A DNA stretch of 64,000 nt from Georhizobium profundi (GTDB lineage Bacteria; Pseudomonadota; Alphaproteobacteria; Rhizobiales; Rhizobiaceae). The stretch covers positions 372,001 through 436,000 of the forward strand of contig NZ_CP032509.1 of assembly GCF_003952725.1 (NCBI RefSeq), read 5' to 3'. Shown one piece after another: positions 1 to 64,000 of this stretch (the first letter of the stretch is position 1; the number at the start of each line of letters is the position of its first letter). The notes under the pieces were generated by a model. The model searched no databases. It saw only the letters and a list, made by a program, of their open reading frames with translations, and was not told the DNA's origin. A program made the position numbers and the translations under genes.

Positions 1-270
1 CCCGAGTTTCCCCATCTTCGGATGACGCGGCTGCCGATCGTCGAATTCCTCGACCATCTGTTTACGCCAGTCGCGCGCGACGGCGCCGAAAAATTCGAAG
101 TTCAGGTCAAGATTCAAAAGTCGCTGGCAGCACTGATCGCAATGGACGAGCCGCTGTTTGGGGCTGCGGCACGCCATGTCTCTCGTGTATCTTTGGATCG
201 GGCGGAGGCTACACTGACGAGTGCAGACGACATAGCTCGTGTGCGAAAGGCGGCGGCGCCGCTCAGCTGA
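1..270 (+). CDS. hypothetical protein, C-terminal fragment cut by the window edge
   Basis: The reading frame is open from base 1 and ends at TGA 268-270. An internal ATG at 22 would give 82 residues, but no ribosome binding site can be judged this close to the edge, so this may be the end of a longer gene. The visible product is a mixed helical, mildly charged polypeptide without membrane segments, cysteines or motifs that I recognise. No function can be proposed. Confidence 0.4.
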   Translation, partial: PEFPHLRMTRLPIVEFLDHLFTPVARDGAEKFEVQVKIQKSLAALIAMDEPLFGAAARHVSRVSLDRAEATLTSADDIARVRKAAAPLS

Positions 271-282
271 GCGGAAAGGCCA

Positions 283-492
283 TCAGCAGCCGGAATGACG
301 GTCGCGGTTGGAACTCCGCTGGACATTCGCCATCTCGGCAGCATCCATCTTGCGGAGCAGGTCCACCATTGCGTCAGGAGTTCCCTCCGGGACGCGGAAC
401 GAGTCCATGCCGGCGAGAAGGCGCCGGTTCGGGCTCGTCTGGATCTGGTGAAGGACGACGTCTTCGAGACGCAGCCCACGAACATTGCTCAT
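283..492 (-). CDS. small hypothetical protein (69 aa)
   Basis: The start chosen is ATG at 492, preceded by AAGGCGG eight bases upstream. A longer frame to 642 exists, but its extra N-terminus looks like non-coding translation. The predicted product is polar, begins MSNVRGLRLEDVVLHQI and has no transmembrane segment or known motif. It is convergent with the fragment at 1-270. It may be a real small protein, but there is no family evidence. Confidence 0.35.
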   Translation of the reverse strand: MSNVRGLRLEDVVLHQIQTSPNRRLLAGMDSFRVPEGTPDAMVDLLRKMDAAEMANVQRSSNRDRHSGC

Positions 493-730
493 TTGGTTGT
501 GCCGCCTTGGGATTGTTACTCGACAAACACCAGCCGATTGGATTGGTTCCACCGATCCACAACAGTTTGGCAGACAAATTGTCGCTGGTGGAACCGCGGC
601 GTCTATTCTAATCGCCCAGGCGTCAACGTTTCGTAAACGCATTCGAAATCAAGCAGATAGTTTTGGCGCCATCCGCTGAGGTGCTGCGGCGGGCACAAGC
701 TGCGCCCGCGGAAAACCTGCGTCGCTTCGA

Positions 731-1345
731 CTACTGAAGCGCGCCGACCAGGACGTCGGTGGAGTTCTCGATCGAAACCCAGCGACCGGTGTGGAAGGAC
801 GCCTGGCGCTTGAGGAAGACGTAAGATGTTTCGCTCCAGAGCTGCACCTCGTCGGAGAGGTTATCCAGAACGTAGTCGCCCTTGGACGTCCGCAGCGTAA
901 GAACGGCGTGCCCCTCGCCATCGGCCTTGCGGACGACAGTGATGAGGAGATCCGAAGCGGAGAAGCCGCGCTCCATCAACATCAGGCGCTTCAGAAGAGC
1001 GTAGTCTTCGCAATCGCCTTCGAGATCGGGATAGGACCAGTGCTCTTCGATGCCGTGCATTTCCATGTCGGTGCGGGGCACGATAGTGCTGTTCACCGCG
1101 AGGTTGACTTCCCGCACGACTTCCCAGCCGTAGTCAGTGATATCCGGCGCACGGCTGGCCGTGGTGCGGATGGCGCATTCCGAATAATGCCGGCGACAGA
1201 AATCGTAATGACCGATAGGCTGTGACGTCAAAGGGCCGGTGATCATCGACCGGGACGGCTCGGCCTCGGCGTTTGCCGACGGCAGGGCCAGGGAAACGAA
1301 GCCGGCCATGGCAATGGCTGCTCCAATTCTCGCAATCGTCAGCAC
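731..1345 (-). CDS. secreted transglutaminase-like cysteine proteinase (BTLCP, DUF920 family)
   Basis: The 204-residue product starts with a Sec signal peptide that should be cut after the ANA at residues 24-26. The papain-like transglutaminase triad is visible: Cys112 in GDCEDYALLKR, His146 in EGHAVLT and Asp161 in YVLDNL. Length and motif spacing fit the bacterial transglutaminase-like cysteine proteinase family (Pfam PF06035), which is common in rhizobia. The related LapG cleaves surface adhesins under c-di-GMP control. No LapD-like partner is present in this window, so a role in adhesin processing is only an inference. The 163-base gap to the next gene upstream leaves room for its own promoter. 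Confidence 0.85.
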   Translation of the reverse strand: MLTIARIGAAIAMAGFVSLALPSANAEAEPSRSMITGPLTSQPIGHYDFCRRHYSECAIRTTASRAPDITDYGWEVVREVNLAVNSTIVPRTDMEMHGIEEHWSYPDLEGDCEDYALLKRLMLMERGFSASDLLITVVRKADGEGHAVLTLRTSKGDYVLDNLSDEVQLWSETSYVFLKRQASFHTGRWVSIENSTDVLVGALQ

Positions 1346-1508
1346 CGTTGGTCGCCCCGCCTCAGCATCATCGTTAACAAACAGTTAAAATTGGTGATGA
1401 TGCAAAGTCAATCGGGCCAACCCCCGCGATTGCAGTTATGGTTACCGGCCAAGCTTGGTTGTGTCTTCAGCGCTACAGTTCGTCAGGACGTGGTTTCGTG
1501 ATCGCCTC

Positions 1509-2312
1509 TCAATGGCCGCCGGCGATGAGATCGTTGAGCGCCTTCAGCATTCGGCCGATATCGGCCGGGCGCGACAGGCGATGGTCGCCATCGCGTACCA
1601 GGGTAAGGACGACATCGTCTGCCGGGAGGTGTTCCATCAGCCGCAAGGCGTGGGCATAGGGCACATCCGGGTCCTGCATTCCCTGAATGATCGTGACAGG
1701 ACATCCGGTGTCGATGACACCATTCAGAACGCTGTTTGCACGGCCATCCTCGATCAGAGCACGGGTGTAGACATTCGGGTCCGGGCCGTAGGGTGTCGGT
1801 TCCTCGAAACGGCCTTTTTCGGAAAGATCCGCGCGTTGGGCATCGGTGAGGCCAGGCTCGATGAGTTCGGCGGTGAAATCAGGCGCCGGTGCGAGAAGAA
1901 GCATGCCTGCCAAACGGCCCGCATCACCGCGTTGCTTCAGGGCCTTTGCCATGAGAAGTGCAATCCAGCCGCCCATGGACGAGCCGACCAGGATCTGAGG
2001 TCCGGTCGTGTGCTTGTCGAAGACGGCGAGCGCCTCCTCCAGCCAGCGTGAAATCGTGCCGTCTTCGAACGCGCCGCCCGACGCACCATGTCCGGAATAG
2101 TCGAAGCGCAAGCATTCCAGCCCCTCGCGCGTGGCATAGCCGTCGAGTTCGAGCGCCTTGGTGCCGCTCATGTCGGACCGGTAGCCACCGAGCCAGACGA
2201 GGCCGGGACGATTGTGGCCGCCGAGCCCCGGCCGAAAGGCGACCGCGATGGTGCGTGCCTCATCACCCTCGCCGACGACGAGTTCCAGTCCCTTAGATGT
2301 ATGCTCCTGCAT
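1509..2312 (-). CDS. alpha/beta hydrolase, serine type
   Basis: The 267-residue cytoplasmic protein has an alpha/beta hydrolase fold. The nucleophile elbow is GSSMGG with Ser112, a late Asp lies in QDPDVPY, and the catalytic His lies in DGDHRLS near the C-terminus. The early FDYSGHGASGG segment is typical of the esterase and acylglycerol-lipase-like branch. The substrate is unknown. It is divergent from infC across a 185-base spacer and is followed on the same strand by the cysteine proteinase gene. Confidence 0.85.
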   Translation of the reverse strand: MQEHTSKGLELVVGEGDEARTIAVAFRPGLGGHNRPGLVWLGGYRSDMSGTKALELDGYATREGLECLRFDYSGHGASGGAFEDGTISRWLEEALAVFDKHTTGPQILVGSSMGGWIALLMAKALKQRGDAGRLAGMLLLAPAPDFTAELIEPGLTDAQRADLSEKGRFEEPTPYGPDPNVYTRALIEDGRANSVLNGVIDTGCPVTIIQGMQDPDVPYAHALRLMEHLPADDVVLTLVRDGDHRLSRPADIGRMLKALNDLIAGGH

Positions 2313-2482
2313 GTCGATTTCCTTGCTGGTGGCATTTTCGGGGCAATTGACGGCAGAATCACCGCGCGTGGATGCTATTTCTGACTGGGCGTGCTATTGA
2401 CTCAAAGCAAGCGATAACGACATTGCGGGCAATTCCGGCGATTTCGTCTTCGCAGTACATTCAGCCACAGGTTCAACAGTTC

Positions 2483-2500
2483 GAGGAGAACACGACCATT
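2483..2500 (+). promoter_or_regulatory. infC ribosome binding site and AUU start codon
   Basis: GAGGAGAA at 2483-2490 lies seven bases before ATT at 2498-2500, which is in frame with IF-3. Starting there gives the conserved rhizobial N-terminus [11 protein letters not shown] rare AUU start is known in Escherichia coli infC, where IF-3 discriminates against it and so represses its own translation. The same autoregulation is inferred here. Confidence 0.8.
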
Positions 2501-3034
2501 CGCAGACCGTTCAGAGCGCCGCCGCCAACCAAGGATGGACCGCGGGCCAATGAGGAAATCCGGGCAAGCCAAGTTCAGTTGATCGATGCCGAAGGCAATA
2601 ACCGCGGAATAGTGCCCATCAACGAGGCGCTGGAGATCGCGGCGGAAGCCGGCCTTGACCTCGTCGAAATCTCACCCAATGCCGAGCCTCCCGTCTGCAA
2701 GGTGCAGGACCTCGGCAAGCTCAAATACGAAAAGCAGAAAAAAGCCGCCGAGGCGCGCAAGAAGCAGAAGACCGTCGAGGTCAAAGAAATCAAGATGCGC
2801 CCGAACATCGACACGCATGACTATGACGTGAAGATGCGCGCCATGAACCGCTTCTTCGAAGAAGGTGACAAGGTGAAGGTGACGCTGCGTTTCCGTGGTC
2901 GTGAAATGGCGCACCAGGAACTCGGCATGCGGCTTCTTCAGAAGGTCAAGGAACAGACCGCCGAAATCGCCAAGGTCGAGGCCGAGCCCAAGCTCGAAGG
3001 CCGACAGATGATGATGGTTCTCGCACCGCGCTAA
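2498..3034 (+). CDS. infC: translation initiation factor IF-3
   Basis: IF-3 binds the 30S subunit, proofreads the start codon and initiator tRNA pairing, and prevents premature subunit joining. The product has the N-terminal domain ([17 protein letters not shown]), the lysine-rich linker helix ([16 protein letters not shown]) and the C-terminal domain with [17 protein letters not shown]. Starting at ATT 2498 gives 178 residues, the usual IF-3 length. The upstream ATG at 2372 would add 42 residues with no family counterpart. A strong hairpin terminator follows the stop codon, so the gene is transcribed apart from rpmI-rplT, which lie 2.3 kb downstream. Confidence 0.97.
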
Positions 3035-3056
3035 ATCTAGCCCGTTGCTCCGTTCA

Positions 3057-3090
3057 AGCTCCCCGTGCCAGATGGCCCGGGGAGCTTTTT
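3057..3090 (+). terminator. rho-independent terminator of infC
   Basis: The perfect 9-bp stem AGCTCCCCG / CGGGGAGCT (3057-3065 with 3078-3086) has a 12-base loop and is followed by a T run. It begins 23 bases after the infC stop codon. Confidence 0.9.
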
Positions 3091-3145
3091 CATTTCGGGA
3101 GCCGGCTGATTTCGACGTCCCTTCCGGCTTGTTGACGGGCAATTC

Positions 3146-3772
3146 ATGGACCAGACCACGCAGGAACGCGGCAAGCTTCAGAACTTCCAGCGCATGCGCA
3201 GGCTCGTATTGGCGCTTATCATCGCTGCATTGGTGATCGCGCTGCTCTTCGTGCGCTCCGCATGGGGCGAAGAAGGGCATGAGTTCATCGAGGCGATCGG
3301 GATCGGCACGATCGCAGCCGGCATTCTCGGCCGCATGTGGTGCACGCTCTATATCGGCGGCAGCAAGGCCTATGCGATCGTGACGGCCGGCCCTTACTCG
3401 ATCAGCCGCAATCCACTCTATCTGTTTTCGTCGATCGCAGCGTTCGGCGTCGGGGCGCAGACGGGAAGCCTGACCGTGGCGTTTGTTTTCCTGATCGGAT
3501 GCGCACTCGCCTTCCACGTGGTGATCCTGCGCGAGGAGCGGTTTCTGCTGCCTGCCTTCGGCGAGCCCTATCGCGCCTATCTCAATCGCGTGCCGCGCTT
3601 CCTGCCGCGCACGCTTAAAGTCGTCAACGAAGAGAGCCTCGTGGTGCAGCCGGCCCGGCTCTATCGCACGTTCATCGACGGCATGGTCTTCTTCGTGGCG
3701 ATGCCCGCGCTCGAGATCGTCGAGTGGCTGCAATCGAGCGGCGTGCTGCCCGTGGTGCTGCGGCTCTACTAG
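3146..3772 (+). CDS. isoprenylcysteine carboxyl methyltransferase / phospholipid methyltransferase-like membrane protein
   Basis: The 208-residue protein has several hydrophobic segments, at roughly residues 18-40, 48-66, 92-125 and 170-195. The core GPYSISRNPLY and the later EERFLLPAFGEPYRAYLNRVPRF match the SAM-binding region of the ICMT/PEMT-like methyltransferases (Pfam PF04191 and PF04140). The enzyme probably methylates a lipid or small hydrophobic acceptor at the inner membrane. The true acceptor cannot be told from sequence. It stands alone between the infC terminator and a convergent terminator. Confidence 0.75.
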   Translation: MDQTTQERGKLQNFQRMRRLVLALIIAALVIALLFVRSAWGEEGHEFIEAIGIGTIAAGILGRMWCTLYIGGSKAYAIVTAGPYSISRNPLYLFSSIAAFGVGAQTGSLTVAFVFLIGCALAFHVVILREERFLLPAFGEPYRAYLNRVPRFLPRTLKVVNEESLVVQPARLYRTFIDGMVFFVAMPALEIVEWLQSSGVLPVVLRLY

Positions 3773-3784
3773 CCAGGACGAGAA

Positions 3785-3810
3785 AAGGGCGCCGCTTTCG
3801 CGACGCCCTT
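3785..3810. terminator. bidirectional terminator between convergent genes
   Basis: The inverted repeat AAGGGCG / CGCCCTT (3785-3791 with 3804-3810) lies between the convergent stop codons at 3772 and 3842. Short A-rich and T-containing flanks suggest it could serve both directions. Confidence 0.6.
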
Positions 3811-3841
3811 CCATCAGTCACCGATAGGCAGTGCCGCGTGG

Positions 3842-4936
3842 TCAGGCAGCCTTTTCACGATCGAGCGTTGCGAAGGGATAATCGATGTAGCCCTTGGCGC
3901 CGCCGCCGTAGAACGTGTCGGTGTCCTGCGCGTTGAGTGGCGCACCGGTGCGGAAGCGTTCCGGCAGGTCCGGATTGGCGATGAATGGCTTGCCGATCGC
4001 GACCGCATGGGCATAGCCGTCGGCCACGACCTTGGCGGAGCTTTCTGCGTCATAGGCGCCGTTCGCGATATAGAAGCCGGTCCAGTTCGGGCGCAGCTTC
4101 TTGATCAGCTCTTCGCCCCCTTCACTGCCGTGGCCAAAGCGCTCCACAATGTGGAGATAGGCGAGCTTGCGCTGATCCAGCGCCTTGTAAAGCGCCGAGA
4201 ATAAGGCTTCCGGATCGCTGTCGGAAATGTCGTTGGAATCGCCACGGGGTGACAGACGGATGCCGGTGCGATCGGCACCGATTTCCTTCACGACCCGGTC
4301 GACCACTTCGAGCGTGAGCCGCGTGCGATTCTCGATTGAACCACCATAGACGTCGTCGCGCTTGTTGACGCCGTCCTGCAGGAACTGGTCGAGCAGATAG
4401 CCATTGGCGGAATGCACTTCCACGCCGTCGAAGCCGGCCTGGATCGCAAGCTTTGCGGCGTGGGCATAGTCTTCGATCAGCTGCGGGATTTCGCTGAGAG
4501 CCAGGGCGCGCGGCTTGGATGTCGATTCGAAACCATTCGCCGTGAAGGTCTTGGCATCGGCAGCGACATCGGTCGAGGAGACCGGCGCGTCATTGTTCGG
4601 CAGGAGCGAGGAATGGCTGATGCGGCCCACATGCCAGAGCTGGCAGAAGATGCGGCCGCCATTGGCGTGAACCGCATCGGTGATGCCGCGCCATGCGGCG
4701 ACGTGCTCGTCGGTGTAGATGCCGGGCGTATCGATATAGCCCTTGCCGTAGGGCGAAATCTGGGTCGCTTCGGAAATCAGGAGTCCGGCAGAAGCGCGCT
4801 GGCCGTAATAGGTCTCGGCCATGGCGTTCGGCGTGCCGTCGGATTTCGCGCGGTTGCGGGTCAGGGGAGCCATGAAAATGCGGTTCGGGACGTTCAGGGC
4901 GCCGAACTGGATCGGTGTGAACAGCGTGTCTGCCAT
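3842..4936 (-). CDS. old yellow enzyme family alkene reductase (NemA-like)
   Basis: This 364-residue FMN enzyme should reduce activated C=C bonds or nitro compounds with NAD(P)H. The TIM-barrel OYE signatures are present: an N-terminal FMN-binding PLTRNRA segment, QLWHVGRISH, and the substrate-binding set His175, Asn178 and Tyr180 in HSANGYLLDQFL. The C-terminal IANPDLPERF contacts the flavin phosphate. Length and motifs fit N-ethylmaleimide reductase and related bacterial alkene reductases. The gene is monocistronic. No regulator of the TetR or HxlR kind, often linked to such genes, is visible next to it. Confidence 0.9.
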   Translation of the reverse strand: MADTLFTPIQFGALNVPNRIFMAPLTRNRAKSDGTPNAMAETYYGQRASAGLLISEATQISPYGKGYIDTPGIYTDEHVAAWRGITDAVHANGGRIFCQLWHVGRISHSSLLPNNDAPVSSTDVAADAKTFTANGFESTSKPRALALSEIPQLIEDYAHAAKLAIQAGFDGVEVHSANGYLLDQFLQDGVNKRDDVYGGSIENRTRLTLEVVDRVVKEIGADRTGIRLSPRGDSNDISDSDPEALFSALYKALDQRKLAYLHIVERFGHGSEGGEELIKKLRPNWTGFYIANGAYDAESSAKVVADGYAHAVAIGKPFIANPDLPERFRTGAPLNAQDTDTFYGGGAKGYIDYPFATLDREKAA

Positions 4937-5345
4937 AGGGTCTGGTCCTTCATTCTTGTTCAGCGGCCAAGTGGGAGGATGCCGCGATTGCCTGCCTCAG
5001 ATAGGTCGTGCACGATGAAATACCACCGGTTCACCACCGCAAAATGACGAACTCTGCGTGTGCCAATCGCGCTGCAACCTCTTGCGTCATAGCCCCACTC
5101 CCGGTATATGGCCGCGTCCGAACAGTCCGGCAGGGCATGCCGTGTCTGTTCCGAATGCTTGTGTGAGGCCGGGTCGTCTCCGGTTCGCACAGATCACCAA
5201 CCAAGCGTTCCGCAGGGGTCTTGGGCAGCCATTTCACGATGGCGAACATGACCCTCGTTTGCTTCGGCGAACCAGAGTGCGGGAAGCGCTGCATCACGGG
5301 GCTTGAACGGCAATGCCGGTCGAAAGCCTCACAAAGGAGAGCAAA
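4937..5345. other. intergenic region before rpmI
   Basis: This 409-base divergent spacer must hold the promoters of the old yellow enzyme gene and of rpmI-rplT. Small frames in it have unconvincing codon use. AAAGGAGAG at 5332-5340 is the rpmI ribosome binding site. I could not assign a ribosomal-protein leader structure by eye. Confidence 0.5.
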
Positions 5346-5546
5346 ATGCCCAAGATGAAGACGAAGGCATCCGCCAAAAAGCGGTTCAAGATCACGGGTT
5401 CCGGCAAGGTTCTCGCAGCTGCTGCCGGCAAGCGCCATGGCATGATCAAGCGGTCGAACAAGTTCATTCGCGACGCACGCGGCACGATGGTCCTTTCGGA
5501 CGCCGACGCCAAGATCGTCAAGAAGTTCCTGCCGAACGGTCTCTGA
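5346..5546 (+). CDS. rpmI: 50S ribosomal protein L35
   Basis: The start at ATG 5346 follows a strong AAAGGAGAG and gives the canonical 66-residue bL35 beginning [15 protein letters not shown]. The basic body contains [18 protein letters not shown], a family hallmark. An upstream ATG at 5313 is rejected because it lacks this ribosome binding site and adds residues absent from L35. It forms a two-gene unit with rplT. Confidence 0.97.
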
Positions 5547-5583
5547 GACCTTCGCCCCGACCGAGATTTAAGGAGATCACACC

Positions 5584-5985
5584 ATGGCACGCGTGAAAAG
5601 AGGCGTCACTTCGCACGCCAAGCACAAGAAAGTCCTGAAGAAGGCAAAAGGCTTTTACGGCCGCCGCAAGAACACGATCCGCGCAGCTAAGGCTGCCGTC
5701 GATCGTTCGATGCAGTACGCATACCGCGACCGCAAGAACCGGAAGCGCAATTTCCGCGCTCTCTGGGTCCAGCGCATCAACGCAGCCGTTCGCGAGCACG
5801 GCCTGACCTACGGCCGCTTCATCGATGGCCTGACCAAGTCCGGCATCGAAGTCGACCGCAAGGTGCTGTCCGACATGGCCATCCACGAGCCGGAAGCATT
5901 CGGCGCGCTGGTTGCAGCAGCCAAGAAGGCGCTCGAGTATCTGAAAGACACGACGCCGAACGCATTTGAAAGCGCTGTCCGCTAA
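5584..5985 (+). CDS. rplT: 50S ribosomal protein L20
   Basis: The 133-residue bL20 starts [16 protein letters not shown] and has the very basic N-terminal extension that threads into 23S rRNA, followed by the globular domain ([15 protein letters not shown]). AAGGAG lies before the start. The spacer to rpmI is 37 bases and a strong terminator follows. In many bacteria L20 represses its own operon by binding the mRNA, but I cannot see that site here. Confidence 0.97.
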
Positions 5986-6018
5986 GCCAGCGCCTTCACG
6001 ATACCATTCGCCTGAAGG

Positions 6019-6050
6019 AACCCGCGCTGGCTGACCGGCGCGGGTTTTTT
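6019..6050 (+). terminator. rho-independent terminator of rpmI-rplT
   Basis: The perfect 9-bp stem AACCCGCGC / GCGCGGGTT (6019-6027 with 6038-6046) runs into a T tract at 6045-6050. It separates the ribosomal genes from the downstream pheS group. Confidence 0.92.
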
Positions 6051-6072
6051 CGTTTCTGGAGCATGCATAACG

Positions 6073-6990
6073 ATGCGCAACACCCGCACAGAGGATGAGA
6101 TGTCACCGGAAGGTCTGCGCGACCTTCTGGCGCTGCTTGCTTCGTCGCGCGGCGAGCGCATCGGCCGTGCCGTGGTCGATGGCGAGACTGTATGGGTCAA
6201 GCGCTACGATGCCGAAAGCCGCCCGCTCGGCAAGCGGCTGCATGGCTGGGCGACGCCCCTGATGCCGAAGCCATTCCTGCGGTCGTCCAGATTGTTGAAG
6301 CCACACGCCCAGGTCGATCGCGAGCAGCGCAAGATGGAGGCCTTCCAGCGTGCAGGCTTCATCACCGCCGGCCTTGTCTACCGCAAGGGGCCGATCCTGG
6401 TGCTGCGCAACGGCCCGCCGACGCTGCTTTCGCTGGTGGAAGGGGCAGCCACTGCTGCCGACAGCCACCGGCTGCTGAGAGGCGGCGGCGAGGCGCTTGC
6501 CCGGGCGCACCGTCTCGGGCTTTGCCACGGGCGGCCCCATCCGCGCGATATGTTCCACGACGGCAAGAACTGGGGCTTCATGGACTTCGAGGAAGAGCCG
6601 GAAGCAGTGATGCCGCTTGCCGAAGCGCAGGCGCGCGATGCCTTTCTCTATCAGTTCGGGGTCGTTGCTCTGTCGCGCGATACCGAAACGCCGCAAAGCG
6701 TGCTTGACGCCTATCGCGCCGGGGCGCCTGCCGCCACTTGGGCGGCGCTCGACAGGCTCATCGCCTTCTTCAAGCCGCTGCAGCGGGTTGGCGAAGCGAT
6801 GGCGAAGGTTCACCGAGGTGGCGACCTCGATCGGTTCCTGCGAGCCATGGCCGTGTTTTCGGCACCGACAGCCGCGACGGCGTCATCGAAGCCCTTGGAG
6901 GCCGGGGCGCTTTCTGATTTAAGACCCGCCGAAGAAGGCCGGCCCGAGCGGCCGCCAACATGCAGGACCCAGGATGAGCGACATCGTTGA
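6073..6990 (+). CDS. kinase-like hypothetical protein upstream of pheS
   Basis: The 305-residue soluble protein has features of the atypical kinase fold (lipopolysaccharide or RIO-type kinases). VWVKRYD near residue 42 could carry the ATP-binding lysine. A later [25 protein letters not shown] resembles an HG-x-x-x-x-x-N catalytic loop followed by a metal-binding D/E-F-E. The usual Asp in the loop is hard to place, so activity is uncertain. The C-terminal 30 residues are low-complexity and overlap pheS by 17 bases, so the native end may be less conserved. ATG 6100 is an alternative start. Confidence 0.65.
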
Positions 6991-8056
6991 ATTGGAAGAG
7001 ACGATCCTTGCCCGGATCGCCGAAGCAGATGACGAACAGGCGATCGAAGCCGTGCGCGTCGCGGCGCTCGGCAAGAAGGGCTCGATCTCCGAAAAGCTGA
7101 AGACGCTCGGGGCCATGAGCGCTGAAGAGCGCCAGACCATGGGCCCGGCGATCAACGGGCTGAAGACACGCGTGACGGATGCCATTGCGGAGCGCAAGCA
7201 GCATCTGAAGGCGGCGGCCATCGAGGCGCGGCTTTCGCGCGAATTGCTCGACGTGACGCTGCCGGTGCGGCCATCCCCAACCGAGATCGGCCGCATCCAC
7301 CCGATCACCCAGGTGATCGACGAGATCACCGCGATCTTCGCGGACATGGGCTTTTCGATCGCCGAAGGTCCGGACATCGAGACGGACTACTACAATTTCA
7401 CGGCGCTGAACTTCCCCGAGGGTCACCCGGCCCGTGAGATGCACGACACGTTCTTCCTGAACGCCGCCGAGGGCGAGGAGGCGAAGGTGCTGCGCACGCA
7501 CACCTCGCCCGTGCAGATCCGCACTATGGAGACGCAGAAGCCGCCGATCCGCATCGTCATCCCCGGCAAGACCTACCGCCAGGACAGCGACGCAACCCAT
7601 TCGCCGATGTTCCACCAGGTGGAAGGCCTCGTCATCGACAAGACGGCCAACATCGCCAACATGAAGTGGGTGCTGGAGGAATTCTGCAAGGCATTCTTCG
7701 AAGTGCCACAGGTGAAAATGCGCTTCCGGCCATCCTTCTTCCCCTTCACCGAGCCGTCGATGGAGGTCGACATCCAGTGCGACCGTTCCGGTAGCGAAGT
7801 GAAGTTCGGCGAGGGCACGGACTGGATGGAGATCCTCGGCTGCGGCATGGTGCACCCGAACGTGCTGAGGGCCGGCGGGCTCGATCCCGACGAGTACCAG
7901 GGCTTTGCCTGGGGCATGGGCATCGACCGCATCGCGATGTTGAAATACGGCATGCCGGACCTGCGCGCTTTCTTCGACGCGGATGTGCGCTGGCTCAACC
8001 ATTACGGCTTCCGCCCGCTCGATATGCCGACGCTGTTTGGCGGGTTGAGTGGGTGA
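6974..8056 (+). CDS. pheS: phenylalanyl-tRNA synthetase alpha subunit
   Basis: This is the catalytic subunit of the alpha2beta2 class II synthetase that charges tRNA-Phe. The 360-residue product has the N-terminal coiled-coil arm (residues 1-90) and the catalytic core, including class II motif 2 around [10 protein letters not shown] and the conserved [12 protein letters not shown]. Motif 3 lies in [17 protein letters not shown]. The start overlaps the preceding kinase-like gene by 17 bases. Its partner pheT does not follow directly. Three small genes intervene on the same strand. Confidence 0.97.
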
Positions 8057-8062
8057 CGGCGA

Positions 8063-8296
8063 ATGCCGACTGTTCTCATCGAGTCGGGATTTCGCTTTCA
8101 CTTCTTCTCGGGCGACTGGAACGAGCCGCCGCATATTCACGTCGATGCCAAGGGCATGCGCGCAAAAATATGGCTCCGCGACCTCAAAATATCGAAACGC
8201 GGCGGGTTCAGCGACCCTGACATGCGGCGTATCATGCAAATTGCCACCGAGCACCAAGAGCAGTTTCTGGAGGCCTGGAATGAGTTCTTCGCCTGA
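8063..8296 (+). CDS. DUF4160 domain protein
   Basis: The 77-residue protein shows the DUF4160 signature: a start like MPTVLIESGFRFHFFSGDWNEPPHIHV followed by an Asp-rich turn and a C-terminal helix ending in WNEFF. DUF4160 genes are very often paired with DUF2442 genes, as here, and the pair is suspected to form a toxin-antitoxin-like module. That role is unproven. The gene begins six bases after the pheS stop and its end overlaps the next gene by 17 bases. Confidence 0.8.
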   Translation: MPTVLIESGFRFHFFSGDWNEPPHIHVDAKGMRAKIWLRDLKISKRGGFSDPDMRRIMQIATEHQEQFLEAWNEFFA

Positions 8297-8558
8297 TTAT
8301 CCCGAGAAGGATCGCCCGATCGAAGCTTGGTGCGATCTTCACGACCTTCACGTGAAGCTGAAGGACGGCCGTCAGGTCTCGACGCCGCTCTGGTGGTATC
8401 CGCGCCTGCTCAGCGCAACGCCAGCGCAGCGGAACAATGTCGAGCTCATGCTCGATGGCATCCATTGGCCAGATGTCGACGAAGACCTTTCGGTTGACGG
8501 CATGTTGCAGGGGCGCAGGGCGCCCGGCGCCGTTCCGCCTTCGGTGGCGGCGGAGTAA
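8280..8558 (+). CDS. DUF2442 domain protein
   Basis: ATG 8280 gives 92 residues with the DUF2442 pattern: a strand beginning LHVKLKDGRQVSTPLWWYPRL, then a helix, then DGIHWPDVDEDLSVDGML. These proteins accompany DUF4160 proteins. The longer frame from 8049 is rejected because its first 77 residues overlap DUF4160 and look non-coding. The 17-base overlap with DUF4160 suggests translational coupling. A proline-rich C-terminal tail ends four bases before the next gene. Confidence 0.78.
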   Translation: MSSSPDYPEKDRPIEAWCDLHDLHVKLKDGRQVSTPLWWYPRLLSATPAQRNNVELMLDGIHWPDVDEDLSVDGMLQGRRAPGAVPPSVAAE

Positions 8559-8561
8559 CGC

Positions 8562-8957
8562 ATGGCTCACGCGGGATCATGCCGGTGCGCACGCGTTGCG
8601 GTGGAGACGAAGGCTGAGCCGTTTCGGCGCGCCTATTGCCATTGCCGCGATTGTCGCAAGCAGACGGGCGCGCCCGTAATGGCCTTTGTCGGTTTCATGG
8701 ATGACGCGCTGACCTGGTTCGGCACGCCGAAATCCTATCGCTTCGGCGGCGTGGAGCGTCTCTTCTGCGGCGATTGCGGCAGCCAGATCGGCTATCGCGA
8801 CGAGCGGCTTTCAGGTCGCGTCTACCTGGCGCTCGGCTTCATGGACGATCCGGAGGCGCACCCGCCGACCTTCCACGCCTTTAGCAAGCGGCAGATGCCG
8901 TTCGTCGTGATGGACGATCATCTGCCGCGCTTCGACGACTTTCCGCCCGAACGCTGA
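8562..8957 (+). CDS. GFA family (CENP-V/GFA domain) zinc protein
   Basis: The 131-residue protein has the three zinc-binding clusters of the glutathione-dependent formaldehyde-activating enzyme fold: CRC near residue 7, CHCRDCRK near 26 and FCGDCGS near 68. The founding member was named for formaldehyde and glutathione adduct formation, but most family members have no proven substrate. Its place between pheS and pheT carries no obvious functional logic. It is probably cotranscribed with them. Confidence 0.85.
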
Positions 8958-8982
8958 TTTCTCCCTTGATGGACCCCGAACA

Positions 8983-11388
8983 ATGAAATTCACACTCTCC
9001 TGGTTGAAGGACCACCTCGACACGGATGCGCCTCTGGAGCGCATCGTCGAGATGCTGACGGCGATCGGCCTCGAGGTCGAGAACGTCGACGACAAGGCGG
9101 CCCTCAAGCCATTCGTGATCGCCAAGGTTCTGTCGGCGGAAAAGCACCCCGACGCCGACAAGCTGCGCGTGCTGATGGTCGACACCGGGTCCGGCGATCC
9201 GGTGCAGGTGGTCTGCGGCGCGCCGAATGCGCGGGCGGGCCTCATCGGCGCCTTTGCTGCACCCGGCACCTATGTTCCCGGCATCGACACGACACTCGCC
9301 GTCGGCACGATCCGCGGTGTCGAAAGCCGCGGCATGATGTGCTCCGAGCGCGAGCTCGAAATGTCGGATGCCCATGACGGCATCATCGACCTGCCGGACG
9401 ATGCGCCGGTCGGCACGACCTTTGCGAGCTATGCGGGTCTCGACGATCCGGTCATTGAGATCGGTCTGACGCCGAACCATCCGGAAGCGACCGGGGTTGC
9501 CGGCATCGCGCGCGATCTCGCCGCCGCCGGGCTTGGCACGCTGAAGACGGCCCCGATCGCAACCGTGGACGGCGAAGGCCCTTGCCCGGTGAAGGTGCGC
9601 ATCGATGCATCCGAGCTCTGCCCGGGCTTCGCCCTCCGGCTGGTGCGTGGCGTGAAGAACGGACCGAGCCCCACCTGGATGCAGAAGCGCCTTCTGGCGA
9701 TCGGGCTTCGGCCGATCAATGCGCTGGTCGACATCACCAATTACATCACCTTCGATCGCGGCCGGCCGCTGCACGTGTTCGATGCGGCGAAGGTTGCAGG
9801 CGACCTCGTGGTGCGGCGCGCGGCAAATGGCGAGCAGATGCTGGCGCTCGACGAGCGCACCTATACGCTCAACAGCTCCATGTGCGTGATTGCCGACGAC
9901 AATGGCGTTGAATCGCTTGCCGGAATCATGGGCGGCGAGCATTCGGGCTGCGACGAGACGACGACCGACGTGCTGATCGAATCGGCGCTGTGGGATCCGA
10001 TCACCATCGCCAAGACAGGCCGCTCGCTCGGCATCATCACCGATGCGCGCTATCGCTTCGAGCGTGGCGTGGATCCGGAATTCATGGTCCCCGGCCTTGA
10101 GCTTGCGACGCAGTTCGTCACCGAAATCTGTGGCGGCACCCCGAGCGAGGCCGAAATCGTCGGATACCAGACGCCTGAGCGGAAAAGCATCCGCTTCCCC
10201 TTCTCCGAAGTGAAGCGGCTGACGGGCATCGACGTCGCGCCAGACGATGCGACCGGTATTCTGACCCGTCTCGGCTTCGAGGTTCAGGGCGCGGGCGATA
10301 CTGTCGACGTGCTGGTGCCCACTTGGCGGCCGGACGTGGATGGCAAGGCCGATCTCGTCGAAGAAGTGATGCGCATCACGGGTGTCGACCAGATCGCCCC
10401 GCAGCCGCTGCAGAGCCATGGCGCCGTCAATGGTCGCATCCTGACGACGCTGCAGATTCGCACGCGGCTTGCGCGCCGTACGCTTGCGGCGCGTGGCATG
10501 CTGGAAGCCGTCACCTGGTCGTTCATCCCCGAGGCCCATGCCAAGGCCTTCGGTGGCGGACAGCCATCGCTGAAGCTTTCGAACCCGATCGCGGCCGACA
10601 TGTCGGACATGCGTCCTTCGCTGCTGCCCGGCCTCATCGCTGCCGCCCAGCGCAATGCGGATCGCGGCATCGGCGACGTGGCGCTCTTCGAAGTCTCCGG
10701 CACCTATGAAGGCGACGGCCCCAACGACCAGCGTCGCGTTGCAGGCGGCGTTCGCCGTGGTACGGCACGCTTCACCGGCACGGGACGCCATTGGGACGGC
10801 GCCGCCAAGCCCGTCGGCGTGTTCGATGCGAAGGCAGATGCAATCGCGGTGCTGGAAGCTGCCGGAGCGCCGGTCGACAAGCTGCAGATCGAACCCGGCG
10901 GCCCTTCCTGGTACCATCCGGGTCGCTCGGGCACGATCAAGCTCGGCCCGAAGATGGTGCTCGGCACGTTCGGCGAGTTCCACCCGCTGGTCCTGGAAAC
11001 GCTCGACGTTTCCGGCGCGCTTGCCGGCTTCGAAGTGTTCGTCGACGCCATTCCCGAGCCCAAGCGCAAGGCGACGCGCACAAAGCCCGCATTGACGCTA
11101 TCGCCGCTGCAGGCAGTCAAGCGTGACTTCGCCTTCGTCGTCGACAAGGCCGTGCGCAGCGCCGACATCCTGAAGGCCGCTTCGGCGGCGGACAAGAAGC
11201 TGATCGCAGGCGTGACGGTGTTCGACCTGTTCGAAGGGCCGTCCCTCGGGGAAGACCGCAAGTCTGTCGCAATCGAAGTTTCGATCCAGCCGACGGACCG
11301 AACACTGACGGACGAAGACCTCGAGACCCTGACCTCCCGTGTCGTCGATAACGTCACCAAAGCGACCGGTGGCACGCTGCGCGGCTGA
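8983..11388 (+). CDS. pheT: phenylalanyl-tRNA synthetase beta subunit
   Basis: The 801-residue beta subunit is full length. It has the N-terminal tRNA-binding (EMAP-like) domain with [17 protein letters not shown], the B3/B4 editing module, the B5 domain, a catalytic-like core, and the C-terminal ferredoxin-fold anticodon-binding domain ending near [15 protein letters not shown]. Together with PheS it charges tRNA-Phe and hydrolyses mischarged Tyr-tRNA-Phe. It begins 25 bases after the GFA-family gene. Confidence 0.97.
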
Positions 11389-11399
11389 TGATAGCTACG

Positions 11400-11425
11400 G
11401 AAGGGCGTTCGTCCGAATGCCCTTC
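11400..11425 (+). terminator. hairpin after pheT
   Basis: The arms GAAGGGCGTTCG and CGAATGCCCTTC (11400-11411 with 11414-11425) pair fully if one G-T pair is allowed. There is no strong T run directly after, so it may be a weak terminator or an mRNA-stabilising end. Confidence 0.45.
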
Positions 11426-11597
11426 ACTTCAAGCTGTTGAAGACTTCGATTGTTCTTTTCGATTTCTTTTCAAATTGCTCGATTTTTCTCCATGGAAAAT
11501 AGTTGTTGTGCCATGGCGAAGTCTCGCCATCGTCAAGTATCGGATTATTAATCCTGCCGGCAGCATTCTTCGGCCCTAAGCTCTACCGGGGTCGCCG

Positions 11598-13358
11598 ATG
11601 CTTCGTCTGCCTTTTGCCAATTCACGCGCAATACAGCACTACGCCGCCATATCCGCCTCACATGCCATCATCTGGTTCCGGCCGGATGGCTTGATCCAGG
11701 GCGCCAACGACAATTTTCTTGCCGCTCTCGGCTATCAGTTGGATGAGATCGTCGGCAACCATCACCGGATGTTCGTGGAACGCTCGGTGACCGAAAGCGC
11801 CGACTATCTCCAGTTCTGGCGCGACCTTGCCGCCGGCAAGGCGCAGCGTGGGCAGTTCCGCCGCATTTCGAAAGCGGGCAAGGATGTGTGGATCGAGGCG
11901 TCCTACGATCCGATTTTCGCCAATGGCAAGGTCGTGGGTATCGTGAAGATCGCCGCCGACATCACGACCACCAAGATCGCCTCGCTGCACAACGAGAACC
12001 TCTTGCGCGCGCTGGAGCGTTCGGTTGCGGTGATCGAGTTCGAGCCCGACGGCACGATCGTCGATGCCAATGCAAGCTTCTGCAAGACGCTCGGCTATGG
12101 GCATGAAGAGATCGTCGGCAAGAAGCACAGCATTTTCTGCGACCCGGACTTCGTTACGAGCGGCGCCTATGACAGTTTCTGGACGCGGCTTCGCGCCGGC
12201 GAATTCTTTTCCGATACCTTCAAGCGGATCGGCAAGAATGGCCGCGAGGTCTGGATCCAGGCGACATACAACCCGGTCTACAACTCGCGCGGCGCCATCT
12301 ATCGGGTGGTGAAATTCGCGACCGACGTGACCGAACGGATGAAGTCCGTCAGCACGCTGAGCGTCGCGATCGGCGATCTTGCCCAAGGCGACCTGACATC
12401 ACAGGTGACACGCGCGCTCGACCGCTCGATGGAGACCACGCGCACGGATTTCAACACGGCGGTCGGTCGGCTTGCGGCGGTTATCGGTGAAATCGCGGAG
12501 AATGCGCGCGACATCGCCCAGACAGCCAATGAAATGATGGACAATTCCGGTTCGATCGCCAAACGAACCGAGCAGCAGGCGGCGGCGCTGGAGGAAACAT
12601 CCGCCGCGCTGGAAGAAATCACCCAGACCGTGACAGATGCCAGCCGCCGCGCCTCCGAAGCCGGAGAGATCGTTCGCGAGACACGCACGTCGGCGGAGGA
12701 GTCCGGGCTGGTCGTGCGGGATGCGGTGGCAGCGATGGACCAGATCGAGCAATCGTCGCGCGAAATCTCCAACATCATCAGCGTCATCGACGAAATCGCC
12801 TTCCAGACCAACCTGCTGGCGCTGAATGCCGGCGTCGAAGCGGCTCGTGCCGGGGAGGCCGGCCGCGGTTTCGCGGTCGTTGCGCAGGAGGTGCGTGAAC
12901 TCGCGCAGCGCTCGGCAAAGGCCGCCAAGGAAATCAAGGCACTGATCGGCACCTCGTCGGCGCAGGTGAGGACCGGGGTGGAACTGGTGGACCGGACTGG
13001 CAAGGCGCTTGAGAAAATCGTCGAGCGGGTGCGCGATGTCGATCAGAACGTGGCTGCCATCGTCGAAGCAAGCCGCGAACAGGCGATCGGCATCCGCGAG
13101 ATCGGCCAGGCCGTGCACCAGCTGGACCAGAGCACCCAGCAGAACGCCGCAAGCGTGGAAGAGCAAAATGCGGTGAGCAACCAGCTTGCCGAGCGTGCCG
13201 TGACGCTTGCCGGGCTTCTCGGTCAGTTCAAGACCGGACAGACAGCCGCAGCGGCTGCGACGACGCCCCGTGTGCGCATCCCGGCTCCAGCGCATGCCGC
13301 GTCCGTTGCGCCAATGCGCAAACGCGCCGCCAATGCAGGCCAGTGGGAAGAGTTCTGA
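11598..13358 (+). CDS. soluble methyl-accepting chemotaxis protein with two PAS domains
   Basis: The 586-residue receptor has no transmembrane segment, so it should act in the cytoplasm. PAS domains occupy about residues 15-130 and 135-250 and each ends in the IAADIT or FATDVT pattern. After a linker the MCP signalling domain runs to about residue 540, with the tip sequence IAFQTNLLALNAGVEAARAG and flanking methylation helices. The C-terminus QWEEF fits the xWxxF pentapeptide that tethers CheR and CheB. Both PAS domains look suited to a small ligand or heme/flavin cofactor, but no diagnostic residue can be named. No other chemotaxis gene lies nearby. Confidence 0.9.
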   Translation: MLRLPFANSRAIQHYAAISASHAIIWFRPDGLIQGANDNFLAALGYQLDEIVGNHHRMFVERSVTESADYLQFWRDLAAGKAQRGQFRRISKAGKDVWIEASYDPIFANGKVVGIVKIAADITTTKIASLHNENLLRALERSVAVIEFEPDGTIVDANASFCKTLGYGHEEIVGKKHSIFCDPDFVTSGAYDSFWTRLRAGEFFSDTFKRIGKNGREVWIQATYNPVYNSRGAIYRVVKFATDVTERMKSVSTLSVAIGDLAQGDLTSQVTRALDRSMETTRTDFNTAVGRLAAVIGEIAENARDIAQTANEMMDNSGSIAKRTEQQAAALEETSAALEEITQTVTDASRRASEAGEIVRETRTSAEESGLVVRDAVAAMDQIEQSSREISNIISVIDEIAFQTNLLALNAGVEAARAGEAGRGFAVVAQEVRELAQRSAKAAKEIKALIGTSSAQVRTGVELVDRTGKALEKIVERVRDVDQNVAAIVEASREQAIGIREIGQAVHQLDQSTQQNAASVEEQNAVSNQLAERAVTLAGLLGQFKTGQTAAAAATTPRVRIPAPAHAASVAPMRKRAANAGQWEEF

Positions 13359-13400
13359 CAGCCACCAAAGCCGGCGAAACCGTTCGCGAGCCGGCAATAA

Positions 13401-13427
13401 AAAAGGCCCCGTCATGCGGGGCCTTTT
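13401..13427 (+). terminator. rho-independent terminator after the chemotaxis receptor
   Basis: The 11-bp perfect stem AAAAGGCCCCG / CGGGGCCTTTT (13401-13411 with 13417-13427) has a 5-base loop. The symmetric A and T tails mean it can act for both convergent genes. Confidence 0.88.
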
Positions 13428-13478
13428 CGCGTCTTTGAAAGAGAAGGAGATCGAGCTTCGATCCCCCTCTATCGCATA

Positions 13479-14477
13479 TCAGTAAGGGCAGCTGTCGTCC
13501 GACATGTAGTCGTGGACTTCGATGTCGCCGGCGATGATCGCAGCCTTGGCCTCTTCCACGGCGGCTTCCATTTCGTCGGTGATCAGGTCGGCGTTGTTCT
13601 CGTCGAGCGCGTAGGCGACGCCGTCTTCGGCAAGACCGAGCGAGGTCACGCCGTAGTCGAACGAACCGTTCATCGCATCGGTGAAGGCATCGTAGACGGC
13701 AACGTCTACGCGCTTGACCATCGAGGTCAGCACGCTGCCCGGGTGCAGGGCGTTCTGGTTGGAATCCACGCCGATGCCCAACGCGCCTTCATCGGCTGCT
13801 GCCTGTAGCACGCCAACACCGGTGCCGCCGGCTGCGTGGTAGACCACGTCCGCGCCCTGGCTGATCTGCGAGCGGGTGATTTCAGCGCCGCGCACGGGAT
13901 CGTTCCAGGCTTCGGGCGTCGTGCCGGTCATCGCCTCGATGACAGTCGCGCCTTCGGTCGTTGCCTTCACGCCGCCGACATAACCGCAGGCGAAGCGACG
14001 GATGAGCGGCACGTCCATGCCGCCAACGAAGCCGACCGTGTCCGATTCAGACGCCAGCGCGGCGAGAACGCCGACGAGGTAGGAGCCTTCCTGTTCCTTG
14101 AAGACCACCGAACGCACATTCGGCAGGTCGACCACGGCATCGATGATGGCGAAATCGGTGTCCGGATTTTCTGCAGCGACCGATTCCAGAACGGCTGCCC
14201 AGTTGAAGCCGGCCATGACGATCGGGTTGTTGCCATCGCGGATGAAGCGGCGAAGCGCCTGCTCACGCTGTGCGTCGTTCTGGATCTCGAACTCGCGGTA
14301 TTCGACACCGGTTTCGGTCTTGAACTGCTCGGCCCCAGTGTAGGCGGCTTCATTGAAGGATTTGTCGAACTTGCCGCCGAGATCGTAGATGATGGCCGGC
14401 GTAAAGTCTGCGTCCTGCGCCATCGCGGTCGAGGCCATGGCCGCGAGCGCAAAGAGGCTGATGAGCGTGCGCTTCAT
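13479..14477 (-). CDS. BMP family (PnrA-like) ABC transporter substrate-binding protein
   Basis: The 332-residue periplasmic binding protein has a signal peptide cut after AMA at residue 20. The mature start has the family pattern DFTPAIIYDLGGKFDKSFNEAAY. Later AIIDAVVDLPNVRSVVFKEQEGSYLVG, GGMDVP and GVDSNQNALHPGSVLTSMVKR match the basic membrane protein family, which binds nucleosides or related bases. There is no lipobox, so it is soluble. No permease or ATPase gene is adjacent. The transporter partners must lie elsewhere or be shared. Confidence 0.9.
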   Translation of the reverse strand: MKRTLISLFALAAMASTAMAQDADFTPAIIYDLGGKFDKSFNEAAYTGAEQFKTETGVEYREFEIQNDAQREQALRRFIRDGNNPIVMAGFNWAAVLESVAAENPDTDFAIIDAVVDLPNVRSVVFKEQEGSYLVGVLAALASESDTVGFVGGMDVPLIRRFACGYVGGVKATTEGATVIEAMTGTTPEAWNDPVRGAEITRSQISQGADVVYHAAGGTGVGVLQAAADEGALGIGVDSNQNALHPGSVLTSMVKRVDVAVYDAFTDAMNGSFDYGVTSLGLAEDGVAYALDENNADLITDEMEAAVEEAKAAIIAGDIEVHDYMSDDSCPY

Positions 14478-14779
14478 TATCGTTCACCCTGTGCTTGTCT
14501 TTTCGGTTGTCACTTCAAGCCCCGGTCCTTGGCGGACAGGGCGCCCCGACGGGCTGGCCTTCGTGCCAGGTTCCCGTTCTGCGGCGATCCTTGCATGCTG
14601 GCCCGGAAGAATCACGCAGAATTTGACCAGTCGGATAATTTTTGCAGCAGGGCTTTAACGGCGCCCGAGGAAGGCGCCGCCAGGATATCAGGTGCTCGTG
14701 TCAGCCCTTAACGAGCCAACCATCCTAGGTGTTTCTGTGCAGATGTCGAAGGCCCAGCGCTAGAAAAGCGCCGAGACGG
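14478..14779. other. intergenic region between the BMP-protein gene and msrA
   Basis: This 302-base spacer lies between two leftward genes and should carry the promoter of the BMP-protein gene. It contains a small inverted repeat, GGCGCC-N7-GGCGCC, near 14660. I see no convincing open frame, RNA gene or riboswitch. Confidence 0.4.
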
Positions 14780-15430
14780 TCAACCGCCCACGCAGGCGAC
14801 GCCCGTGCCGCGCAGGCCGCAATAGCCGCCGGGATTCTTGGCGAGATATTGCTGATGGTAGTCCTCGGCAAAATAGAACGCGCCGGCCGGAGCGATCTCG
14901 GTGGTGATCTTTGACTTCAGCCCGGCATCGGTCAGCGCCTGCTGGTAGCGATCGCGCGAAGCCTTTGCCGTCTCAGCCTGCGCGTCGCCGACCGTGTAGA
15001 TCGCCGAGCGGTAGGTCGTGCCGATATCATTGCCCTGGCGCATTCCCTGGGTGGGATCGTGCTTCTCCCAGAAAACGCGCAGCAAATCCTCGTAGCTCAC
15101 GATCTTCGGATCGTAGACAACGAGCACCACTTCCGTGTGTCCTGTCTGGCCTGTCACCGTCTCATGATAGGTCGGGTTCGGCGTGAAGCCGCCGGCATAG
15201 CCGGCAGCCGTCACATAGACGCCGGGCATCTTCCAGAAGAGCCTTTCCACGCCCCAGAAGCAGCCCATGCCGAAATAGGCCATCTCCAGGCCTTCCGGAT
15301 AGGGCCCCTTCAGCGGCTTGCCGTTGACGAAATGCGTCTCGGCCGTCGGAATGGGCTCGGCACGGCCAGGCAGCGCTCGGTCGGCCTCGGGCATCGCGGT
15401 CTTCTTGTTGAACATGTCGATCAGAAACAT
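14780..15430 (-). CDS. msrA: peptide methionine (S)-S-oxide reductase MsrA
   Basis: The 216-residue enzyme repairs oxidised methionine. The catalytic [11 protein letters not shown] motif carries the sulfenic-acid-forming Cys, with [23 protein letters not shown] following. The C-terminal [15 protein letters not shown] carries the resolving cysteines recycled by thioredoxin. The N-terminal extension of about 50 residues before the motif is typical of the longer alphaproteobacterial MsrA. No signal peptide is seen, so it is cytoplasmic. Confidence 0.95.
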
Positions 15431-15493
15431 CGTTTCATTCTCCGCGTCACGGACGCGAAGCCGCGCCCTCTTCGCCCAAGAATATAGGAGGTT

Positions 15494-15808
15494 TCAGCGC
15501 GGATTGAAGCGGCGCTTGGCCGGCCGGTAGGCCAAAAGATGCAAAAGGAAGGCGAGTGCGAGAAGCACGATGCAAGCCGGCTGGCCGAGAAACAGTGGCA
15601 GGACGAACGATGCCGCGCCCTGCGGAAGATAGGTGACGAACGCACCTTCGAGCGCCGCAAGCGTCGACGGGCTCACATCTTCCCAAGCGGCGCTGAGTGG
15701 CGTGAGCACGACTGCATCGGCGGCGATCGACTGGATGGCGTCGATCGCGCCGGCCATCACGCCGAGCACCAAGGCGATCAATGCCAATATTCTGAGCAAG
15801 ATGCGCAT
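15494..15808 (-). CDS. small inner membrane protein of unknown function
   Basis: The 104-residue product has an N-terminal hydrophobic helix (residues 3-26), a short polar segment containing AAWEDVSPSTLAALEGAF, and a second strongly hydrophobic helix (about residues 66-92), then a basic tail KRRFNPR. Similar two-helix proteins occur next to msrA or ribosome-related genes in rhizobia, but I do not recognise a named family. It lies 63 bases upstream of msrA on the same strand and may share its transcript. Confidence 0.65.
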   Translation of the reverse strand: MRILLRILALIALVLGVMAGAIDAIQSIAADAVVLTPLSAAWEDVSPSTLAALEGAFVTYLPQGAASFVLPLFLGQPACIVLLALAFLLHLLAYRPAKRRFNPR

Positions 15809-16179
15809 CAGATGCTGACCCCAGGCCGGCCCCGCCCCCGATGGCGAAGCATGCGTATACCGCCGCTGTCATAGAATGCGCCTCGCCTGCCCGCAAGCGC
15901 TGGCCGAAACGCGCCGAGGATCGGCATCATACAAGGCCCGAGTGCGTATCTTCGCCATCGAAAAAGCGACCGATACGGCCTTACAGCATTTCTTTGACGC
16001 AAGGCGCAAAACCCTGCCTTGCCCCCTTGTGCCGCAATCCGTCTTGGCTATAGTGCCGCCCGGTTCGGACGGTCCAAGCGACCCCTCCAGCACTCGTCGT
16101 TCAAGCGATGAAAAACCGAAGGTGCCCCAAAGGCATCACGCTTCAGCATACGGCGTTCTTCGCCTTTGCCGACAGCAAC
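15809..16179. other. intergenic region upstream of tRNA-Ser
   Basis: This 371-base region should hold the promoter of the tRNA gene on the plus strand and of the small membrane protein on the minus strand. Overlapping short frames in several phases have no family features. Nothing else can be supported. Confidence 0.4.
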
Positions 16180-16269
16180 GGAGAGATGGCCGAGTGGTCG
16201 AAGGCGCACGCCTGGAACGCGTGTAGGCGGGTAACCGTCTCGAGGGTTCGAATCCCTCTCTCTCCGCCA
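16180..16269 (+). tRNA. tRNA-Ser (anticodon GGA)
   Basis: The 90-base class II tRNA has the acceptor pair GGAGAGA / TCTCTCC, the D arm from TGGCCGAGTGG, anticodon stem CACGC / GCGTG around loop CTGGAAC with GGA at 16214-16216, a long variable arm, and the TpsiC loop GGTTCGAATCC. CCA is encoded at 16267-16269. The anticodon reads UCC and UCU codons. Confidence 0.97.
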
Positions 16270-16358
16270 TATTTGCCCTCTCTCCACCACCGCGATCTTC
16301 CCGTTCAGCGAACTCGCCGAAGGCTCTCGGGCTGTGGGAACTGTCACAGCCATTGCCT

Positions 16359-17156
16359 TCAAACCTGGCGCTCCATCCCTATTGCCCTGCGGATGGCTAT
16401 CTGCACCGCAGACGGTGGCTGCGACGAGTCGAACTCGGCCTTCGGCAGGAGCGGAGGCTGGGCCATAAAGCGGGGCTTTGACCCTCGATGCGGCTGGGCG
16501 GAGTGGACGAGGAATGGGTGGCAGAGATAGACCGTTCCGGCCTCGCCGGTCGCCAGCACTTCTTCGCAGTCGGATGTCGACGCAAATCCATCGGCGGCAA
16601 GTTCGCCAAGGGTGAGACCACCCGCTCCGGCCGGGAGCAACTGCCTGGCGATCGCGCGGTGCGAGCCTTTCCTGATCTTGGTGGGCGCATCCGATTCCCC
16701 GACATCGGAGAAGAGAAACAGCATGAGCAGGGCCCGGCCGCTGCTTTTCACATTGACCCGCCACTGCATGAAATCCGGGTTGTCGGTGCCGAAACTCGCA
16801 TCGACATGCCAACCCGCGTCTCCCGGATCGTTCGGCGACGGGAAGCGTACGGGAAAAGTGCCAAGACCCTCGGGCTTCAGCCAGCGGCCCTCGCCCACGA
16901 GCGCATCGTAGGCGGCATGCAGGAGCGGCGTGTTGGCAGCATCGACGAAAGGCACGCCGGTCATGAAGCCTAAGCGGACGACAGGCTGTGTCCATGCCTC
17001 GGGCGCGTCAGGGTCAAGCCCCATCGCGCTCCAGAGCTGGTCCCGCCCCTTCGAGGCAAGGGTGCCATCGAAGGCACCGTCGAGCTTGATGTAACCGTCT
17101 TCAATGAATTGCGCGATCTGAGCCCGGCTCAGACCGGAATGAGACGCTTGCGACAT
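16359..17156 (-). CDS. phytanoyl-CoA dioxygenase (PhyH) family Fe(II)/2-oxoglutarate oxygenase
   Basis: The start at ATG 17156 is preceded by AAAAGGA five bases upstream. An ATG at 17171 would place that site inside the gene. The 265-residue protein has a likely facial triad of His117 and Asp119 in GWHVDASFG and His218 in HPFLVHSAQPH, with Arg229 to hold 2-oxoglutarate. The KIRKGSHR segment also fits the family. It should hydroxylate a small molecule, but the substrate is unknown. It is divergent from the gamma-glutamyltransferase gene. Confidence 0.82.
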   Translation of the reverse strand: MSQASHSGLSRAQIAQFIEDGYIKLDGAFDGTLASKGRDQLWSAMGLDPDAPEAWTQPVVRLGFMTGVPFVDAANTPLLHAAYDALVGEGRWLKPEGLGTFPVRFPSPNDPGDAGWHVDASFGTDNPDFMQWRVNVKSSGRALLMLFLFSDVGESDAPTKIRKGSHRAIARQLLPAGAGGLTLGELAADGFASTSDCEEVLATGEAGTVYLCHPFLVHSAQPHRGSKPRFMAQPPLLPKAEFDSSQPPSAVQIAIRRAIGMERQV

Positions 17157-17502
17157 TCGATCCTTTTCCAAACAGCCTTCGCGCGGGACAGGCCGGACAT
17201 GACTTTACGAGGCATCTGGATGCCCGACGACTGTGTGCCGTCCGTTCAGCGGGAAGAATGCGGACTGAAACATCATAATGGCGCGTGTTTGGCAGCCATA
17301 TCGTTTCCGGGCAAGAGATCCGCAAACAAGGCCGGAGGCGCTTCTCATGCGGGGAACATCGCCAACGCTATTCAAGCCGCTGGGACGCATGTCCCAGCCG
17401 TCCGGCAGCAGGGCTGGCGGTCCGAAATCGACGCCCAGCCATGGACAGAGGCTGGCTCCCGTCCCACAAGGCGGGTTCACGAGGAGCGGAGGCGCCATTT
17501 CT
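17157..17502. other. divergent intergenic region between the PhyH-like and gamma-glutamyltransferase genes
   Basis: This 346-base spacer carries the promoters of both genes. An upstream extension of the gamma-glutamyltransferase frame to 17278 is open but has no family similarity, so I treat it as leader. GAGGAGCGGAGG at about 17480 is the likely ribosome binding site of the downstream gene. Confidence 0.45.
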
Positions 17503-19290
17503 ATGTCCATGTTCACCACTCGCCCGGAAATCCTGGGCACGTTCGGCGTCGTTGCCTCGACGCACTGGATCGCGTCGGCGGTCGGCATGCGCATGCTGGA
17601 AATCGGGGGCAATGCCTTCGACGCAGCCGTTGCGACGGGCATGGCTCTGCAAGTGCTCGAGCCGCATCTGAACGGACCGGGTGGCGACCTGCCGGCGGTG
17701 ATCTATTCGGCGCGGAAGGACAAGGTCGAGGTCATCTGCGCGCAGGGTCCGGCACCGGCCGGGGCGACGATCGAACACTATACGCGCGAGGGGATGGATA
17801 TCATTCCGGGCGACGGGTTGCTCGCAACCGTCATCCCCGGCGCTTTCGATGGATGGATGACGATGCTGCGCGATTATGGTCGGCTCAGCCTGCGCGAGGT
17901 GATGGAGCCGGCGATCCACTACGCCGAGCATGGCCATCCCGTTCTGCCGCGCGTGGCCGCGACGATTGCGGGGATGACGGATTTTTTCCGCGAGAAATGG
18001 CCGACCTCGTACGAGACCTGGCTGCCTGGCGGGCACGCCCCTGCCGCGAACGACATCGTGCGCAATCCCGTGCTTGCCGAGACGTGGAAGAAGATCGTCG
18101 CGGAGGGCGAGGCGAAATCGGGCCGCGAAGAGCAGATCGAAGCCGCGCGCGACGCTTTCTACAAGGGGTTCGTCGCCGAGCGCATGTCCGATTGGCTCAA
18201 GACCGCCGAAGTGAAGGACGCGAGCGGTGCGCGCCACAGGGGCGTGCTGACGGCGGACGATCTTGCCAATTATCGTGCAACGATCGAGGCGCCCGTTACC
18301 TACGACTATCATGGCTGGACCGTTGCCAAGACGGGACCCTGGGGCCAGGGGCCGGTGCTCCTTCAGTCGCTGGCGATCCTCAAGGACATCGATCTTGCGG
18401 GAATGGCCACGGGCGGTGCGGATTTCGTGCATCATGTGGTCGAGGCGATGAAGCTCGCCTATGCCGACCGTGAAGTCTATTACGGCGACCCGGACTTCGC
18501 GTCCGTGCCGCTCGATCATCTGTTGTCCGACGGCTACAACGAAGAGCGCCGGAAGCTGATCGGCGCGACAGCCAGCCGTGACCTGCGCCCCGGTCGTGTT
18601 CCCGGTTTCGACGCGCAGCACGATGCGACCATGGCGCTTCTTGAAGCGATGAGCCCGACGGGACAGGGTGTCTACGAGCCGACGATGGCGCATCTCTCCG
18701 AAAAGCGTGGCGACACGGTGCATATCGATGTCATCGACCGGGAAGGCAATATGGTGTCGGTCACACCATCGGGTGGCTGGCTGCAATCCTCGCCAACCAT
18801 TCCCGGCCTCGGGTTTTGCCTGAATTCGCGGGCGCAGATGTTCTGGCTGAAGGACGGCCTGCCCACCTCGCTTGCGCCCGGCAAACGCCCGCGCACGACG
18901 CTGACGCCTTCGCTGGCGCTGCATGAAGGCCGGCCCGCAATGGCCTTCGGGACGCCTGGAGGCGACCAGCAGGACCAGTGGCAACTCGCCTTCTTCCTGC
19001 GCCACGTGCATCACGGGCTCAATCTGCAAGAGGCGATCGACCTGCCGCTCTTCCACACCACGCATTTCCCGAGCTCGTTCTATCCTCGCTCGCGGCAGCC
19101 GGGACACATCATGGTGGAGGAGACGATCGGCGCAGAGACGCTCAACGATCTCAAGGCACGCGGCCACGAGATCACCGCCGCCGAACCGTGGAGCATCGGT
19201 CGCCTTTCGGCTGCGAAGCGCGACAAGAGCGGCCTGTTGCGCGCGGCGGCGACGCCACGGCTCATGCAGGCCTATGCGATCGGGCGATAG
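17503..19290 (+). CDS. ggt: gamma-glutamyltransferase family protein
   Basis: The 595-residue Ntn-hydrolase precursor should self-cleave before Thr405 in RGDTVHIDVID, the position of the catalytic Thr391 of the Escherichia coli enzyme. The large-subunit start FGVVASTHWIASAVGMRMLEIGGNAFDAAVA is typical, as is the GGW and TPGGDQQDQWQ region in the small subunit. The chosen ATG 17503 leaves no signal peptide, unlike periplasmic GGT, so the enzyme is probably cytoplasmic and may act on gamma-glutamyl amides or cephalosporin-like substrates. The neighbouring peptide transporter and flavoproteins suggest a shared catabolic role, which is an inference. Confidence 0.88.
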   Translation: MSMFTTRPEILGTFGVVASTHWIASAVGMRMLEIGGNAFDAAVATGMALQVLEPHLNGPGGDLPAVIYSARKDKVEVICAQGPAPAGATIEHYTREGMDIIPGDGLLATVIPGAFDGWMTMLRDYGRLSLREVMEPAIHYAEHGHPVLPRVAATIAGMTDFFREKWPTSYETWLPGGHAPAANDIVRNPVLAETWKKIVAEGEAKSGREEQIEAARDAFYKGFVAERMSDWLKTAEVKDASGARHRGVLTADDLANYRATIEAPVTYDYHGWTVAKTGPWGQGPVLLQSLAILKDIDLAGMATGGADFVHHVVEAMKLAYADREVYYGDPDFASVPLDHLLSDGYNEERRKLIGATASRDLRPGRVPGFDAQHDATMALLEAMSPTGQGVYEPTMAHLSEKRGDTVHIDVIDREGNMVSVTPSGGWLQSSPTIPGLGFCLNSRAQMFWLKDGLPTSLAPGKRPRTTLTPSLALHEGRPAMAFGTPGGDQQDQWQLAFFLRHVHHGLNLQEAIDLPLFHTTHFPSSFYPRSRQPGHIMVEETIGAETLNDLKARGHEITAAEPWSIGRLSAAKRDKSGLLRAAATPRLMQAYAIGR

Positions 19291-19323
19291 ACGCCTGGTC
19301 GCCCCGCGGCAACGCTTTCGCAG

Positions 19324-20892
19324 CTACTTCGCGATGCGATTGGCGACAAGAAAGCCCGACCCGCCCGACAGGCCCGGCCCCGGGTGCGTGGACGCGCCGA
19401 CGTGGTGCAGATCCTTGATGCCGGTCGCGTGGTTGACGGACCCGGGAAGCGGACGCCAGACGAAGAACTGATCGATCGTCGCCGCACCGCCATAAGGATC
19501 GCCGCCGACGAGGTTGACGTTGAGCGCTTCGAGATCGGCCGGGGAATAGGCGCGGCGCTTCAGCACGATCTCGTCGAAATTCGATATGTGACGCCTGAGA
19601 ATCGCTTCGATGCGGTCGGCGAAGGCCTCGCGCGTCGCATCCGACCAGGTACCGTCGGTCGCAATTTCACCGGCTGCATCGCCCTTGATGGAGCGTGGTG
19701 CATCGGGGATCTGGATCCAGAGGATCGCCTTGCCATCGGGCGCGCGGGACGGATCGAGCGCTGCGGGTTGACCGACGCAGATCGTCGGCGTTCCCGGCAG
19801 CATGCCGCGCAGCGCTTCGTTGTGCGACTTGGAAACGGCATCGATGCCGTCGGTAAAATGGATGAGTGCCACCTTGTCGAAGCCCTCGGTGGTCCAGCGC
19901 GGTGCTGCATCGAGGGCATAGTGAAGCTGAAAGTTGCCGCGCCCGTGGGTGAAGGTCTTCACCGCGTCGCGGGCGGGCGGCGGCGCATCATTGCCGAGCA
20001 GCGGGCCGTAAAGCTTGCCCGGCGCAACGGAAGCGATGACCGAGCGCGAGGCGCGCAGTTCTTCACCGTTCGAAAGACATACGCCGACCGCTCGCCCGTT
20101 CTCGACGAGGATGCGGGTCACGTCGGCGCCGGTGCGCACCGTGCCGCCGCGTTCCTGGATCAGACCGCGGAAGGCTTCAGCTGCCCTGCCAGCGCCGCCC
20201 TTGACGATCGGCGCGCCTGCCGCTTCGAGCGCGAAGGCGACGATCTTGCCCATCTGGCCGGAATAGGCGTCGTCGGGGGAAAGCCCGCAGTGGAGCGTCC
20301 AGGGCGCAAGAAGCGCCTGCAACTCGGGCGCCTGGTAGCTGGAGCCGAGCCAGCGGCGCGCCGGCATCAGCGCTTCGCCGAGATAGGCGAGAAGGGCACG
20401 CGGACCGCGCTTCCACGCTTCGCGCGCAATCAGTGTCGCGGTCTGCCGGCTCCACAGTTCGCCGCCGAGCAGGCCGAAGAGCAAGGGCGCGTTGGCTTCG
20501 ATGCCGGTAACGTCGGCCTTGTAGGCAGCCCCGTCGCCGGGAGACAAGCGGTCGAAGGCGGCGATATTGCCTGCGCGGTCTGTCGTCAGGATTGCGCCTG
20601 AACCATCCGGACGGATGACGCCAGTCGGGTGCGGCGTGTGGCAGAATTCAAGCCCGTGTCGGGCGAGATCCTGACCAAGCGCGGCATGGGCCGGACCGGT
20701 CAGGAAGAGGACGAAGGTGGCCGCCATCACATCATGGGTAAAGCCCGGCAGCGTGGCTTCGGTTGACAGCATGCAGCCGCCGACATGGTCCGCCCGCTCC
20801 AGCACGAGGACCTTGTGGCCCTTGCCCGAGAGCATGGCGGCGGCCGTAAGCGCATTGATGCCGCTGCCGATGATGATGTGATCGGCCACCAT
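19324..20892 (-). CDS. NAD(P)/FAD-dependent oxidoreductase, PYROXD2 / phytoene-desaturase-like
   Basis: The 522-residue flavoprotein begins with the dinucleotide-binding fold HIIIGSGINALTAAAMLSGKG followed by an acidic ERADHVGG. The C-terminus HHVGASTHPGPGLSGGSGF matches the FAD-binding end of phytoene desaturases and PYROXD2. No carotenoid genes are present, so carotenoid desaturation is unlikely. The gene starts six bases after the cyclase-family gene and forms a two-gene unit with it. A second member of the same family lies divergently at 21833. Confidence 0.85.
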   Translation of the reverse strand: MVADHIIIGSGINALTAAAMLSGKGHKVLVLERADHVGGCMLSTEATLPGFTHDVMAATFVLFLTGPAHAALGQDLARHGLEFCHTPHPTGVIRPDGSGAILTTDRAGNIAAFDRLSPGDGAAYKADVTGIEANAPLLFGLLGGELWSRQTATLIAREAWKRGPRALLAYLGEALMPARRWLGSSYQAPELQALLAPWTLHCGLSPDDAYSGQMGKIVAFALEAAGAPIVKGGAGRAAEAFRGLIQERGGTVRTGADVTRILVENGRAVGVCLSNGEELRASRSVIASVAPGKLYGPLLGNDAPPPARDAVKTFTHGRGNFQLHYALDAAPRWTTEGFDKVALIHFTDGIDAVSKSHNEALRGMLPGTPTICVGQPAALDPSRAPDGKAILWIQIPDAPRSIKGDAAGEIATDGTWSDATREAFADRIEAILRRHISNFDEIVLKRRAYSPADLEALNVNLVGGDPYGGAATIDQFFVWRPLPGSVNHATGIKDLHHVGASTHPGPGLSGGSGFLVANRIAK

Positions 20893-20898
20893 CGTCGT

Positions 20899-21690
20899 TC
20901 AGTGCTTCGCGACGAGCGCGAGCGCGCGGATCGGGCTTCCCGTGCCTTCCGCAATCTTCAGCGGCGCGGCGATCAGGACGGCGCCCTTTGGCGGAAGCTT
21001 GTCGAGATTGCAGAGGCTGGCGAGACCGTACTTGTTGGCCTTGTGCAGGAAGTTGTGCGCCGGGAATGGTGGCTCCATGCCGCCGGCACCGCCCGCATCG
21101 GTGCCGATGCACTGGGTGCCCCAGCCGATAGCGCCCTTTTCAAGAATATAGGCGATGCAATCGGGTGTCGGTCCGGGAGAGTGCGGGCCATTCTCGTCCA
21201 TGTTCAGGAAGGTATCTTCCGAACCGTTGCGCTTGTCCCAGTCGGTGCGCATCACGACCCATTCGCCGGGCTTGATCTCGCCGTGTTTGGCTTCCCAGGC
21301 CTTCACGCCTTCGGCGGTGAGCAGGAAGTCCGGATCGGCTTCGGTCTCGGCCGAGCAGTCGATGACGTTGACCGGGGCCACGAAATTCTGCGGCTTGATC
21401 GTGTCGGTGTAGCCGTCGGCAAAGTCCTTGCCGGTAATCCAGTGGTGCGGCGCATCGAAATGGGTGCCGGAATGCTCGCCGATCTTCAGCCAGTTCCAGG
21501 CCCAGAAGGGACCGTTCTGGTCGTATTCCGAGATCTTGTGAATTTCGATCTTCGGCGTGTCCTTCGCCAGTTCCGGCGGCAGCTTCAAGAGCGGGGTATC
21601 GGGTCCGAGCGGTGCGGAGAGGTCGACCACCTCCACCTTGCCACTCAGGAGAAGCCCGGCCAGTTCGCCCAATGTATCGGCAGCAGACAT
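20899..21690 (-). CDS. cyclase family protein (KynB-type metal hydrolase fold)
   Basis: The start at ATG 21690 (MSAADTLGEL) gives 263 residues, with upstream frame residues omitted as they look like leader. The HSGTHFDAPHHW motif supplies the metal-binding His and Asp residues of the Pfam PF04199 family, whose members include kynurenine formamidase and isatin hydrolase. A second His lies in FPAHNFLHKANKYG. It probably hydrolyses an amide or lactam. It is transcribed just before the FAD oxidoreductase and divergent from its paralogue. Confidence 0.85.
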   Translation of the reverse strand: MSAADTLGELAGLLLSGKVEVVDLSAPLGPDTPLLKLPPELAKDTPKIEIHKISEYDQNGPFWAWNWLKIGEHSGTHFDAPHHWITGKDFADGYTDTIKPQNFVAPVNVIDCSAETEADPDFLLTAEGVKAWEAKHGEIKPGEWVVMRTDWDKRNGSEDTFLNMDENGPHSPGPTPDCIAYILEKGAIGWGTQCIGTDAGGAGGMEPPFPAHNFLHKANKYGLASLCNLDKLPPKGAVLIAAPLKIAEGTGSPIRALALVAKH

Positions 21691-21832
21691 CTTCACTGTT
21701 CTCCTCTTTGTCAGCGACGGTCGCAACCTTCGCCTCTTTTCCATACGCGCGAAACAAATTTCGCAGGCGCTTCGGCGAGACTAGACGGAAGTAAATGCAT
21801 CTGCAAATATCTTGATCGGGGATGGTGCCGAC

Positions 21833-23401
21833 ATGACTGATGCTGATGCCCTTATCATTGGGGCTGGACACAACGGACTGGCCTGCGCGGCGCACCTCGC
21901 CGCAAAGGGTTGGAAGGTCGCCGTTTTCGAAACGGCAGATCGGCCGGGCGGAGCTGTCAAAACGCAAGAGCTGACCGCACCCGGCTTCAAGCACGATATC
22001 GCGGCGATGAATCTCAGCCTGTTTGCGGGTTCGGCCTTCCACAGGGCCTATGGCAGCGAGCTTGCCGAGCACGGACTGGCGTTCGCCCCGGTGTCGCGGC
22101 CTTTCGCATCCATCTTCCATGATGGCAGCTGGCTCGGCGTTTCGACCGATATGGACGAGACGCTCGGCTGGATCCAGGCGCGATCGCTCAAAGATGCGGA
22201 GACATGGAAGACCCTCGTCGCGGGCTTTCCCAAGCGCGCCGATAGCCTGTTCTCGCTGCTTGGCAGCCCGATGAAGAAGCGTGCAATTGCACGTAATTTT
22301 CTTGCAGCGTTTCGCCGCGAAGGTGTCGGCGGCGGGTGCGAGCTGCTTCGGTTTCTCCTGATGTCGCCCCGCGCCTGGCTCGACGAGACGTTCGAGAGCG
22401 CGGAGATGCGCACGATGCTCGCCGCCTGGGGCATGCATCTCGACTTCGCGCCCGATGTCGCAGGCGGCGCGCTCTTTCCCTATCTCGAGGGCATGGCCAA
22501 CCAGAGCTTCGGCATGGTGATCGGCAAGGGCGGCGCCGAAACGATGATCACGGCGCTCACCCGGATGATCGAGAAGCGGGGCAGCCAGGTGCACTGCAAT
22601 GCGCGCGTGGAACGCATCGAGACGAGTGGTGGCAAAGCCACCGGCGTGGTGCTCGCAGACGGTCGGCGGTTTGCCGCCAGACGTGCCGTGATCGGGTCGG
22701 TGGCGCCCAAGGCGCTCGCACATCTGCTGCCGGAAGGCAGTGGCGACAGGAGCTTCGATGCGAAGATGGCGGCGTTTCGCCATGCGCCCGGCACGATGAT
22801 GCTGCATCTGGCACTCGACGGGCTGCCGGACTGGTCGGACGCCGAACTCCAGCGCTTTGCCTATGTGCATGTGGCGCCAGACATGGACATGATGGCGCGC
22901 GCCTATGCGGATGCGACCGCTGGGCTTCTGCCGCGTGAGCCGGTGCTCGTCGTCGGCCAGCCGACGACGGTCGACCCCTCCCGCGCACCCGATGGAAAGC
23001 ATGTGCTCTGGGTGCAGGTGCGCATGGTGCCCGCCATCATCGAGGGCGACGCGGCCGGCGAGATCGAAGCGCGCGACTGGGACAGCGTGCGCGAGATCTA
23101 TGCCGAACGCGTGCTCGACATTCTCGAACGCTATGCGCCGGGACTGCGCGGCAAGATCATTGGCAAAACGGCCGTGTCGCCGCTCGATCTCGAACGCGGC
23201 AACGCCAATCTCGTCGGCGGCGACCAGATTTGCGGCAGCCACCATCTTGCACAGAATTTCCTATTCCGCCCGGCCCCGGGCTTTGCCGACTGGCACACGC
23301 CCGTCGGCAATCTGCATCTCGTCGGCGCGGCCACCTGGCCGGGTGCGGGCGTCGGTGCCGGGTCGGGCTACATGCTCGCCTGCCAGCTGGCAGGCCAATG
23401 A
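21833..23401 (+). CDS. second NAD(P)/FAD-dependent oxidoreductase, PYROXD2-like
   Basis: The start at ATG 21833 gives 522 residues with ADALIIGAGHNGLACAAHLAAKG and an acidic ETADRPGG dinucleotide fold. The C-terminal HLVGAATWPGAGVGAGSGY matches the product of 19324-20892, so the two are paralogues of similar length. Shared internal blocks include VGQPTTVDPSRAPDGKHVLW here and VGQPAALDPSRAPDGKAILW in the other. It lies 52 bases before the peptide-type substrate-binding protein gene, so its substrate may be what the transporter brings in. That is an inference. Confidence 0.85.
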   Translation: MTDADALIIGAGHNGLACAAHLAAKGWKVAVFETADRPGGAVKTQELTAPGFKHDIAAMNLSLFAGSAFHRAYGSELAEHGLAFAPVSRPFASIFHDGSWLGVSTDMDETLGWIQARSLKDAETWKTLVAGFPKRADSLFSLLGSPMKKRAIARNFLAAFRREGVGGGCELLRFLLMSPRAWLDETFESAEMRTMLAAWGMHLDFAPDVAGGALFPYLEGMANQSFGMVIGKGGAETMITALTRMIEKRGSQVHCNARVERIETSGGKATGVVLADGRRFAARRAVIGSVAPKALAHLLPEGSGDRSFDAKMAAFRHAPGTMMLHLALDGLPDWSDAELQRFAYVHVAPDMDMMARAYADATAGLLPREPVLVVGQPTTVDPSRAPDGKHVLWVQVRMVPAIIEGDAAGEIEARDWDSVREIYAERVLDILERYAPGLRGKIIGKTAVSPLDLERGNANLVGGDQICGSHHLAQNFLFRPAPGFADWHTPVGNLHLVGAATWPGAGVGAGSGYMLACQLAGQ

Positions 23402-23453
23402 GTGCCAAAGAATGCCGCGCAAACAAGCGGCCAAACACAGGGGAACTGAACCG

Positions 23454-24989
23454 ATGATCACGCATCCCAACAGACGCACTTTGTTGAAGCTTGCCGGCGC
23501 AAGTGCCGCGCTCGCAGGCTTCAACCTGCCGCTCTCGGCCTTCGCTCAGGAAGCCAACGAGCTTGTCATCGCCTATAACGTCAACCTGCCCTCCTGGGAC
23601 CCGACGGTCGGCCCCTCGGCGGTCAACCCGACGATCCAGGGTTTCTACCAGTCCGTCTTCGACATGTTCATCCATCAGGATCCGGACCTCAGCTTCAAGC
23701 CCGGACTGATCACGGAGTGGGGCTGGAACGACGACAATTCCAAGATCTTCATGGTCGTGCGCGAAGGCGTGAAGTGGCACGACGGCAGTGACTTCAGTGC
23801 GGAAGACGTCGTCTGGTCGCTGGAGCGCGCCGGCAAGGCCGAGACGGGCAACCCGATCCAGTTCACCTGGTCCAAGATCGGCAATTTCACCATCGACGGA
23901 AACCGCATCGAAGCCGACGTGCTGGAGTTCGACCCGACCATCTTCAAGTGGATGTCGTTCCTCACGGGCTATGTTCTGCCCAAGGCCTATTTTGAAGAAG
24001 TCGGCGCGGATGGCTTCGAGGCGAAGCCCATCGGCACCGGCCCCTATATGGTCGAGAGCTATGAGCGGAACGCCTTCGTGCGCCTCAAGGCCAACCCGGA
24101 TTACTGGAACGGCGCGCCCGCTTTTGAGGCGGTAACGATCAAGTTCGTGACCGATGCGGCGAGCCGCGTGGCGGAAATCGAATCCGGCAATTCCGACGTG
24201 ACGCTTGAAATTCCCTACGAGGAATATGACCGCCTGACGGGTGGCGAGTTCGAAGGCGTGGCCGAGCCGATCTCCGACATCGCCATGATCTTCCTGAACG
24301 ACGTCGAACCGATGCTCGACAAGAATGTGCGACTTGCCGCGCACATGGCGATCGACAAGCAGCTTCTCATCGACCGGTTGCTGAGCGGCTACGGCGTGCC
24401 GATCAGCACGCTGCAGACGCCGGAATACATCGCCTACGATTCCTCCATCGAAGTGGCCTATGACGAGGAAGGCGCCAAGGCGCTGCTCGCGGAATCCGGC
24501 TTCTCGCCCGAGAACCCCGTGCGCTTCAAGATCCAGACGACGCGCGGCTTCAAGCCCAAGGACTACGAGATGATCCAGGCGATCGTCGGCATGTGGCGCC
24601 GCGTCGGGATCGAGGCGGAGATCGAGGTGTATGAGATCGCGCAGCATTTCGAACTGCGCGCCGCCGATCAGCTTGCACCGGCGGCCTTCTACAACTGGGG
24701 CAATGCGGTGGGCGATCCGACGACGTCGACCGGCTTTGCCATGTTCGGCCCGAGCCCGCATTCGGTCTGGGATGGCCAGGACCTCATGGATCGCATCATC
24801 CCGCTCTGGGGCGAGGCGGACGAAGAGGCCCGCATTCAGGGCTGGAAGGATGTCGATCGCTTCATCGCCGAGGAAGGCCTCGTCATCCCGCTCATCCAGT
24901 ATGTCCAGCCGATCGTCTACCGTCCCGGCCTGACGGTGACGGCGCATGCCTCCGGTGCGCTGCTGCCGCAGCTGATCGGGCAGGCGTGA
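23454..24989 (+). CDS. ABC transporter substrate-binding protein, family 5 (peptide/DppA type)
   Basis: ATG 23454 follows CAGGGGAAC and gives 511 residues. The N-terminus NRRTLLKLAG then a hydrophobic run and AFAQ is a Tat-type signal. The body has family 5 motifs, including WHDGSDFSAEDVVWSLERA and the later GTGPYMVESYERN. Such proteins bind di- or oligopeptides, but also opines and nickel. The ligand is not predictable. It leads a five-gene transporter operon. The frame that extends upstream to 22905 overlaps the flavoprotein gene and is not coding. Confidence 0.92.
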   Translation: MITHPNRRTLLKLAGASAALAGFNLPLSAFAQEANELVIAYNVNLPSWDPTVGPSAVNPTIQGFYQSVFDMFIHQDPDLSFKPGLITEWGWNDDNSKIFMVVREGVKWHDGSDFSAEDVVWSLERAGKAETGNPIQFTWSKIGNFTIDGNRIEADVLEFDPTIFKWMSFLTGYVLPKAYFEEVGADGFEAKPIGTGPYMVESYERNAFVRLKANPDYWNGAPAFEAVTIKFVTDAASRVAEIESGNSDVTLEIPYEEYDRLTGGEFEGVAEPISDIAMIFLNDVEPMLDKNVRLAAHMAIDKQLLIDRLLSGYGVPISTLQTPEYIAYDSSIEVAYDEEGAKALLAESGFSPENPVRFKIQTTRGFKPKDYEMIQAIVGMWRRVGIEAEIEVYEIAQHFELRAADQLAPAAFYNWGNAVGDPTTSTGFAMFGPSPHSVWDGQDLMDRIIPLWGEADEEARIQGWKDVDRFIAEEGLVIPLIQYVQPIVYRPGLTVTAHASGALLPQLIGQA

Positions 24990-25033
24990 GCGGACTTTTC
25001 CTGATGATCAAGGCCGGCGCGCTGGACTGATCC

Positions 25034-26044
25034 ATGCCCATCCTTCGCGTCGTCCTTTCGCGCTTTCTCACCACGCTGATCACACTGATCGGCGTGGCCA
25101 TCATCGTTTTCGTCGTGGTGCGTGTCGTGCCCGGCAATCCCATCGCCATGATGCTGCCGCCAGGCGCAAGCGCTGCCGATATCGAGCGGTTGAGCGCGCT
25201 CTACGGGCTCGACAAATCCATCTTCGAGCAGTTCACGATCTGGTTCGGCAATGTGCTTCAGGGCGATTTCGGGACGTCGATCTCCACGCGCCAGCCGGTG
25301 CTCGATCTCGTTCTCGGCCGGTTGCCGGCAACACTCGAACTCAGCCTCATGGCGCTGATCATCGCGGTGATCCTCGGCATGGGTGCCGCGATCATCGGAA
25401 CGCGCTACCGCGGCCGCCGCACGGAGACGGGTGTGGATCTTGCCAATGGCATCGGCCTTTCGGTGCCGGATTTCCTCTGGGGGCTGCTGCTGATCATCCT
25501 GCTCGGCGTCGTCTGGCCGCTTTTCCCGATTTCCGGCCGTGTATCGCCGCGTCTTGACCTACCGTTTTCGACCCAGTTCTATTTGATCGAGAGCATTTTC
25601 AGGCTGCGCTTCGATCTGACCGGCAATCTGCTGCGCCACATGTTCATGCCGGCCTTGGCACTTGCGCTGCCGCTCGCCGCGATCATCGCGCAGTTGCTCA
25701 AACAATCGCTGAAGGAAACGGTCAATCTCGATTACGCGGTGCTGGCCCGCACGAAGGGCTACTCTGAAACGCGCGTGATCCTGTCCGAGGCCCTGCCCAA
25801 TGCGCTACTGCCGACGCTGACGCTGATCGGGGTACAATTCACCTTCCTCATCGGCGGCACTGTGATCATCGAGCGGCTCTTTTCCTATGAAGGACTCGGC
25901 AACATGGCGGTCGATGCGGTGATCAACCGGGACCTGCCGCTGATCCAGGGTATCGTCATCCTCTTCGCGCTGATCTTCACGGCGATCAATCTTCTCGTCG
26001 ACATGACCTATGCGTTCCTGAACCCGAGGCTCCGCCATGCTTGA
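25034..26044 (+). CDS. ABC transporter permease, DppB-like
   Basis: The 336-residue inner membrane permease has an N-terminal helix (residues 8-30) and five more hydrophobic segments. The EAA-type cytoplasmic loop is ARTKGYSETRVILSEALPNALLP near residue 237. The N-terminal VVPGNPIAMMLPPGAS and GLDKSIFEQ segments are standard for DppB-type subunits. It starts 44 bases after the binding protein and its last eight bases overlap the next permease. Confidence 0.92.
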   Translation: MPILRVVLSRFLTTLITLIGVAIIVFVVVRVVPGNPIAMMLPPGASAADIERLSALYGLDKSIFEQFTIWFGNVLQGDFGTSISTRQPVLDLVLGRLPATLELSLMALIIAVILGMGAAIIGTRYRGRRTETGVDLANGIGLSVPDFLWGLLLIILLGVVWPLFPISGRVSPRLDLPFSTQFYLIESIFRLRFDLTGNLLRHMFMPALALALPLAAIIAQLLKQSLKETVNLDYAVLARTKGYSETRVILSEALPNALLPTLTLIGVQFTFLIGGTVIIERLFSYEGLGNMAVDAVINRDLPLIQGIVILFALIFTAINLLVDMTYAFLNPRLRHA

Positions 26045-26888
26045 CGGGCGCGGTGCGGTCAAAAGGCGGGCCGGTGCACGGCTCTGGCTCTCGGGCCTGT
26101 GGCTGGCGATCGTTGCGCTTGCGGCAGTCTTCGCGCCGCTCATCGCGCCGCACGATCCGCTGATGCAGGATCTCCTCTACGGGCGGCTGCCGCCCTTCTG
26201 GATTGCGGGCGCGGAACCCGGCTACCTGCTCGGCACGGACAGTCTCGGCCGCGACGTGCTTTCACGGTTGATCCACGGCGCGCGCATCGCGCTGATCGTC
26301 GCGCTTGTCGCCGGCATCGGCACCTGTCTCATCGGTTCGACGCTCGGGCTGATTGCCGGCTATTATCGCGGCTGGGCGGACCGGATCATCAGCCGGCTGG
26401 TCGACATCTGGATGGCGTTTCCGCCGATCCTCTTCGCCATTCTTCTCATCGCCGTCATCGGCACCGGGCTCACCTCGGTCATCGTTGCGATCGTCGTCAT
26501 CGACTGGACGCGCTTCTGCCGGGTGGTGCGCGCCGAGACGCTCAACCAGTCGCAGATGGACTATGTGCACAGCGCCCGCATTGCCGGCTTCACGCGGATG
26601 AAGACGATGCTTTCGGAGATCCTGCCCAACGTGCTGCCGACGATCATCGCGCTGCTCAGCCTGGAAATGGGGATCGCGGTGATCGTCGAGGCGATCCTCT
26701 CCTTCGTCAATCTGTCGATCTCCACCGACCAGCCCACCTGGGGCGGCATGATCGCGGAGGGACGCCTGAGCATCCACCAGGCGTGGTGGGTGCTGGTCTT
26801 TCCGCTGATCGCGTTATTTCTCACCGTCCTCTCCTTTGCCCAGTTCGGCGAGGGACTGAAGGACCGCTTCGATCCGGTGCTTCGATGA
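26037..26888 (+). CDS. ABC transporter permease, DppC-like
   Basis: The 283-residue inner membrane subunit starts eight bases before the DppB-like stop. It shows the usual GTDSLGRDVLSRLIHGAR motif and the EAA loop SARIAGFTRMKTMLSEILPNVLP, with WGGMIAEGR late in the sequence. It should pair with the DppB-like subunit to form the transmembrane channel. The stop codon overlaps the start of the first ATPase gene in an ATGA arrangement. Confidence 0.92.
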   Translation: MLDGRGAVKRRAGARLWLSGLWLAIVALAAVFAPLIAPHDPLMQDLLYGRLPPFWIAGAEPGYLLGTDSLGRDVLSRLIHGARIALIVALVAGIGTCLIGSTLGLIAGYYRGWADRIISRLVDIWMAFPPILFAILLIAVIGTGLTSVIVAIVVIDWTRFCRVVRAETLNQSQMDYVHSARIAGFTRMKTMLSEILPNVLPTIIALLSLEMGIAVIVEAILSFVNLSISTDQPTWGGMIAEGRLSIHQAWWVLVFPLIALFLTVLSFAQFGEGLKDRFDPVLR

Positions 26889-27766
26889 GCGGCGGCTATC
26901 TCACCATCCGCAATCTGTCGGCCGTGCTGCGCGATACGGGCGAGCGCGTGCTGCGCTCCGTCGACATCGATCTTAAGCCCGGCACGATCCGCGGGCTCGT
27001 CGGGGAAAGCGGTGCCGGCAAGAGCATGATCGGCAAGGCCGTGCTTGGCGTGCTGCCGAAGGCGCTGAAGGTCGTGGAAGGTGAGATCCTGATCGACGGG
27101 CAGGACCTCCTGAAGCTGAAGGACACGGACCGGCGGCGGCTGATCGGCGCATCGACCGCGCTCATTCCCCAGGACCCGCTGACCGCGCTCAACCCCTCGC
27201 GCCGGATCGGGCCGCAGATCACCAATCGGCTGGTCGACATTCTTGGCTGGACGCGCCGCGCCGCCGAAGTGCGGGCGCTGGAAGTCCTGGAAGAGGTGCA
27301 GATCGCCGACCCTGCGCGCGTCATGCGGCAATATCCACACGAGCTCTCAGGCGGCATGCGCCAGCGCATCCTGATCGCCTCGGCCTTTGCGGCTGAGCCG
27401 AAGCTCATCATCGCCGACGAGCCGACGACGGCTCTCGATGTGACGGTGCAGAAGCAGATCCTGAAGCTCATTTCCAACCTGCAGGCGCGGCATGGCACGG
27501 CGCTGCTTTTCGTGACGCACGATCTCGGCGTGGTGGCGAAAATCTGCGACAGCCTCAGCGTGCTTTACGGTGGCAAGGTCGTGGAGGACACGGACGTCGC
27601 CTCGTTCTTCAACGGCCCGCGCCATGCCTACGGCCGGGCGCTTCTTGCAGCGACACCGCGGCACACGGACCCGGATGCATCGCTCCTGCCCGTGCCCGAC
27701 GACGTGATCGCAGCCGTGCGCGGCGAGATCAGCGACGCTGATCGCCAATGGGTGCGCCATGACTGA
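26885..27766 (+). CDS. ABC transporter ATP-binding protein, DppD-like
   Basis: The true start at ATG 26885 gives 293 residues. Walker A is GESGAGKS, the signature is LSGGMRQR and Walker B is LIIADEPTTALD, followed by a switch His in THDLGVVAKICD. The C-terminal GPRHAYGRALLAATPR is the oligopeptide-ABC extension, but the protein is somewhat shorter than typical DppD. The longer frame from 26099 lies over the permease gene and is a shadow. The next ATPase gene overlaps by eight bases. Confidence 0.92.
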   Translation: MSGGYLTIRNLSAVLRDTGERVLRSVDIDLKPGTIRGLVGESGAGKSMIGKAVLGVLPKALKVVEGEILIDGQDLLKLKDTDRRRLIGASTALIPQDPLTALNPSRRIGPQITNRLVDILGWTRRAAEVRALEVLEEVQIADPARVMRQYPHELSGGMRQRILIASAFAAEPKLIIADEPTTALDVTVQKQILKLISNLQARHGTALLFVTHDLGVVAKICDSLSVLYGGKVVEDTDVASFFNGPRHAYGRALLAATPRHTDPDASLLPVPDDVIAAVRGEISDADRQWVRHD

Positions 27767-28550
27767 CGCGCTCTACAGGATCGAGGGGCTGTGGGTGGAG
27801 GTTGCCGACCAGACCCGCAAACCGCTTTTCGGCGCAGCACCCCGCTTGCGCATCCTCGATGATATTTCGTTCTCCATCGAACGGCGCAGCGTGCTCGGCA
27901 TTGTCGGTGGCTCGGGCTCGGGCAAGACCACGCTTGGACGCACGCTGGTGCGGCTTGTCGAGCCAACGGCGGGAACGCTGATTTTCGACGGGGAGGATGT
28001 GACGCATCTTTCCGACGATGCGATGCGACCGCTTCGGCAACGCATTCAGTTGATCTTTCAAGACCCGATGTCGGCGCTCAATCCGCGGCTGACGATCGGC
28101 CGGATCATCGCAGCGCCTCTGCGCGCGAAGACCAGCGATCCCCGCGTTGCGGAAGCGCTGGACCATGTGGGACTGCCGCGCGGTTTTGGCGGGCGTTATC
28201 CGCACGAGCTGTCCGGCGGGCAACGCCAGCGCGTCGGCATCGCGCGGGCAATTGCGCTCCGTCCGGATTTCATCGTTGCCGACGAGATCGTTTCCGGCCT
28301 CGACGTGTCGTCGCAGGCGCAGGTGCTGACGCTTTTGGCTAACCTGGTGAAGGACCTCGGGTTGACCCTTGCCTTCATCAGCCACGATCTGTCCGTGATC
28401 CGAAGATTGTGCGACCGGGTGATCGTGCTGCAGACGGGGAAGATCGTGGAGGACCAGCCGGTGGCGCAGCTCTTCACGTCGCCTTCCCACGACTATACGC
28501 GCCAGCTTCTCAACTCCATCCCGGAGCCTGATCCGTCGCAACGCTGGTGA
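27759..28550 (+). CDS. ABC transporter ATP-binding protein, DppF-like
   Basis: The 263-residue ATPase has Walker A GGSGSGKT, signature LSGGQRQR and Walker B IVADEIVSGLD, where the usual Pro after Glu is Ile. The switch motif is ISHDLSVIRRLCD. It is about 60 residues shorter than many DppF proteins, lacking most of the C-terminal extension beyond PSHDYTRQLLNSIP. It completes a full peptide-type importer with the preceding four genes. Confidence 0.92.
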   Translation: MTDALYRIEGLWVEVADQTRKPLFGAAPRLRILDDISFSIERRSVLGIVGGSGSGKTTLGRTLVRLVEPTAGTLIFDGEDVTHLSDDAMRPLRQRIQLIFQDPMSALNPRLTIGRIIAAPLRAKTSDPRVAEALDHVGLPRGFGGRYPHELSGGQRQRVGIARAIALRPDFIVADEIVSGLDVSSQAQVLTLLANLVKDLGLTLAFISHDLSVIRRLCDRVIVLQTGKIVEDQPVAQLFTSPSHDYTRQLLNSIPEPDPSQRW

Positions 28551-28565
28551 TGCAGCAACACGTCT

Positions 28566-29345
28566 TTAGTCGCTGATGCGGTGGGCGTTCGCGTAAATCT
28601 CGATGTCGCCGTGGTTGAAGGCCGCCAGGGTAAGGCCGGCTGCTTCGGCAACCGTTACTGCGGCGCGGGTTGGGGTCGACATCGCGATCAATGCCGGAAT
28701 GCCGCTGATCACGCATTTCTGCACGAGATCGACCGAGATACGGCTCGTGATGATGACGGCACCGGCGGCGGTTTCGATACCGCAGCGGAACATCGCGCCG
28801 CAGAGCTTGTCCAGCGCATTGTGTCGGCCGACGTCCTCGCGCGCGAGCAGGATGCCGAGACCGGGATGCATGAAGCCGGCTGCGTGCAGCCCGCGCGTTT
28901 CATCCCTCAGCGGCTGGTGGACGCGCAGTTCCGCGCGCGCTTCGTGTATGGCGGCAACGCTGAGGCGGACACCGCCGGCCTCCATCCTTGGCAGTGGGCG
29001 CATGGCTTCCTGCAGGCTGTCGATGCCGCAGAGACCGCAGCCGACCGGTCCCGCCATCTTGCGGCGGCGCGCGCCAAGGTCGGCGGCACGCTCGGCTTTC
29101 AGCCAGAAGCGTGCTTCGATGCCGTTGTCATGCTGCAGAACATCGAACCAGTCGACGTCGTCAGGACTTTGGATGAAGCCTTCCGACAGCGCGAAGCCCC
29201 AGGCGAAATCCTCCACGTCGCGCGGCGTCGCCATCATCACGGCCTGGCTGGAGCCGTTGCAGGTGATCGAAACGGGCACCTCATCCGGCAATGATGCGAG
29301 CACGTCGCGTGGATAGGTGTTGCTGAGGCGGCTTGCTGCTTCCAT
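28566..29345 (-). CDS. fdhD: formate dehydrogenase accessory sulfurtransferase FdhD
   Basis: FdhD passes sulfur from a cysteine desulfurase to the molybdenum cofactor of formate dehydrogenases. ATG 29345, with GGAGAG upstream, gives 259 residues. ATG 29384 is an alternative. The family pattern DEVPVSITCNGSSQAVMMATPRD leads to DFAWGFALSEGF. Cys103 and Cys106 in VGCGLCG form the sulfur-carrying pair. REDVGRHNALDKLCG and SRISVDLVQKC follow. It is divergent from a molybdoenzyme gene, which is probably its client. Confidence 0.93.
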   Translation of the reverse strand: MEAASRLSNTYPRDVLASLPDEVPVSITCNGSSQAVMMATPRDVEDFAWGFALSEGFIQSPDDVDWFDVLQHDNGIEARFWLKAERAADLGARRRKMAGPVGCGLCGIDSLQEAMRPLPRMEAGGVRLSVAAIHEARAELRVHQPLRDETRGLHAAGFMHPGLGILLAREDVGRHNALDKLCGAMFRCGIETAAGAVIITSRISVDLVQKCVISGIPALIAMSTPTRAAVTVAEAAGLTLAAFNHGDIEIYANAHRISD

Positions 29346-29505
29346 TTCGCGGGCTCTCCAGACGTCCGCCCTGCATTGGGCCATGCAGGCATAATCTGGC
29401 GTTACCGGTCCGGTTCCAGCCCGTTCGCACTTTTCTGCCCGCTGCGATGCATCTTTTAAACGGCCCACCCGTTGCGCCTGAGTAGCAAACAACGCGGATG
29501 CATTC

Positions 29506-31797
29506 ATGACCAGCAAGGCCGAAGCGCACGACGACCTGCCCAAAGAGAGCGGACCCGCCGGAGGCTGGGGCTCGCTGCGCAGCATCGCCCGTATCACCGG
29601 CATGAGCGACCCGTCGTCGGATGCGCTCCAAACACTTTGGCGGCAGAACAAACCCGGTGGCTTCATGTGCGCCTCCTGTGCCTGGCCAAAACCCGCCAAT
29701 TACCGCGCCTTCGAATTTTGTGAGAACGGGGCGAAAGCGACGCTCTGGGAATCCACGAAAGATCGCTGCACGCCGGACTTCTGGAATGATCACACCGTCA
29801 CCGAATTGCTCAGCTGGAGCGACCACGATTTGGAGAAGACCGGGCGGCTGACGCATCCGCTGCGCTACGACGCCGCGAGCGACCGCTATGTGGAAACGAG
29901 CTGGGCGGATGCCTTCGCTGCCATCGGCTCGGCGCTTGTAGACCTTCCGAAAGACGACGTGGTTTTCTACTCGTCCGGCCATGCGGGGCTGGAGGCATCC
30001 TATCTCTGGGCGCTGACGGCGCGGCTCTACGGCAACAACAACCTGCCGCAGTCCTCCAACATGTGCCACGAAACGACCAGCGTTGGCCTGACCGAGGTGA
30101 TCGGCTCACCGGTTGGCACCATTATCTGGGAGGACCTGGAGGAGACCGACTGCCTTTTCTTCTTCGGGCAGAATCCCGGTACAAATTCCCCGCGCTTCCT
30201 TCATCCGTTGAAGGAGGCCAAGGAGCGGGGCGCGAAGATCGTCACGTTCAACCCCGTGCGGGAGCAAGGGCTCATCTCCTTCGTCAGCCCGCAGGATCCG
30301 GTCGCCATGATCACTGGCAAGGAGACCAAGATCTCCAACCAGTATCACCAGTTGCGGGCCGGCACGGACATCGCGGCGATCCTCGGGCTTTGCAAGGCAG
30401 TCATCGAGGCAGACGATGCGGCTCGAGAAACAGGCGCCGCCCCGGTCATCGACTGGCCATTCATCGAGGAGCACACCAACGGCTTTGCGGCTTTCGTCGA
30501 CTTCGCGCGGTCGCAGCCATGGGCAGCGATTACATCGGCGTGCGGGCTGACGGAAGAAGCGCTGCGTGATGCAGCGCAGATCTATATGGAAGCCGAGCGC
30601 GTCATCGGCGTTTACGGCATGGGTCTCACCCAGCACACCCACGGCGCCGACAATATCGGCATGCTCGTCAACTTCCTCATGCTTCGCGGCAATATCGGCA
30701 AGCCGGGTGCAGGCTGCTGCCCGGTGCGCGGCCATTCCAACGTGCAGGGCCAGCGCACCGTCGGCATTGCGGAGAAGACCGCGCTGATCCCCATGGATCG
30801 GCTGCGCACGCTTTTCGATTTCGATCCTCCCGAGAAGGACGGGACGCATATCGTCGACGCGGCGGAAGGCATCATTGCAGGCAGGATCAAGGCGACCTTG
30901 TGCCTTGGCGGAAACCTCATGCGAGCGCTGCCCGAGACCGACCAGTTGGAGCAGCACTGGCGCGCCCAGGACCTGACCGTCATGGTCTCCACCAAGCTCA
31001 ACCGCAGCCATCTTTATCCCGGCAAAGCGGCGTTTATTCTGCCGTGCCTCACGCGGGGCGAGAAGGACGAACAGGCGTCGGGGCCGCAATACATTTCCGT
31101 CGAAGACAGTTTCTCGATGATCCACGGTTCGATCGGCAAACAGGAGCCCGCTTCGACAGAACTGAAATCCGAGCTCGATATTGTCGCCTCGATCGCTGAA
31201 GTGATCACCGAGCCGCATCCCAAGCGTCCGTGGCGCGATTGGGTCGCAGATTACAGCCGGGTGCGCGACCTGATCGAAGCGACCTATCCGGACGATTTCA
31301 AAGACTATAATCAGCGCCTGAACACTCCTGGCGGTTTCTGGCGCGGCAATCCGGCGCGCGACCGTATCTGGGAGACCGACAGCGGGAAGGCCGAGTTCAC
31401 CGTGCCGGAAAAGCTCAACGCATTGGGCTTCGACGATGCGGAAGGTCGCTTCACACTGATCACGATGCGGTCCAACGACCAGTTCAACACCACGATCTAC
31501 GGTTATTCGGATCGGTTCCGCGGGATCGAAGGCACGCGCGACGTGCTCCTGATCAACGAAGCCGACATGCAGCGCGAGGGGCTGGCGAAAGGCCAGATCG
31601 TGACGCTCGTCAGCGATGCGGACGATGGCATCTCCCGTCGGCTTCCCGGGCTCGAGGTCATTCCGTTCGACCTCCCGCTCGGCACGATCGGATCCTACTA
31701 TCCGGAATGCAACGTGCTGGTCCCGCTCAGCCTGCATGACCGCACATCGAAGACACCCGGCTCGAAGGGCGTGCCGGTGAAGATCGAGAAGGCCTGA
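29506..31797 (+). CDS. FdhF/YdeP family molybdopterin oxidoreductase
   Basis: The 763-residue protein resembles the formate dehydrogenase-H catalytic subunit and E. coli YdeP. The N-terminal MCASCAW has only Cys55 and Cys58, so the [4Fe-4S] ligation differs from classical FdhF, as in the YdeP group. SSNMCHETTSVGLTEVIG and FFGQNPGTNSPRFLHPL bind bis-MGD, and the C-terminal cofactor domain includes TMRSNDQFNTTIYGYSDRFRGI. The reaction is not certain. YdeP-like proteins have been linked to acid resistance. It is divergent from fdhD across 160 bases. Confidence 0.9.
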   Translation: MTSKAEAHDDLPKESGPAGGWGSLRSIARITGMSDPSSDALQTLWRQNKPGGFMCASCAWPKPANYRAFEFCENGAKATLWESTKDRCTPDFWNDHTVTELLSWSDHDLEKTGRLTHPLRYDAASDRYVETSWADAFAAIGSALVDLPKDDVVFYSSGHAGLEASYLWALTARLYGNNNLPQSSNMCHETTSVGLTEVIGSPVGTIIWEDLEETDCLFFFGQNPGTNSPRFLHPLKEAKERGAKIVTFNPVREQGLISFVSPQDPVAMITGKETKISNQYHQLRAGTDIAAILGLCKAVIEADDAARETGAAPVIDWPFIEEHTNGFAAFVDFARSQPWAAITSACGLTEEALRDAAQIYMEAERVIGVYGMGLTQHTHGADNIGMLVNFLMLRGNIGKPGAGCCPVRGHSNVQGQRTVGIAEKTALIPMDRLRTLFDFDPPEKDGTHIVDAAEGIIAGRIKATLCLGGNLMRALPETDQLEQHWRAQDLTVMVSTKLNRSHLYPGKAAFILPCLTRGEKDEQASGPQYISVEDSFSMIHGSIGKQEPASTELKSELDIVASIAEVITEPHPKRPWRDWVADYSRVRDLIEATYPDDFKDYNQRLNTPGGFWRGNPARDRIWETDSGKAEFTVPEKLNALGFDDAEGRFTLITMRSNDQFNTTIYGYSDRFRGIEGTRDVLLINEADMQREGLAKGQIVTLVSDADDGISRRLPGLEVIPFDLPLGTIGSYYPECNVLVPLSLHDRTSKTPGSKGVPVKIEKA

Positions 31798-31806
31798 CAA
31801 CCGGCT

Positions 31807-31832
31807 ACGCGCATCGATTGCAAAATGCGCGT
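31807..31832 (+). terminator. hairpin after the YdeP-type gene
   Basis: The 8-bp inverted repeat ACGCGCAT / ATGCGCGT (31807-31814 with 31825-31832) begins ten bases past the stop. No T run follows, so termination is possible but weakly supported. Confidence 0.35.
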
Positions 31833-31874
31833 GCACGCCTCCAACACGCGATGATCTCTCGACTTGCCGCAGGC

Positions 31875-31896
31875 AATACGTACAATTGTACGTATT
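31875..31896. promoter_or_regulatory. perfect 22-bp palindrome, likely lux-type box in front of luxR
   Basis: The half-site AATACGTACAA at 31875-31885 is followed without spacer by its exact reverse complement to 31896. It lies 28 bases before the proposed luxR start. Size, symmetry and position fit a LuxR-family binding box, suggesting autoregulation by the adjacent protein. This is the strongest regulatory site in the window. Confidence 0.75.
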
Positions 31897-31923
31897 AAGA
31901 TCCTTCCAAGCTGTGGGGCATGC

Positions 31924-32655
31924 GTGGCCGGAACTGAATCTGCGCTATCGGTGCGCACAGCGCAGGACGTGCGCCTTGCGGAAACGGTCGACGATGCCGT
32001 GCACGCCTTGCGCAGCCATTTCGGTTTCGACCATGCGACCTACCATCTCGGCTACACGATCGACGCCGTCATCGACGCGCCCTTCGTCAAGAGCACCTAC
32101 TCGGATGCATGGATGGGGCGCTATATCCTGAAGCGCTACGTCAATGTCGATCCGGTGGTGCAGCACGGGTTTCGCCGGCAGTTGCCGTTCTTCTGGAGCG
32201 AGTTGCCGATGGCGCCTCAGGCGATGGAATTGATGCAGGATGCCATGGCGCACGGCGTCGGCACCGAGGGCTACACGATCCCGATCATCGATCGCGTGCG
32301 CCGGCGGGCGCTTCTGTCCTTGACGACGACGCAACTCGATACCGCGCCCTTTCGGCAGATTGTGGAGGCGGAGCGGACCGCGCTCGCCGAGCTTGCGTTC
32401 CTGATCCACGAAAAGGCGATCGGCGAACTCCATGGCTCGGATCCGCTGCCGGCGCTCGCTGCCCGCGAGCTCGAATGCCTGACCTGGAGCGCGGAGGGTC
32501 GCACATACAAGGAGATCGCACGCCAGCTCGACATCTCCGAACACACCGCACGCGCCTATCTTCGATCGGCCCGCCTGAAGCTCGGATGCGGCAGCATCGC
32601 CGAGGCGGTCGCCAAGGCAATCCGGTTCAATCTCATCGAAGAAAACAACGCCTAA
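31924..32655 (+). CDS. LuxR-family quorum-sensing regulator
   Basis: I chose GTG 31924, with GGGG five bases upstream, because the longer frame from TTG 31864 would run through the palindromic operator. This gives 243 residues. The acyl-homoserine-lactone-binding domain keeps the conserved set Trp63, Tyr67, Asp76, Pro77 and Trp91, aligned to Trp57, Tyr61, Asp70, Pro71 and Trp85 of TraR and LuxR. The C-terminal GerE-type helix-turn-helix contains LAARELECLTWSAEGRTYKE and ISEHTARAYL. The luxI gene follows 108 bases downstream on the same strand. Confidence 0.9.
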   Translation: MAGTESALSVRTAQDVRLAETVDDAVHALRSHFGFDHATYHLGYTIDAVIDAPFVKSTYSDAWMGRYILKRYVNVDPVVQHGFRRQLPFFWSELPMAPQAMELMQDAMAHGVGTEGYTIPIIDRVRRRALLSLTTTQLDTAPFRQIVEAERTALAELAFLIHEKAIGELHGSDPLPALAARELECLTWSAEGRTYKEIARQLDISEHTARAYLRSARLKLGCGSIAEAVAKAIRFNLIEENNA

Positions 32656-32658
32656 AAC

Positions 32659-32680
32659 GATACGTACATCGGTACGGACC
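32659..32680. promoter_or_regulatory. degenerate lux-type box in front of luxI
   Basis: The segment shares the left half TACGTACA with the perfect palindrome at 31875, while the right half GGTACGGAC is an imperfect mirror. It lies just after the luxR stop and 84 bases before luxI. It is a candidate weaker binding site for the same regulator. Confidence 0.5.
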
Positions 32681-32763
32681 GCAGCTGGCGGCACGCTCTG
32701 TGCGGATTTTCCAAGCGGCGCTCGAATGTCACCTTTGTTTCAAATTGAAACAGGGGCAGCACA

Positions 32764-33408
32764 ATGTTTCGGATACTTCAGGCACCATACCGGCCAGCTG
32801 ATGCGGATCTGCTCGATCAGATGTACCGGCTGCGCAAACGCGTGTTCATCGATCAGCTCGGCTGGTCGCTGCAGCATTGCTCCGCCGGGCTCGAACGCGA
32901 TCGCTACGATGGGATGGATCCGGTCTATATCGTGTGGATCGACAAGCGAACCGGGACTCTCCTCGGCTCGACGCGCCTGATGCCGACGACCGGCCCGACG
33001 CTTCTCTACGACGTGTTCAGCAAGACCTTTCCCGATGCCGCGTGCCTTGCGGCGCCGGGCATCTGGGAGGCGACGCGGACATGCGTGGACTGCGAGGCGA
33101 TCGCTGCGCTACGGCCGGACATCGCCGCGAGCGATGCTTTCGCGACCATGTGTCTTGCGATCATCGAATGCGGGCGCGCCCACGGCATCCACACGATCGT
33201 TTCCAATTACGAGCCGCACATGAAGCGGGTCTACCGCCGGGCGGGGCTGCAACTGGACGAGGTGGGGCGGGCGGATGGCTATGGCAGGCTGCCGGTCTGC
33301 TGCGGAATTTTCGATATCTCCCCGCCTGTGGAAGCCGCTGTGCGCGAAAAGCTCGGGCTGCCCGCACCGCTTTTTGCACCCATCGCTCCCGAGCGCGCCG
33401 CTGCCTGA
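32764..33408 (+). CDS. acyl-homoserine-lactone synthase (LuxI family)
   Basis: The 214-residue enzyme makes an N-acyl-homoserine lactone from SAM and an acyl carrier. The invariant LuxI residues are present with a shift of 0 to 1: Arg24, Phe28, Trp34, Asp46, Asp49, Arg71, Phe85, Glu102 and Arg105, in RLRKRVF, ERDRYDGMD, GSTRLMPT and WEATRTCVD. The acyl chain cannot be predicted reliably. It follows luxR and a lux-type half-site, so positive feedback is likely. Confidence 0.93.
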   Translation: MFRILQAPYRPADADLLDQMYRLRKRVFIDQLGWSLQHCSAGLERDRYDGMDPVYIVWIDKRTGTLLGSTRLMPTTGPTLLYDVFSKTFPDAACLAAPGIWEATRTCVDCEAIAALRPDIAASDAFATMCLAIIECGRAHGIHTIVSNYEPHMKRVYRRAGLQLDEVGRADGYGRLPVCCGIFDISPPVEAAVREKLGLPAPLFAPIAPERAAA

Positions 33409-33423
33409 AGCCGCGCATATCTG

Positions 33424-33855
33424 ATGACTGTCGCGCAGCGTTGTGGCATGAAATATCTCATGGGGATGAACTGGAAAAGCGCGGAGAGAACGGCGAGGCG
33501 GCTGATCGGCAGCCTGCTTCTCGGCTATCTCTTGTTCTTCCAAGGCCTCGTCACGAGCTACGCTCAAGCGACGATGCTGGGCGGGCCGGATCCGGCCACC
33601 ATCATCTGTTCGGTGCACGAAGCCGTCGTCGACGGTGAGCCGCACCCTCTGCAGGATCTCGACCGGGACTGCTGTTCCACGCTTTGCCAGGCGGCCTGCG
33701 CGACCGGCGCAGGCCTTCCTGGCGCTGACGCTCCCTCATTCGCGCTTCCGGTGCTGCCGGGACTGATCCATGCCCTGAACGCCGCGCCGCAGGCGCCGCC
33801 CAGCCACTACGGCCTCGTCTCAAAGGCCCGGGCACCTCCTTCTTTCTCCGCGTGA
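33424..33855 (+). CDS. DUF2946-like membrane-anchored Cys/His-rich protein
   Basis: The product is at most 143 residues. Starts at 33448, 33460 and 33466 are possible, and none has a clear ribosome binding site. One hydrophobic helix (RLIGSLLLGYLLFFQG) anchors it. The periplasmic part has CSVHEAVVDGEPHP, DLDRDCCSTLCQAAC and a C-terminus SKARAPPSFSA, which fit the DUF2946 pattern often found with metal-related genes. A metal-handling role with the following PepSY gene is an inference. Confidence 0.6.
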   Translation: MTVAQRCGMKYLMGMNWKSAERTARRLIGSLLLGYLLFFQGLVTSYAQATMLGGPDPATIICSVHEAVVDGEPHPLQDLDRDCCSTLCQAACATGAGLPGADAPSFALPVLPGLIHALNAAPQAPPSHYGLVSKARAPPSFSA

Positions 33856-33918
33856 TGTTTCCGGCGGCCGGCTGTTTTGCAGCGGCTGCCTTTTTCTTGC
33901 ACATCCTCGGAGATTTCC

Positions 33919-34065
33919 ATGAAACCGACCCTTATCGGGCAGGCGGCGCTGCATGTCCGCCATTCGATGACCCGTTCCACCCTCCTCGTCACGGCCAGCA
34001 GTCGCGGCGCCAATCGCACCCGATGCGACAAGGCCGTTTCCGCTCCTGCGGCCAGCCGCGTCTGA
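33919..34065 (+). CDS. possible small protein (48 aa) before the PepSY gene
   Basis: ATG 33919 follows CTCGGAGA seven bases upstream and gives a basic 48-residue product beginning MKPTLIGQAALHVRHS. It is in the gap between DUF2946 and the broken PepSY gene, 12 bases before the latter's start. It has no recognised family. It may be a leader peptide, a remnant or spurious. Confidence 0.3.
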   Translation: MKPTLIGQAALHVRHSMTRSTLLVTASSRGANRTRCDKAVSAPAASRV

Positions 34066-34077
34066 CGGGAGAGATCG

Positions 34078-35444
34078 ATGACCGACACGACCTTCAGCGC
34101 GGCCGCACAGCCATCGCGTTCAGCCGATCTCTATCGCGCCGTCTGGCGCTGGCATTTCTATGCGGGGCTCTTCGTCCTGCCCTTCATGATCACGCTCGCC
34201 GTAACCGGCGCGCTTTATCTTTTCCGCGACGAGCTGGATGCGATCATCCATCCCGACATGAAGCGGGTGGCGGTTCAGGAGACCATCAATCTCTCCGCGC
34301 CATCGGCCTTGATCGACGCGGCGCTGGCGGCCTATCCGGGCACTGCGGTGAAGTTCACCGATCCGGCACGTCCCGATCAGTCGGCGGAAATCACCGTCAA
34401 CACAGACGGCGGCGAGCGCCTGGCGGTTTACGTGAACCCCTATTCGGCCGAGGTGATTGGCGCGATGTCGGATCGGGGTACGGTCATGTGGACTGTGCGC
34501 TATCTGCACAGCCTGCGCTATTTCGGCCCGGTGGCACGCGGCATCATCGAGATCGTCGGCGGCTGGACCATCCTGCTCGTCGGCACCGGCATTTTTCTGT
34601 GGTGGCCGCGCGGCAAGTCACGGGGCGGCGTCGTCACCGTGCGGGGAAAGCCGAAATCGCGCACATTCTAGCGCGACACCCATGCGGTCACCGGCATTTT
34701 CGTCGGCTTCTTCATCGTGTTCCTCGCGCTCACAGGCATGCCCTGGTCGAATGTCTGGGGCGGGAAGGTCAATGAATGGGCGAACGGCAACAATTTCGGC
34801 TATCCGGCAGGCGTGCGTGTGGCCGTGCCTATGTCGGACGAGCATCTGCACCATATGGGCCAGACAAGCTGGTCGCTTGAACAGGCGCAGGTGCCCGAAA
34901 CCGCCGAGCCCGCCGATGGCGCCCCTCGATCGGCATCGACCGCGCGGTCGAGACGTTCGAGCGGCTTGGGCTTCATGCCGGCTATGCGGTGAACATTCCC
35001 GCGACACCCACGGGCGTCTTCACTGGCTCGGTCTACCCGGACGATCTTGCGCAGCAGCGCGTGGTCCATCTCGATCAATATACGGGCGAGCCGCTGATCG
35101 ACATGAGCTATGCGGATTACGGCCCGCTCGGCAAATGGCTGGAATTCGGGATCAACGTGCATATGGGCCAGCAATTCGGCCTCGCGAACCAGATCCTGTT
35201 GCTTGCCGTCTGCTTCGGGATCGTCGCCATGGCTGTCTCGGCCGGCGTGATGTGGTGGAAGCGTCGACCGAGTGGCGGGATCGGCGTACCGCCCATGCCG
35301 GCTGACAGACGGGCATTCCGCGGGCTGATTGCCATTCTCGTCGTGGGCGGCATTCTCTTTCCCCTGACCGGATTGTCGCTCCTGGTGATGCTCGCTCTCG
35401 ATTGGACGTTCATGCGCATCAGAGGCCGCCCCGTCATACGCTGA
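34078..35444 (+). pseudogene. PepSY-associated membrane protein gene, broken by a nonsense codon and a frameshift
   Basis: The first frame encodes the PepSY start AVWRWHFYAGLFVLPFMI and ALYLFRDELDA, then stops at TAG 34669-34671 directly before RDTHAVTGIF. Family members read F-W-R-D-L-H-A-V-T-G here, so TAG most simply came from the Trp codon TGG. The same frame continues to about 34920, where similarity moves to another phase (SIGIDRAVETFERLGLHAGYAV) and runs to 35444 with three more membrane helices. Such proteins (PiuB-like) support iron-siderophore or copper handling. Two lesions argue for true decay, though sequencing error is possible. Confidence 0.85.
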
Positions 35445-35562
35445 ATTCGACGCGGCCGGTGGGTGGCTGACGCAACCTTCCGGCCGGTCACCTGTTCCCC
35501 GTCGCGGCTTGACGCTCGAACAAAAACGAGGCACCCGAAACGTGGAAGCGCGGAGGGAGTGC

Positions 35563-36219
35563 ATGTCGGCCAGCCACCAACAGAACGAGCGCGATCACGC
35601 AGCCTATCTGGCGGATGGCGCCGTCCATGCCGTCGGTCTCGCGGCAGGCCTGATCGGCGGTGCCGCACTGGTGGTGATTGCGCTTCGCCACGCCGACGCG
35701 CTCCATACGGCAGGTGCAGTCATCTATGTGGCGAGCCTTCTCGCCTCCTTCGCCGCATCCGCCGCCTACAACATGTGGCCGAATTCCCCGGTGAAGGCGC
35801 GGTTGCGCAAGCTCGACCACGCAGCGATCTATGCACTGATCGCTGGGACCTACACACCGTTTGCGCTGCAGATCGATACGGTGGGCAACTGGCTGCTCGT
35901 CTGGATCTGGGGGCTCGCGGGCCTTGGCATCCTGATGAAGGTCATCTCCATCGGCCGCTTCGACAAACTGTCCGTGCTGCTCTATCTCGCGCTGGCATGG
36001 AGCGGGGTACTGATCTTCGACGACATGATGGCGACGCTCGGGCCGCAGGTCGTTTCACTAATCGTCATCGGCGGCCTCATCTATTCGGCCGGGGTCATTC
36101 TCTATCTCTGGCAGGGACTGCGCTTTCAGCGCGCGCTCTGGCACCTGTGCGTGCTGGTCGCTGCGGGCTTCCATTTCTCCGCAGTGACGGTGGCCATCAC
36201 CGGACTGAGCAGCGCCTGA
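35563..36219 (+). CDS. PAQR / hemolysin III family membrane protein
   Basis: ATG 35563, with GGAGGGAG upstream, gives 218 residues and seven hydrophobic segments. Family features are DGAVHAVGLAAGL near the N-terminus, DHAAIYALIAGTYTPFAL after the third segment, and WHLCVLVAAGFHFSAV near the C-terminus, whose His and Asp residues form the metal site of PAQR proteins. The name hemolysin III is historical and does not show haemolytic activity. A role in membrane lipid homeostasis is likely from the family. It is convergent with the GntR gene. Confidence 0.88.
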   Translation: MSASHQQNERDHAAYLADGAVHAVGLAAGLIGGAALVVIALRHADALHTAGAVIYVASLLASFAASAAYNMWPNSPVKARLRKLDHAAIYALIAGTYTPFALQIDTVGNWLLVWIWGLAGLGILMKVISIGRFDKLSVLLYLALAWSGVLIFDDMMATLGPQVVSLIVIGGLIYSAGVILYLWQGLRFQRALWHLCVLVAAGFHFSAVTVAITGLSSA

Positions 36220-36228
36220 AAATCCCGA

Positions 36229-36933
36229 TCAGGACTCGACGGGCGGGTCCAGTGCCTCCAGCGTCGAGCGGAAGCGGATCTTCGAACGCTCCACATGGCG
36301 GAAGAACGCTTCCTGCGCACGTTCGCGGTTGCCGGAAGCAAGCGCATCCACCATTTCGCGGTGCTCGCGGTTGGACACGGACAGGCCGCCGGCCTGAACG
36401 AGACCCCTTGCACGGGCAAGGTGGAGCTTGTTCACGAAGCTCTTATATTCCTTGACCAGCGTCTCGTTGCCGGTCGAGGTGACGAGGTAATCGTGGAAAG
36501 CGAGGTTGACCGGGTAATACTGATCGAAATCCTTGCCCGCGGCGATCTCGTCCATCTGATCGAGAAACGCGTTCAGCCGCGTCAGGATCTGGTCCGTGAC
36601 GAGATCGGCAAGAAGTCGGCCGGCCAGCCCGAAGACCGCAGCGCGGACGTCATAGATCTCCAGCGCTTCCTTGGCGGAAACCGAGCGCACGAAGACACCG
36701 CGGTTGCGGATGATGTCCACCAGACCCTTGGCCTGCAGGCTGCGCGTTGCCTCTCGCAGCGGACCGCGGCTGGTGCCGAAGCGGGTCGAGATCTGGATTT
36801 CGTTCAGCCGCTCGCCTGGTTTCAGCTCTCCGGTGAGGATGAGATGCTCGAGCTCACGCTCGAGCACTCCCGTCAGCGAAGACGTGCGCAAAACCATCAG
36901 GTCGCTACTGTCCGTCTTCATCTGCTGATACAT
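36229..36933 (-). CDS. GntR family regulator, FadR subfamily (FCD domain)
   Basis: The 234-residue repressor has an N-terminal winged helix (residues 18-85, with LKPGERLNEIQISTRFGTSRGPLREATRSL) and an all-helical FCD effector domain (about residues 90-220), which binds a metal and organic acids in this subfamily. It is followed by a near-palindromic operator-like site just upstream of its own start (36960-36971). It is the only regulator gene in the 36-60 kb organic-acid locus. Sensing of a dicarboxylate such as tartrate is an inference. Confidence 0.9.
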   Translation of the reverse strand: MYQQMKTDSSDLMVLRTSSLTGVLERELEHLILTGELKPGERLNEIQISTRFGTSRGPLREATRSLQAKGLVDIIRNRGVFVRSVSAKEALEIYDVRAAVFGLAGRLLADLVTDQILTRLNAFLDQMDEIAAGKDFDQYYPVNLAFHDYLVTSTGNETLVKEYKSFVNKLHLARARGLVQAGGLSVSNREHREMVDALASGNRERAQEAFFRHVERSKIRFRSTLEALDPPVES

Positions 36934-36959
36934 GATCGCTGCCCTTCAACCGATATTCA

Positions 36960-36971
36960 ATTGTAGGCAAT
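36960..36971. promoter_or_regulatory. GntR-type operator candidate upstream of gntR
   Basis: On the minus strand the site reads ATTGCCTACAAT, one base from the perfect palindrome ATTGTCTACAAT at 50192. It lies 27 bases before the gntR start and 43 bases past the end of tartrate dehydrogenase. It fits the GTMKAC-type core described for FadR-subfamily proteins and suggests autoregulation. Confidence 0.6.
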
Positions 36972-37014
36972 AAACATCGGTCGCGTAAGCTGCAACTGAT
37001 ATCGCAGCCGGTTG

Positions 37015-38073
37015 TCAGCCGAGCGCCTCCAGTAACGCTTCCGTGACCGCCTGCGTATTGGCCTGTCCGCCCATGTCCGGCGTGAACGGTCCCGACGCGC
37101 TGATCGTCTCGATCGCCGCCATCAGCTTGTCCGCTGCGGCCTTTTCGCCCAGATGCTCGAGCATCATCGCGCCCGTCCAGAACGCACCGATCGGGTTCGC
37201 GATGCCCTTGCCCATGATGTCGAAGGCCGAACCGTGGATCGGTTCGAACATGGACGGGCTCTTGGCCGACGGATCGATGTTGCCGGTCGCCCCATTACCG
37301 AGACTACCCGTCAGTGCCGAAGCAAGATCGGACAGGATGTCGGCATGGAGGTTCGTGGCGAGGATCGTATCGAAATTGCCGGGCTTCGTCACCATCATGG
37401 CGGCCATGGCGTCGACGAGTTTCCAGTCGACGTCGAGCTCTGGAAATTCCTTCAGAACATCGCGGCAGACTTCGTCCCACAGCACCATGCCGTGACGCTG
37501 CGCGTTCGACTTGGTCACCACAGTCAGCCGCTTGCGCGGCCGCGCCATCGCCGTTTCGCAGGCGAAGCGGCAGATGCGTTCGACACCAGCGCGGGTAAAG
37601 ATCGCGACATCCATCGCGACTTCGATCGGCAGTCCCGAATGGGCACGACCGCCGACGCCGGCATATTCGCCTTCGGAGTTTTCACGCACGATCACCCAGT
37701 CGATCTGCTCGCCGAGCTCCTTACGCAGCGGACCGACCGTGTCGCCGAGCAGCTTTGTCGGCCGCACATTGGCGTATTGGTCGAGTCCCTGGCAGATGGC
37801 GAGCCGCAATTCCCAAAGCGTGATGTGATCGGGAATGTTCGGGTCGCCAACGGCGCCGAAATAGATGGTGTCGAAGGCTTTCAGCTGTTCGACGCCATCC
37901 TTCGGCATCATCTCACCGGTGCGACGATAGTAGTCGGAGCCCCAGTCGAAGCGCGTGACCTCAACCGAAAACCCTTCGCTCTTCGCCAGCTTCTCGATGA
38001 CGGCGACACCGGCTTCGATGACCTCCGGCCCGACGCCGTCGCCGCCGATCGCTGCGATCTTATGCGTGCGCAT
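37015..38073 (-). CDS. tartrate dehydrogenase/decarboxylase family enzyme
   Basis: The 352-residue NAD-dependent beta-decarboxylating dehydrogenase matches tartrate dehydrogenase. It starts MRTHKIAAIGGDGVGPEVIEAG and has the metal and substrate segment WVIVRENSEGEYAGVGGRAHSG, the catalytic Lys near VVTKSNAQRHGM, and the C-terminal GSAFDIMGKGIANPIGAFW. It should oxidise or decarboxylate tartrate or related hydroxy acids. It is last in a leftward operon and overlaps the preceding gene by 14 bases. TarD lies in the same locus at 57734. Confidence 0.85.
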   Translation of the reverse strand: MRTHKIAAIGGDGVGPEVIEAGVAVIEKLAKSEGFSVEVTRFDWGSDYYRRTGEMMPKDGVEQLKAFDTIYFGAVGDPNIPDHITLWELRLAICQGLDQYANVRPTKLLGDTVGPLRKELGEQIDWVIVRENSEGEYAGVGGRAHSGLPIEVAMDVAIFTRAGVERICRFACETAMARPRKRLTVVTKSNAQRHGMVLWDEVCRDVLKEFPELDVDWKLVDAMAAMMVTKPGNFDTILATNLHADILSDLASALTGSLGNGATGNIDPSAKSPSMFEPIHGSAFDIMGKGIANPIGAFWTGAMMLEHLGEKAAADKLMAAIETISASGPFTPDMGGQANTQAVTEALLEALG

Positions 38074-39163
38074 GCGCCTCTCCCATGCCCTTCAAAATGC
38101 CGTCGATCATCTGGCGCTGGGTACCCGTGCCGCGAATATCCGGCGTGCGGGTGGCAGGATCGGACAGCGCCTGGTCGATGCCGGCTTTCATGATGCGCGA
38201 CATTTCGAGCGCCGAATCGATCTTGTGGTGGTGGCCCATCCAGTCGAACAGCATGCGTGTGGATTCGATCATCGCGAAAGGATTGGCGATCCCCTTGCCG
38301 GCGATGTCCGGCGCGGAGCCGTGGGTCGCCTGCGCCATCGCGATCGAGCCGCGACCGATGCAGAGGCCCGGCGCCATGCCGAGACCGCCGACGAGACCGG
38401 CCGCTTCGTCCGTCAGGATGTCACCGAACATATTGGTGGTGACGATCGTGTCGAAGCTTTGCGGATCGCGCACGAGGCGCATCGCCATCGTATCGACGAT
38501 CACCTCGTTCACCTCGACGTCGGGGAAGTCCTTCGCGACTTCGTAGCAGCTATCGACGAACATGCCGCAGCCGAGCTTGTAGACCGTGTTCTTGTGCACG
38601 AGCGTCAGCTTCTTGCGGCGGGAGCGGGCGATCTCGAAGGCCGCACGGGCAACCTTGGACGAACCCTCGACCGTGATGACGCGCACCGAGATGGTGACGT
38701 CATGCGTCGGGCGGAACTCGCCGGATCCCATCACGACGTTGCGGTCGGGCTGGAAGCCTTCGTTGTTCTCGCGCACGATCACCATGTCGATGTCGTCATG
38801 CAGGCAGCCGATGCCTGGGAAAGACCGTGTCGGGCGAACGTTTGCGAAGAGATCGAAACGCTTGCGCAGGATCGGATGCGGATTGATGGCTTCCGGCACC
38901 TTCGGATATTCGCGGTGACCGATCGGGCCGAGAATGAAGCCGTCGAGCTGGCCTAGCGTTTCCAGCGTGCCGTCCGGCATCGTGTGGCCGTGCGTATCGA
39001 GCGCACGACGGCCGATCGGCACGTCGATCCACTCGATCTGCATGCCGGAGGCGGCTGCGGCCGCCTTGGCGATCTCGACCGAAGCCGGCACCACTTCGTG
39101 GCCGATGTCGTCCCCTTCCAGGATACCGATGCGGAGGGATGACTTCTTCTGCACGTCACTCAT
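38060..39163 (-). CDS. isocitrate/isopropylmalate dehydrogenase family enzyme
   Basis: The 367-residue protein has the beta-decarboxylating dehydrogenase fold, with RIGILEGDDIGHEVVPASV, VIVRENNEGFQP, the Lys-bearing LTLVHKNTVYKLG and THGSAPDIAGKGIANPFAMI. It differs from the neighbouring tartrate dehydrogenase in the substrate loop (FANVRPTRSFPGIG), so its acid is probably different. Neither leucine nor TCA-cycle genes are adjacent, so it is unlikely to be the housekeeping leuB or icd. It overlaps the next gene by 14 bases and the MmgE/PrpD gene by four. Confidence 0.85.
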   Translation of the reverse strand: MSDVQKKSSLRIGILEGDDIGHEVVPASVEIAKAAAAASGMQIEWIDVPIGRRALDTHGHTMPDGTLETLGQLDGFILGPIGHREYPKVPEAINPHPILRKRFDLFANVRPTRSFPGIGCLHDDIDMVIVRENNEGFQPDRNVVMGSGEFRPTHDVTISVRVITVEGSSKVARAAFEIARSRRKKLTLVHKNTVYKLGCGMFVDSCYEVAKDFPDVEVNEVIVDTMAMRLVRDPQSFDTIVTTNMFGDILTDEAAGLVGGLGMAPGLCIGRGSIAMAQATHGSAPDIAGKGIANPFAMIESTRMLFDWMGHHHKIDSALEMSRIMKAGIDQALSDPATRTPDIRGTGTQRQMIDGILKGMGEAHAHA

Positions 39164-40560
39164 TCTGCTGCTGCCTTTGCTTCAGCCGAGCCGGGAACGC
39201 TGGCGCGTGCGACTTCGGCGGCATCCTTCAGCTCTTCCAGCTTCCAGGATGTCTCGAGGAGTTTCTTCGTTACGGCATCACCGACGACGAGCGCCGACTG
39301 AACCGTGAACTTGTGATCGATCTGCTGATCCGTGAGCGGCACTTCCATGGAGCCGATGGCACGTTCCACATGCTTGGACACGGTCGAGCCGTCTTCGAAT
39401 GTGACGAGGATGTCGACCGAGGCCTCGTGGCAGTTCTTGTCGGCGGTTGCCTTGGTCTTGTCACGCAGCGCGATGATTTCCGGGTCACGCACGAGTTCGT
39501 CCGTGAAGGCCGTCGGTGCGCCATCGCCCTTCAGCAGGGCTGCGGCGGCGGCGTGGTAGACCGAGAACTTGCCCTCCAGGCCCGTCTTTGGATCGGTCTT
39601 GCCGGTCAGTTCGAGCACCAGCGGGTGTGTCGTCAAAGCGACCGACTTGATCTGGCGGATCTTCTCGTCGCCAAGCTCTTCGCGCAGCTGCACGCAGCCG
39701 TCGATGGTCGGGTGGATGACGATGCCGCAGGCAAACGGCTTGTAGCTGTTCAGTGCCGATTCCCAGCGGGTGCCGAGGTCGTCGACGATCTCGGAATAAT
39801 CCTGCTTGTCGGACATGACGCTGGCGAAGCCGCGGGGCGCTTCGATAGCGCGCTCGGAGCTGTCGTAGTTGGCTTCGGCGAGGAGCGCCGCAAACATGCC
39901 GTTCTGGGCGGCGCGGCCGGGGTGGAAACTCTTGGTCATGGTGCCGAACATTTCGCGGAAGCCGGACGACTGCGTGGCTGCAAGACCGAATGCCCAGCGC
40001 ATCTGCTGCGCGTTGAGGCCAATGACCTTGCCGACCGCTGCCGCCGCACCGAAGACGCCGGCCGTGCCGGTGATGTGCCAGCCGCGATCATAGTGGTGCG
40101 GATAGACCGAGTTGCCGATGCGGCACTCGACTTCGACGCCGATGATGAGTGCAGTCAGAAGATCGTAGCCGGAGATTTCGCGGGTTTCGGCCAGCGCGAG
40201 AAGTGCCGAGGCGACGGGGCCGGCAGGGTGGATGATCGTCTTCAGGTGCGTGTCGTCATAGTCGAGCACGTGCGAGGTGATGCCGTTGACGAGCGCGGCA
40301 TGCAGCGCATCGAGCTTTTCCGTGCGGCCGATGACCGTCGAGGTCGCCTTGCCCGAGAAGGGTGCGATGGCAGCCAATGCGCGATCGGCCGTTTCGTGGC
40401 TGGCGCCGCCGACGGCGCAGCCTACCCAGTTGACGAAGGTGCGCAGGCCTTCGCGGCGCACTTCCGGCTGGATGTCGGATCCTTTGATGTTGACGACCCA
40501 ATCGGCAAGGATCTGGGTGACCTTCGGGGTGCCGGGAGCAGCTTCCTGATGCAGGCTCAT
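39160..40560 (-). CDS. MmgE/PrpD family protein (copy A)
   Basis: The 466-residue protein belongs to the MmgE/PrpD family, which includes 2-methylcitrate dehydratase, cis-aconitate decarboxylase and iminodisuccinate epimerase. The conserved acidic motif reads LDYDDTHLKTIIHPAGPVASALLALAE near residue 100. VECRIGNSVYPHHYDRGWHITGTAG follows. The substrate is probably a di- or tricarboxylic acid. It overlaps the isopropylmalate-dehydrogenase-like gene by ATGA and has GGAGAA upstream of its start. Its closest sister here by eye is the copy at 54572. Confidence 0.87.
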   Translation of the reverse strand: MSLHQEAAPGTPKVTQILADWVVNIKGSDIQPEVRREGLRTFVNWVGCAVGGASHETADRALAAIAPFSGKATSTVIGRTEKLDALHAALVNGITSHVLDYDDTHLKTIIHPAGPVASALLALAETREISGYDLLTALIIGVEVECRIGNSVYPHHYDRGWHITGTAGVFGAAAAVGKVIGLNAQQMRWAFGLAATQSSGFREMFGTMTKSFHPGRAAQNGMFAALLAEANYDSSERAIEAPRGFASVMSDKQDYSEIVDDLGTRWESALNSYKPFACGIVIHPTIDGCVQLREELGDEKIRQIKSVALTTHPLVLELTGKTDPKTGLEGKFSVYHAAAAALLKGDGAPTAFTDELVRDPEIIALRDKTKATADKNCHEASVDILVTFEDGSTVSKHVERAIGSMEVPLTDQQIDHKFTVQSALVVGDAVTKKLLETSWKLEELKDAAEVARASVPGSAEAKAAAE

Positions 40561-40635
40561 TGTTGTTTTCTCCTAAGCTTTGTTCTTATGCGCTTCCGGG
40601 CGGCGAACCTGCGTCCACTTCGCCGAATGCGCTGG

Positions 40636-41427
40636 TTAGAGCAGACCGCGGGCGATGCCGCCGTCGACATTGATCGTTTGCCCGGTGACGTAGCTGGCGC
40701 GCGGGCTCGCAAGCCAAACGACCATCGTTGCCACTTCCTCGGCCGTCGCAAAGCGACCCAGCGGAATGTCCTTGGAAAAGTCCTTGAGAACCTCTTCGCG
40801 CGAGCGACCCTCGTCGGCCGACATCTTGTCGGCGCGCTTGGTCCAGAGCGGCGTCAGCGTGCGACCGGGTGCAACGCAGTTCACGCGGATCTTGCGATCG
40901 GCGAGTTCGGCGGCGAGCGTCTTCGTCAGACCGAGCAGGCCGGCCTTGTGGACGTTGGAAACGATCTGATGCTGGTACGGCATCTTGGAGGCCGCAGCGC
41001 CGAGCGTCACGATCGCCGGGTTCTCGCCCTTCTCCAGAATTGGCAGCAGCGCACGGATGGCGCGCACCGTGGAGAGAATGTTGAAGGTGTAGTTGCCGAG
41101 CCAATCCTCGTCGGTGAGATCCTCGAAGGATGACCGGATGGAGCCGCCGACGGCGGTGACCAGCACGTCCAGCGCGCCCCAGCGCTCGGTGACCGAAGCG
41201 GCCAGTTCGTCGCCAGAACCGGTCTGCGTGACATCGCAGACAAGCGTTGCCGGCTTCAAGCCGACGGCGCCCTCGATGGCCGCTGCGGATGCGGCGAGGT
41301 TGTCGGCGCTGCGCGATGCGATGACGACATCCGCGCCCTCGCCCACCATCAAGGATGCAGACGCCTGGCCAATACCATAGCTGCCGCCGACGATGAGCGT
41401 GCGACGCCCATTATACTGAAGGTCCAA
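40636..41427 (-). CDS. SDR family protein lacking the catalytic Ser and Tyr (copy A)
   Basis: The 263-residue short-chain dehydrogenase-like protein has the cofactor motif VGGSYGIG at residues 13-20 and the end KIRVNCVAPG. Where family members have N-[IV]-S-S the protein has TLGA, and where they have Y-x-x-x-K it has S157-N-V-H-K161. Only the Lys is kept, so classical hydride transfer is doubtful. The enzyme may be a lyase, epimerase or binding protein. It overlaps the AbrB-family gene by 17 bases. Confidence 0.85.
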   Translation of the reverse strand: MDLQYNGRRTLIVGGSYGIGQASASLMVGEGADVVIASRSADNLAASAAAIEGAVGLKPATLVCDVTQTGSGDELAASVTERWGALDVLVTAVGGSIRSSFEDLTDEDWLGNYTFNILSTVRAIRALLPILEKGENPAIVTLGAAASKMPYQHQIVSNVHKAGLLGLTKTLAAELADRKIRVNCVAPGRTLTPLWTKRADKMSADEGRSREEVLKDFSKDIPLGRFATAEEVATMVVWLASPRASYVTGQTINVDGGIARGLL

Positions 41428-42538
41428 CGGTCCCTCCCTTCAATTTGAGATACAGCTTGAACACGAGGAGCACGGTCGACGACACGACGGCGATCCTCAA
41501 AACATGGAATGCGGTGACGACCTCGGCCTCCAGGTGCATCACTTGCGCCGTCAGAACCATTTCGGTCACGGCGGCAGGAGCGAGCGACAGGAAGCTTGTC
41601 GTGAAGGGCAGGTCGGTCGTCAGCGTCAGGACGAGCGCTCCAAACGCGGCGCAGCCGATCATGAAGATCGAAACCAGCACCGCAGCGAAGGTGACGCGCG
41701 GCAGTGCTGCCAGAAGGTCGCGCTTGAACTGGCAGCCGAGCCAGGTGCCGAGCATGATCTGCGCGATGACGATCAGGGTCGGCGGAATGGTGACTGTATA
41801 AAGACCGAGCACGCCGATGATGATGCCCATCAGGATCGGCCCGACGAGCCACGGGTTCGGCAGTGGCGTGGGCTTCAGCAGCCGCGCCATCAGATAACCG
41901 AGGAGCAGAGACAGGCCGACCAGCAGCCAGTTGGACCCTGCCGAGGCGGCATCGGGCGCGGTGCCGTGCTCGCCGAAGATCACGACGAGGAACGGCACGA
42001 TGGCGACGACGCCGGACACGCGCAACGCGTGGACCACGGCGACCGAGCCTGCCGCCCCGCCATATTCCTTGGCGACCGTTGCCATGTCGGCCACGCCGCC
42101 GGCTGCTGTCGCGAAGAAGGCGGTGACGTTGTCGACCTTGGCGAGCGGCTTGAACAGAAACGCCGCCGCCATGGTGAAGGCGATGACATAAAGCGTGCCG
42201 GCGATCATGGCCGGCAGCAGGCCTGCCATGGTGGCAAGCACCGCAGGCGTGAAACGCATGCCGACGGCGACGCCGATCGCCACCTGCCCCAGTTCACGGC
42301 CCATCGGCACGAGGGCCGATTCAAAGCCCATGATCGAGAAGGCGGCGAGCGCGAAAAACGGCCCCAGCATGAAGGGCAGGGGCATGTTGACGACGTCCGC
42401 CAGAAACCCGGCGGCCGTCGCTATTGCATAGGTCAGGACGAGCAGACCCCACCAGCGCGGCTGGCGATAACGCTTGACCCCACCGGGCTTGCCGCCCGGT
42501 GTGGAACGCGCCGCCACGTCTTTGCTGGCATCGAGCAC
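41411..42538 (-). CDS. AbrB family inner membrane transporter (copy A)
   Basis: The 375-residue protein has a cytoplasmic basic tail and about nine hydrophobic segments. It contains two copies of the AbrB membrane repeat (Pfam PF05145), with motifs such as PLPFMLGPFF, AGGVADMATVAKEYGG and LAPAAVTEMVLTAQV. The family is named from E. coli AbrB/AidB-linked protein and its function is not established. Location between two organic-acid enzymes suggests transport or export of such acids. It is not related to the DNA-binding AbrB of Bacillus. A second copy is at 56694. Confidence 0.8.
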   Translation of the reverse strand: MLDASKDVAARSTPGGKPGGVKRYRQPRWWGLLVLTYAIATAAGFLADVVNMPLPFMLGPFFALAAFSIMGFESALVPMGRELGQVAIGVAVGMRFTPAVLATMAGLLPAMIAGTLYVIAFTMAAAFLFKPLAKVDNVTAFFATAAGGVADMATVAKEYGGAAGSVAVVHALRVSGVVAIVPFLVVIFGEHGTAPDAASAGSNWLLVGLSLLLGYLMARLLKPTPLPNPWLVGPILMGIIIGVLGLYTVTIPPTLIVIAQIMLGTWLGCQFKRDLLAALPRVTFAAVLVSIFMIGCAAFGALVLTLTTDLPFTTSFLSLAPAAVTEMVLTAQVMHLEAEVVTAFHVLRIAVVSSTVLLVFKLYLKLKGGTVGPSV

Positions 42539-42569
42539 GGGATGCTTCCTGTCCGTTCGAGTGGCAGCG

Positions 42570-43994
42570 TCAGTTGCTGACGAGCGCCATCAGTCCGCGG
42601 ATATCGGACAGCTTTTCGAACTCGGCGACGACGCCGACGACTTCCTTCGCCTTGCCCTGATCCCAGCGTGCGAACTCGGCGCATTCGAGGAACTTGGCGG
42701 CGACTTCGTCGTAGCTCATCGGGTTGGCCGGGCTGCCCTTGCCGAAATCGGCGAGACCCGAAATCGTGCGGCCATCCTTCAGCTTGATGTCGATATAGGT
42801 CGTCATCAGGTGGTAGCCGGCGGCTTCGGCGCGATCGTCGACCACGAAATTGACCTTCTCGATCATCGCCTTGACGTCGTCACGCAACACGACTTCGTCG
42901 GTGAACTCGTTCAAGCCGGCGCGGCCTTCGAGCAGCAGGATCGCCATGCAGAATTCCATGGAGAACTTGGCCTGCAGCTCGTTTTGCGGACGGTGATGGA
43001 TGAGCGCGTTCGGCATGTTGTGATTGGTGCCGATGCGGACATGCTCGACGTCCGCCGCCTTGATGCCGTGCTCCTTGATGAGGCGCAGCATCTCGGTCAT
43101 GCCCGGATGGGTAAGCGAGCCCGACGGATGGGGCTTGATCGACACGCCGGGGCTGTCGAAGGTCCATGGGTTGCCGAGCTTGCCGGAAATCGCATTGTGA
43201 TCGTAGCCGCCGCCTGCAGCGGAGAAGAAGCCGCGCGGTGCTTCGAGAATCGTCGGCGCAGCGGTCCAGCCATAGGAGGCGAACTGCGCGGCGACGATGC
43301 CGCTTTCGGACGAACGGCCAGCGTGGAACGGCTTGGTCATCGTGCCGAAGTTTTCGCGAAGGCCGGCAGACTGGCTGCCTGCCATCGACAGCGCACGCAG
43401 GAGCTGGTCGAGATTGAGGCCCATCAGGCGGCCGGCGGCCGAAGCAGATGCATAGGTGCCGCAGGTGGCCGTCGCATGGAAGCCGGTCTGATAGTGGCGA
43501 GGATTGATCGCTTCGGCGATCTTGCACTCGACTTCGACACCGATGTGATAGGCGAGCATGACGTCTGCACCCGTCGAGCCGAGCGTCTCGCCCATGGCAA
43601 GCGCGGACGGGAGGGCGGGAGCGGTCGGGTGCGTCAACAGACCGTAGACGCGGTCCTTGGCGACGGCGAGCTGCGTGTCGTCGTAGTCATCGGCATGGAT
43701 GCCGACGCCATTGGCGAATGCAGCAAACCGTGGCGCGACCTTGCGGTTGGAACCGATGACGGTTGCCGAGCCGCTTCCGGCACCGAGATCGTCGAGATGC
43801 TGGCGGACATATTCGCCCGACTTCGCAACCGAACCGGAGAGCGCCAGACCGAGACCGTCGAGAATGGATTTCTTGCCGTTTTCGATGACAACGGCAGGAA
43901 GATCGGCCAGCTTCGCGTTCTTGACGAATTCGGCGACTTCGAGTGTGAGCGACGCGCTCTCGATCGGGGCGGTCTTTGCGGCTGCTGCAGTCAT
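42570..43994 (-). CDS. MmgE/PrpD family protein (copy B)
   Basis: The 474-residue protein has the family motif DDYDDTQLAVAKDRVYGLLTHPTAP near residue 95. It shares with the copy at 59058 the block SPGVSIKPHPSGSLTHPGM and the later LLLEGRAGLNEFTDEVV, so these two form one subfamily. It is the first gene of a six-gene leftward operon, whose start region carries a TTGTCAACAA site at 44101. The exact reaction is unknown. Confidence 0.87.
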   Translation of the reverse strand: MTAAAAKTAPIESASLTLEVAEFVKNAKLADLPAVVIENGKKSILDGLGLALSGSVAKSGEYVRQHLDDLGAGSGSATVIGSNRKVAPRFAAFANGVGIHADDYDDTQLAVAKDRVYGLLTHPTAPALPSALAMGETLGSTGADVMLAYHIGVEVECKIAEAINPRHYQTGFHATATCGTYASASAAGRLMGLNLDQLLRALSMAGSQSAGLRENFGTMTKPFHAGRSSESGIVAAQFASYGWTAAPTILEAPRGFFSAAGGGYDHNAISGKLGNPWTFDSPGVSIKPHPSGSLTHPGMTEMLRLIKEHGIKAADVEHVRIGTNHNMPNALIHHRPQNELQAKFSMEFCMAILLLEGRAGLNEFTDEVVLRDDVKAMIEKVNFVVDDRAEAAGYHLMTTYIDIKLKDGRTISGLADFGKGSPANPMSYDEVAAKFLECAEFARWDQGKAKEVVGVVAEFEKLSDIRGLMALVSN

Positions 43995-44099
43995 CTTCAG
44001 ATGTCCTCCCTAGCAATTTCCTGGATGAACCGGGAGCTCGCGACGGTGCCGCCCGAGCCCCATCTGGTCTCGGGCGGCAACAAACGTGAGTTTCTGTCG

Positions 44100-44111
44100 A
44101 TTGTCAACAAC
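44100..44111. promoter_or_regulatory. operator-like palindrome upstream of MmgE/PrpD copy B
   Basis: ATTGTCAACAAC contains the inverted arms TTGT and ACAA. It lies 106 bases upstream of the copy B start. Its TGTCAACAA also appears, on the other strand, at the two TctC promoters. It is a candidate site for the GntR regulator encoded at 36229. Confidence 0.55.
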
Positions 44112-44247
44112 TTGACGCGGGTTCCCTGCCGATGGCGGTATCCATTCCGCCGGAGCACCTGCATTACCCTACAATCTTGGGGTAGAAAGTCGTTGTCGTG
44201 CTGATGTTGCGACGCGTCAAAGCGATATTGCAGCGCAATCTGAAATA

Positions 44248-44279
44248 TTGTTGACAGTCGACTAATGGGGCCATAGCTT
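44248..44279 (+). promoter_or_regulatory. promoter with overlapping operator before the first tctC
   Basis: TTGTTGACAG (44248-44257) contains the -35 hexamer TTGACA at 44251-44256. A 17-base spacer leads to TAGCTT at 44274-44279. The same arrangement, including GGGGCC before the -10, recurs at 51386-51418, so the transporter genes are likely controlled alike, with a repressor blocking the -35. Confidence 0.6.
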
Positions 44280-44357
44280 CTCGAACGGCTTTGGGAGGAT
44301 GACCATAAGGCCCGGGCCCCTGAAGGCAAAGAGCTGGAACAGCTCAGGAGGACAACA

Positions 44358-45359
44358 ATGAATTCCAAGTTTTCTCGTCGTAACGTTCTGAAAGTCGCCG
44401 GTGGCGGCGTGGCGATGGCTGCTCTCGGCATGCCGTCGATCCTGCGCGCCCAGGGCAGCTTTCCAGATCGCCCCATCAACATCGTCGTGCCGTTCGATAC
44501 GGGCGGCTACAACGACCGTCTCGCACGCGCGTTCGCGCCCTTCCTGCAGGAAGCGCTTGGCCAGCCGCTGACGATCATCAACCGCGGCGGCGCTGGTGCA
44601 CTGCTCGGCCACACCTTCTTCCTGCAGCAGCCGGACGATGGCTACACGATCCTGTGCACCTCGGCTGCCCCTTATCTTCCGCTGAACATCCTGACGCAGA
44701 ATGCGCAGTTCGCGCTCGACGACTTCTACATGGTCAACCTGCCTTCGCAGGACTACACGCTTCTGGCGTGCAGCTCGGATTCCGACATTCAGACTATCGA
44801 CGACGTGATTTCGCGCCTCAAGGAAGACCCGACCAGCCTGTCGGTCGGCCTCCAGCCAGCCTCTGCAGATCTCGTCAACTTCAGCATCCTTTGCGAAGCG
44901 AACGACATCGACATGGCAGCCACGCGTATGGTCACCTATGATGGCGGCGGCCCTGCGCGTAACGCCGTTGCCGGTGGAGTCGTCGATATTGGCCTTGTCG
45001 GCGGTGAAGGCTTCCTCCCGCTCGCAGAGCAGATCCGTCCGCTCCTGACATTCGACAGCCGCCAGCGCGACAATTGGGAAGGCGCGATCGTCACCGACGT
45101 GCTCGGCGCCGAAGCTGATTTCGTGGTCGGCTCGCAGCGTGGCTGGGGCCTGCACGGCTCGATGCAGGAATCCAATCCGGAAGTTTTCCAGATCCTCGTC
45201 CAGGCGATCGAGACGGCTTCCAAGAATCCGGCAGCAATCGAAGCCCTCACGACCCAGCAGCTTGCAACCGACTGGTACGGACCGGAGGAGTCCAACCAGA
45301 TGCTCGCACGCACCTCTGCGGTCATGGAGCAGTATATCGACCTGCTCCAGGGTCAGTAA
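44358..45359 (+). CDS. tripartite tricarboxylate transporter substrate-binding protein (TctC, set 1)
   Basis: The 333-residue periplasmic protein has a Tat-type signal, SRRNVLKVAGG then a hydrophobic stretch, cut near ILRAQG. The mature chain starts FPDRPINIVVPFDTGGYNDRLARAFAPFL, the TctC/Bug-family opening. GAGALLGHTFFLQQPDDGYTILC follows. It captures an organic acid anion for TctAB. AGGAGG lies before its start, and it leads tctCBA. Confidence 0.92.
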   Translation: MNSKFSRRNVLKVAGGGVAMAALGMPSILRAQGSFPDRPINIVVPFDTGGYNDRLARAFAPFLQEALGQPLTIINRGGAGALLGHTFFLQQPDDGYTILCTSAAPYLPLNILTQNAQFALDDFYMVNLPSQDYTLLACSSDSDIQTIDDVISRLKEDPTSLSVGLQPASADLVNFSILCEANDIDMAATRMVTYDGGGPARNAVAGGVVDIGLVGGEGFLPLAEQIRPLLTFDSRQRDNWEGAIVTDVLGAEADFVVGSQRGWGLHGSMQESNPEVFQILVQAIETASKNPAAIEALTTQQLATDWYGPEESNQMLARTSAVMEQYIDLLQGQ

Positions 45360-45378
45360 TCATCTGCAACTTCATCGA

Positions 45379-45404
45379 GAGCCGTCCGCATCTGCGGACG
45401 GCTC
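45379..45404 (+). other. intercistronic hairpin between tctC and tctB (set 1)
   Basis: GAGCCGTCCGCA and TGCGGACGGCTC (45379-45390 with 45393-45404) form a long stem. There is no T run. The hairpin could stabilise the 3' end of the highly expressed tctC part of the message. Confidence 0.6.
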
Positions 45405-45428
45405 AGTCGTATCAGAGAGAGGATTCCG

Positions 45429-45896
45429 ATGAGCACCAAACCGGGACGGAGGATCGTGTGGGGCCACCTGCTGCTCTTGACCGTCATAGTTGGCGTGGTG
45501 ATTGCCTATCTGCTTGACGCCCGCGGCGTATCCACGCGCGTCAATAACCTGCTGCTCGTGCAGCCAGCCGCCATTCTCGCACTCATCCTGGCAGCTCTGG
45601 TGCTGCCCGGCATCTTCCCCCAAAGGGGTTCTCCGGACGAGGACGAACTACCGAAGGAAACAACGGGCGATCTCCTGCGCGTGTTCGCGCTGATCGGTGC
45701 CTTGGCCTTTCTGGCATTCTCGCTCGAAACCATCGGCTTCGACATCGCGACGTTCATCTTCATGGTGGTCGCTTTGGCCATCTGCGGCGAACGACGTATC
45801 TGGGTGAACCTCCTGTTCAGCGCGGTCTTCACCGTTTTCCTGATCTATGGATACGGCACGATCACGCCATTCCCGTTCCCGCTGACCATCCTGTGA
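45429..45896 (+). CDS. tripartite tricarboxylate transporter small membrane subunit TctB (set 1)
   Basis: The 155-residue protein has four hydrophobic segments (about residues 12-30, 45-62, 84-115 and 125-145). The arrangement and its position between tctC and tctA identify TctB, whose sequence is poorly conserved in general. It ends ten bases before tctA. Confidence 0.87.
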   Translation: MSTKPGRRIVWGHLLLLTVIVGVVIAYLLDARGVSTRVNNLLLVQPAAILALILAALVLPGIFPQRGSPDEDELPKETTGDLLRVFALIGALAFLAFSLETIGFDIATFIFMVVALAICGERRIWVNLLFSAVFTVFLIYGYGTITPFPFPLTIL

Positions 45897-45906
45897 GTAT
45901 GGCGCC

Positions 45907-47445
45907 ATGATCGAAATGTCCTCAGTCTATGGAGCATTCTCGCTCCTTTCGTCCGACATCAACGCCTGGCTCTACCTGCTGCCGGGACTGGTCATCGGTC
46001 TGGTGTTCGGCGCAATGCCAGGCATCTCCATCACCATGGCCATGGCATTCGCGCTGCCGGCCACGCTCTACATGGATTTCCTGCCGGCAATCGTGTTCCT
46101 GACCGCCATCTATACCGGGGCAGGCTTCGGCGGTTCCGTTCCCGCGGTGCTCATGGGCATTCCCGGAACATCTTCGGCCGTCGCAACAACGTTCGACGGT
46201 TACCCCATGGCCCGCAAGGGCCAGCACAACCAGGCACTCGGCGTTGCGCTCGCGTCATCCGTCTTCGGCTGCCTGCTCAGCTACGTCTTGCTCTTCTTCC
46301 TGATCGCCCCGGTGTCCAGCGTCGTGCTCAAGCTCGGCCCGCTGGAAATGTTCGCCGTGGCCGTCTGGGGCATGCTGCTTCTGGGCTCGCTCGCCGGTGC
46401 TCACATCAGCCGTGGTCTGCTGGCCGGCGTTTTCGGCGTGCTGCTCGGAACCGTCGGCATGAACACGGCAGGCTTCATCCGTGGCACCATGGGCGTTCCC
46501 TGGTTGCTGGACGGCGTGCCGCAGATCCCGGCGATGATGGGTCTGCTCGCAGCCAGCCAGCTCATCGGACTGATCAACACGACCTATCTCATCGAAGACG
46601 AGAGTTCGCGAAAGATCAGTTTCTCGAAGATCGTCGACGGACTGAAGCTGACCTTCACTTATCCGATGATCATCATCCGCGGCTCGGTGATCGGTGTCGT
46701 GATCGGGGCCATTCCAGGCGTCGGCTCTTCGATCTCCAACCTTCTTTCCTATTCGGAAACGAAGCGGAATGCACCGGATGGAGATACGTTCGGCCAGGGC
46801 AACCCCAAGGGCGTCATCGCGGCGGAATCCGCGAACTCCTCGTCGGAAGGCGGCGCCATGGCGACGATGCTGGCGCTCGGCATTCCAGGCGGGGGCGCCA
46901 CCGCGATCCTGCTCGCGGCCTTCGCGATGCACAACATCGTCGGCGGCCCGAGCTTCATCGCCAACAACAAGGATATCGTCTACGCGGTCATCTTCTCGAA
47001 CTTTGCGCAGGCGATCCTCCTGCTCTTCGTCGGTCTCGGCTTCGTCTATGTGGCCAGCTACGTGGTTCGGGTCCCTCTCCGGTTCCTGATCCCCAGCGTT
47101 CTCGTCGTGTCGACTTTCGGTGCCTATGCCATCGAAGGCAGTGCGGCGGGGCCGATCACGCTGTGGATCTTCTCGGTGCTTGGCTGGGCCATGGTGCGCT
47201 ACGGCTATCCGGTCGCAGCCGCCGTCGTCGGTCTGCTGCTCGGCAGCCTGCTCGAAGGCAATCTGCTGCGCACGAACCAGATCAGCGGCGGTGACTTCAT
47301 CAGCTACGGTCTGGAACGCCCGTGGGCGCTTCTGATCTTCGCGCTGATGATCGGCTCGATCATCATGCAGGCGGTCTCCAAGCGCAAGAAGCTGAAGCAG
47401 GCTGCCGAAAACTCCGAATCGCGATCGGCATCCGAAGCAAGCTGA
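45907..47445 (+). CDS. tripartite tricarboxylate transporter large membrane subunit TctA (set 1)
   Basis: The 512-residue polytopic carrier has the family motif GLVFGAMPGISITMAMAFALP near residue 30 and an internal pseudo-repeat GVVIGAIPGVGSSISNLLSYSE near residue 270. These glycine-rich loops are hallmarks of TctA. The carrier imports organic acids with a cation gradient, using TctC for capture. A terminator follows the stop. Confidence 0.93.
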   Translation: MIEMSSVYGAFSLLSSDINAWLYLLPGLVIGLVFGAMPGISITMAMAFALPATLYMDFLPAIVFLTAIYTGAGFGGSVPAVLMGIPGTSSAVATTFDGYPMARKGQHNQALGVALASSVFGCLLSYVLLFFLIAPVSSVVLKLGPLEMFAVAVWGMLLLGSLAGAHISRGLLAGVFGVLLGTVGMNTAGFIRGTMGVPWLLDGVPQIPAMMGLLAASQLIGLINTTYLIEDESSRKISFSKIVDGLKLTFTYPMIIIRGSVIGVVIGAIPGVGSSISNLLSYSETKRNAPDGDTFGQGNPKGVIAAESANSSSEGGAMATMLALGIPGGGATAILLAAFAMHNIVGGPSFIANNKDIVYAVIFSNFAQAILLLFVGLGFVYVASYVVRVPLRFLIPSVLVVSTFGAYAIEGSAAGPITLWIFSVLGWAMVRYGYPVAAAVVGLLLGSLLEGNLLRTNQISGGDFISYGLERPWALLIFALMIGSIIMQAVSKRKKLKQAAENSESRSASEAS

Positions 47446-47490
47446 TCTTTCAACTCTGCCGGCGCGCCCGACCCCGGCGCGCCCTTCTCC

Positions 47491-47519
47491 ACCCGGCCGT
47501 TTCGACGGCCGGGTTTTTT
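47491..47519 (+). terminator. rho-independent terminator of tctCBA (set 1)
   Basis: The perfect 9-bp stem ACCCGGCCG / CGGCCGGGT (47491-47499 with 47506-47514) with a 6-base loop runs into six T residues. Confidence 0.92.
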
Positions 47520-47545
47520 GTTTCTGTCGGCAAGAACAGCGCACG

Positions 47546-47580
47546 AAAAACCCGCCGCGGACTGCATCCTGCGGCGGGTT
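47546..47580 (-). terminator. rho-independent terminator of the rhodanese operon
   Basis: The perfect 10-bp inverted repeat AACCCGCCGC / GCGGCGGGTT (47549-47558 with 47571-47580) has a 12-base loop. On the minus strand it is followed by a T run (A tract 47546-47550 on the plus strand), 20 bases after the rhodanese gene stop. Confidence 0.9.
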
Positions 47581-47601
47581 GGGAGAACCGAAAACGGGGC
47601 T

Positions 47602-49224
47602 TCAGGCGTTTGGCGAGGTGATGCGGTAGGCCGCCTTCTCGACATCGTCCATCTGCGCGATCAGGCCAGTCTCCCATGCGAGATAGCGGCGCGAGGCTTC
47701 CAGATTGTCGTCGTGGCGGTCGTGCACAAAGAAGAGATGGTCGATGGCGTCTGCATCCGACGGTTCGTCCGGCGTTCCAACAACAGACGCGCCGGCTTTC
47801 ACTAACGCCGCATGGCCGCCTTCGATGACGCTGACATCCTTCACACCTGCCTTGCGCAGATCCTCCGCAGCCCAAGCGGCGGCTTGGATGTCATCCGCAA
47901 CGAGATAGGCGCTTTTGCCGGCGAGTGCCGTCGCCAGGCGTTCTGCGCGCGGGCGGACCAGCCAGCGTGCGCCCTCGACATGGGCCTTGCGGTAATCGAG
48001 CGAGCCGCGCATGTCGACGAGGATCGCCTCGCCCAAAGCCACGCAATATCGAGCGCGCACCGGATCGATGGTCGTCAGCGGCGGCGGCTTAGGAGATTTG
48101 GGGCGGGCCTTGAACGCTTCCAACGAATTGAGGCGCTTGAGCGTTGCGCGCATCGCTTCGTCGAGCAGGCAGATGTAGGGCTCGTAGCCAAGCTGATGCA
48201 GCCAGAAAGCCGCCAGTGCGGCACGCATGCCGCCATCGTCCAGGAGGATAATGCGCGAATTGCGCACCGCCACCCATTGATCCGTGGCCTGAACCAGCTG
48301 GCCCGAAAGGGCATGGACGCTTCCCGAGATCGGATCGGCCATTGCTTCCTCGGTCGAGCGGACATCGAGCAGGTACGTCGTCACTTCGGGCTCCGCGAGA
48401 AGCGTTTCGACGCGAACCGGAGCGGTAAGTTCCAAGCCATATGTGCCGGCAAGCGTCATAGCGGTTTCGCGGCTCTTGTCCCGCTGGGCATCGGTGAGCT
48501 CAGGATAAGGCGCCGCGCTGTTGCCACGCTCCAGCTTGCCGCCGGAAAGCGCCCAGCCCTGGGTGCCATTCTCCAACGCCATGACGGGCCCTGCGTGGCC
48601 GGCAAGCATGACGCCGATCGCGCCGATGATGCCGCGCGTGCGGCCGGCGCAGGTGATGACGATCGGTGTTTCACCTTCGGCGATGACGGGGAGCCGATGC
48701 GCGAGTTCGCCGTTCGGCAGGCACTCGGCGCCCGGCACGCGCATCTTGGCATATTCAACGGGCGGCCGTGCGTCGTAAAACCGGAACGGGCGATCCTCGG
48801 CCTTCCAGGCAGCAAGGTCTTCCGGTTTCAGCATTTTCGGGTGCCATACGCCCTCGGCAATTTCGCCGAGCACCTTGGAGGGAACGTTGACTCCTTTGTA
48901 GACGGGGAAGCCGGCCGCCGCCCAGGCGGGCATGCCGCCTTCGATCAGGGCGACATCGCTGTAGCCCATGTCCATAAGCCGCGCGCCGGCGCGTTCCGCT
49001 ATGCCGTCGCCGTCATCGACAATGACGATCGGTGCGGTGTGGCGCGGTACGAGATCGGGTGCGCGGGCCTCAAGCCGGGAATAGGCGCAGGGGATGGCGA
49101 AGAGCGCGTGCCCCTCGCCGAACTGCCCCGCTTCGCGCACGTCGAGGAAGGCAATTTCACCCGGGCCGTGAATTTGTCGACGCGCTTCTTCCGCGCCGAG
49201 GCGCTTGACGGTGCCTGACCTCAT
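47602..49224 (-). CDS. four-domain rhodanese-like protein with a single active-site Cys
   Basis: The 540-residue cytoplasmic protein contains four rhodanese modules, at about residues 6-108, 130-230, 265-365 and 385-485. Only the second has a catalytic loop, CAGRTRG, with Cys192. The matching loops in the others read VDDGDG, LDDGG and ADDIQ, with Asp in the Cys position, so they are probably structural or binding modules. It may move sulfane sulfur between partners. It overlaps the upstream hydrolase gene by four bases and ends at a strong terminator. Confidence 0.87.
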   Translation of the reverse strand: MRSGTVKRLGAEEARRQIHGPGEIAFLDVREAGQFGEGHALFAIPCAYSRLEARAPDLVPRHTAPIVIVDDGDGIAERAGARLMDMGYSDVALIEGGMPAWAAAGFPVYKGVNVPSKVLGEIAEGVWHPKMLKPEDLAAWKAEDRPFRFYDARPPVEYAKMRVPGAECLPNGELAHRLPVIAEGETPIVITCAGRTRGIIGAIGVMLAGHAGPVMALENGTQGWALSGGKLERGNSAAPYPELTDAQRDKSRETAMTLAGTYGLELTAPVRVETLLAEPEVTTYLLDVRSTEEAMADPISGSVHALSGQLVQATDQWVAVRNSRIILLDDGGMRAALAAFWLHQLGYEPYICLLDEAMRATLKRLNSLEAFKARPKSPKPPPLTTIDPVRARYCVALGEAILVDMRGSLDYRKAHVEGARWLVRPRAERLATALAGKSAYLVADDIQAAAWAAEDLRKAGVKDVSVIEGGHAALVKAGASVVGTPDEPSDADAIDHLFFVHDRHDDNLEASRRYLAWETGLIAQMDDVEKAAYRITSPNA

Positions 49225-50168
49225 GCGGCGCTTTCCGGCTCGTAGTGCGGCTTGCGGCCTGTGAAGAAGTCGAAGAACAGCGGATAGATGATGTCCGGCC
49301 TATGCTCTGCCGGATAGTGGCCCGTCGGCACGCCGAAGCCCATGACATCGTCGGCCCACTCGCTCCAGGCTTCGACCGGCTTGAAGTGGCGGCCGCAATG
49401 GCTGTTCGTGCCCCAGATGACCATCACCGGGCACTCGATCTTGCGCTTGCCGTATTCGGCCGTGTCCATCGCGAGATCGAGCGTCACTGTCGCGCGGTAG
49501 TCCTCGCAGACCGAATGGATCTGCTCCGGCGTCGTGCAGCGCACATACTCCGCCATCGCCTCCTTGGTGAATATCTCGAGGCCGACGCCCTTCTTGTTGA
49601 GCTTGTAGTGGATGTAATAGTCGAGATCGGCGCAGATCAGCCGCTCCGGGAACGGCGCCTTCTGCGCCATGAAGAACCAGTGATAGCTCTCCAGGCCCCA
49701 GCCCATGGAGACATTGGTCAGCACATGATGCGTCGGCACGATGTCGAGCGCACAGAGACGCTCCACGCGCTGCGGCTGGTCGAGCGCCATGCGGAAGCCG
49801 ACGCGGGCGCCACGATCATGCCCGGCGATCTGGAAACTGTCGAAGCCGAAATGGTCCATGACATCGAAATTGTCCTCGCCCATGGCGCGGAACGTGTAAG
49901 CCGCGTGATCCTCCCCGCCATCGGGTTTTGAGCTGTCGCCGTAGCCGCGAAGGTCGGGGGCGATCACGGTGAAGGACTTGGCGAGCGTCGGCGCGACCTT
50001 GTGCCAGCTGACATGCGTCAGGGGATTGCCGTGGATCAGAAGCAGCGGCGGCCCCTCGCCACCGATGGCAACATGAATTTCTGCGCCTCGCGTCTTTACC
50101 TTCTCGACGCGGAATCCCTCCATCAAGCGGTTCGACTGGACGAGCGTCGGCAAAACATCCTGATTCAT
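49221..50168 (-). CDS. alpha/beta hydrolase related to haloacetate dehalogenases
   Basis: ATG 50168 follows GAGGAAG and gives 315 residues. The nucleophile elbow is GHDRGA with Asp118, as in haloalkanoate dehalogenases and epoxide hydrolases. LLIHGNPLTHVSWHKVAP supplies the oxyanion region, and YHWFFMAQKAPFPERLI resembles the halide-binding segment of fluoroacetate dehalogenase. The catalytic His lies in TGHYPAEHRPD. A hydrolysed halo-acid or ester is likely. The start is divergent from an enolase-superfamily gene. Confidence 0.82.
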   Translation of the reverse strand: MNQDVLPTLVQSNRLMEGFRVEKVKTRGAEIHVAIGGEGPPLLLIHGNPLTHVSWHKVAPTLAKSFTVIAPDLRGYGDSSKPDGGEDHAAYTFRAMGEDNFDVMDHFGFDSFQIAGHDRGARVGFRMALDQPQRVERLCALDIVPTHHVLTNVSMGWGLESYHWFFMAQKAPFPERLICADLDYYIHYKLNKKGVGLEIFTKEAMAEYVRCTTPEQIHSVCEDYRATVTLDLAMDTAEYGKRKIECPVMVIWGTNSHCGRHFKPVEAWSEWADDVMGFGVPTGHYPAEHRPDIIYPLFFDFFTGRKPHYEPESAA

Positions 50169-50191
50169 GATCACTTCCTCCCATTTTGTCG

Positions 50192-50203
50192 ATTGTCTAC
50201 AAT
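50192..50203. promoter_or_regulatory. perfect operator palindrome in the hydrolase / enolase-superfamily divergent region
   Basis: ATTGTCTACAAT is a 12-base palindrome apart from its two central bases. It lies 24 bases from the hydrolase start and 48 bases from the rightward gene start. A partial half-site, TAGACAAT, lies 13 bases further right. It is the best match to a GntR FadR-type consensus in the locus. Confidence 0.65.
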
Positions 50204-50250
50204 AATGAAGTCGGCTAGACAATGGCGCAGATGACAAAGGGAGGTGCGTC

Positions 50251-51366
50251 ATGATCATTCAAGACATCAAAGCCAGCCTGCACGGCTTCTCGATCGAGAT
50301 TCCGCTTCTCGAGGGTCGCGTCGAAGGGTACGGCCGCGAGGAGCAGACGCACTTCGTCTTTTGCCAGGTGGAGACCGATGAAGGCATCGTCGGCTACGGC
50401 CTGACGGGACATTTCCTTTCGCGAGCGGTGATCGTGGCGCTGGAGAAACACATCCTGCCTTGCGTGAAAGGCATGGACGTCCGCGATCTCGAAAAGATCC
50501 ATCAGCGCGTCTGGCAGAAGCTCAACCCGCGCGCCATGAGCGGCACGATCTCGATGGCGCTGTCGTGCCTCGACATCGCGCTCTGGGACATCATCGGCAA
50601 GAAGGAAGGCCGCTCGATTGCCGCGATGCTCGGCGGCGCCCGCACCGAGGTGCCCTGCTACGTCACCTTCGGCTTCCCGCAATACGACATCGATCTTCTC
50701 GGTGAAGCCGCCAAATTGCATGTCTCGAACGGCTTCAAGGCCCTGAAATCGGTCGTTGCGGTCGACAAGGGCGGCTGGCGCGAGGATGCGCGCCGCGTGA
50801 AGGCGATCCGTGATGCCGTCGGTTCCGAGATCGACCTGATGATCGACGCCAATTACCTCTTCAACCCGGTCGAGGCCAAATATCTCTGCCGTGAGATCGA
50901 GGACTGCGGGATCACCTGGTTCGAGGAGCCGCTGACGCAGAACGATGCGCGCGCGCTTGGCGATCTGCGTCGACACACGAAGATTCCCATCGCTGCCGGC
51001 CAGATGGAAGGCCATCGCTGGCGCGTGCGCGAATTCGTCGAGCACCAGTCGCTCGACATCCTGCAGCCGAACGTGACCTATTGCGGCGGCTATACAGAGG
51101 CGCGCAAAATCGCCCACCTCGCGCAGATCTACAACATGCCGATCGCCAATGGCGGCGGCTGGCCCTTGTTCAACATGCATCTGCTTGCCGGCATGATGAA
51201 TGGCTGGATTGTGGAGTGGCATCTGGGCATGGTCGCCGTCGGCGAGATGATGTTCACCGATGCGCCGAAGCCGGTGAACGGCATGATCAAGATCCCCGAG
51301 CGGCCGGGCCTCGGCCTTACTCTAAACGAGGATGCGTTCCGCGAGACGCGGGTCGCGCTCGACTGA
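50251..51366 (+). CDS. mandelate racemase / muconate lactonizing enzyme family protein
   Basis: The 371-residue enolase-superfamily protein has metal ligands Asp199 in MIDANYLF and Glu225 in WFEEPL. The third position, usually Glu in A-x-G-E, is Gln251 in AAGQMEGHRW. The KxK base region reads FKALKSV and the C-terminal site reads ANGGGWPLFNMHL without the usual His. It should abstract an alpha proton from an acid sugar or hydroxy acid, but this active site is unusual. It leads the rightward gene group. Confidence 0.83.
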   Translation: MIIQDIKASLHGFSIEIPLLEGRVEGYGREEQTHFVFCQVETDEGIVGYGLTGHFLSRAVIVALEKHILPCVKGMDVRDLEKIHQRVWQKLNPRAMSGTISMALSCLDIALWDIIGKKEGRSIAAMLGGARTEVPCYVTFGFPQYDIDLLGEAAKLHVSNGFKALKSVVAVDKGGWREDARRVKAIRDAVGSEIDLMIDANYLFNPVEAKYLCREIEDCGITWFEEPLTQNDARALGDLRRHTKIPIAAGQMEGHRWRVREFVEHQSLDILQPNVTYCGGYTEARKIAHLAQIYNMPIANGGGWPLFNMHLLAGMMNGWIVEWHLGMVAVGEMMFTDAPKPVNGMIKIPERPGLGLTLNEDAFRETRVALD

Positions 51367-51383
51367 TAGCTCTGGCCGAAATA

Positions 51384-51418
51384 AATTGTTGACACTTAAC
51401 AATTGCGGGGCCTAGTCT
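51384..51418 (+). promoter_or_regulatory. promoter and operator before the second tctC
   Basis: AATTGTT and AACAATT (51384-51390 with 51398-51404) form an inverted repeat around a -35 TTGACA at 51389-51394. A -10-like TAGTCT lies at 51413-51418 after 18 bases. The layout mirrors 44248-44279. It begins 18 bases after the preceding stop codon. Confidence 0.6.
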
Positions 51419-51521
51419 CCGCCAGGCTTTGGGCGACTGTAGAGGGTGATCCCGAAGACCTGCCAAGAACGGCTTCGTCCGACGGACGATCCATGTCCGT
51501 CGGCACTCTGGGAGGATTGTC

Positions 51522-52472
51522 ATGACACGACTGCCACTTTACGCGGCGGCCAGCGCCGCGTTCATCCTGAGCGGCGCAGCCGTTCAGGCACAGGAATACC
51601 CCGTCGACACGGTAACGCTCATCACGCACTCCAGCCCCGGCGGCGGCAGCGACGTGTTCCTGCGCGAACTGTCGCGCTATCTCGCGCCCTATCTCGGCGC
51701 CAATGTGATCGTCGAGAATGTCAGCGGTGGTTCGGGTGCATCGGCCATGGCGCGGCTTGCACAGGCCCCGGCGGACGGCTCGATCTTCTACGCAACGACG
51801 CCGACCTTCATCTACACGTCGCTGCTTTCCGATCCGGAGTACAAGTACACGGATCTCGAGCCGCTGGTGAACTTCTTCATCGATCCGGAAGTCATCTACA
51901 CGGCTGCCGACAGCGAGTTCGAGACACTCGAAGACGTGATCCAGTATGCCCGCGACGGTCGCGGCCAGTGGGGCGCGGCGAACCCGGCATCGCTGGAGCG
52001 CCAGGCGCTGGAACAGCTGAAAGCCGCTGCCGACGTCAATGCGGCCGTCGTGACCCATGAAGGCGGCGGCGACCTGATGATCAACGTGCTGAACGGCACG
52101 CTGCAGATCGGTGTCGGCGAAGTCCAGGAAATCCAGTCGCAGCTGGAAGCCGGCGAGCTTCGCCTGCTTGCAACCTTCAGCGACGAGCGACTCGACGCAT
52201 TCCCGGACCTGCCGACGGTTGCTGAAAGCGGCTACGACGTGATCGTCCGCAAGTTCCGCGGCCTTGCAGGCCCGCAGGGTCTGCCGGACGACGTCGTCGC
52301 AGCATGGGAAGCCGCCACGCAGGCCGTGCTCGAGGACGAAGAATATAAGGCGGCTTACGAAGCCAACAACCTTCGCGCCGAGTTCATCGGCCATGACGAC
52401 TATGTCGCCTTCATCGAACAATTCGGCACCGAAACGTCGACGTTCCTGAAAGATACAGGCGTCATCGAATAA
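51522..52472 (+). CDS. tripartite tricarboxylate transporter substrate-binding protein (TctC, set 2)
   Basis: The 316-residue protein has a Sec-type signal cut after VQA near residue 23. The mature start EYPVDTVTLITHSSPGGGSDVFLRELSRYL is TctC-like. Later GGGDLMINVLNGTLQIGVGEV and LPTVAESGYDVIVRKFRGLAGP also match. GGGAGGA precedes the start. It differs clearly from the set 1 protein, including signal type, so the ligands may differ. Confidence 0.92.
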   Translation: MTRLPLYAAASAAFILSGAAVQAQEYPVDTVTLITHSSPGGGSDVFLRELSRYLAPYLGANVIVENVSGGSGASAMARLAQAPADGSIFYATTPTFIYTSLLSDPEYKYTDLEPLVNFFIDPEVIYTAADSEFETLEDVIQYARDGRGQWGAANPASLERQALEQLKAAADVNAAVVTHEGGGDLMINVLNGTLQIGVGEVQEIQSQLEAGELRLLATFSDERLDAFPDLPTVAESGYDVIVRKFRGLAGPQGLPDDVVAAWEAATQAVLEDEEYKAAYEANNLRAEFIGHDDYVAFIEQFGTETSTFLKDTGVIE

Positions 52473-52490
52473 GCCATTTGGCTTTTGGAG

Positions 52491-52519
52491 CGGCGCCTTT
52501 CGGGGCGCCGTTCTTTTTT
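52491..52519 (+). terminator. attenuating terminator between tctC and tctB (set 2)
   Basis: CGGCGCC and GGCGCCG (52491-52497 with 52504-52510) form a 7-bp stem with a 6-base loop. A T-rich tract at 52511-52519 follows. Partial termination here would give more binding protein than membrane subunits. Confidence 0.75.
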
Positions 52520-52550
52520 CCAGTTCCTGCTTCCAGGGTGTGAGACCGTC

Positions 52551-53042
52551 ATGTTGACCCGAGATTTCGTCGGTGGTGTCGCGACCATCGTGATCGGTGC
52601 CGTTTACCTGTACTTCGCCTATCAGCTGCGCGTCAGCGCGCTGGACGACAGCATGGGTCCCGGTGGCCTGCCGCGCATCTACGGATGGCTGCTCGTCGGC
52701 CTGGGAGCGGTCCTGATCATACAAGGCGTTTTCGCGCGAAGGCTTGCCGCACCGGCTGGAGCCGAGCCCGTCAAAGGCGAGTGGGAAGGACAGGGGCGCA
52801 AGATCGCCTACGCGTTCGGACTGCTCGTGATCGCGATGGGCTATATCTTCATCGTCGAAAGCGTCGGCTATCTGATGTCCATCGGACTTCTGATCATCAC
52901 GACCGCGCTTTATCTCGGCGCCGGCTTCTCGGGCCGCCTAATCGGCATCGGCCTCTTCGGAGCCGTCTTCCTCTACGCGATGTTCGTCACCCTGCTGGGC
53001 GTGCGCATGCCGGCCGGCGTGCTCGCGCCGCTTGGGCTTTGA
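52551..53042 (+). CDS. tripartite tricarboxylate transporter small membrane subunit TctB (set 2)
   Basis: ATG 52551 gives 163 residues with four hydrophobic segments (about residues 5-25, 45-62, 85-125 and 128-150). The upstream frame to 52485 lies over the terminator and is not coding. It sits between tctC and tctA of set 2, as in the first set. Confidence 0.87.
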   Translation: MLTRDFVGGVATIVIGAVYLYFAYQLRVSALDDSMGPGGLPRIYGWLLVGLGAVLIIQGVFARRLAAPAGAEPVKGEWEGQGRKIAYAFGLLVIAMGYIFIVESVGYLMSIGLLIITTALYLGAGFSGRLIGIGLFGAVFLYAMFVTLLGVRMPAGVLAPLGL

Positions 53043-53064
53043 GAGCGATTAAGGACGACTGACC

Positions 53065-54567
53065 ATGGAAACGATCGCACTCACGGCTGCCTATCTTCTG
53101 GATTGGCACATTCTTCTCGCAGCGCTGGCAGGCGTCACCTGGGGCATCATGGGCGGCGCGCTGCCGGGGATCTCGCCGTCTATCACGATGGCGCTGCTCC
53201 TGCCCTTCACCTATACGATGGACCCGACCGGCGCGATCGTGCTGCTCGCCTCCACCTATATCGGCGCGGAATATGGCGGCTCGGTGCCTGCCATCCTCAT
53301 TCGCACGCCCGGCACCAATGCGGCCGCGGCGACCGTCATCGACGGTTACGAGATGAACAAGCAGGGCAAGGCGGGGCTGGCCCTCGGCATTTCGCTGATC
53401 TCAGGCTTCTACGGCAGCATGTTCGGCCTCGCCATGCTCATGGCACTTTCCGGGCCATTGGCGCTGGTGGCGCTCAATTTCACGCCGATGGCCTACTTTG
53501 CGCTCGGCATTCTCGGCTTGTCCGTCATTGCGACACTGTCCGGCGAAAACCTGATCAAAGGTTTCATTGCCGCCATTCTCGGCCTGATGATCGCAACCAT
53601 CGGCAGCGATCCCGTCACCGGTGGCACCCGCTTTACCTTCGGCTCCTCTGAACTGCTCGGCGGCATCGAGCCGGTGATGATCATGGTGGGACTCTTCGCC
53701 ATGAGCGAACTTCTCATCCAGGCATCCAAGCGCGGCGCCGATGAGCGCGTGACGTCGCGGCCGCGCATTCAGTTTCCGGACTGGAAGCTGACGAAGCGCC
53801 TGTTCCCGGCGCAGATGATCGGCAACGGCATCGGCACCTTCGAAGGCGTCATGCCCGGCGCCGGCGGTACGATCGCCTCCTTCATGGCGTACAACGAGGC
53901 GCGTCGCTGGTCTAAACATCCGGAAGAATTCGGCAAGGGTTCACCGGAGGGCATCGCCGCACCGGAAACCGCAAACAACACCGTTGCCGAAACCGCGCTC
54001 GTCCCGCTGCTCTCCTTCGGCATTCCAGGGTCGAACTCCACCGCCATCCTGCTCGGCGGCTTCCTGATCCATGGCATCGTGCCCGGCCCCATGCTGTTCG
54101 AGCGCTCCGGCGAAGTGGTCTACGGGCTCTATGCCGGCCTTTTCGCAGCTATTATCGGCATGGTCATCATGGGCTTCCTCATGCTGCCGGTCTGCATCTG
54201 GCTCGTGAACCGGCCGCGGCCTTATCTCAACGCCTTCATCCTGGCGCTGATCCTGTCGGGCATCTACTCGATCCACAACGAGACCTTCGATCTCGGCATC
54301 ATGCTGGCAGCCGGCGTGCTCGGGTTCTTCATGCGCATGCTGCGCTTCCCGTTCCTGCCGACCGTGCTCGGCCTCGTGCTCGGCTATCTGGTGGAAAGCA
54401 ACTTCCGCCGCTCGCTGGTGCTGTCAGGGGACGATTTCATGATCTTCGTCGATGACCGGATTTCGCTCAGCCTTCTGCTGCTCGCCTTCCTGTTCATTGC
54501 CGGCTCGATCGGCAAGCACGCCTACGACGCCTTCTTCCGCAAGCCCAAGACCGTTTCCGAAAGCTGA
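53065..54567 (+). CDS. tripartite tricarboxylate transporter large membrane subunit TctA (set 2)
   Basis: The 500-residue carrier has the TctA loops WGIMGGALPGISPSITMALLLP near the N-terminus and the second loop GVMPGAGGTIASFMAYNEARR around residue 270. The C-terminal half has further hydrophobic segments. It imports an organic acid with TctC and TctB of the same set. An MmgE/PrpD gene begins four bases after its stop. Confidence 0.93.
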   Translation: METIALTAAYLLDWHILLAALAGVTWGIMGGALPGISPSITMALLLPFTYTMDPTGAIVLLASTYIGAEYGGSVPAILIRTPGTNAAAATVIDGYEMNKQGKAGLALGISLISGFYGSMFGLAMLMALSGPLALVALNFTPMAYFALGILGLSVIATLSGENLIKGFIAAILGLMIATIGSDPVTGGTRFTFGSSELLGGIEPVMIMVGLFAMSELLIQASKRGADERVTSRPRIQFPDWKLTKRLFPAQMIGNGIGTFEGVMPGAGGTIASFMAYNEARRWSKHPEEFGKGSPEGIAAPETANNTVAETALVPLLSFGIPGSNSTAILLGGFLIHGIVPGPMLFERSGEVVYGLYAGLFAAIIGMVIMGFLMLPVCIWLVNRPRPYLNAFILALILSGIYSIHNETFDLGIMLAAGVLGFFMRMLRFPFLPTVLGLVLGYLVESNFRRSLVLSGDDFMIFVDDRISLSLLLLAFLFIAGSIGKHAYDAFFRKPKTVSES

Positions 54568-54571
54568 TACC

Positions 54572-55945
54572 ATGAAGCACGACACACCGACCCAATCCGT
54601 CTCCGAGCGGCTCGCCGCCTGGGGCGTCTCGATGAGCCCCGAAAGCCTGTCGGACGCAACGCGCACCAAGAGCCGGGACATTCTCGTCGACATCGTCGGG
54701 CTCTGCGTCGCCGCGCGGCACACGGACTATGTCGCCGCGACCAAGGCGGCGTCGGAGCCGGGCGACCACATCGTGATCGGTCATGGCGAGCGGGTGTCGG
54801 CATCGAGTGCGGCGCTGATCAATGGCACGGCCGCGCATGGCGAGGATTTCGACGACACGTTCGAGGGCGGACCGGTGCATTCGGGCGTCGTCATCGTTCC
54901 CGCACTGCTCGCCGCCGCGCAGAAATACAAGCTCGGAAACGACCGGGTGATGCTGGGCATCGCAGCCGGCACGGAACTGCTCTGCCGGCTGGCGCTGACG
55001 CTGCCGAAGGCAGTGCACAAGGCAGGCTTCCATCCGACCGCGGTTCTCGGCACCTTCGCTGCCACCTTCGGAATCGCGGTTGCACGTGGCGCCGACGAGA
55101 AGACGATCGTCAACGCTCTCGGCATCGCCGGCTCCACCGCGTCCGGCATCATCGAATATCTCGGCGACGGCAGCTGGACCAAACGCATGCATCCGGGCTG
55201 GTCGGCGCAATCGGCGCTGCGGTCCTTCGCGATGGCCGAGGCCGGCTTCTTCGGCCCGCGCATGGTCTTCGAAGGCACCCATGGTGCGTTCAAGACGTTC
55301 GCACCGTCGATCGAGCCGAAGACCGACAAGCTGTTCGAGGGGCTCGGCGAGACCTTCGTGATGGATACGATCACCTTCAAGCCCTACCCGTGCGGCACGA
55401 TGGTGCAGCCCTATATCGACGCCGCCATGAAGCTGCGCGCAAAGAACGTGAAGCTCGACGGCATCAAGCGGATCGTCTGCAAGACGGCCGAAGGCATCGT
55501 GCACCGCCTCTGGGAGCCGATCGAACTGAAGCGTCGCCCGCCGACGGCCTATGCGGCGAAGTTTTCGACACCCTTCGGCGTCGCGCTCGGTCTTGCCCGC
55601 GGCCATGCCGATCTCGGCGATTTTACGGATGATGCCATCCAGGATGCCGAACTTCTGCGGCTTTGCGCTCTCGTCGATTTCGAGATCGACCCGAACAATC
55701 CCTACCCGGCCGCCTACACCGGGCATGTGCGGATCGAATACGAGGACGGCAGCATCGAGGAGGCCGATCAGGGCCATATGCGCGGCGGTTCGGAAGAGCC
55801 CCTGACGCGCGAAGAGATCGATGGGAAGTTCCGTGCCAACGTCGCCTTTGGCGGCCACGAGGATGCCGAAGCCCTGCTCAGCGCCTGCAATGAAATCGGC
55901 GCGATGAAGGGTGGATACGAACTGATTGTGGAGCTTGCGAAATGA
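54572..55945 (+). CDS. MmgE/PrpD family protein (copy C)
   Basis: ATG 54572 gives 457 residues. The family motif appears as HGEDFDDTFEGGPVHSGVVIVPALL, and later KPYPCGTMVQPYIDAAMKL marks the conserved C-terminal domain start. It follows tctA by four bases and overlaps the SDR gene by four, so these are one transcript. By eye it is nearer to copy A at 39160 than to the two copies with the SPGVSIKP block. Confidence 0.87.
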   Translation: MKHDTPTQSVSERLAAWGVSMSPESLSDATRTKSRDILVDIVGLCVAARHTDYVAATKAASEPGDHIVIGHGERVSASSAALINGTAAHGEDFDDTFEGGPVHSGVVIVPALLAAAQKYKLGNDRVMLGIAAGTELLCRLALTLPKAVHKAGFHPTAVLGTFAATFGIAVARGADEKTIVNALGIAGSTASGIIEYLGDGSWTKRMHPGWSAQSALRSFAMAEAGFFGPRMVFEGTHGAFKTFAPSIEPKTDKLFEGLGETFVMDTITFKPYPCGTMVQPYIDAAMKLRAKNVKLDGIKRIVCKTAEGIVHRLWEPIELKRRPPTAYAAKFSTPFGVALGLARGHADLGDFTDDAIQDAELLRLCALVDFEIDPNNPYPAAYTGHVRIEYEDGSIEEADQGHMRGGSEEPLTREEIDGKFRANVAFGGHEDAEALLSACNEIGAMKGGYELIVELAK

Positions 55946-56697
55946 CCACTGAAGACCTGAAGGGGCGCGTCGCGCTCGTCACCGGCGCCTCGCGCAACAT
56001 CGGTCGCGCGATCGCGGTCGCGCTCGCCTCGCGTGGTGCCGACATCGTCGTGCATGTTGCGCGCGACACCAATGCCGGCGCCGAAACCGTCGCCGCCGTG
56101 GAAGCGCTCGGGCGCAAGGCTGAGCTGCTTTCCGGCGATCTGTCCGACCCTGAAACGGCACGCAGCGTCGTCGCCGATGCAGCCGCTGCCTTCGGCCGCT
56201 TGGACATCGTGGTCAACAATGCAGCAATCCGGCCCGAAGCGGCCTTCGGCGACATCACCTTTGCCGATTGGCGGCAGGTGATGGGCGTTGCGCTCGATGC
56301 GGTGTTCCTCGTCAGCCAGGCAGCACTGCCGCATCTCGAAGCGAGCGACCAGGCGGCGATCATCAATCTCGGCGGCTTGACCGGACACACCGGTGCTGCG
56401 CACCGCGCCCATGTCATCACCGCGAAAGCGGGCGTCGTCGGGCTCACCAAGGCCATGGCGCACGAACTGTCACCGAAGGGCATCACCGCCAACTGCGTGG
56501 CGCCGGGCCTGATCGATACGAAGCGCGTTTCTAACGATGGCGCGGCGCCGAAACATCACGATACGCGCAAGACGCTGGTCGGGCGCCGGGGCACACCGGA
56601 AGACGTGGCCGAAGCCGTCGCCTATCTTGCCGGACCAGCCGGACGCTACATCACCGGCGAAACGCTGCATGTGAATGGTGGCACCTACCTTTCATGA
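55942..56697 (+). CDS. SDR family protein lacking the catalytic Ser and Tyr (copy B)
   Basis: The 251-residue protein has cofactor motif TGASRNIG (residues 14-21) and NNAAI. At the active site the usual N-[IV]-S-S reads NLGG (residues 142-145) and Y-x-x-x-K reads V158-I-T-A-K162. The end GETLHVNGGTYLS is typical. So it too keeps only Lys, matching copy A at 40636. It overlaps both neighbours by four bases, suggesting tight coupling of its expression. Confidence 0.85.
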   Translation: MTTEDLKGRVALVTGASRNIGRAIAVALASRGADIVVHVARDTNAGAETVAAVEALGRKAELLSGDLSDPETARSVVADAAAAFGRLDIVVNNAAIRPEAAFGDITFADWRQVMGVALDAVFLVSQAALPHLEASDQAAIINLGGLTGHTGAAHRAHVITAKAGVVGLTKAMAHELSPKGITANCVAPGLIDTKRVSNDGAAPKHHDTRKTLVGRRGTPEDVAEAVAYLAGPAGRYITGETLHVNGGTYLS

Positions 56698-57737
56698 CCC
56701 TTTCCGCCAACCTGCAGCTCGCGGGGGGCATCCTCGCCTCGGCCATCTGCGGGTGGCTCGCGTCGCTCACGGGGATCCCGCTGGCCTGGATCCTCGGTGC
56801 GATGGCGGGAAGCGCGATCTACGCGAACACCATCGGGCTTGGCGGCAAAACGAAATATGTGCGGCGGCTCGGACAGCTCCTGATCGGGGCTGCAACGGCC
56901 GCCGTCCTTACACCGAACATCCTCGGCGAGCTTCTCTCCTATTTCCCGGCAATGGTGGCGGCCGCCATCGTCGCCAATGCGCTCGGCGTGCTGCTGGCCT
57001 TTCCGCTGGCGAAGATCGCCAATGTCGATCGCAAGAGCGCGCTTCTGTCAACGCTGCCGGCCGGCATGTCCGAGATGGCGTCGCTCGCCCGCGAAACCGG
57101 CGCGCAGGCCGACGTGGTCATGGTCGTCCACACGTTGCGCGTGGTGATGATCGTCGTGCTGGTGCCGTTTCTCTTCGGGATCGACCGCAGCGCCGTGCAG
57201 GCAACGATCGATCCATCGGCGAGCATTATCGCGCTTTTCGCCTGCCTCGTCGGCGGGCTTGTCCTGTCGATCGTCACGTCAAAGCTCGGCGTTCTCAATC
57301 CATGGGTGATCATGCCCATGGCCGTCGGCATCGTGCTCGTCTCCTTCGAAGTCTCGATCGCCCAGATGCCCTGGGGTGTGCTGGTCGTTGCGCAGATCCT
57401 CATCGGCTTCTCGCTCGGCGCGCGGCTGAAGAAGGAAGATTTCGCCCGGGTGCCGCGCGCAGCGCTTGCCGCGGTCATCTGCAGCGGCGGGCTGATCGCG
57501 ATCATGATCTTTGGTTTCGTGCCGATCCTGCAGCTCTTCGTCGATGAGAGCCCTATATCTCTTGCCCTCGGCGTCGCGCCCGGCGGTCTCGGCGAGATGA
57601 TCGCTTCGGCCAAGGCACTCGGCGCTGCCTCGGCCATAGTCGCCGGTTTCCAATTCACGCGATCCTTCCTCACCAATGTGATCGCGCCACCCCTCCTCAT
57701 TCGATTTGCCGCCAACACGAAAGGCCCCAACACATGA
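56694..57737 (+). CDS. AbrB family inner membrane transporter (copy B)
   Basis: The 347-residue protein has nine or so hydrophobic segments and two AbrB repeats, with AGMSEMASLARETGAQADVVMVVHTLRVV and LGVAPGGLGEMIASAKALG. The first matches in position AGGVADMATVAKEYGG of the copy at 41411. It overlaps the SDR gene and tarD by four bases each. Function of the family is not established. Organic-acid transport is an inference from context. Confidence 0.8.
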   Translation: MTLSANLQLAGGILASAICGWLASLTGIPLAWILGAMAGSAIYANTIGLGGKTKYVRRLGQLLIGAATAAVLTPNILGELLSYFPAMVAAAIVANALGVLLAFPLAKIANVDRKSALLSTLPAGMSEMASLARETGAQADVVMVVHTLRVVMIVVLVPFLFGIDRSAVQATIDPSASIIALFACLVGGLVLSIVTSKLGVLNPWVIMPMAVGIVLVSFEVSIAQMPWGVLVVAQILIGFSLGARLKKEDFARVPRAALAAVICSGGLIAIMIFGFVPILQLFVDESPISLALGVAPGGLGEMIASAKALGAASAIVAGFQFTRSFLTNVIAPPLLIRFAANTKGPNT

Positions 57738-58903
57738 AAATCGTCGACATCCGCGAAGCGGTCGTCTCGATCTCCTCGCCCATCCGCAATGCGTTCATCG
57801 ACTTCTCCAAGATGACGGCGAGCGTCGTGGCGGTGGTGACCGACCAGGTGAAGGACGGCAAGCCGGTCGTCGGCTACGGCTTCAATTCCAACGGGCGTTA
57901 CGCGGCAAGCGGGCTGTTGAACGAACGCTTCCTGCCGCGCCTGCGCGAAGCCGCTCCCGAAAGCCTGATCCGCGACGACGGCACCAATCTCGACCCGCAC
58001 AAGATCTGGGCGACGATGATGGTCAACGAGAAGCCCGGCGGGCACGGCGAGCGCTCGGTCGCCGTTGGCGTCGTCGACATGGCGGTGTGGGACGCGGTCG
58101 CCAAGATCAACGGCGTGCCGCTCTACAAGCACCTCGCCGATACCTATGGCGATGGCACGCACGACGATTCGGTCTTCGTCTATGCCGCGGGCGGCTACTA
58201 CTATCCCGGCAAGGACGACAGCCAGTTGCAGGATGAAATGCGCCGCTACCGGGCCATGGGCTACGAGGTGGTGAAGATGAAGATCGGCGGCGCACCGCTC
58301 GACGAAGACATCCGCCGCATCGAGGCCGTTCTGGAAGTGGTCGGCGAAGGCAAATATCTCGCCGTCGACGCCAATGGCCGCTTCGACCTGGAAACCGCGC
58401 TTGCCTATGCGGAGGCGATGAAGCCCTACAACCTCTTCTGGTACGAAGAGGCGGGCGATCCGCTCGACTATCACATCCAGAACGAGCTCTCGAAGGTCTA
58501 CCCGGGCCCGATGGCGACCGGCGAGAACCTCTTCTCGCACCAGGATGCCCGCAACCTCGCACGCTATGGCGGCATGCGCCCGGATCGCGACTGGCTGCAG
58601 TTCGACTGCGCACTGTCCTATGGCCTCGTCGAATACATGCGAACGCTGGAGGCCATCGGCAAGGAAGGCTTCTCCAGCCGGAACTGCGTTCCGCATGGTG
58701 GGCACCAGCTGTCGCTGAACATCGCAGCCGGCCTGAAGCTTGGTGGCAATGAAAGCTATCCGGAAGTGTTCAAGCCGTTCTGCGGCTTTGCCGACGGCAT
58801 CAAGGTCGAGAACGGCCGCGTCGGCCTGCCGGACGCACCCGGGATCGGCTTCGAGCAGAACTCGGCGCTGATTAAGGCGATGCGAGACGCCACCAACACC
58901 TAG
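57734..58903 (+). CDS. tarD: D(-)-tartrate dehydratase (TarD-like, enolase superfamily)
   Basis: The 389-residue enzyme converts D-tartrate to oxaloacetate. Extended stretches agree with the Bradyrhizobium TarD as I remember it, for example GERSVAVG, VYAAGGYYYPGK and GGMRPDRDWLQFDCALSYGL. The active site is complete: Lys181 and Lys183 in KMKIGG, metal ligands Asp212, Glu238 and Glu264, and His321 in VPHGGHQ, each one less than the TarD numbering. Its TAG stop is the first triplet of an intergenic repeat. Confidence 0.9.
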   Translation: MKIVDIREAVVSISSPIRNAFIDFSKMTASVVAVVTDQVKDGKPVVGYGFNSNGRYAASGLLNERFLPRLREAAPESLIRDDGTNLDPHKIWATMMVNEKPGGHGERSVAVGVVDMAVWDAVAKINGVPLYKHLADTYGDGTHDDSVFVYAAGGYYYPGKDDSQLQDEMRRYRAMGYEVVKMKIGGAPLDEDIRRIEAVLEVVGEGKYLAVDANGRFDLETALAYAEAMKPYNLFWYEEAGDPLDYHIQNELSKVYPGPMATGENLFSHQDARNLARYGGMRPDRDWLQFDCALSYGLVEYMRTLEAIGKEGFSSRNCVPHGGHQLSLNIAAGLKLGGNESYPEVFKPFCGFADGIKVENGRVGLPDAPGIGFEQNSALIKAMRDATNT

Positions 58904-59004
58904 AGCAATTTCGCTTTTCTTCGAATCGCTCAATGACTCTAGGTCTTTGATTTGTCGCGTTTTCCAACGGTGAACCGGTAACCACTTCACCTGGAAACGC
59001 TCTA
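58901..59004. repeat. palindromic intergenic repeat of rhizobial type
   Basis: The element begins TAGAGC and ends GCTCTA (58999-59004). Its right half (58957-59000) folds as GCGTTTTCC..GGTGAACCGG against CCACTTCACC..GGAAACGC. Related elements are abundant between genes in Mesorhizobium and relatives, from memory. The first base triplet serves as the stop codon of tarD. Confidence 0.7.
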
Positions 59005-59057
59005 AGCGGGCGACTTGACCGCACATCACAAGACGTCAGAATAAGGGAGGAAACCCC

Positions 59058-60539
59058 ATGAGCACCCCCGCGCGCAAGCCTGACACGCAGGCTGTCCAGA
59101 GCGCCGATCCGCATGCGCATCTTGCCGGCCTGACCAAGGCCGCCGCATCATTCGTCGCCAAGCACCGCTTCGAGGATCTCAACGACGAGACGCTCCGCAT
59201 CGCGCGGCGCTGCGTCCTCGACGGCCTGGCCGTTGCGCTCGCCGGATCCGAACAGCCGGGCATGGCGCCGCTTGGCGCCTATATCGACAGCCTTGGCGGC
59301 ACGCCGCAGGCGCGGTTGATCGGGTATGCGTCGCGCAAGGTGCCAGCGCACCTTGCCGCACTCTGGAGCGCAACTGCCGGCCACGCGATGGACTGGGACG
59401 ACACGCAACTCGCCGAAGGTCCAGGCCGGCCCTACGGCCTCCTGATGCATCCGACCATGCCGCCGCTGGTTGCGGCGCTGACCATGGCGGACCTCGTCGC
59501 CGGCGAAACGGGCACACCGGTCGACGGCAAGACGTTCCTGACGTCCTTCACGGCTGGCTTCGAGGTGGGCTGCAAGATCGCCGAGGCGATCAACCCAGAC
59601 CACTACATGCGCGGCTTCCATACGTCCGGCACAATCGGCACCTTCGCGGCCGCCGCAGCGGCGGCCAAGATGCTCGGCATGAACGAGGAAGACGTGGCAA
59701 AGACCCTCGGCGTCGCTGCTTCCATGGCTTCCGGCATTCGCGCGGGCTTCGGCACGATGACAAAGCCGATGCATGTCGGCCGCGCCGCGGAAAACGGCAT
59801 CACAGCGGCTCTTCTCGTGCGGCACGGCTTTTCGGCCAATCCGGAAGCGCTCGACGGTCGCTGGGGCTATCTCGCCATTGCCGGACCGGGCGGCGAGCCG
59901 GCGCTGGTCAACCACAAGTTCGGCAAGCCCCACACGATGGAAAGCCCGGGCGTCTCGATCAAGCCGTATCCATCGGGCGTGCTGACGCATCCGAGCATGG
60001 ATGCACTTCTGTTCCTGATGCGCGAGAACGGGCTTGAGGCGAAAGACGTCCAGTCCGTGAAACTCAAGGCAGGCAGCAACGTTCTCGGCCCGATCCGCTT
60101 TCGCATTGCGCGCACCGAACTCGAGGGAAAGTTCTCCTTCGCGTTCCTTTTGACGGCGATCATTCTTGCCGGTCGTGCCGGCAAGGCGGAATTCACCGAC
60201 GAGTTCGTGTCATCGGCAGCCTCACAGGACATGCAGGCCCGCATCGAGACCGAGTTCGATCAATCCATCGAGGATATGGGCTGGGATCGCATCCGCTCGA
60301 AGATCGAAGTCACGACGACCGATGGCCGGGTCATCGAGCGTTGGGCGGACGAGAACTATCGGGGCAGCCCACACAACCCGCTCTCCGATACGGAGCTCGA
60401 AGGCAAGTTCCGCGACTGCGCCGAAGGCCTCATCGACGAGGCACGGATGCAGCGGGTGTTCGACACCGTCTGGTCGCTGGAGAACAGCACGGATGTCGGA
60501 GCGATCTTCGACCTGCTCGACTGGAACGCCACGCGCTAG
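59058..60539 (+). CDS. MmgE/PrpD family protein (copy D)
   Basis: The 493-residue protein has the family motif AMDWDDTQLAEGPGRPYGLLMHPTMP near residue 110 and the SPGVSIKPYPSGVLTHPSM block shared with copy B at 42570. It starts with an AAGGGAGG site upstream. It is separated from tarD by the palindromic repeat, and no operator-like site is visible, so it may be read through from tarD. It is the last gene of the organic-acid locus. Confidence 0.87.
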   Translation: MSTPARKPDTQAVQSADPHAHLAGLTKAAASFVAKHRFEDLNDETLRIARRCVLDGLAVALAGSEQPGMAPLGAYIDSLGGTPQARLIGYASRKVPAHLAALWSATAGHAMDWDDTQLAEGPGRPYGLLMHPTMPPLVAALTMADLVAGETGTPVDGKTFLTSFTAGFEVGCKIAEAINPDHYMRGFHTSGTIGTFAAAAAAAKMLGMNEEDVAKTLGVAASMASGIRAGFGTMTKPMHVGRAAENGITAALLVRHGFSANPEALDGRWGYLAIAGPGGEPALVNHKFGKPHTMESPGVSIKPYPSGVLTHPSMDALLFLMRENGLEAKDVQSVKLKAGSNVLGPIRFRIARTELEGKFSFAFLLTAIILAGRAGKAEFTDEFVSSAASQDMQARIETEFDQSIEDMGWDRIRSKIEVTTTDGRVIERWADENYRGSPHNPLSDTELEGKFRDCAEGLIDEARMQRVFDTVWSLENSTDVGAIFDLLDWNATR

Positions 60540-60909
60540 ACCAGCAAAAGTTGAAGTGTAACGATTGACCCGGCTGATATTTCATCGGCCGGGCCACTGG
60601 CGTTATGTTCTAGCGGTCTGCGGCAGACGCCGCCTGCCGCACAATAAATCATCAGAAAGTGCCTTTTATTGCAACAGAACGCACTTATTGCACCCGATAT
60701 AAAGCTGGCAGTACATGATCGATACATGGCAGCAATCGGCGATTGCATGGATTCTTTGTATAGTCAGACCTTGGTCCGCTTTACCGCAAGTTAAAAAACG
60801 ATTAATAGCTCGCGAGAAGCGGAGCGCTGCTGCTCAGACCCGCCAAGAGGTCCCGCTTGGAAACGCCTTTCAATTGGCCTCGGATGATTCGAGACGGAGA
60901 TTGAAAGAT
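60540..60909. other. intergenic region before the exopolysaccharide-type operon
   Basis: This 370-base region holds a possible hairpin CCCGGCTGAT / ATCGGCCGGG (about 60567-60592) and an 8-bp hairpin TGCGGCAG / CTGCCGCA (60619-60626 with 60634-60641), neither followed by a T run. The AT-richer second half is probably the promoter of the downstream operon. GGAGA at 60896-60900 precedes the next start. Confidence 0.45.
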
Positions 60910-62307
60910 ATGACGAGTCCTCAAATCGGAGCGATGTCCGACCACCGCGTTTTAGGTGTCGCGCGTGCTTTCGGCTTCATCTTCGCTGGAGCGCTGGTTT
61001 CAACCATGGCGTTCGCCATGATCCCCAACCAGTTCTTCATCGTCTCCGAAAAGGCGGTGGTGAACGCTCCCGTCAACCTCATCACTTCGCCGATATACGG
61101 GCGCATCGACGATATACGGCTTGAAGTCGGGGCTGCAGTCCAGCCTGGCTTCGTCGCCGCCGTCATGTCGAACCCGAACCAGGACCAGACCTCCGTGGTC
61201 GGCCTGCGGTTGGAAAAGCTCGACATCGAGGAACGGCTGAACAACGAACTGGCGGCGCTCGATCAGCGCCGCGACCGCCTGACACTGATCGACGTGCAGA
61301 TCGCCGACGTCAAACGCGGAGCGCTCGAAGAACTTGCCTCCATCGTCGAAAGCGCCAACTCGAACGTGCAGTATTTCCAGGCGAAGGTGAACGAGCAACA
61401 AGCCCTCGTCGACCGCCAGCAGACCCTGCTCGACCGCGGCGTCATCAAGCCCGAAAGTATGGCTCCACTGCTTCAGCAAAAGGCGGCTGCCGAATTCGAG
61501 TTGCAAGGCGCCCAGGGGGAACTGAAGCGGCAGGAGCTGCTGCGATCGCTCTTCGAACAGGGTATCTTCACCGGCGGGCAGAGCGCGACCAACATCTTGT
61601 CGCTGGAACTGCAACGCAAGACGCTTGCCGTGGACGTGGAAGAAGCGGAAACCGAAATCAGCCAGATGCAGCGCCGGCTGGCTGAACTGACGCAGTTGCT
61701 GGATGGCGAGCAGAACCGTCTTGGCGGCATTGGCGCCGCCGAAGTGAAGGTCGAAGCATCCGGCCAGGTGGTCAGTGTCGAAGCTGCCTATGGCGACTTC
61801 CTGACACAGGGCCAGCCGATCGCCCGTTCGCTCGATTGCAACGAAGCCTTCGTCGCCGCCGTCTATTCGAGCCGCGATGTGGCCGATATCGAGATCGGCA
61901 CGCCGTCGCTCGTCAACATCCGCAGCATCGGCCAACAGCGCCACGGCCGCGTCTCCAAGATCGTGCGCTATTTCGGCAAGGGCGGAGAGGATCGCTATTT
62001 CGAAGAGCTTCCGGAAGCGGAAGGGCACGAGGTTTATGTGCTCGTCGAGCTCGACAGCGAAGCCGAAGACGGCGAGGGCGCCGGTCTCGTCGAGACCGAT
62101 CAGTCCAAGTTCTTCGGCTGTCATGTCGGCGAGGACGTCGTCGTTTCGCTCGGCGAGCCGATGATCGAAAAGCTGGTGCGCTACTCCACGGACGTGGCGG
62201 CACTTGTCGGTCCCTATCTCGGCCTCGACACCGTTTTGAGCACCGCGCAGGCATCCGACGACCCACAGGACGCCACCACCGCTACCGTGGCACGCGTCAC
62301 CTACTGA
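60910..62307 (+). CDS. HlyD-type membrane fusion / exopolysaccharide export protein
   Basis: ATG 60910 gives 465 residues with one N-terminal transmembrane helix (about residues 18-38), then a lipoyl-like segment NAPVNLITSPIYGRIDDIRLEVG, a long coiled coil (about residues 95-260) and a second half-barrel EASGQVVSVEAAYGDFLTQG. Such periplasmic adaptors serve in export, including Alg44-like partners of polysaccharide synthases. The next genes support a polysaccharide role. The frame upstream to 60715 is not coding. Confidence 0.82.
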   Translation: MTSPQIGAMSDHRVLGVARAFGFIFAGALVSTMAFAMIPNQFFIVSEKAVVNAPVNLITSPIYGRIDDIRLEVGAAVQPGFVAAVMSNPNQDQTSVVGLRLEKLDIEERLNNELAALDQRRDRLTLIDVQIADVKRGALEELASIVESANSNVQYFQAKVNEQQALVDRQQTLLDRGVIKPESMAPLLQQKAAAEFELQGAQGELKRQELLRSLFEQGIFTGGQSATNILSLELQRKTLAVDVEEAETEISQMQRRLAELTQLLDGEQNRLGGIGAAEVKVEASGQVVSVEAAYGDFLTQGQPIARSLDCNEAFVAAVYSSRDVADIEIGTPSLVNIRSIGQQRHGRVSKIVRYFGKGGEDRYFEELPEAEGHEVYVLVELDSEAEDGEGAGLVETDQSKFFGCHVGEDVVVSLGEPMIEKLVRYSTDVAALVGPYLGLDTVLSTAQASDDPQDATTATVARVTY

Positions 62308-62318
62308 GGCGATGACCG

Positions 62319-63698
62319 ATGGCGCCGAGGGCACCACTTCAGCCGCGATCCTGGCTGCACTCGCCCGCTGTGCGGGCCGCGCAGGCAGGCGCCGGACTTG
62401 TGCTCTGCGCGATGATCGCTTCTCCTTTCACCAACTCGGCTCGCGCCCAGGAGCCACTCGATGCCGGTTCGTCGATGCGGGAGCAGGTGGCATGCTCCGC
62501 CTGCGCCGCACTCGAAGCGATGATGCCGGCTGGTGAGGGACCGTTCTTCTACCGCAGCTTCGAGCCGGCCAATGCGGGATCGCGGCTGCATCCCTCGCTC
62601 GAAAACACGGCATTCACCTACGATAATGCTCTTGCGGCGATGGCTCTTTACGCGTGCGACCGCGCTGAAAAGGCCCGCCGCGTGGTCGACGCGCTGATCG
62701 TCGCCCAGGCGACCGATCGGCATTATAGCGACGGACGACTGCGCAATGCCTACCGATCCGGACCGGTCTCGCAGGCCGAAGAGAGCATCCTCCTGCCGGG
62801 CTATTGGGATGCCGGCGCGAACCAGTGGATCGAGGACGGCTATCAGGTCGGCTCGGCGACCGGGAGCACTGCCTGGGGTGCGCTCGCGTTTCTGACGGCT
62901 TTCGCCGAAGAGAACGAGCCGGTTTTTCGCCAGGCGGCCGTAGACGTCATGGCGTGGGTGAACACGCAGACGCGCGATCCGCTGGGCAAAGGCTATTTCG
63001 GTGGCTTTTTCGGCCATGAACCCGCGCCGCAATTGCAGACCTGGAAGTCGACCGAGCACAATATCGACGTCTATGCCGCCAATCGCTGGCTGGAGGATCT
63101 GGATGGCGGCGCTCAATGGGCGGAGGCGGCCGAAAGCGCCGATGTTCTGCTGGAAGCCATGTGGCGACCGGACACAGGCAGCCTTCACATCGGCACCCTC
63201 CCCGACAGCGACGCGCCGAACCTGACGAGCTCCGGCCTCGACGCGCAGCTCTGGGCACCGATCGGCACTGACCGCTTTGCCGATCGCACCGACGAGATCA
63301 TGGCCTGGACCGAAGACAATCACGGCATCGGCGAAGGCACTGTGTCGGGTTTCGACTTCAACGACGATCGCGATGGGATCTGGCTGGAGGGTACCGCGCA
63401 GGCGGCGCTCACCTACCGGCTCACCGGCGCCGCAGAGAAGGCCGAGCCGCTGTTCGCGACGATCGCGGAGAATTTCGCACCCAACGGGCTCGTCTACGCG
63501 ACGGCGGACGAGGAGCTGACGACGGGCTTAAGCGTCGGGCCGGCGTCGGAGCCGGGCGATTTCAAATATTACCGCTTGCCGCATGTCGGCGCGACGGCGT
63601 GGGCGGCGCTGGCCGCGCTCGACTGGAATCCCTTCACCGGGCGCAGGGAGAGCGCCGCAACACCCTTGGAGCCTCCTGCATGTCTCCCGAAACCGTAA
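62319..63698 (+). CDS. secreted alpha/alpha-toroid (six-hairpin glycosidase-like) protein
   Basis: The 459-residue product has a signal peptide with a cut near SARAQ at residue 44. The body has repeated helical hairpin segments rich in aromatic residues, such as ENTAFTYDNALAAMALYACDRAEKA and GSTAWGALAFLTAFAEEN, typical of alpha/alpha toroids found in glycosidases and lyases. No catalytic pair can be assigned with confidence. It lies between the export adaptor and a membrane synthase, so it may trim or modify the polymer. It overlaps the next gene by 19 bases. Confidence 0.7.
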   Translation: MAPRAPLQPRSWLHSPAVRAAQAGAGLVLCAMIASPFTNSARAQEPLDAGSSMREQVACSACAALEAMMPAGEGPFFYRSFEPANAGSRLHPSLENTAFTYDNALAAMALYACDRAEKARRVVDALIVAQATDRHYSDGRLRNAYRSGPVSQAEESILLPGYWDAGANQWIEDGYQVGSATGSTAWGALAFLTAFAEENEPVFRQAAVDVMAWVNTQTRDPLGKGYFGGFFGHEPAPQLQTWKSTEHNIDVYAANRWLEDLDGGAQWAEAAESADVLLEAMWRPDTGSLHIGTLPDSDAPNLTSSGLDAQLWAPIGTDRFADRTDEIMAWTEDNHGIGEGTVSGFDFNDDRDGIWLEGTAQAALTYRLTGAAEKAEPLFATIAENFAPNGLVYATADEELTTGLSVGPASEPGDFKYYRLPHVGATAWAALAALDWNPFTGRRESAATPLEPPACLPKP

Positions 63699-64000
63699 CG
63701 CTCAGCGACGCGGGTCTCTTTTCCCTCATCGCGGCCGCGCTCGTTCTCGCCTGTGCCTTTCTGCTGGACAGCAACAAGACGCTCGATCGCGTCGTCTTCG
63801 GCAGCATCGTCATCGTGATGATCGGCAACTACCTGCTGTTTCGCATCTCAGACACGCTGCCACAGTTCGAGTGGAGCGCCTATGCGATCTGGCCCCGCAT
63901 CTATCTCGCCTTCGAAACGATCATCGTTTTCTACACGATCCTCTCCATCGTGTTCTTCTTCAAACGCAGCGACCGGACGGCCGAGGCGAACGAGAGCCAG
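63680..64000 (+). CDS. polytopic protein, probable family 2 glycosyltransferase, truncated at window end
   Basis: ATG 63680, with GGAG upstream, opens a frame that runs off the window after 107 residues. It shows three hydrophobic helices, at about residues 12-28, 38-52 and 72-94, then a basic KRSDRTAEANESQ. This pattern and the neighbouring adaptor and toroid genes suit the N-terminus of a cellulose-synthase-like or curdlan-synthase-like enzyme. The catalytic domain is not visible, so the call is tentative. Confidence 0.55.
   Translation, partial: MSPETVTLSDAGLFSLIAAALVLACAFLLDSNKTLDRVVFGSIVIVMIGNYLLFRISDTLPQFEWSAYAIWPRIYLAFETIIVFYTILSIVFFFKRSDRTAEANESQ

What the first reader, a model, noticed from the sequence alone, without database searches (positions are those of the whole stretch)
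36229..60539. Two-fold organic-acid catabolic locus: MmgE/PrpD, SDR, AbrB transporter and TctCBA in both halves, plus tartrate enzymes
The left half (leftward operon plus divergent tctCBA) and the right half each contain two MmgE/PrpD genes, an SDR, an AbrB-family transporter and a complete TctCBA. The four PrpD proteins fall by eye into two pairs across the halves (42570 with 59058; 39160 with 54572). Tartrate dehydrogenase and TarD anchor the substrate class. This layout is not a pathway I know; the paired PrpD, AbrB and Tyr-less SDR genes could form an undescribed module for importing, racemising or dehydrating tartrate-like or branched dicarboxylic acids. The duplication may reflect two stereoisomers or two related substrates.
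Basis: partly seen in the sequence, partly recalled or inferred. Interest (0 to 1): 0.78.

Follow-up and report, generated by a model that had tools for sequence, protein, structure and literature searches.

The report
Conserved regulon for substituted succinate acids
A soil-type bacterium carries a 24-kilobase gene island, shared with quite distant bacteria and probably run by one switch, that looks built to import substituted four-carbon diacids such as tartrate, correct their handedness and burn them, and it includes several enzymes whose exact reactions are unknown.

Summary
The main reading changes. (1) The halves are not a recent duplication: left and right copies are 22-39% identical, and the PrpD and SDR copies fall with orthologs elsewhere. 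PrpD 42570 and 59058 are old sisters (98/96); 39160 and 54572 are not shown to pair. In 83 related loci it occurs 187 times outside module gene bodies; permuted motifs average 4.8. (3) The two-half layout recurs in 10 of 15 relatives asked. In 7 of these 10, PrpD-D is contiguous with an acyl-CoA dehydrogenase and a CoA-transferase, as in the published methylsuccinate cluster. (4) Tartrate dehydrogenase and D-tartrate dehydratase are well supported. (5) Both SDR types lack Ser and Tyr in 51 of 51 sequences. Best reading: one horizontally spread regulon that imports substituted C4/C5 dicarboxylates and uses MmgE/PrpD enzymes mainly as stereo-isomerases feeding oxidative-decarboxylation, dehydration and CoA branches. 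The substrate is unproven. New variant of a known kind.

The parts
36229..36933 (-). GntR-family regulator with FCD domain; likely regulator of the island
   Evidence: PF07729 84.6 and PF00392 56.2 bits; a homolog at 40% identity or more in 61 of 83 PrpD-A loci
36960..36971 (.). Operator-like site ATTGTAGGCAAT, 1 mismatch, upstream of the GntR gene
37015..38073 (-). Tartrate dehydrogenase (TtuC-type)
   Evidence: TIGR02089 502.6 > cut-off 470.4
38060..39163 (-). Beta-decarboxylating dehydrogenase of the isocitrate/homoisocitrate/isopropylmalate family
   Evidence: PF00180 279.7 bits; best solved relatives homoisocitrate DH; present in 60 of 83 PrpD-A loci
39160..40560 (-). PrpD-B, MmgE/PrpD protein with the epimerase-type residues
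   Evidence: PF03972 259.7 bits; residues
40636..41427 (-). SDR-L, SDR without catalytic Ser and Tyr (TTG start)
   Evidence: Tyr replaced by Ser in 23 of 23
41411..42538 (-). AbrB-L, AbrB-family (TIGR03082) membrane protein
   Evidence: PF05145 223.3 bits, TIGR03082 204.3; next to SDR-L in 22 of 22 loci that have SDR-L
42570..43994 (-). PrpD-A, MmgE/PrpD protein, closest solved relative IDS epimerase
44100..44111 (.). Operator-like site ATTGTCAACAAC in the divergent prpD-A/tctC-L promoter gap
44247..44258 (.). Operator-like site ATTGTTGACAGT in the same gap
44358..45359 (+). TctC-L solute receptor
   Evidence: PF03401 58.2 bits
45429..45896 (+). TctB-L
   Evidence: PF07331 42.2 bits
45907..47445 (+). 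TctA-L
   Evidence: PF01970 381 bits
47602..49224 (-). Four-domain rhodanese, Cys loop CAGRTR in domain 2
   Evidence: PF00581, 4 stretches; loop invariant in 39 of 39 homologs at 40% identity or more
49221..50168 (-). Fluoroacetate-dehalogenase-type alpha/beta hydrolase (open frame runs to 50258; the true start is probably at or below 50168)
   Evidence: 8 active-site positions invariant in 51 of 51 homologs at 60% identity or more
50192..50203 (.). Perfect operator-like site ATTGTCTACAAT between the hydrolase and the enolase-superfamily gene
50251..51366 (+). MLE1, divergent enolase-superfamily protein; long relatives' loci have it or a PdxA-like gene, never both
   Evidence: solved relatives
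51385..51396 (.). Operator-like site ATTGTTGACACT upstream of tctC-R
51522..52472 (+). TctC-R
   Evidence: PF03401 102.1 bits
52485..53042 (+). TctB-R
   Evidence: PF07331 56.8 bits
53065..54567 (+). TctA-R
   Evidence: PF01970 463.5 bits
54572..55945 (+). PrpD-C, MmgE/PrpD protein with His in place of the conserved Tyr
   Evidence: 22 of 22 clade members, the window's included
55942..56697 (+). SDR-R, SDR without catalytic Ser and Tyr
   Evidence: Val at the Tyr position in 28 of 28
56694..57737 (+). AbrB-R
   Evidence: PF05145 182.3 bits
57734..58903 (+). TarD-like D-tartrate dehydratase
   Evidence: 68% identical to 2DW7 with KxK and His kept
59058..60539 (+). PrpD-D, sister clade of PrpD-A; in 7 of 10 relatives contiguous with an acyl-CoA dehydrogenase and a CoA-transferase III

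Best explanation
The locus is one regulon on a horizontally spread catabolic island. A locus-encoded FCD-GntR protein is inferred to bind ATTGTNNACAAT in four promoter gaps: its own, prpD-A/tctC-L, hydrolase/MLE1, and tctC-R. Two TctCBA systems (shown by family) import substituted C4/C5 dicarboxylates (inferred). The MmgE/PrpD proteins act mainly as isomerases at the carbon next to a carboxylate (inferred from their residues and from IDS epimerase and methylsuccinate isomerase). They feed three kinds of exit. One is oxidative decarboxylation by the tartrate dehydrogenase and the isocitrate-family enzyme. The second is dehydration of D-tartrate to oxaloacetate by TarD. The third, seen in relatives, is CoA transfer and dehydrogenation as for methylsuccinate. 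The dehalogenase-type hydrolase would open or displace an alpha-substituent (epoxide, halogen or similar) to give a hydroxy acid; the rhodanese partner would handle sulfur (both inferred, weak). The halves are long-diverged transcription units with complementary tasks, not a duplication.
For: Operator: all five sites with 1 mismatch or fewer in the 64-kb window lie in the locus, in promoter gaps. The genome has 44 such sites in 4.36 Mb against 12 for the reversed control, so 0.22-0.25 are expected in 24 kb and 5 are seen (Poisson 3.5e-6 to 6.1e-6; motif chosen after looking). In 83 related loci there are 187 sites outside and 16 inside module gene bodies. The 19 permuted half-sites average 4.8 outside, largest 17. 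179 of 187 lie at the start of a gene of my reference set. Sites precede leaders (PrpD-A 54 of 80, hydrolase 41 of 52, TctC-L 22 of 28, TctC-R 14 of 26, MLE1 9 of 14) and rarely or never inner genes (isocitrate-family DH 0 of 57, AbrB-L 0 of 37, SDR-L 0 of 21). Layout: in 10 of 15 relatives asked, TctA-R, PrpD-C, SDR-R, AbrB-R and PrpD-D follow the left part on the same contig, with TarD in place in 9 of the 10. ACAD, CoA-transferase and PrpD-D are contiguous on one strand in 7 of the 10. Chemistry: TIGR02089 over cut-off; TarD 68%; PrpD-A, B and D match IDS epimerase at all nine positions examined; characterised members act on a four-carbon dicarboxylate core (PMC12290011, passages). Spread: PrpD-A at E <= 1e-150 only in the own genus among 60 relatives but 70-94% identical in bacteria named as other genera, betaproteobacteria included, and 75-79% on three plasmids.
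Against: No substrate, binding or growth data exist. The loci are kin, so site counts are not independent, and the motif was picked after inspection; at two mismatches the window is only modestly above chance (16 against a mean of 10, 3 of 100 shuffles). The gap before PrpD-D (58904-59057) showed no such palindrome. 16 of 83 loci have no site outside gene bodies. The GntR-operator link is by position only; other GntR proteins may use similar sites. The window itself lacks ACAD and CoA-transferase between TarD and PrpD-D; its own set stands with PrpD-E 5-10 kb away and no genome site lies near it. PrpD-A occurs without either half in small betaproteobacterial loci with an ABC transporter, so the core may serve a narrower task. 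PrpD-C lacks the conserved Tyr. Apart from the rhodanese I recognised no sulfur gene among the genes I scanned.
Confidence: 0.6

Rival explanations
1. Tartrate-only island: the PrpD proteins racemise or epimerise L-, meso- and D-tartrate so that TtuC and TarD can consume every isomer; the hydrolase makes tartrate from epoxysuccinate.
For: TtuC and TarD are the two best-assigned enzymes. In four same-family genomes (G012, G022, G024, G028) a 68-70% TarD homolog stands near Tct genes, and in G022, G024 and G028 also a tartrate dehydrogenase. PrpD-D directly follows TarD on the same strand in the window and in 3 of 10 relatives.
Against: In those four stretches no PrpD was found, so TarD does not need one. 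In 7 of 10 relatives PrpD-D is contiguous with ACAD and a CoA-transferase, which tartrate does not require. Only 2 of 83 PrpD-A loci have TarD in the stretch held, though flanks are cut at 10 kb and 13 of 15 genomes asked have TarD somewhere.
Confidence: 0.2
2. Detoxification or use of alpha-substituted succinates (epoxy-, halo- or mercapto-succinate, or itaconate-derived compounds) is the core task, led by the hydrolase-rhodanese pair; the rest finishes the resulting hydroxy acids.
For: Hydrolase active site fully kept in 51 of 51 and rhodanese loop in 39 of 39. The pair is adjacent on one strand in 33 of 39 loci with the rhodanese and has an operator-like site at its promoter. Paralogous 4-domain rhodaneses stand beside a mercaptosuccinate-dioxygenase-like gene in 17 of 29 loci, and the published msdo clusters contain a rhodanese (PMC5373536, passages).
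Against: No thiol-dioxygenase match in the PrpD-A loci or the window. No Rfam match, hence no fluoride riboswitch, in 33000-64000. 26 of 83 PrpD-A loci have neither hydrolase nor rhodanese, some because the contig ends.
Confidence: 0.12
3. One reading: one module duplicated in place, each half for one stereoisomer.
For: Same families on both sides; PrpD-A and PrpD-D are sister clades (98/96).
Against: Identities of 22-39% across halves. PrpD and SDR clades have orthologs in many genera. The left half has two dehydrogenases and no enolase-type gene, the right half the reverse. SDR-L and SDR-R replace Tyr differently and do not group in the free tree (AU p 0.43, so not rejected).
Confidence: 0.04
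4. Two ordinary organic-acid clusters that happen to be neighbours, without joint function.
For: Pieces of each half also occur in loci without the other.
Against: Shared operator-like sites; the two-half order is kept in 10 of 15 relatives asked.
Confidence: 0.04

Closest known systems
Itaconate/methylsuccinate degradation cluster (ich, mcd, mmgE, ict, ccl), PMC12290011 and PMC9875883
   Same: MmgE/PrpD isomerase beside an acyl-CoA dehydrogenase and a CoA-transferase; the same three families are contiguous at PrpD-D in 7 of 10 relatives and at PrpD-E in the window's genome
   Different: The window's right half has no ACAD, CoA-transferase or hydratase; PrpD-D is 30% identical to PrpD-E; this island adds Tct pairs, AbrB, Tyr-less SDRs, TarD, two beta-decarboxylating dehydrogenases and the hydrolase-rhodanese pair
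Tartrate utilisation genes (TctCBA, tartrate dehydrogenase, TarD)
   Same: Tartrate dehydrogenase over the NCBIfam cut-off, TarD 68% identical to 2DW7, Tct transporters in the same locus
   Different: Four MmgE/PrpD genes and a probable shared regulon with unrelated enzymes
Mercaptosuccinate degradation cluster (msdo, cystathionine beta-lyase, rhodanese; PMC5373536)
   Same: Rhodanese gene beside the pathway; C4-dicarboxylate substrate
   Different: No thiol dioxygenase here; the rhodanese is paired with a dehalogenase-type hydrolase
IDS epimerase (2HP0) and other MmgE/PrpD enzymes
   Same: Sequence family and catalytic positions in PrpD-A, B, D
   Different: Substrate unknown; PrpD-C has His for Tyr
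Fluoroacetate dehalogenases (3R3U and relatives)
   Same: Nucleophile, carboxylate-binding Arg pair, halide-pocket and triad positions kept
   Different: Sits in a dicarboxylate locus, frame overlapping a rhodanese by four bases; natural substrate unknown

Membership tests
Tartrate dehydrogenase (TIGR02089) | Whole-protein score above the curated cut-off | tested here: met
   502.6 against 470.4
D-tartrate dehydratase TarD | High identity to the solved enzyme, with KxK and the catalytic His | tested here: met
   68% over 383 columns, KMK and PHGGH kept; that 2DW7 is TarD, and the roles of these residues, are recalled
D-tartrate dehydratase TarD | Activity on D-tartrate | not testable with these tools
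   -
MmgE/PrpD | Both Pfam domains over cut-off | tested here: met
MmgE/PrpD isomerase type | His, Asp/Glu, His, Tyr, His, Lys, Lys set | tested here: met
   PrpD-A, B, D: nine positions match IDS epimerase
MmgE/PrpD isomerase type | Same set in PrpD-C | tested here: not met
   Tyr is His in PrpD-C and in 22 of 22 of its clade, itself included
Methylsuccinate/itaconate cluster | MmgE with acyl-CoA dehydrogenase, CoA-transferase, hydratase and lyase | tested here: not met
   None of the partners was recognised in the window's right half; 7 of 10 relatives have ACAD and CoA-transferase beside PrpD-D; PrpD-E has ACAD, CoA-transferase and a FAS1_DH protein, and no lyase among the neighbours scanned
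Classical SDR dehydrogenase | Catalytic Ser, Tyr and Lys | tested here: not met
   Lys kept, Tyr is Ser or Val, Ser position Gly or Ala in 51 of 51 (the Ser column is read from the printed alignment)
Fluoroacetate dehalogenase type | Asp nucleophile, Arg pair, His-Trp-Tyr halide pocket, Asp-His | tested here: met
   All eight invariant in 51 of 51 homologs; roles recalled
Fluoroacetate dehalogenase type | Activity on a halocarboxylate | not testable with these tools
   -
Rhodanese sulfurtransferase | Cysteine active loop | tested here: met
   CAGRTR in domain 2 in 39 of 39
Mercaptosuccinate cluster | msdo gene beside the rhodanese | tested here: not met
   no hit at E 1e-5 in the window, L001 or L002-L104
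Mandelate-racemase-type enolase superfamily (MLE1) | KxK, three acidic metal ligands, Asp-His dyad | tested here: inconclusive
   first Lys and two ligands kept; Gln and Asn at other positions, 12 of 12; alignment is gapped at the second Lys; motif recalled
FCD-GntR regulon | Regulator in the locus and a shared palindrome at its promoters | tested here: met
FCD-GntR regulon | Binding of the regulator to the sites | not testable with these tools

The most novel reading that the evidence does not exclude
The island encodes an undescribed pathway for alpha-substituted succinates. A dehalogenase-type hydrolase coupled to a rhodanese strips a leaving group at C2 (epoxide, halogen or sulfur-linked). 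MmgE/PrpD isomerases, including a His-for-Tyr type, set the stereochemistry. Two lineages of Ser/Tyr-less SDRs carry out non-standard chemistry on the intermediates.
Probability: 0.15. Interest if true: 0.8.

Novelty: new variant of a known kind. Interest (0 to 1): 0.62.

Why it matters
MmgE/PrpD proteins are numerous and mostly uncharacterised (PMC12290011, passages). Here four clades of them, two clades of catalytically odd SDRs, AbrB-family membrane proteins and a dehalogenase-rhodanese pair are tied into one small probable regulon with a readable operator and a narrow chemical class. One inducer screen and a handful of purified enzymes could give functions to several orphan families found across alpha- and betaproteobacteria.

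Tried and rejected
Duplication was tested by pairwise identity, a PrpD tree of 90 rows and a careful tree of 41 rows with AU tests and an SDR tree of 40 rows. It is not supported, though the B+C and SDR-L+R unions are not rejected (p 0.386 and 0.43). All three trees use chosen subsets: 81 of 166 PrpD frames found plus the window's five and four references in the first, 41 rows in the second with the longest branches left out; 7 SDR-L, 10 SDR-R and 23 background SDRs that I had picked for holding YxxxK in the third. The program warned of joined long branches in each.

Fluoride release was considered: no Rfam match in 33000-64000. A thiol dioxygenase partner for the rhodanese was sought in the PrpD-A loci and not found. 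Other genome copies of the operator: I fetched surroundings of seven further sites; the only other perfect one (1404906) lies inside a 1660-aa frame; for the other six I only listed frames and identified no gene. An eighth stretch (L181) was fetched and not analysed. A TauD-like gene occurs in 4 of 83 loci; in L033 no site lies near it, in the other three I did not compare positions; it was dropped. trans-Epoxysuccinate hydrolase as a precedent was not found in what the paper searches listed (10 of 79 listed) nor in one review. A structure model of AbrB was wanted but never obtained.

Exclusive occurrence of MLE1 and PdxA (PdxA in 0 of 11 long loci with MLE1 and 46 of 50 without) is not corrected for kinship, so I use it only as a hint. 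SDR-R-type genes adjoin PrpD-C-type genes in only 14 of 27 loci of the PrpD-A set.

In one search my Ser column was one position off; the statement on Ser is read from the printed alignment. In one search I first scanned a wrong frame for TctB-R; one search corrects it. In one search the last Lys column was one off; one search corrects it. In one search the frame-picking hid SDR-L in L009 and some other genes, so counts are lower bounds.

Paper searches: (10 in all, open-licence PMC only). None of the papers listed describes this gene set by title or opening abstract. Papers seen: PMC12290011, PMC9875883, PMC5373536 and PMC6429283 as passages; others as search listings only.

Full report
WHAT IS THERE. 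The left operon (minus strand) runs PrpD-A, AbrB-L, SDR-L, PrpD-B, an isocitrate-family dehydrogenase, a tartrate dehydrogenase and a GntR-FCD regulator, with divergent tctCBA-L. The right half (plus strand) runs MLE1 (enolase superfamily), tctCBA-R, PrpD-C, SDR-R, AbrB-R, TarD and PrpD-D. Between them, on the minus strand, lie a fluoroacetate-dehalogenase-type hydrolase and a four-domain rhodanese whose frames overlap by four bases. The genome has five MmgE/PrpD genes; the fifth (PrpD-E) lies about 5 kb beyond the window.

NOT A DUPLICATION. Identities across the halves are: PrpD A-D 39%, B-D 30%, A-C 27%, B-C 27%, SDR 33%, AbrB 30%, TctA 35%, TctC 22% over 180 residues, and no TctB match at E 1e-3. 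In a careful tree of 41 PrpD rows each of the clades A, B, C and D is solid (100/100) and contains proteins from several families of bacteria. A and D are sisters (98/96). B and C are not together in the best tree, but holding them together is not rejected (AU p 0.386). SDR-L and SDR-R are each solid clades; their union is absent from the best tree and not rejected (p 0.43). So these copies are old paralogs with their own histories, not one module copied in place.

CONSERVATION. I gathered 83 loci around PrpD-A: the best 80 of 561 candidates in a collection with one genome per species and 3 plasmids. Of 83, homologs at my identity limits occur as follows: GntR 61, isocitrate-family DH 60, PdxA-like 58, hydrolase 51, TtuC 46, an Fbp-type ABC permease 41, rhodanese 39, PrpD-B 38, AbrB-L 38, SDR-L 22, MLE1 12, TarD 2 (contig ends and 10-kb flanks make these lower bounds). 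SDR-L is next to AbrB-L in 22 of 22 and to PrpD-B in 21 of 22. The rhodanese is next to the hydrolase in 33 of 39. SDR-R-type genes are next to PrpD-C-type genes in 14 of 27. For 15 of these genomes, picked because their loci resemble the window's left part, I asked for TarD and SDR-R: 13 have TarD at E <= 1e-100 and 12 SDR-R at E <= 1e-60. The other five are L010 and L017 (neither gene), L014 (TarD only), and L012 and L020 (TarD and SDR-R on different contigs). In all 10 flanks TctA-R, PrpD-C, SDR-R, AbrB-R and PrpD-D are present in the same order. TarD is in place in 9 (in L212 it is split over two frames; L213 has a 68% copy elsewhere). PrpD-D is on the other strand in L214 and L218, and its match in L218 is partial. 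Among 60 sampled relatives only the own genus has PrpD-A at E <= 1e-150 (3 of 60, the window's own genome counted), while orthologs of 70-94% occur in bacteria named as other genera, betaproteobacteria included, and of 75-79% on three plasmids. That is the pattern of a horizontally spread island. The nearest named relative is Rhizobium albus NBRC 110149 (L005, PrpD-A 100%).

ONE REGULON. The prpD-A/tctC-L promoter gaps of 20 loci share ATTGTCAACA, on either strand, in 17. From these and from the window's own gaps I set the palindrome ATTGTNNACAAT. With at most one mismatch it occurs five times in the 64-kb window, all in this locus and all in promoter gaps: 36960, 44100, 44247, 50192 (perfect) and 51385. 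With two mismatches allowed the window count (16) is only modestly above chance (mean 10; 3 of 100 shuffles reach it), so the strength lies in the close matches and their placement. The gap before PrpD-D (58904-59057) showed none. The genome has 44 sites at the one-mismatch level, the reversed control 12; 5 in 24 kb against 0.22-0.25 expected is a Poisson 3.5e-6 to 6.1e-6, with the caveat that the motif was chosen after looking. Across the 83 loci there are 187 sites outside and 16 inside module gene bodies (28.2 against 1.7 per 100 kb); 19 permuted half-sites average 4.8 outside, largest 17, and 67 of 83 loci have at least one site outside. Of the 187, 179 lie within 350 bases upstream to 60 inside the start of a gene of my reference set. 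Leaders carry sites (PrpD-A 54 of 80, hydrolase 41 of 52, TctC-L 22 of 28, TctC-R 14 of 26, MLE1 9 of 14, GntR 37 of 70). Mixed cases are TtuC 18 of 63, FbpC 15 of 46, PdxA 10 of 50. Inner genes have few or none (isocitrate-family DH 0 of 57, AbrB-L 0 of 37, TctA-L 0 of 27, SDR-L 0 of 21, rhodanese 4 of 38, PrpD-B types 4 of 41). The hydrolase, MLE1 and TctC-R promoters of the other loci had not been looked at when the motif was set. The loci are kin, so counts are not independent events. The simplest reading is that the locus GntR controls both halves and the central pair; binding is inferred.

CHEMISTRY. Best assigned are tartrate dehydrogenase (502.6 against cut-off 470.4) and TarD (68% to 2DW7, KMK and the His kept). 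The nearest solved relative of PrpD-A, B and C is IDS epimerase. PrpD-A, B and D match it at all nine positions examined; PrpD-C and its clade (22 of 22, itself included) have His for the Tyr. PMC12290011 (passages) reports that characterised members share a four-carbon dicarboxylate core, and names IDS epimerase and methylsuccinate isomerase; PMC9875883 (passages) gives the growth evidence for the latter. In 7 of the 10 right flanks an acyl-CoA dehydrogenase, a family III CoA-transferase and PrpD-D are contiguous on one strand. That ACAD is 71-74% identical to the one next to PrpD-E in the window's genome, whose cluster LysR, PrpD-E, ACAD, CoA-transferase, FAS1_DH protein matches the published methylsuccinate cluster apart from the lyase, which I did not find among the neighbours scanned. 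PrpD-D is thus more likely an isomerase of a substituted succinate than of tartrate alone, although in the window and in 3 of the 10 relatives it directly follows TarD.

THE CENTRAL PAIR. The hydrolase keeps all eight recalled fluoroacetate-dehalogenase positions in 51 of 51 homologs. Domain 2 of the rhodanese keeps CAGRTR in 39 of 39; the corresponding loops I looked at in the other three domains have no Cys in the window's protein. Paralogous rhodaneses elsewhere in the class (50 of 289 genomes at E <= 1e-60) stand beside a gene resembling mercaptosuccinate dioxygenase (8VNI, 4.6e-34) in 17 of the 29 loci returned. The published msdo clusters contain a rhodanese and a cystathionine beta-lyase (PMC5373536, passages), and one of my loci shows a Cys/Met-metabolism PLP enzyme there (L117). 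This hints at sulfur, but I recognised no other sulfur gene among those scanned.

ODD ENZYMES. Both SDR types keep the Lys and lack Tyr (Ser in 23 of 23 SDR-L, Val in 28 of 28 SDR-R type, homologs over 150 bits) and have Gly or Ala where Ser is expected, 51 of 51. Of the 30 best SDR genes of the genome, 25 align Tyr there; of the other five one is SDR-R itself, and three hold a YxxxK in the expected region, so their alignment is doubtful. MLE1 keeps a first Lys and two metal ligands but has Gln and Asn at other expected positions in 12 of 12.

VERDICT. A conserved, horizontally spread, probably single-regulon island for substituted C4/C5 dicarboxylates: known families in a new combination. The substrate and several reactions are open.

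Noticed in passing
L001 5751-10307 (genome C1:437751-442307, beyond the window's right end): PrpD-E with acyl-CoA dehydrogenase, family III CoA-transferase, FAS1_DH protein and a divergent LysR gene: looks like the published itaconate/methylsuccinate cluster, without an identified lyase.
   Followed up: partly
window 50251-51366 and related loci: MLE1 and the PdxA-like gene exclude each other: of 61 long loci, 0 of 11 with MLE1 have PdxA, 46 of 50 without it do. Possible non-orthologous replacement.
   Followed up: partly
L117-L144: Four-domain rhodanese beside a mercaptosuccinate-dioxygenase-like gene in 17 of the 29 loci L116-L144; eight such frames had no Pfam match at E 1e-3.
   Followed up: partly
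window 44358-45359: TctC-L begins with a weak twin-arginine signal match (21.2 bits, cut-off 22.7).
   Followed up: no
L033, L035, L036, L037: Burkholderiales versions add a TauD-family dioxygenase, weak matches to a pair of half-size chromate-transporter genes and a LysR gene near PrpD-A, and have 0-2 operator-like sites each.
   Followed up: no
L040, L051, L060, L063, L065, L067, L072, L079: These betaproteobacterial PrpD-A loci are small: ABC transporter of the Fbp type, PrpD-A, a GntR gene in 7 of 8 and a PdxA-like or isocitrate-family gene in some, with no Tct, AbrB or SDR match.
   Followed up: no
window 32764-33408: Autoinducer (acyl-homoserine-lactone type) synthase gene left of the island.
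   Followed up: no
window 60715-63698 and L001 3599-5740: HlyD-like protein (26.4 bits, cut-off 22.2), a 459-aa protein without Pfam match and a cellulose-synthase-like glycosyltransferase separate PrpD-D from the PrpD-E cluster.
   Followed up: no
genome C1:888553 and C1:3077136: Two more AbrB-family genes outside the island; the first lies about 9 kb from a further TctA gene at C1:878196.
   Followed up: no
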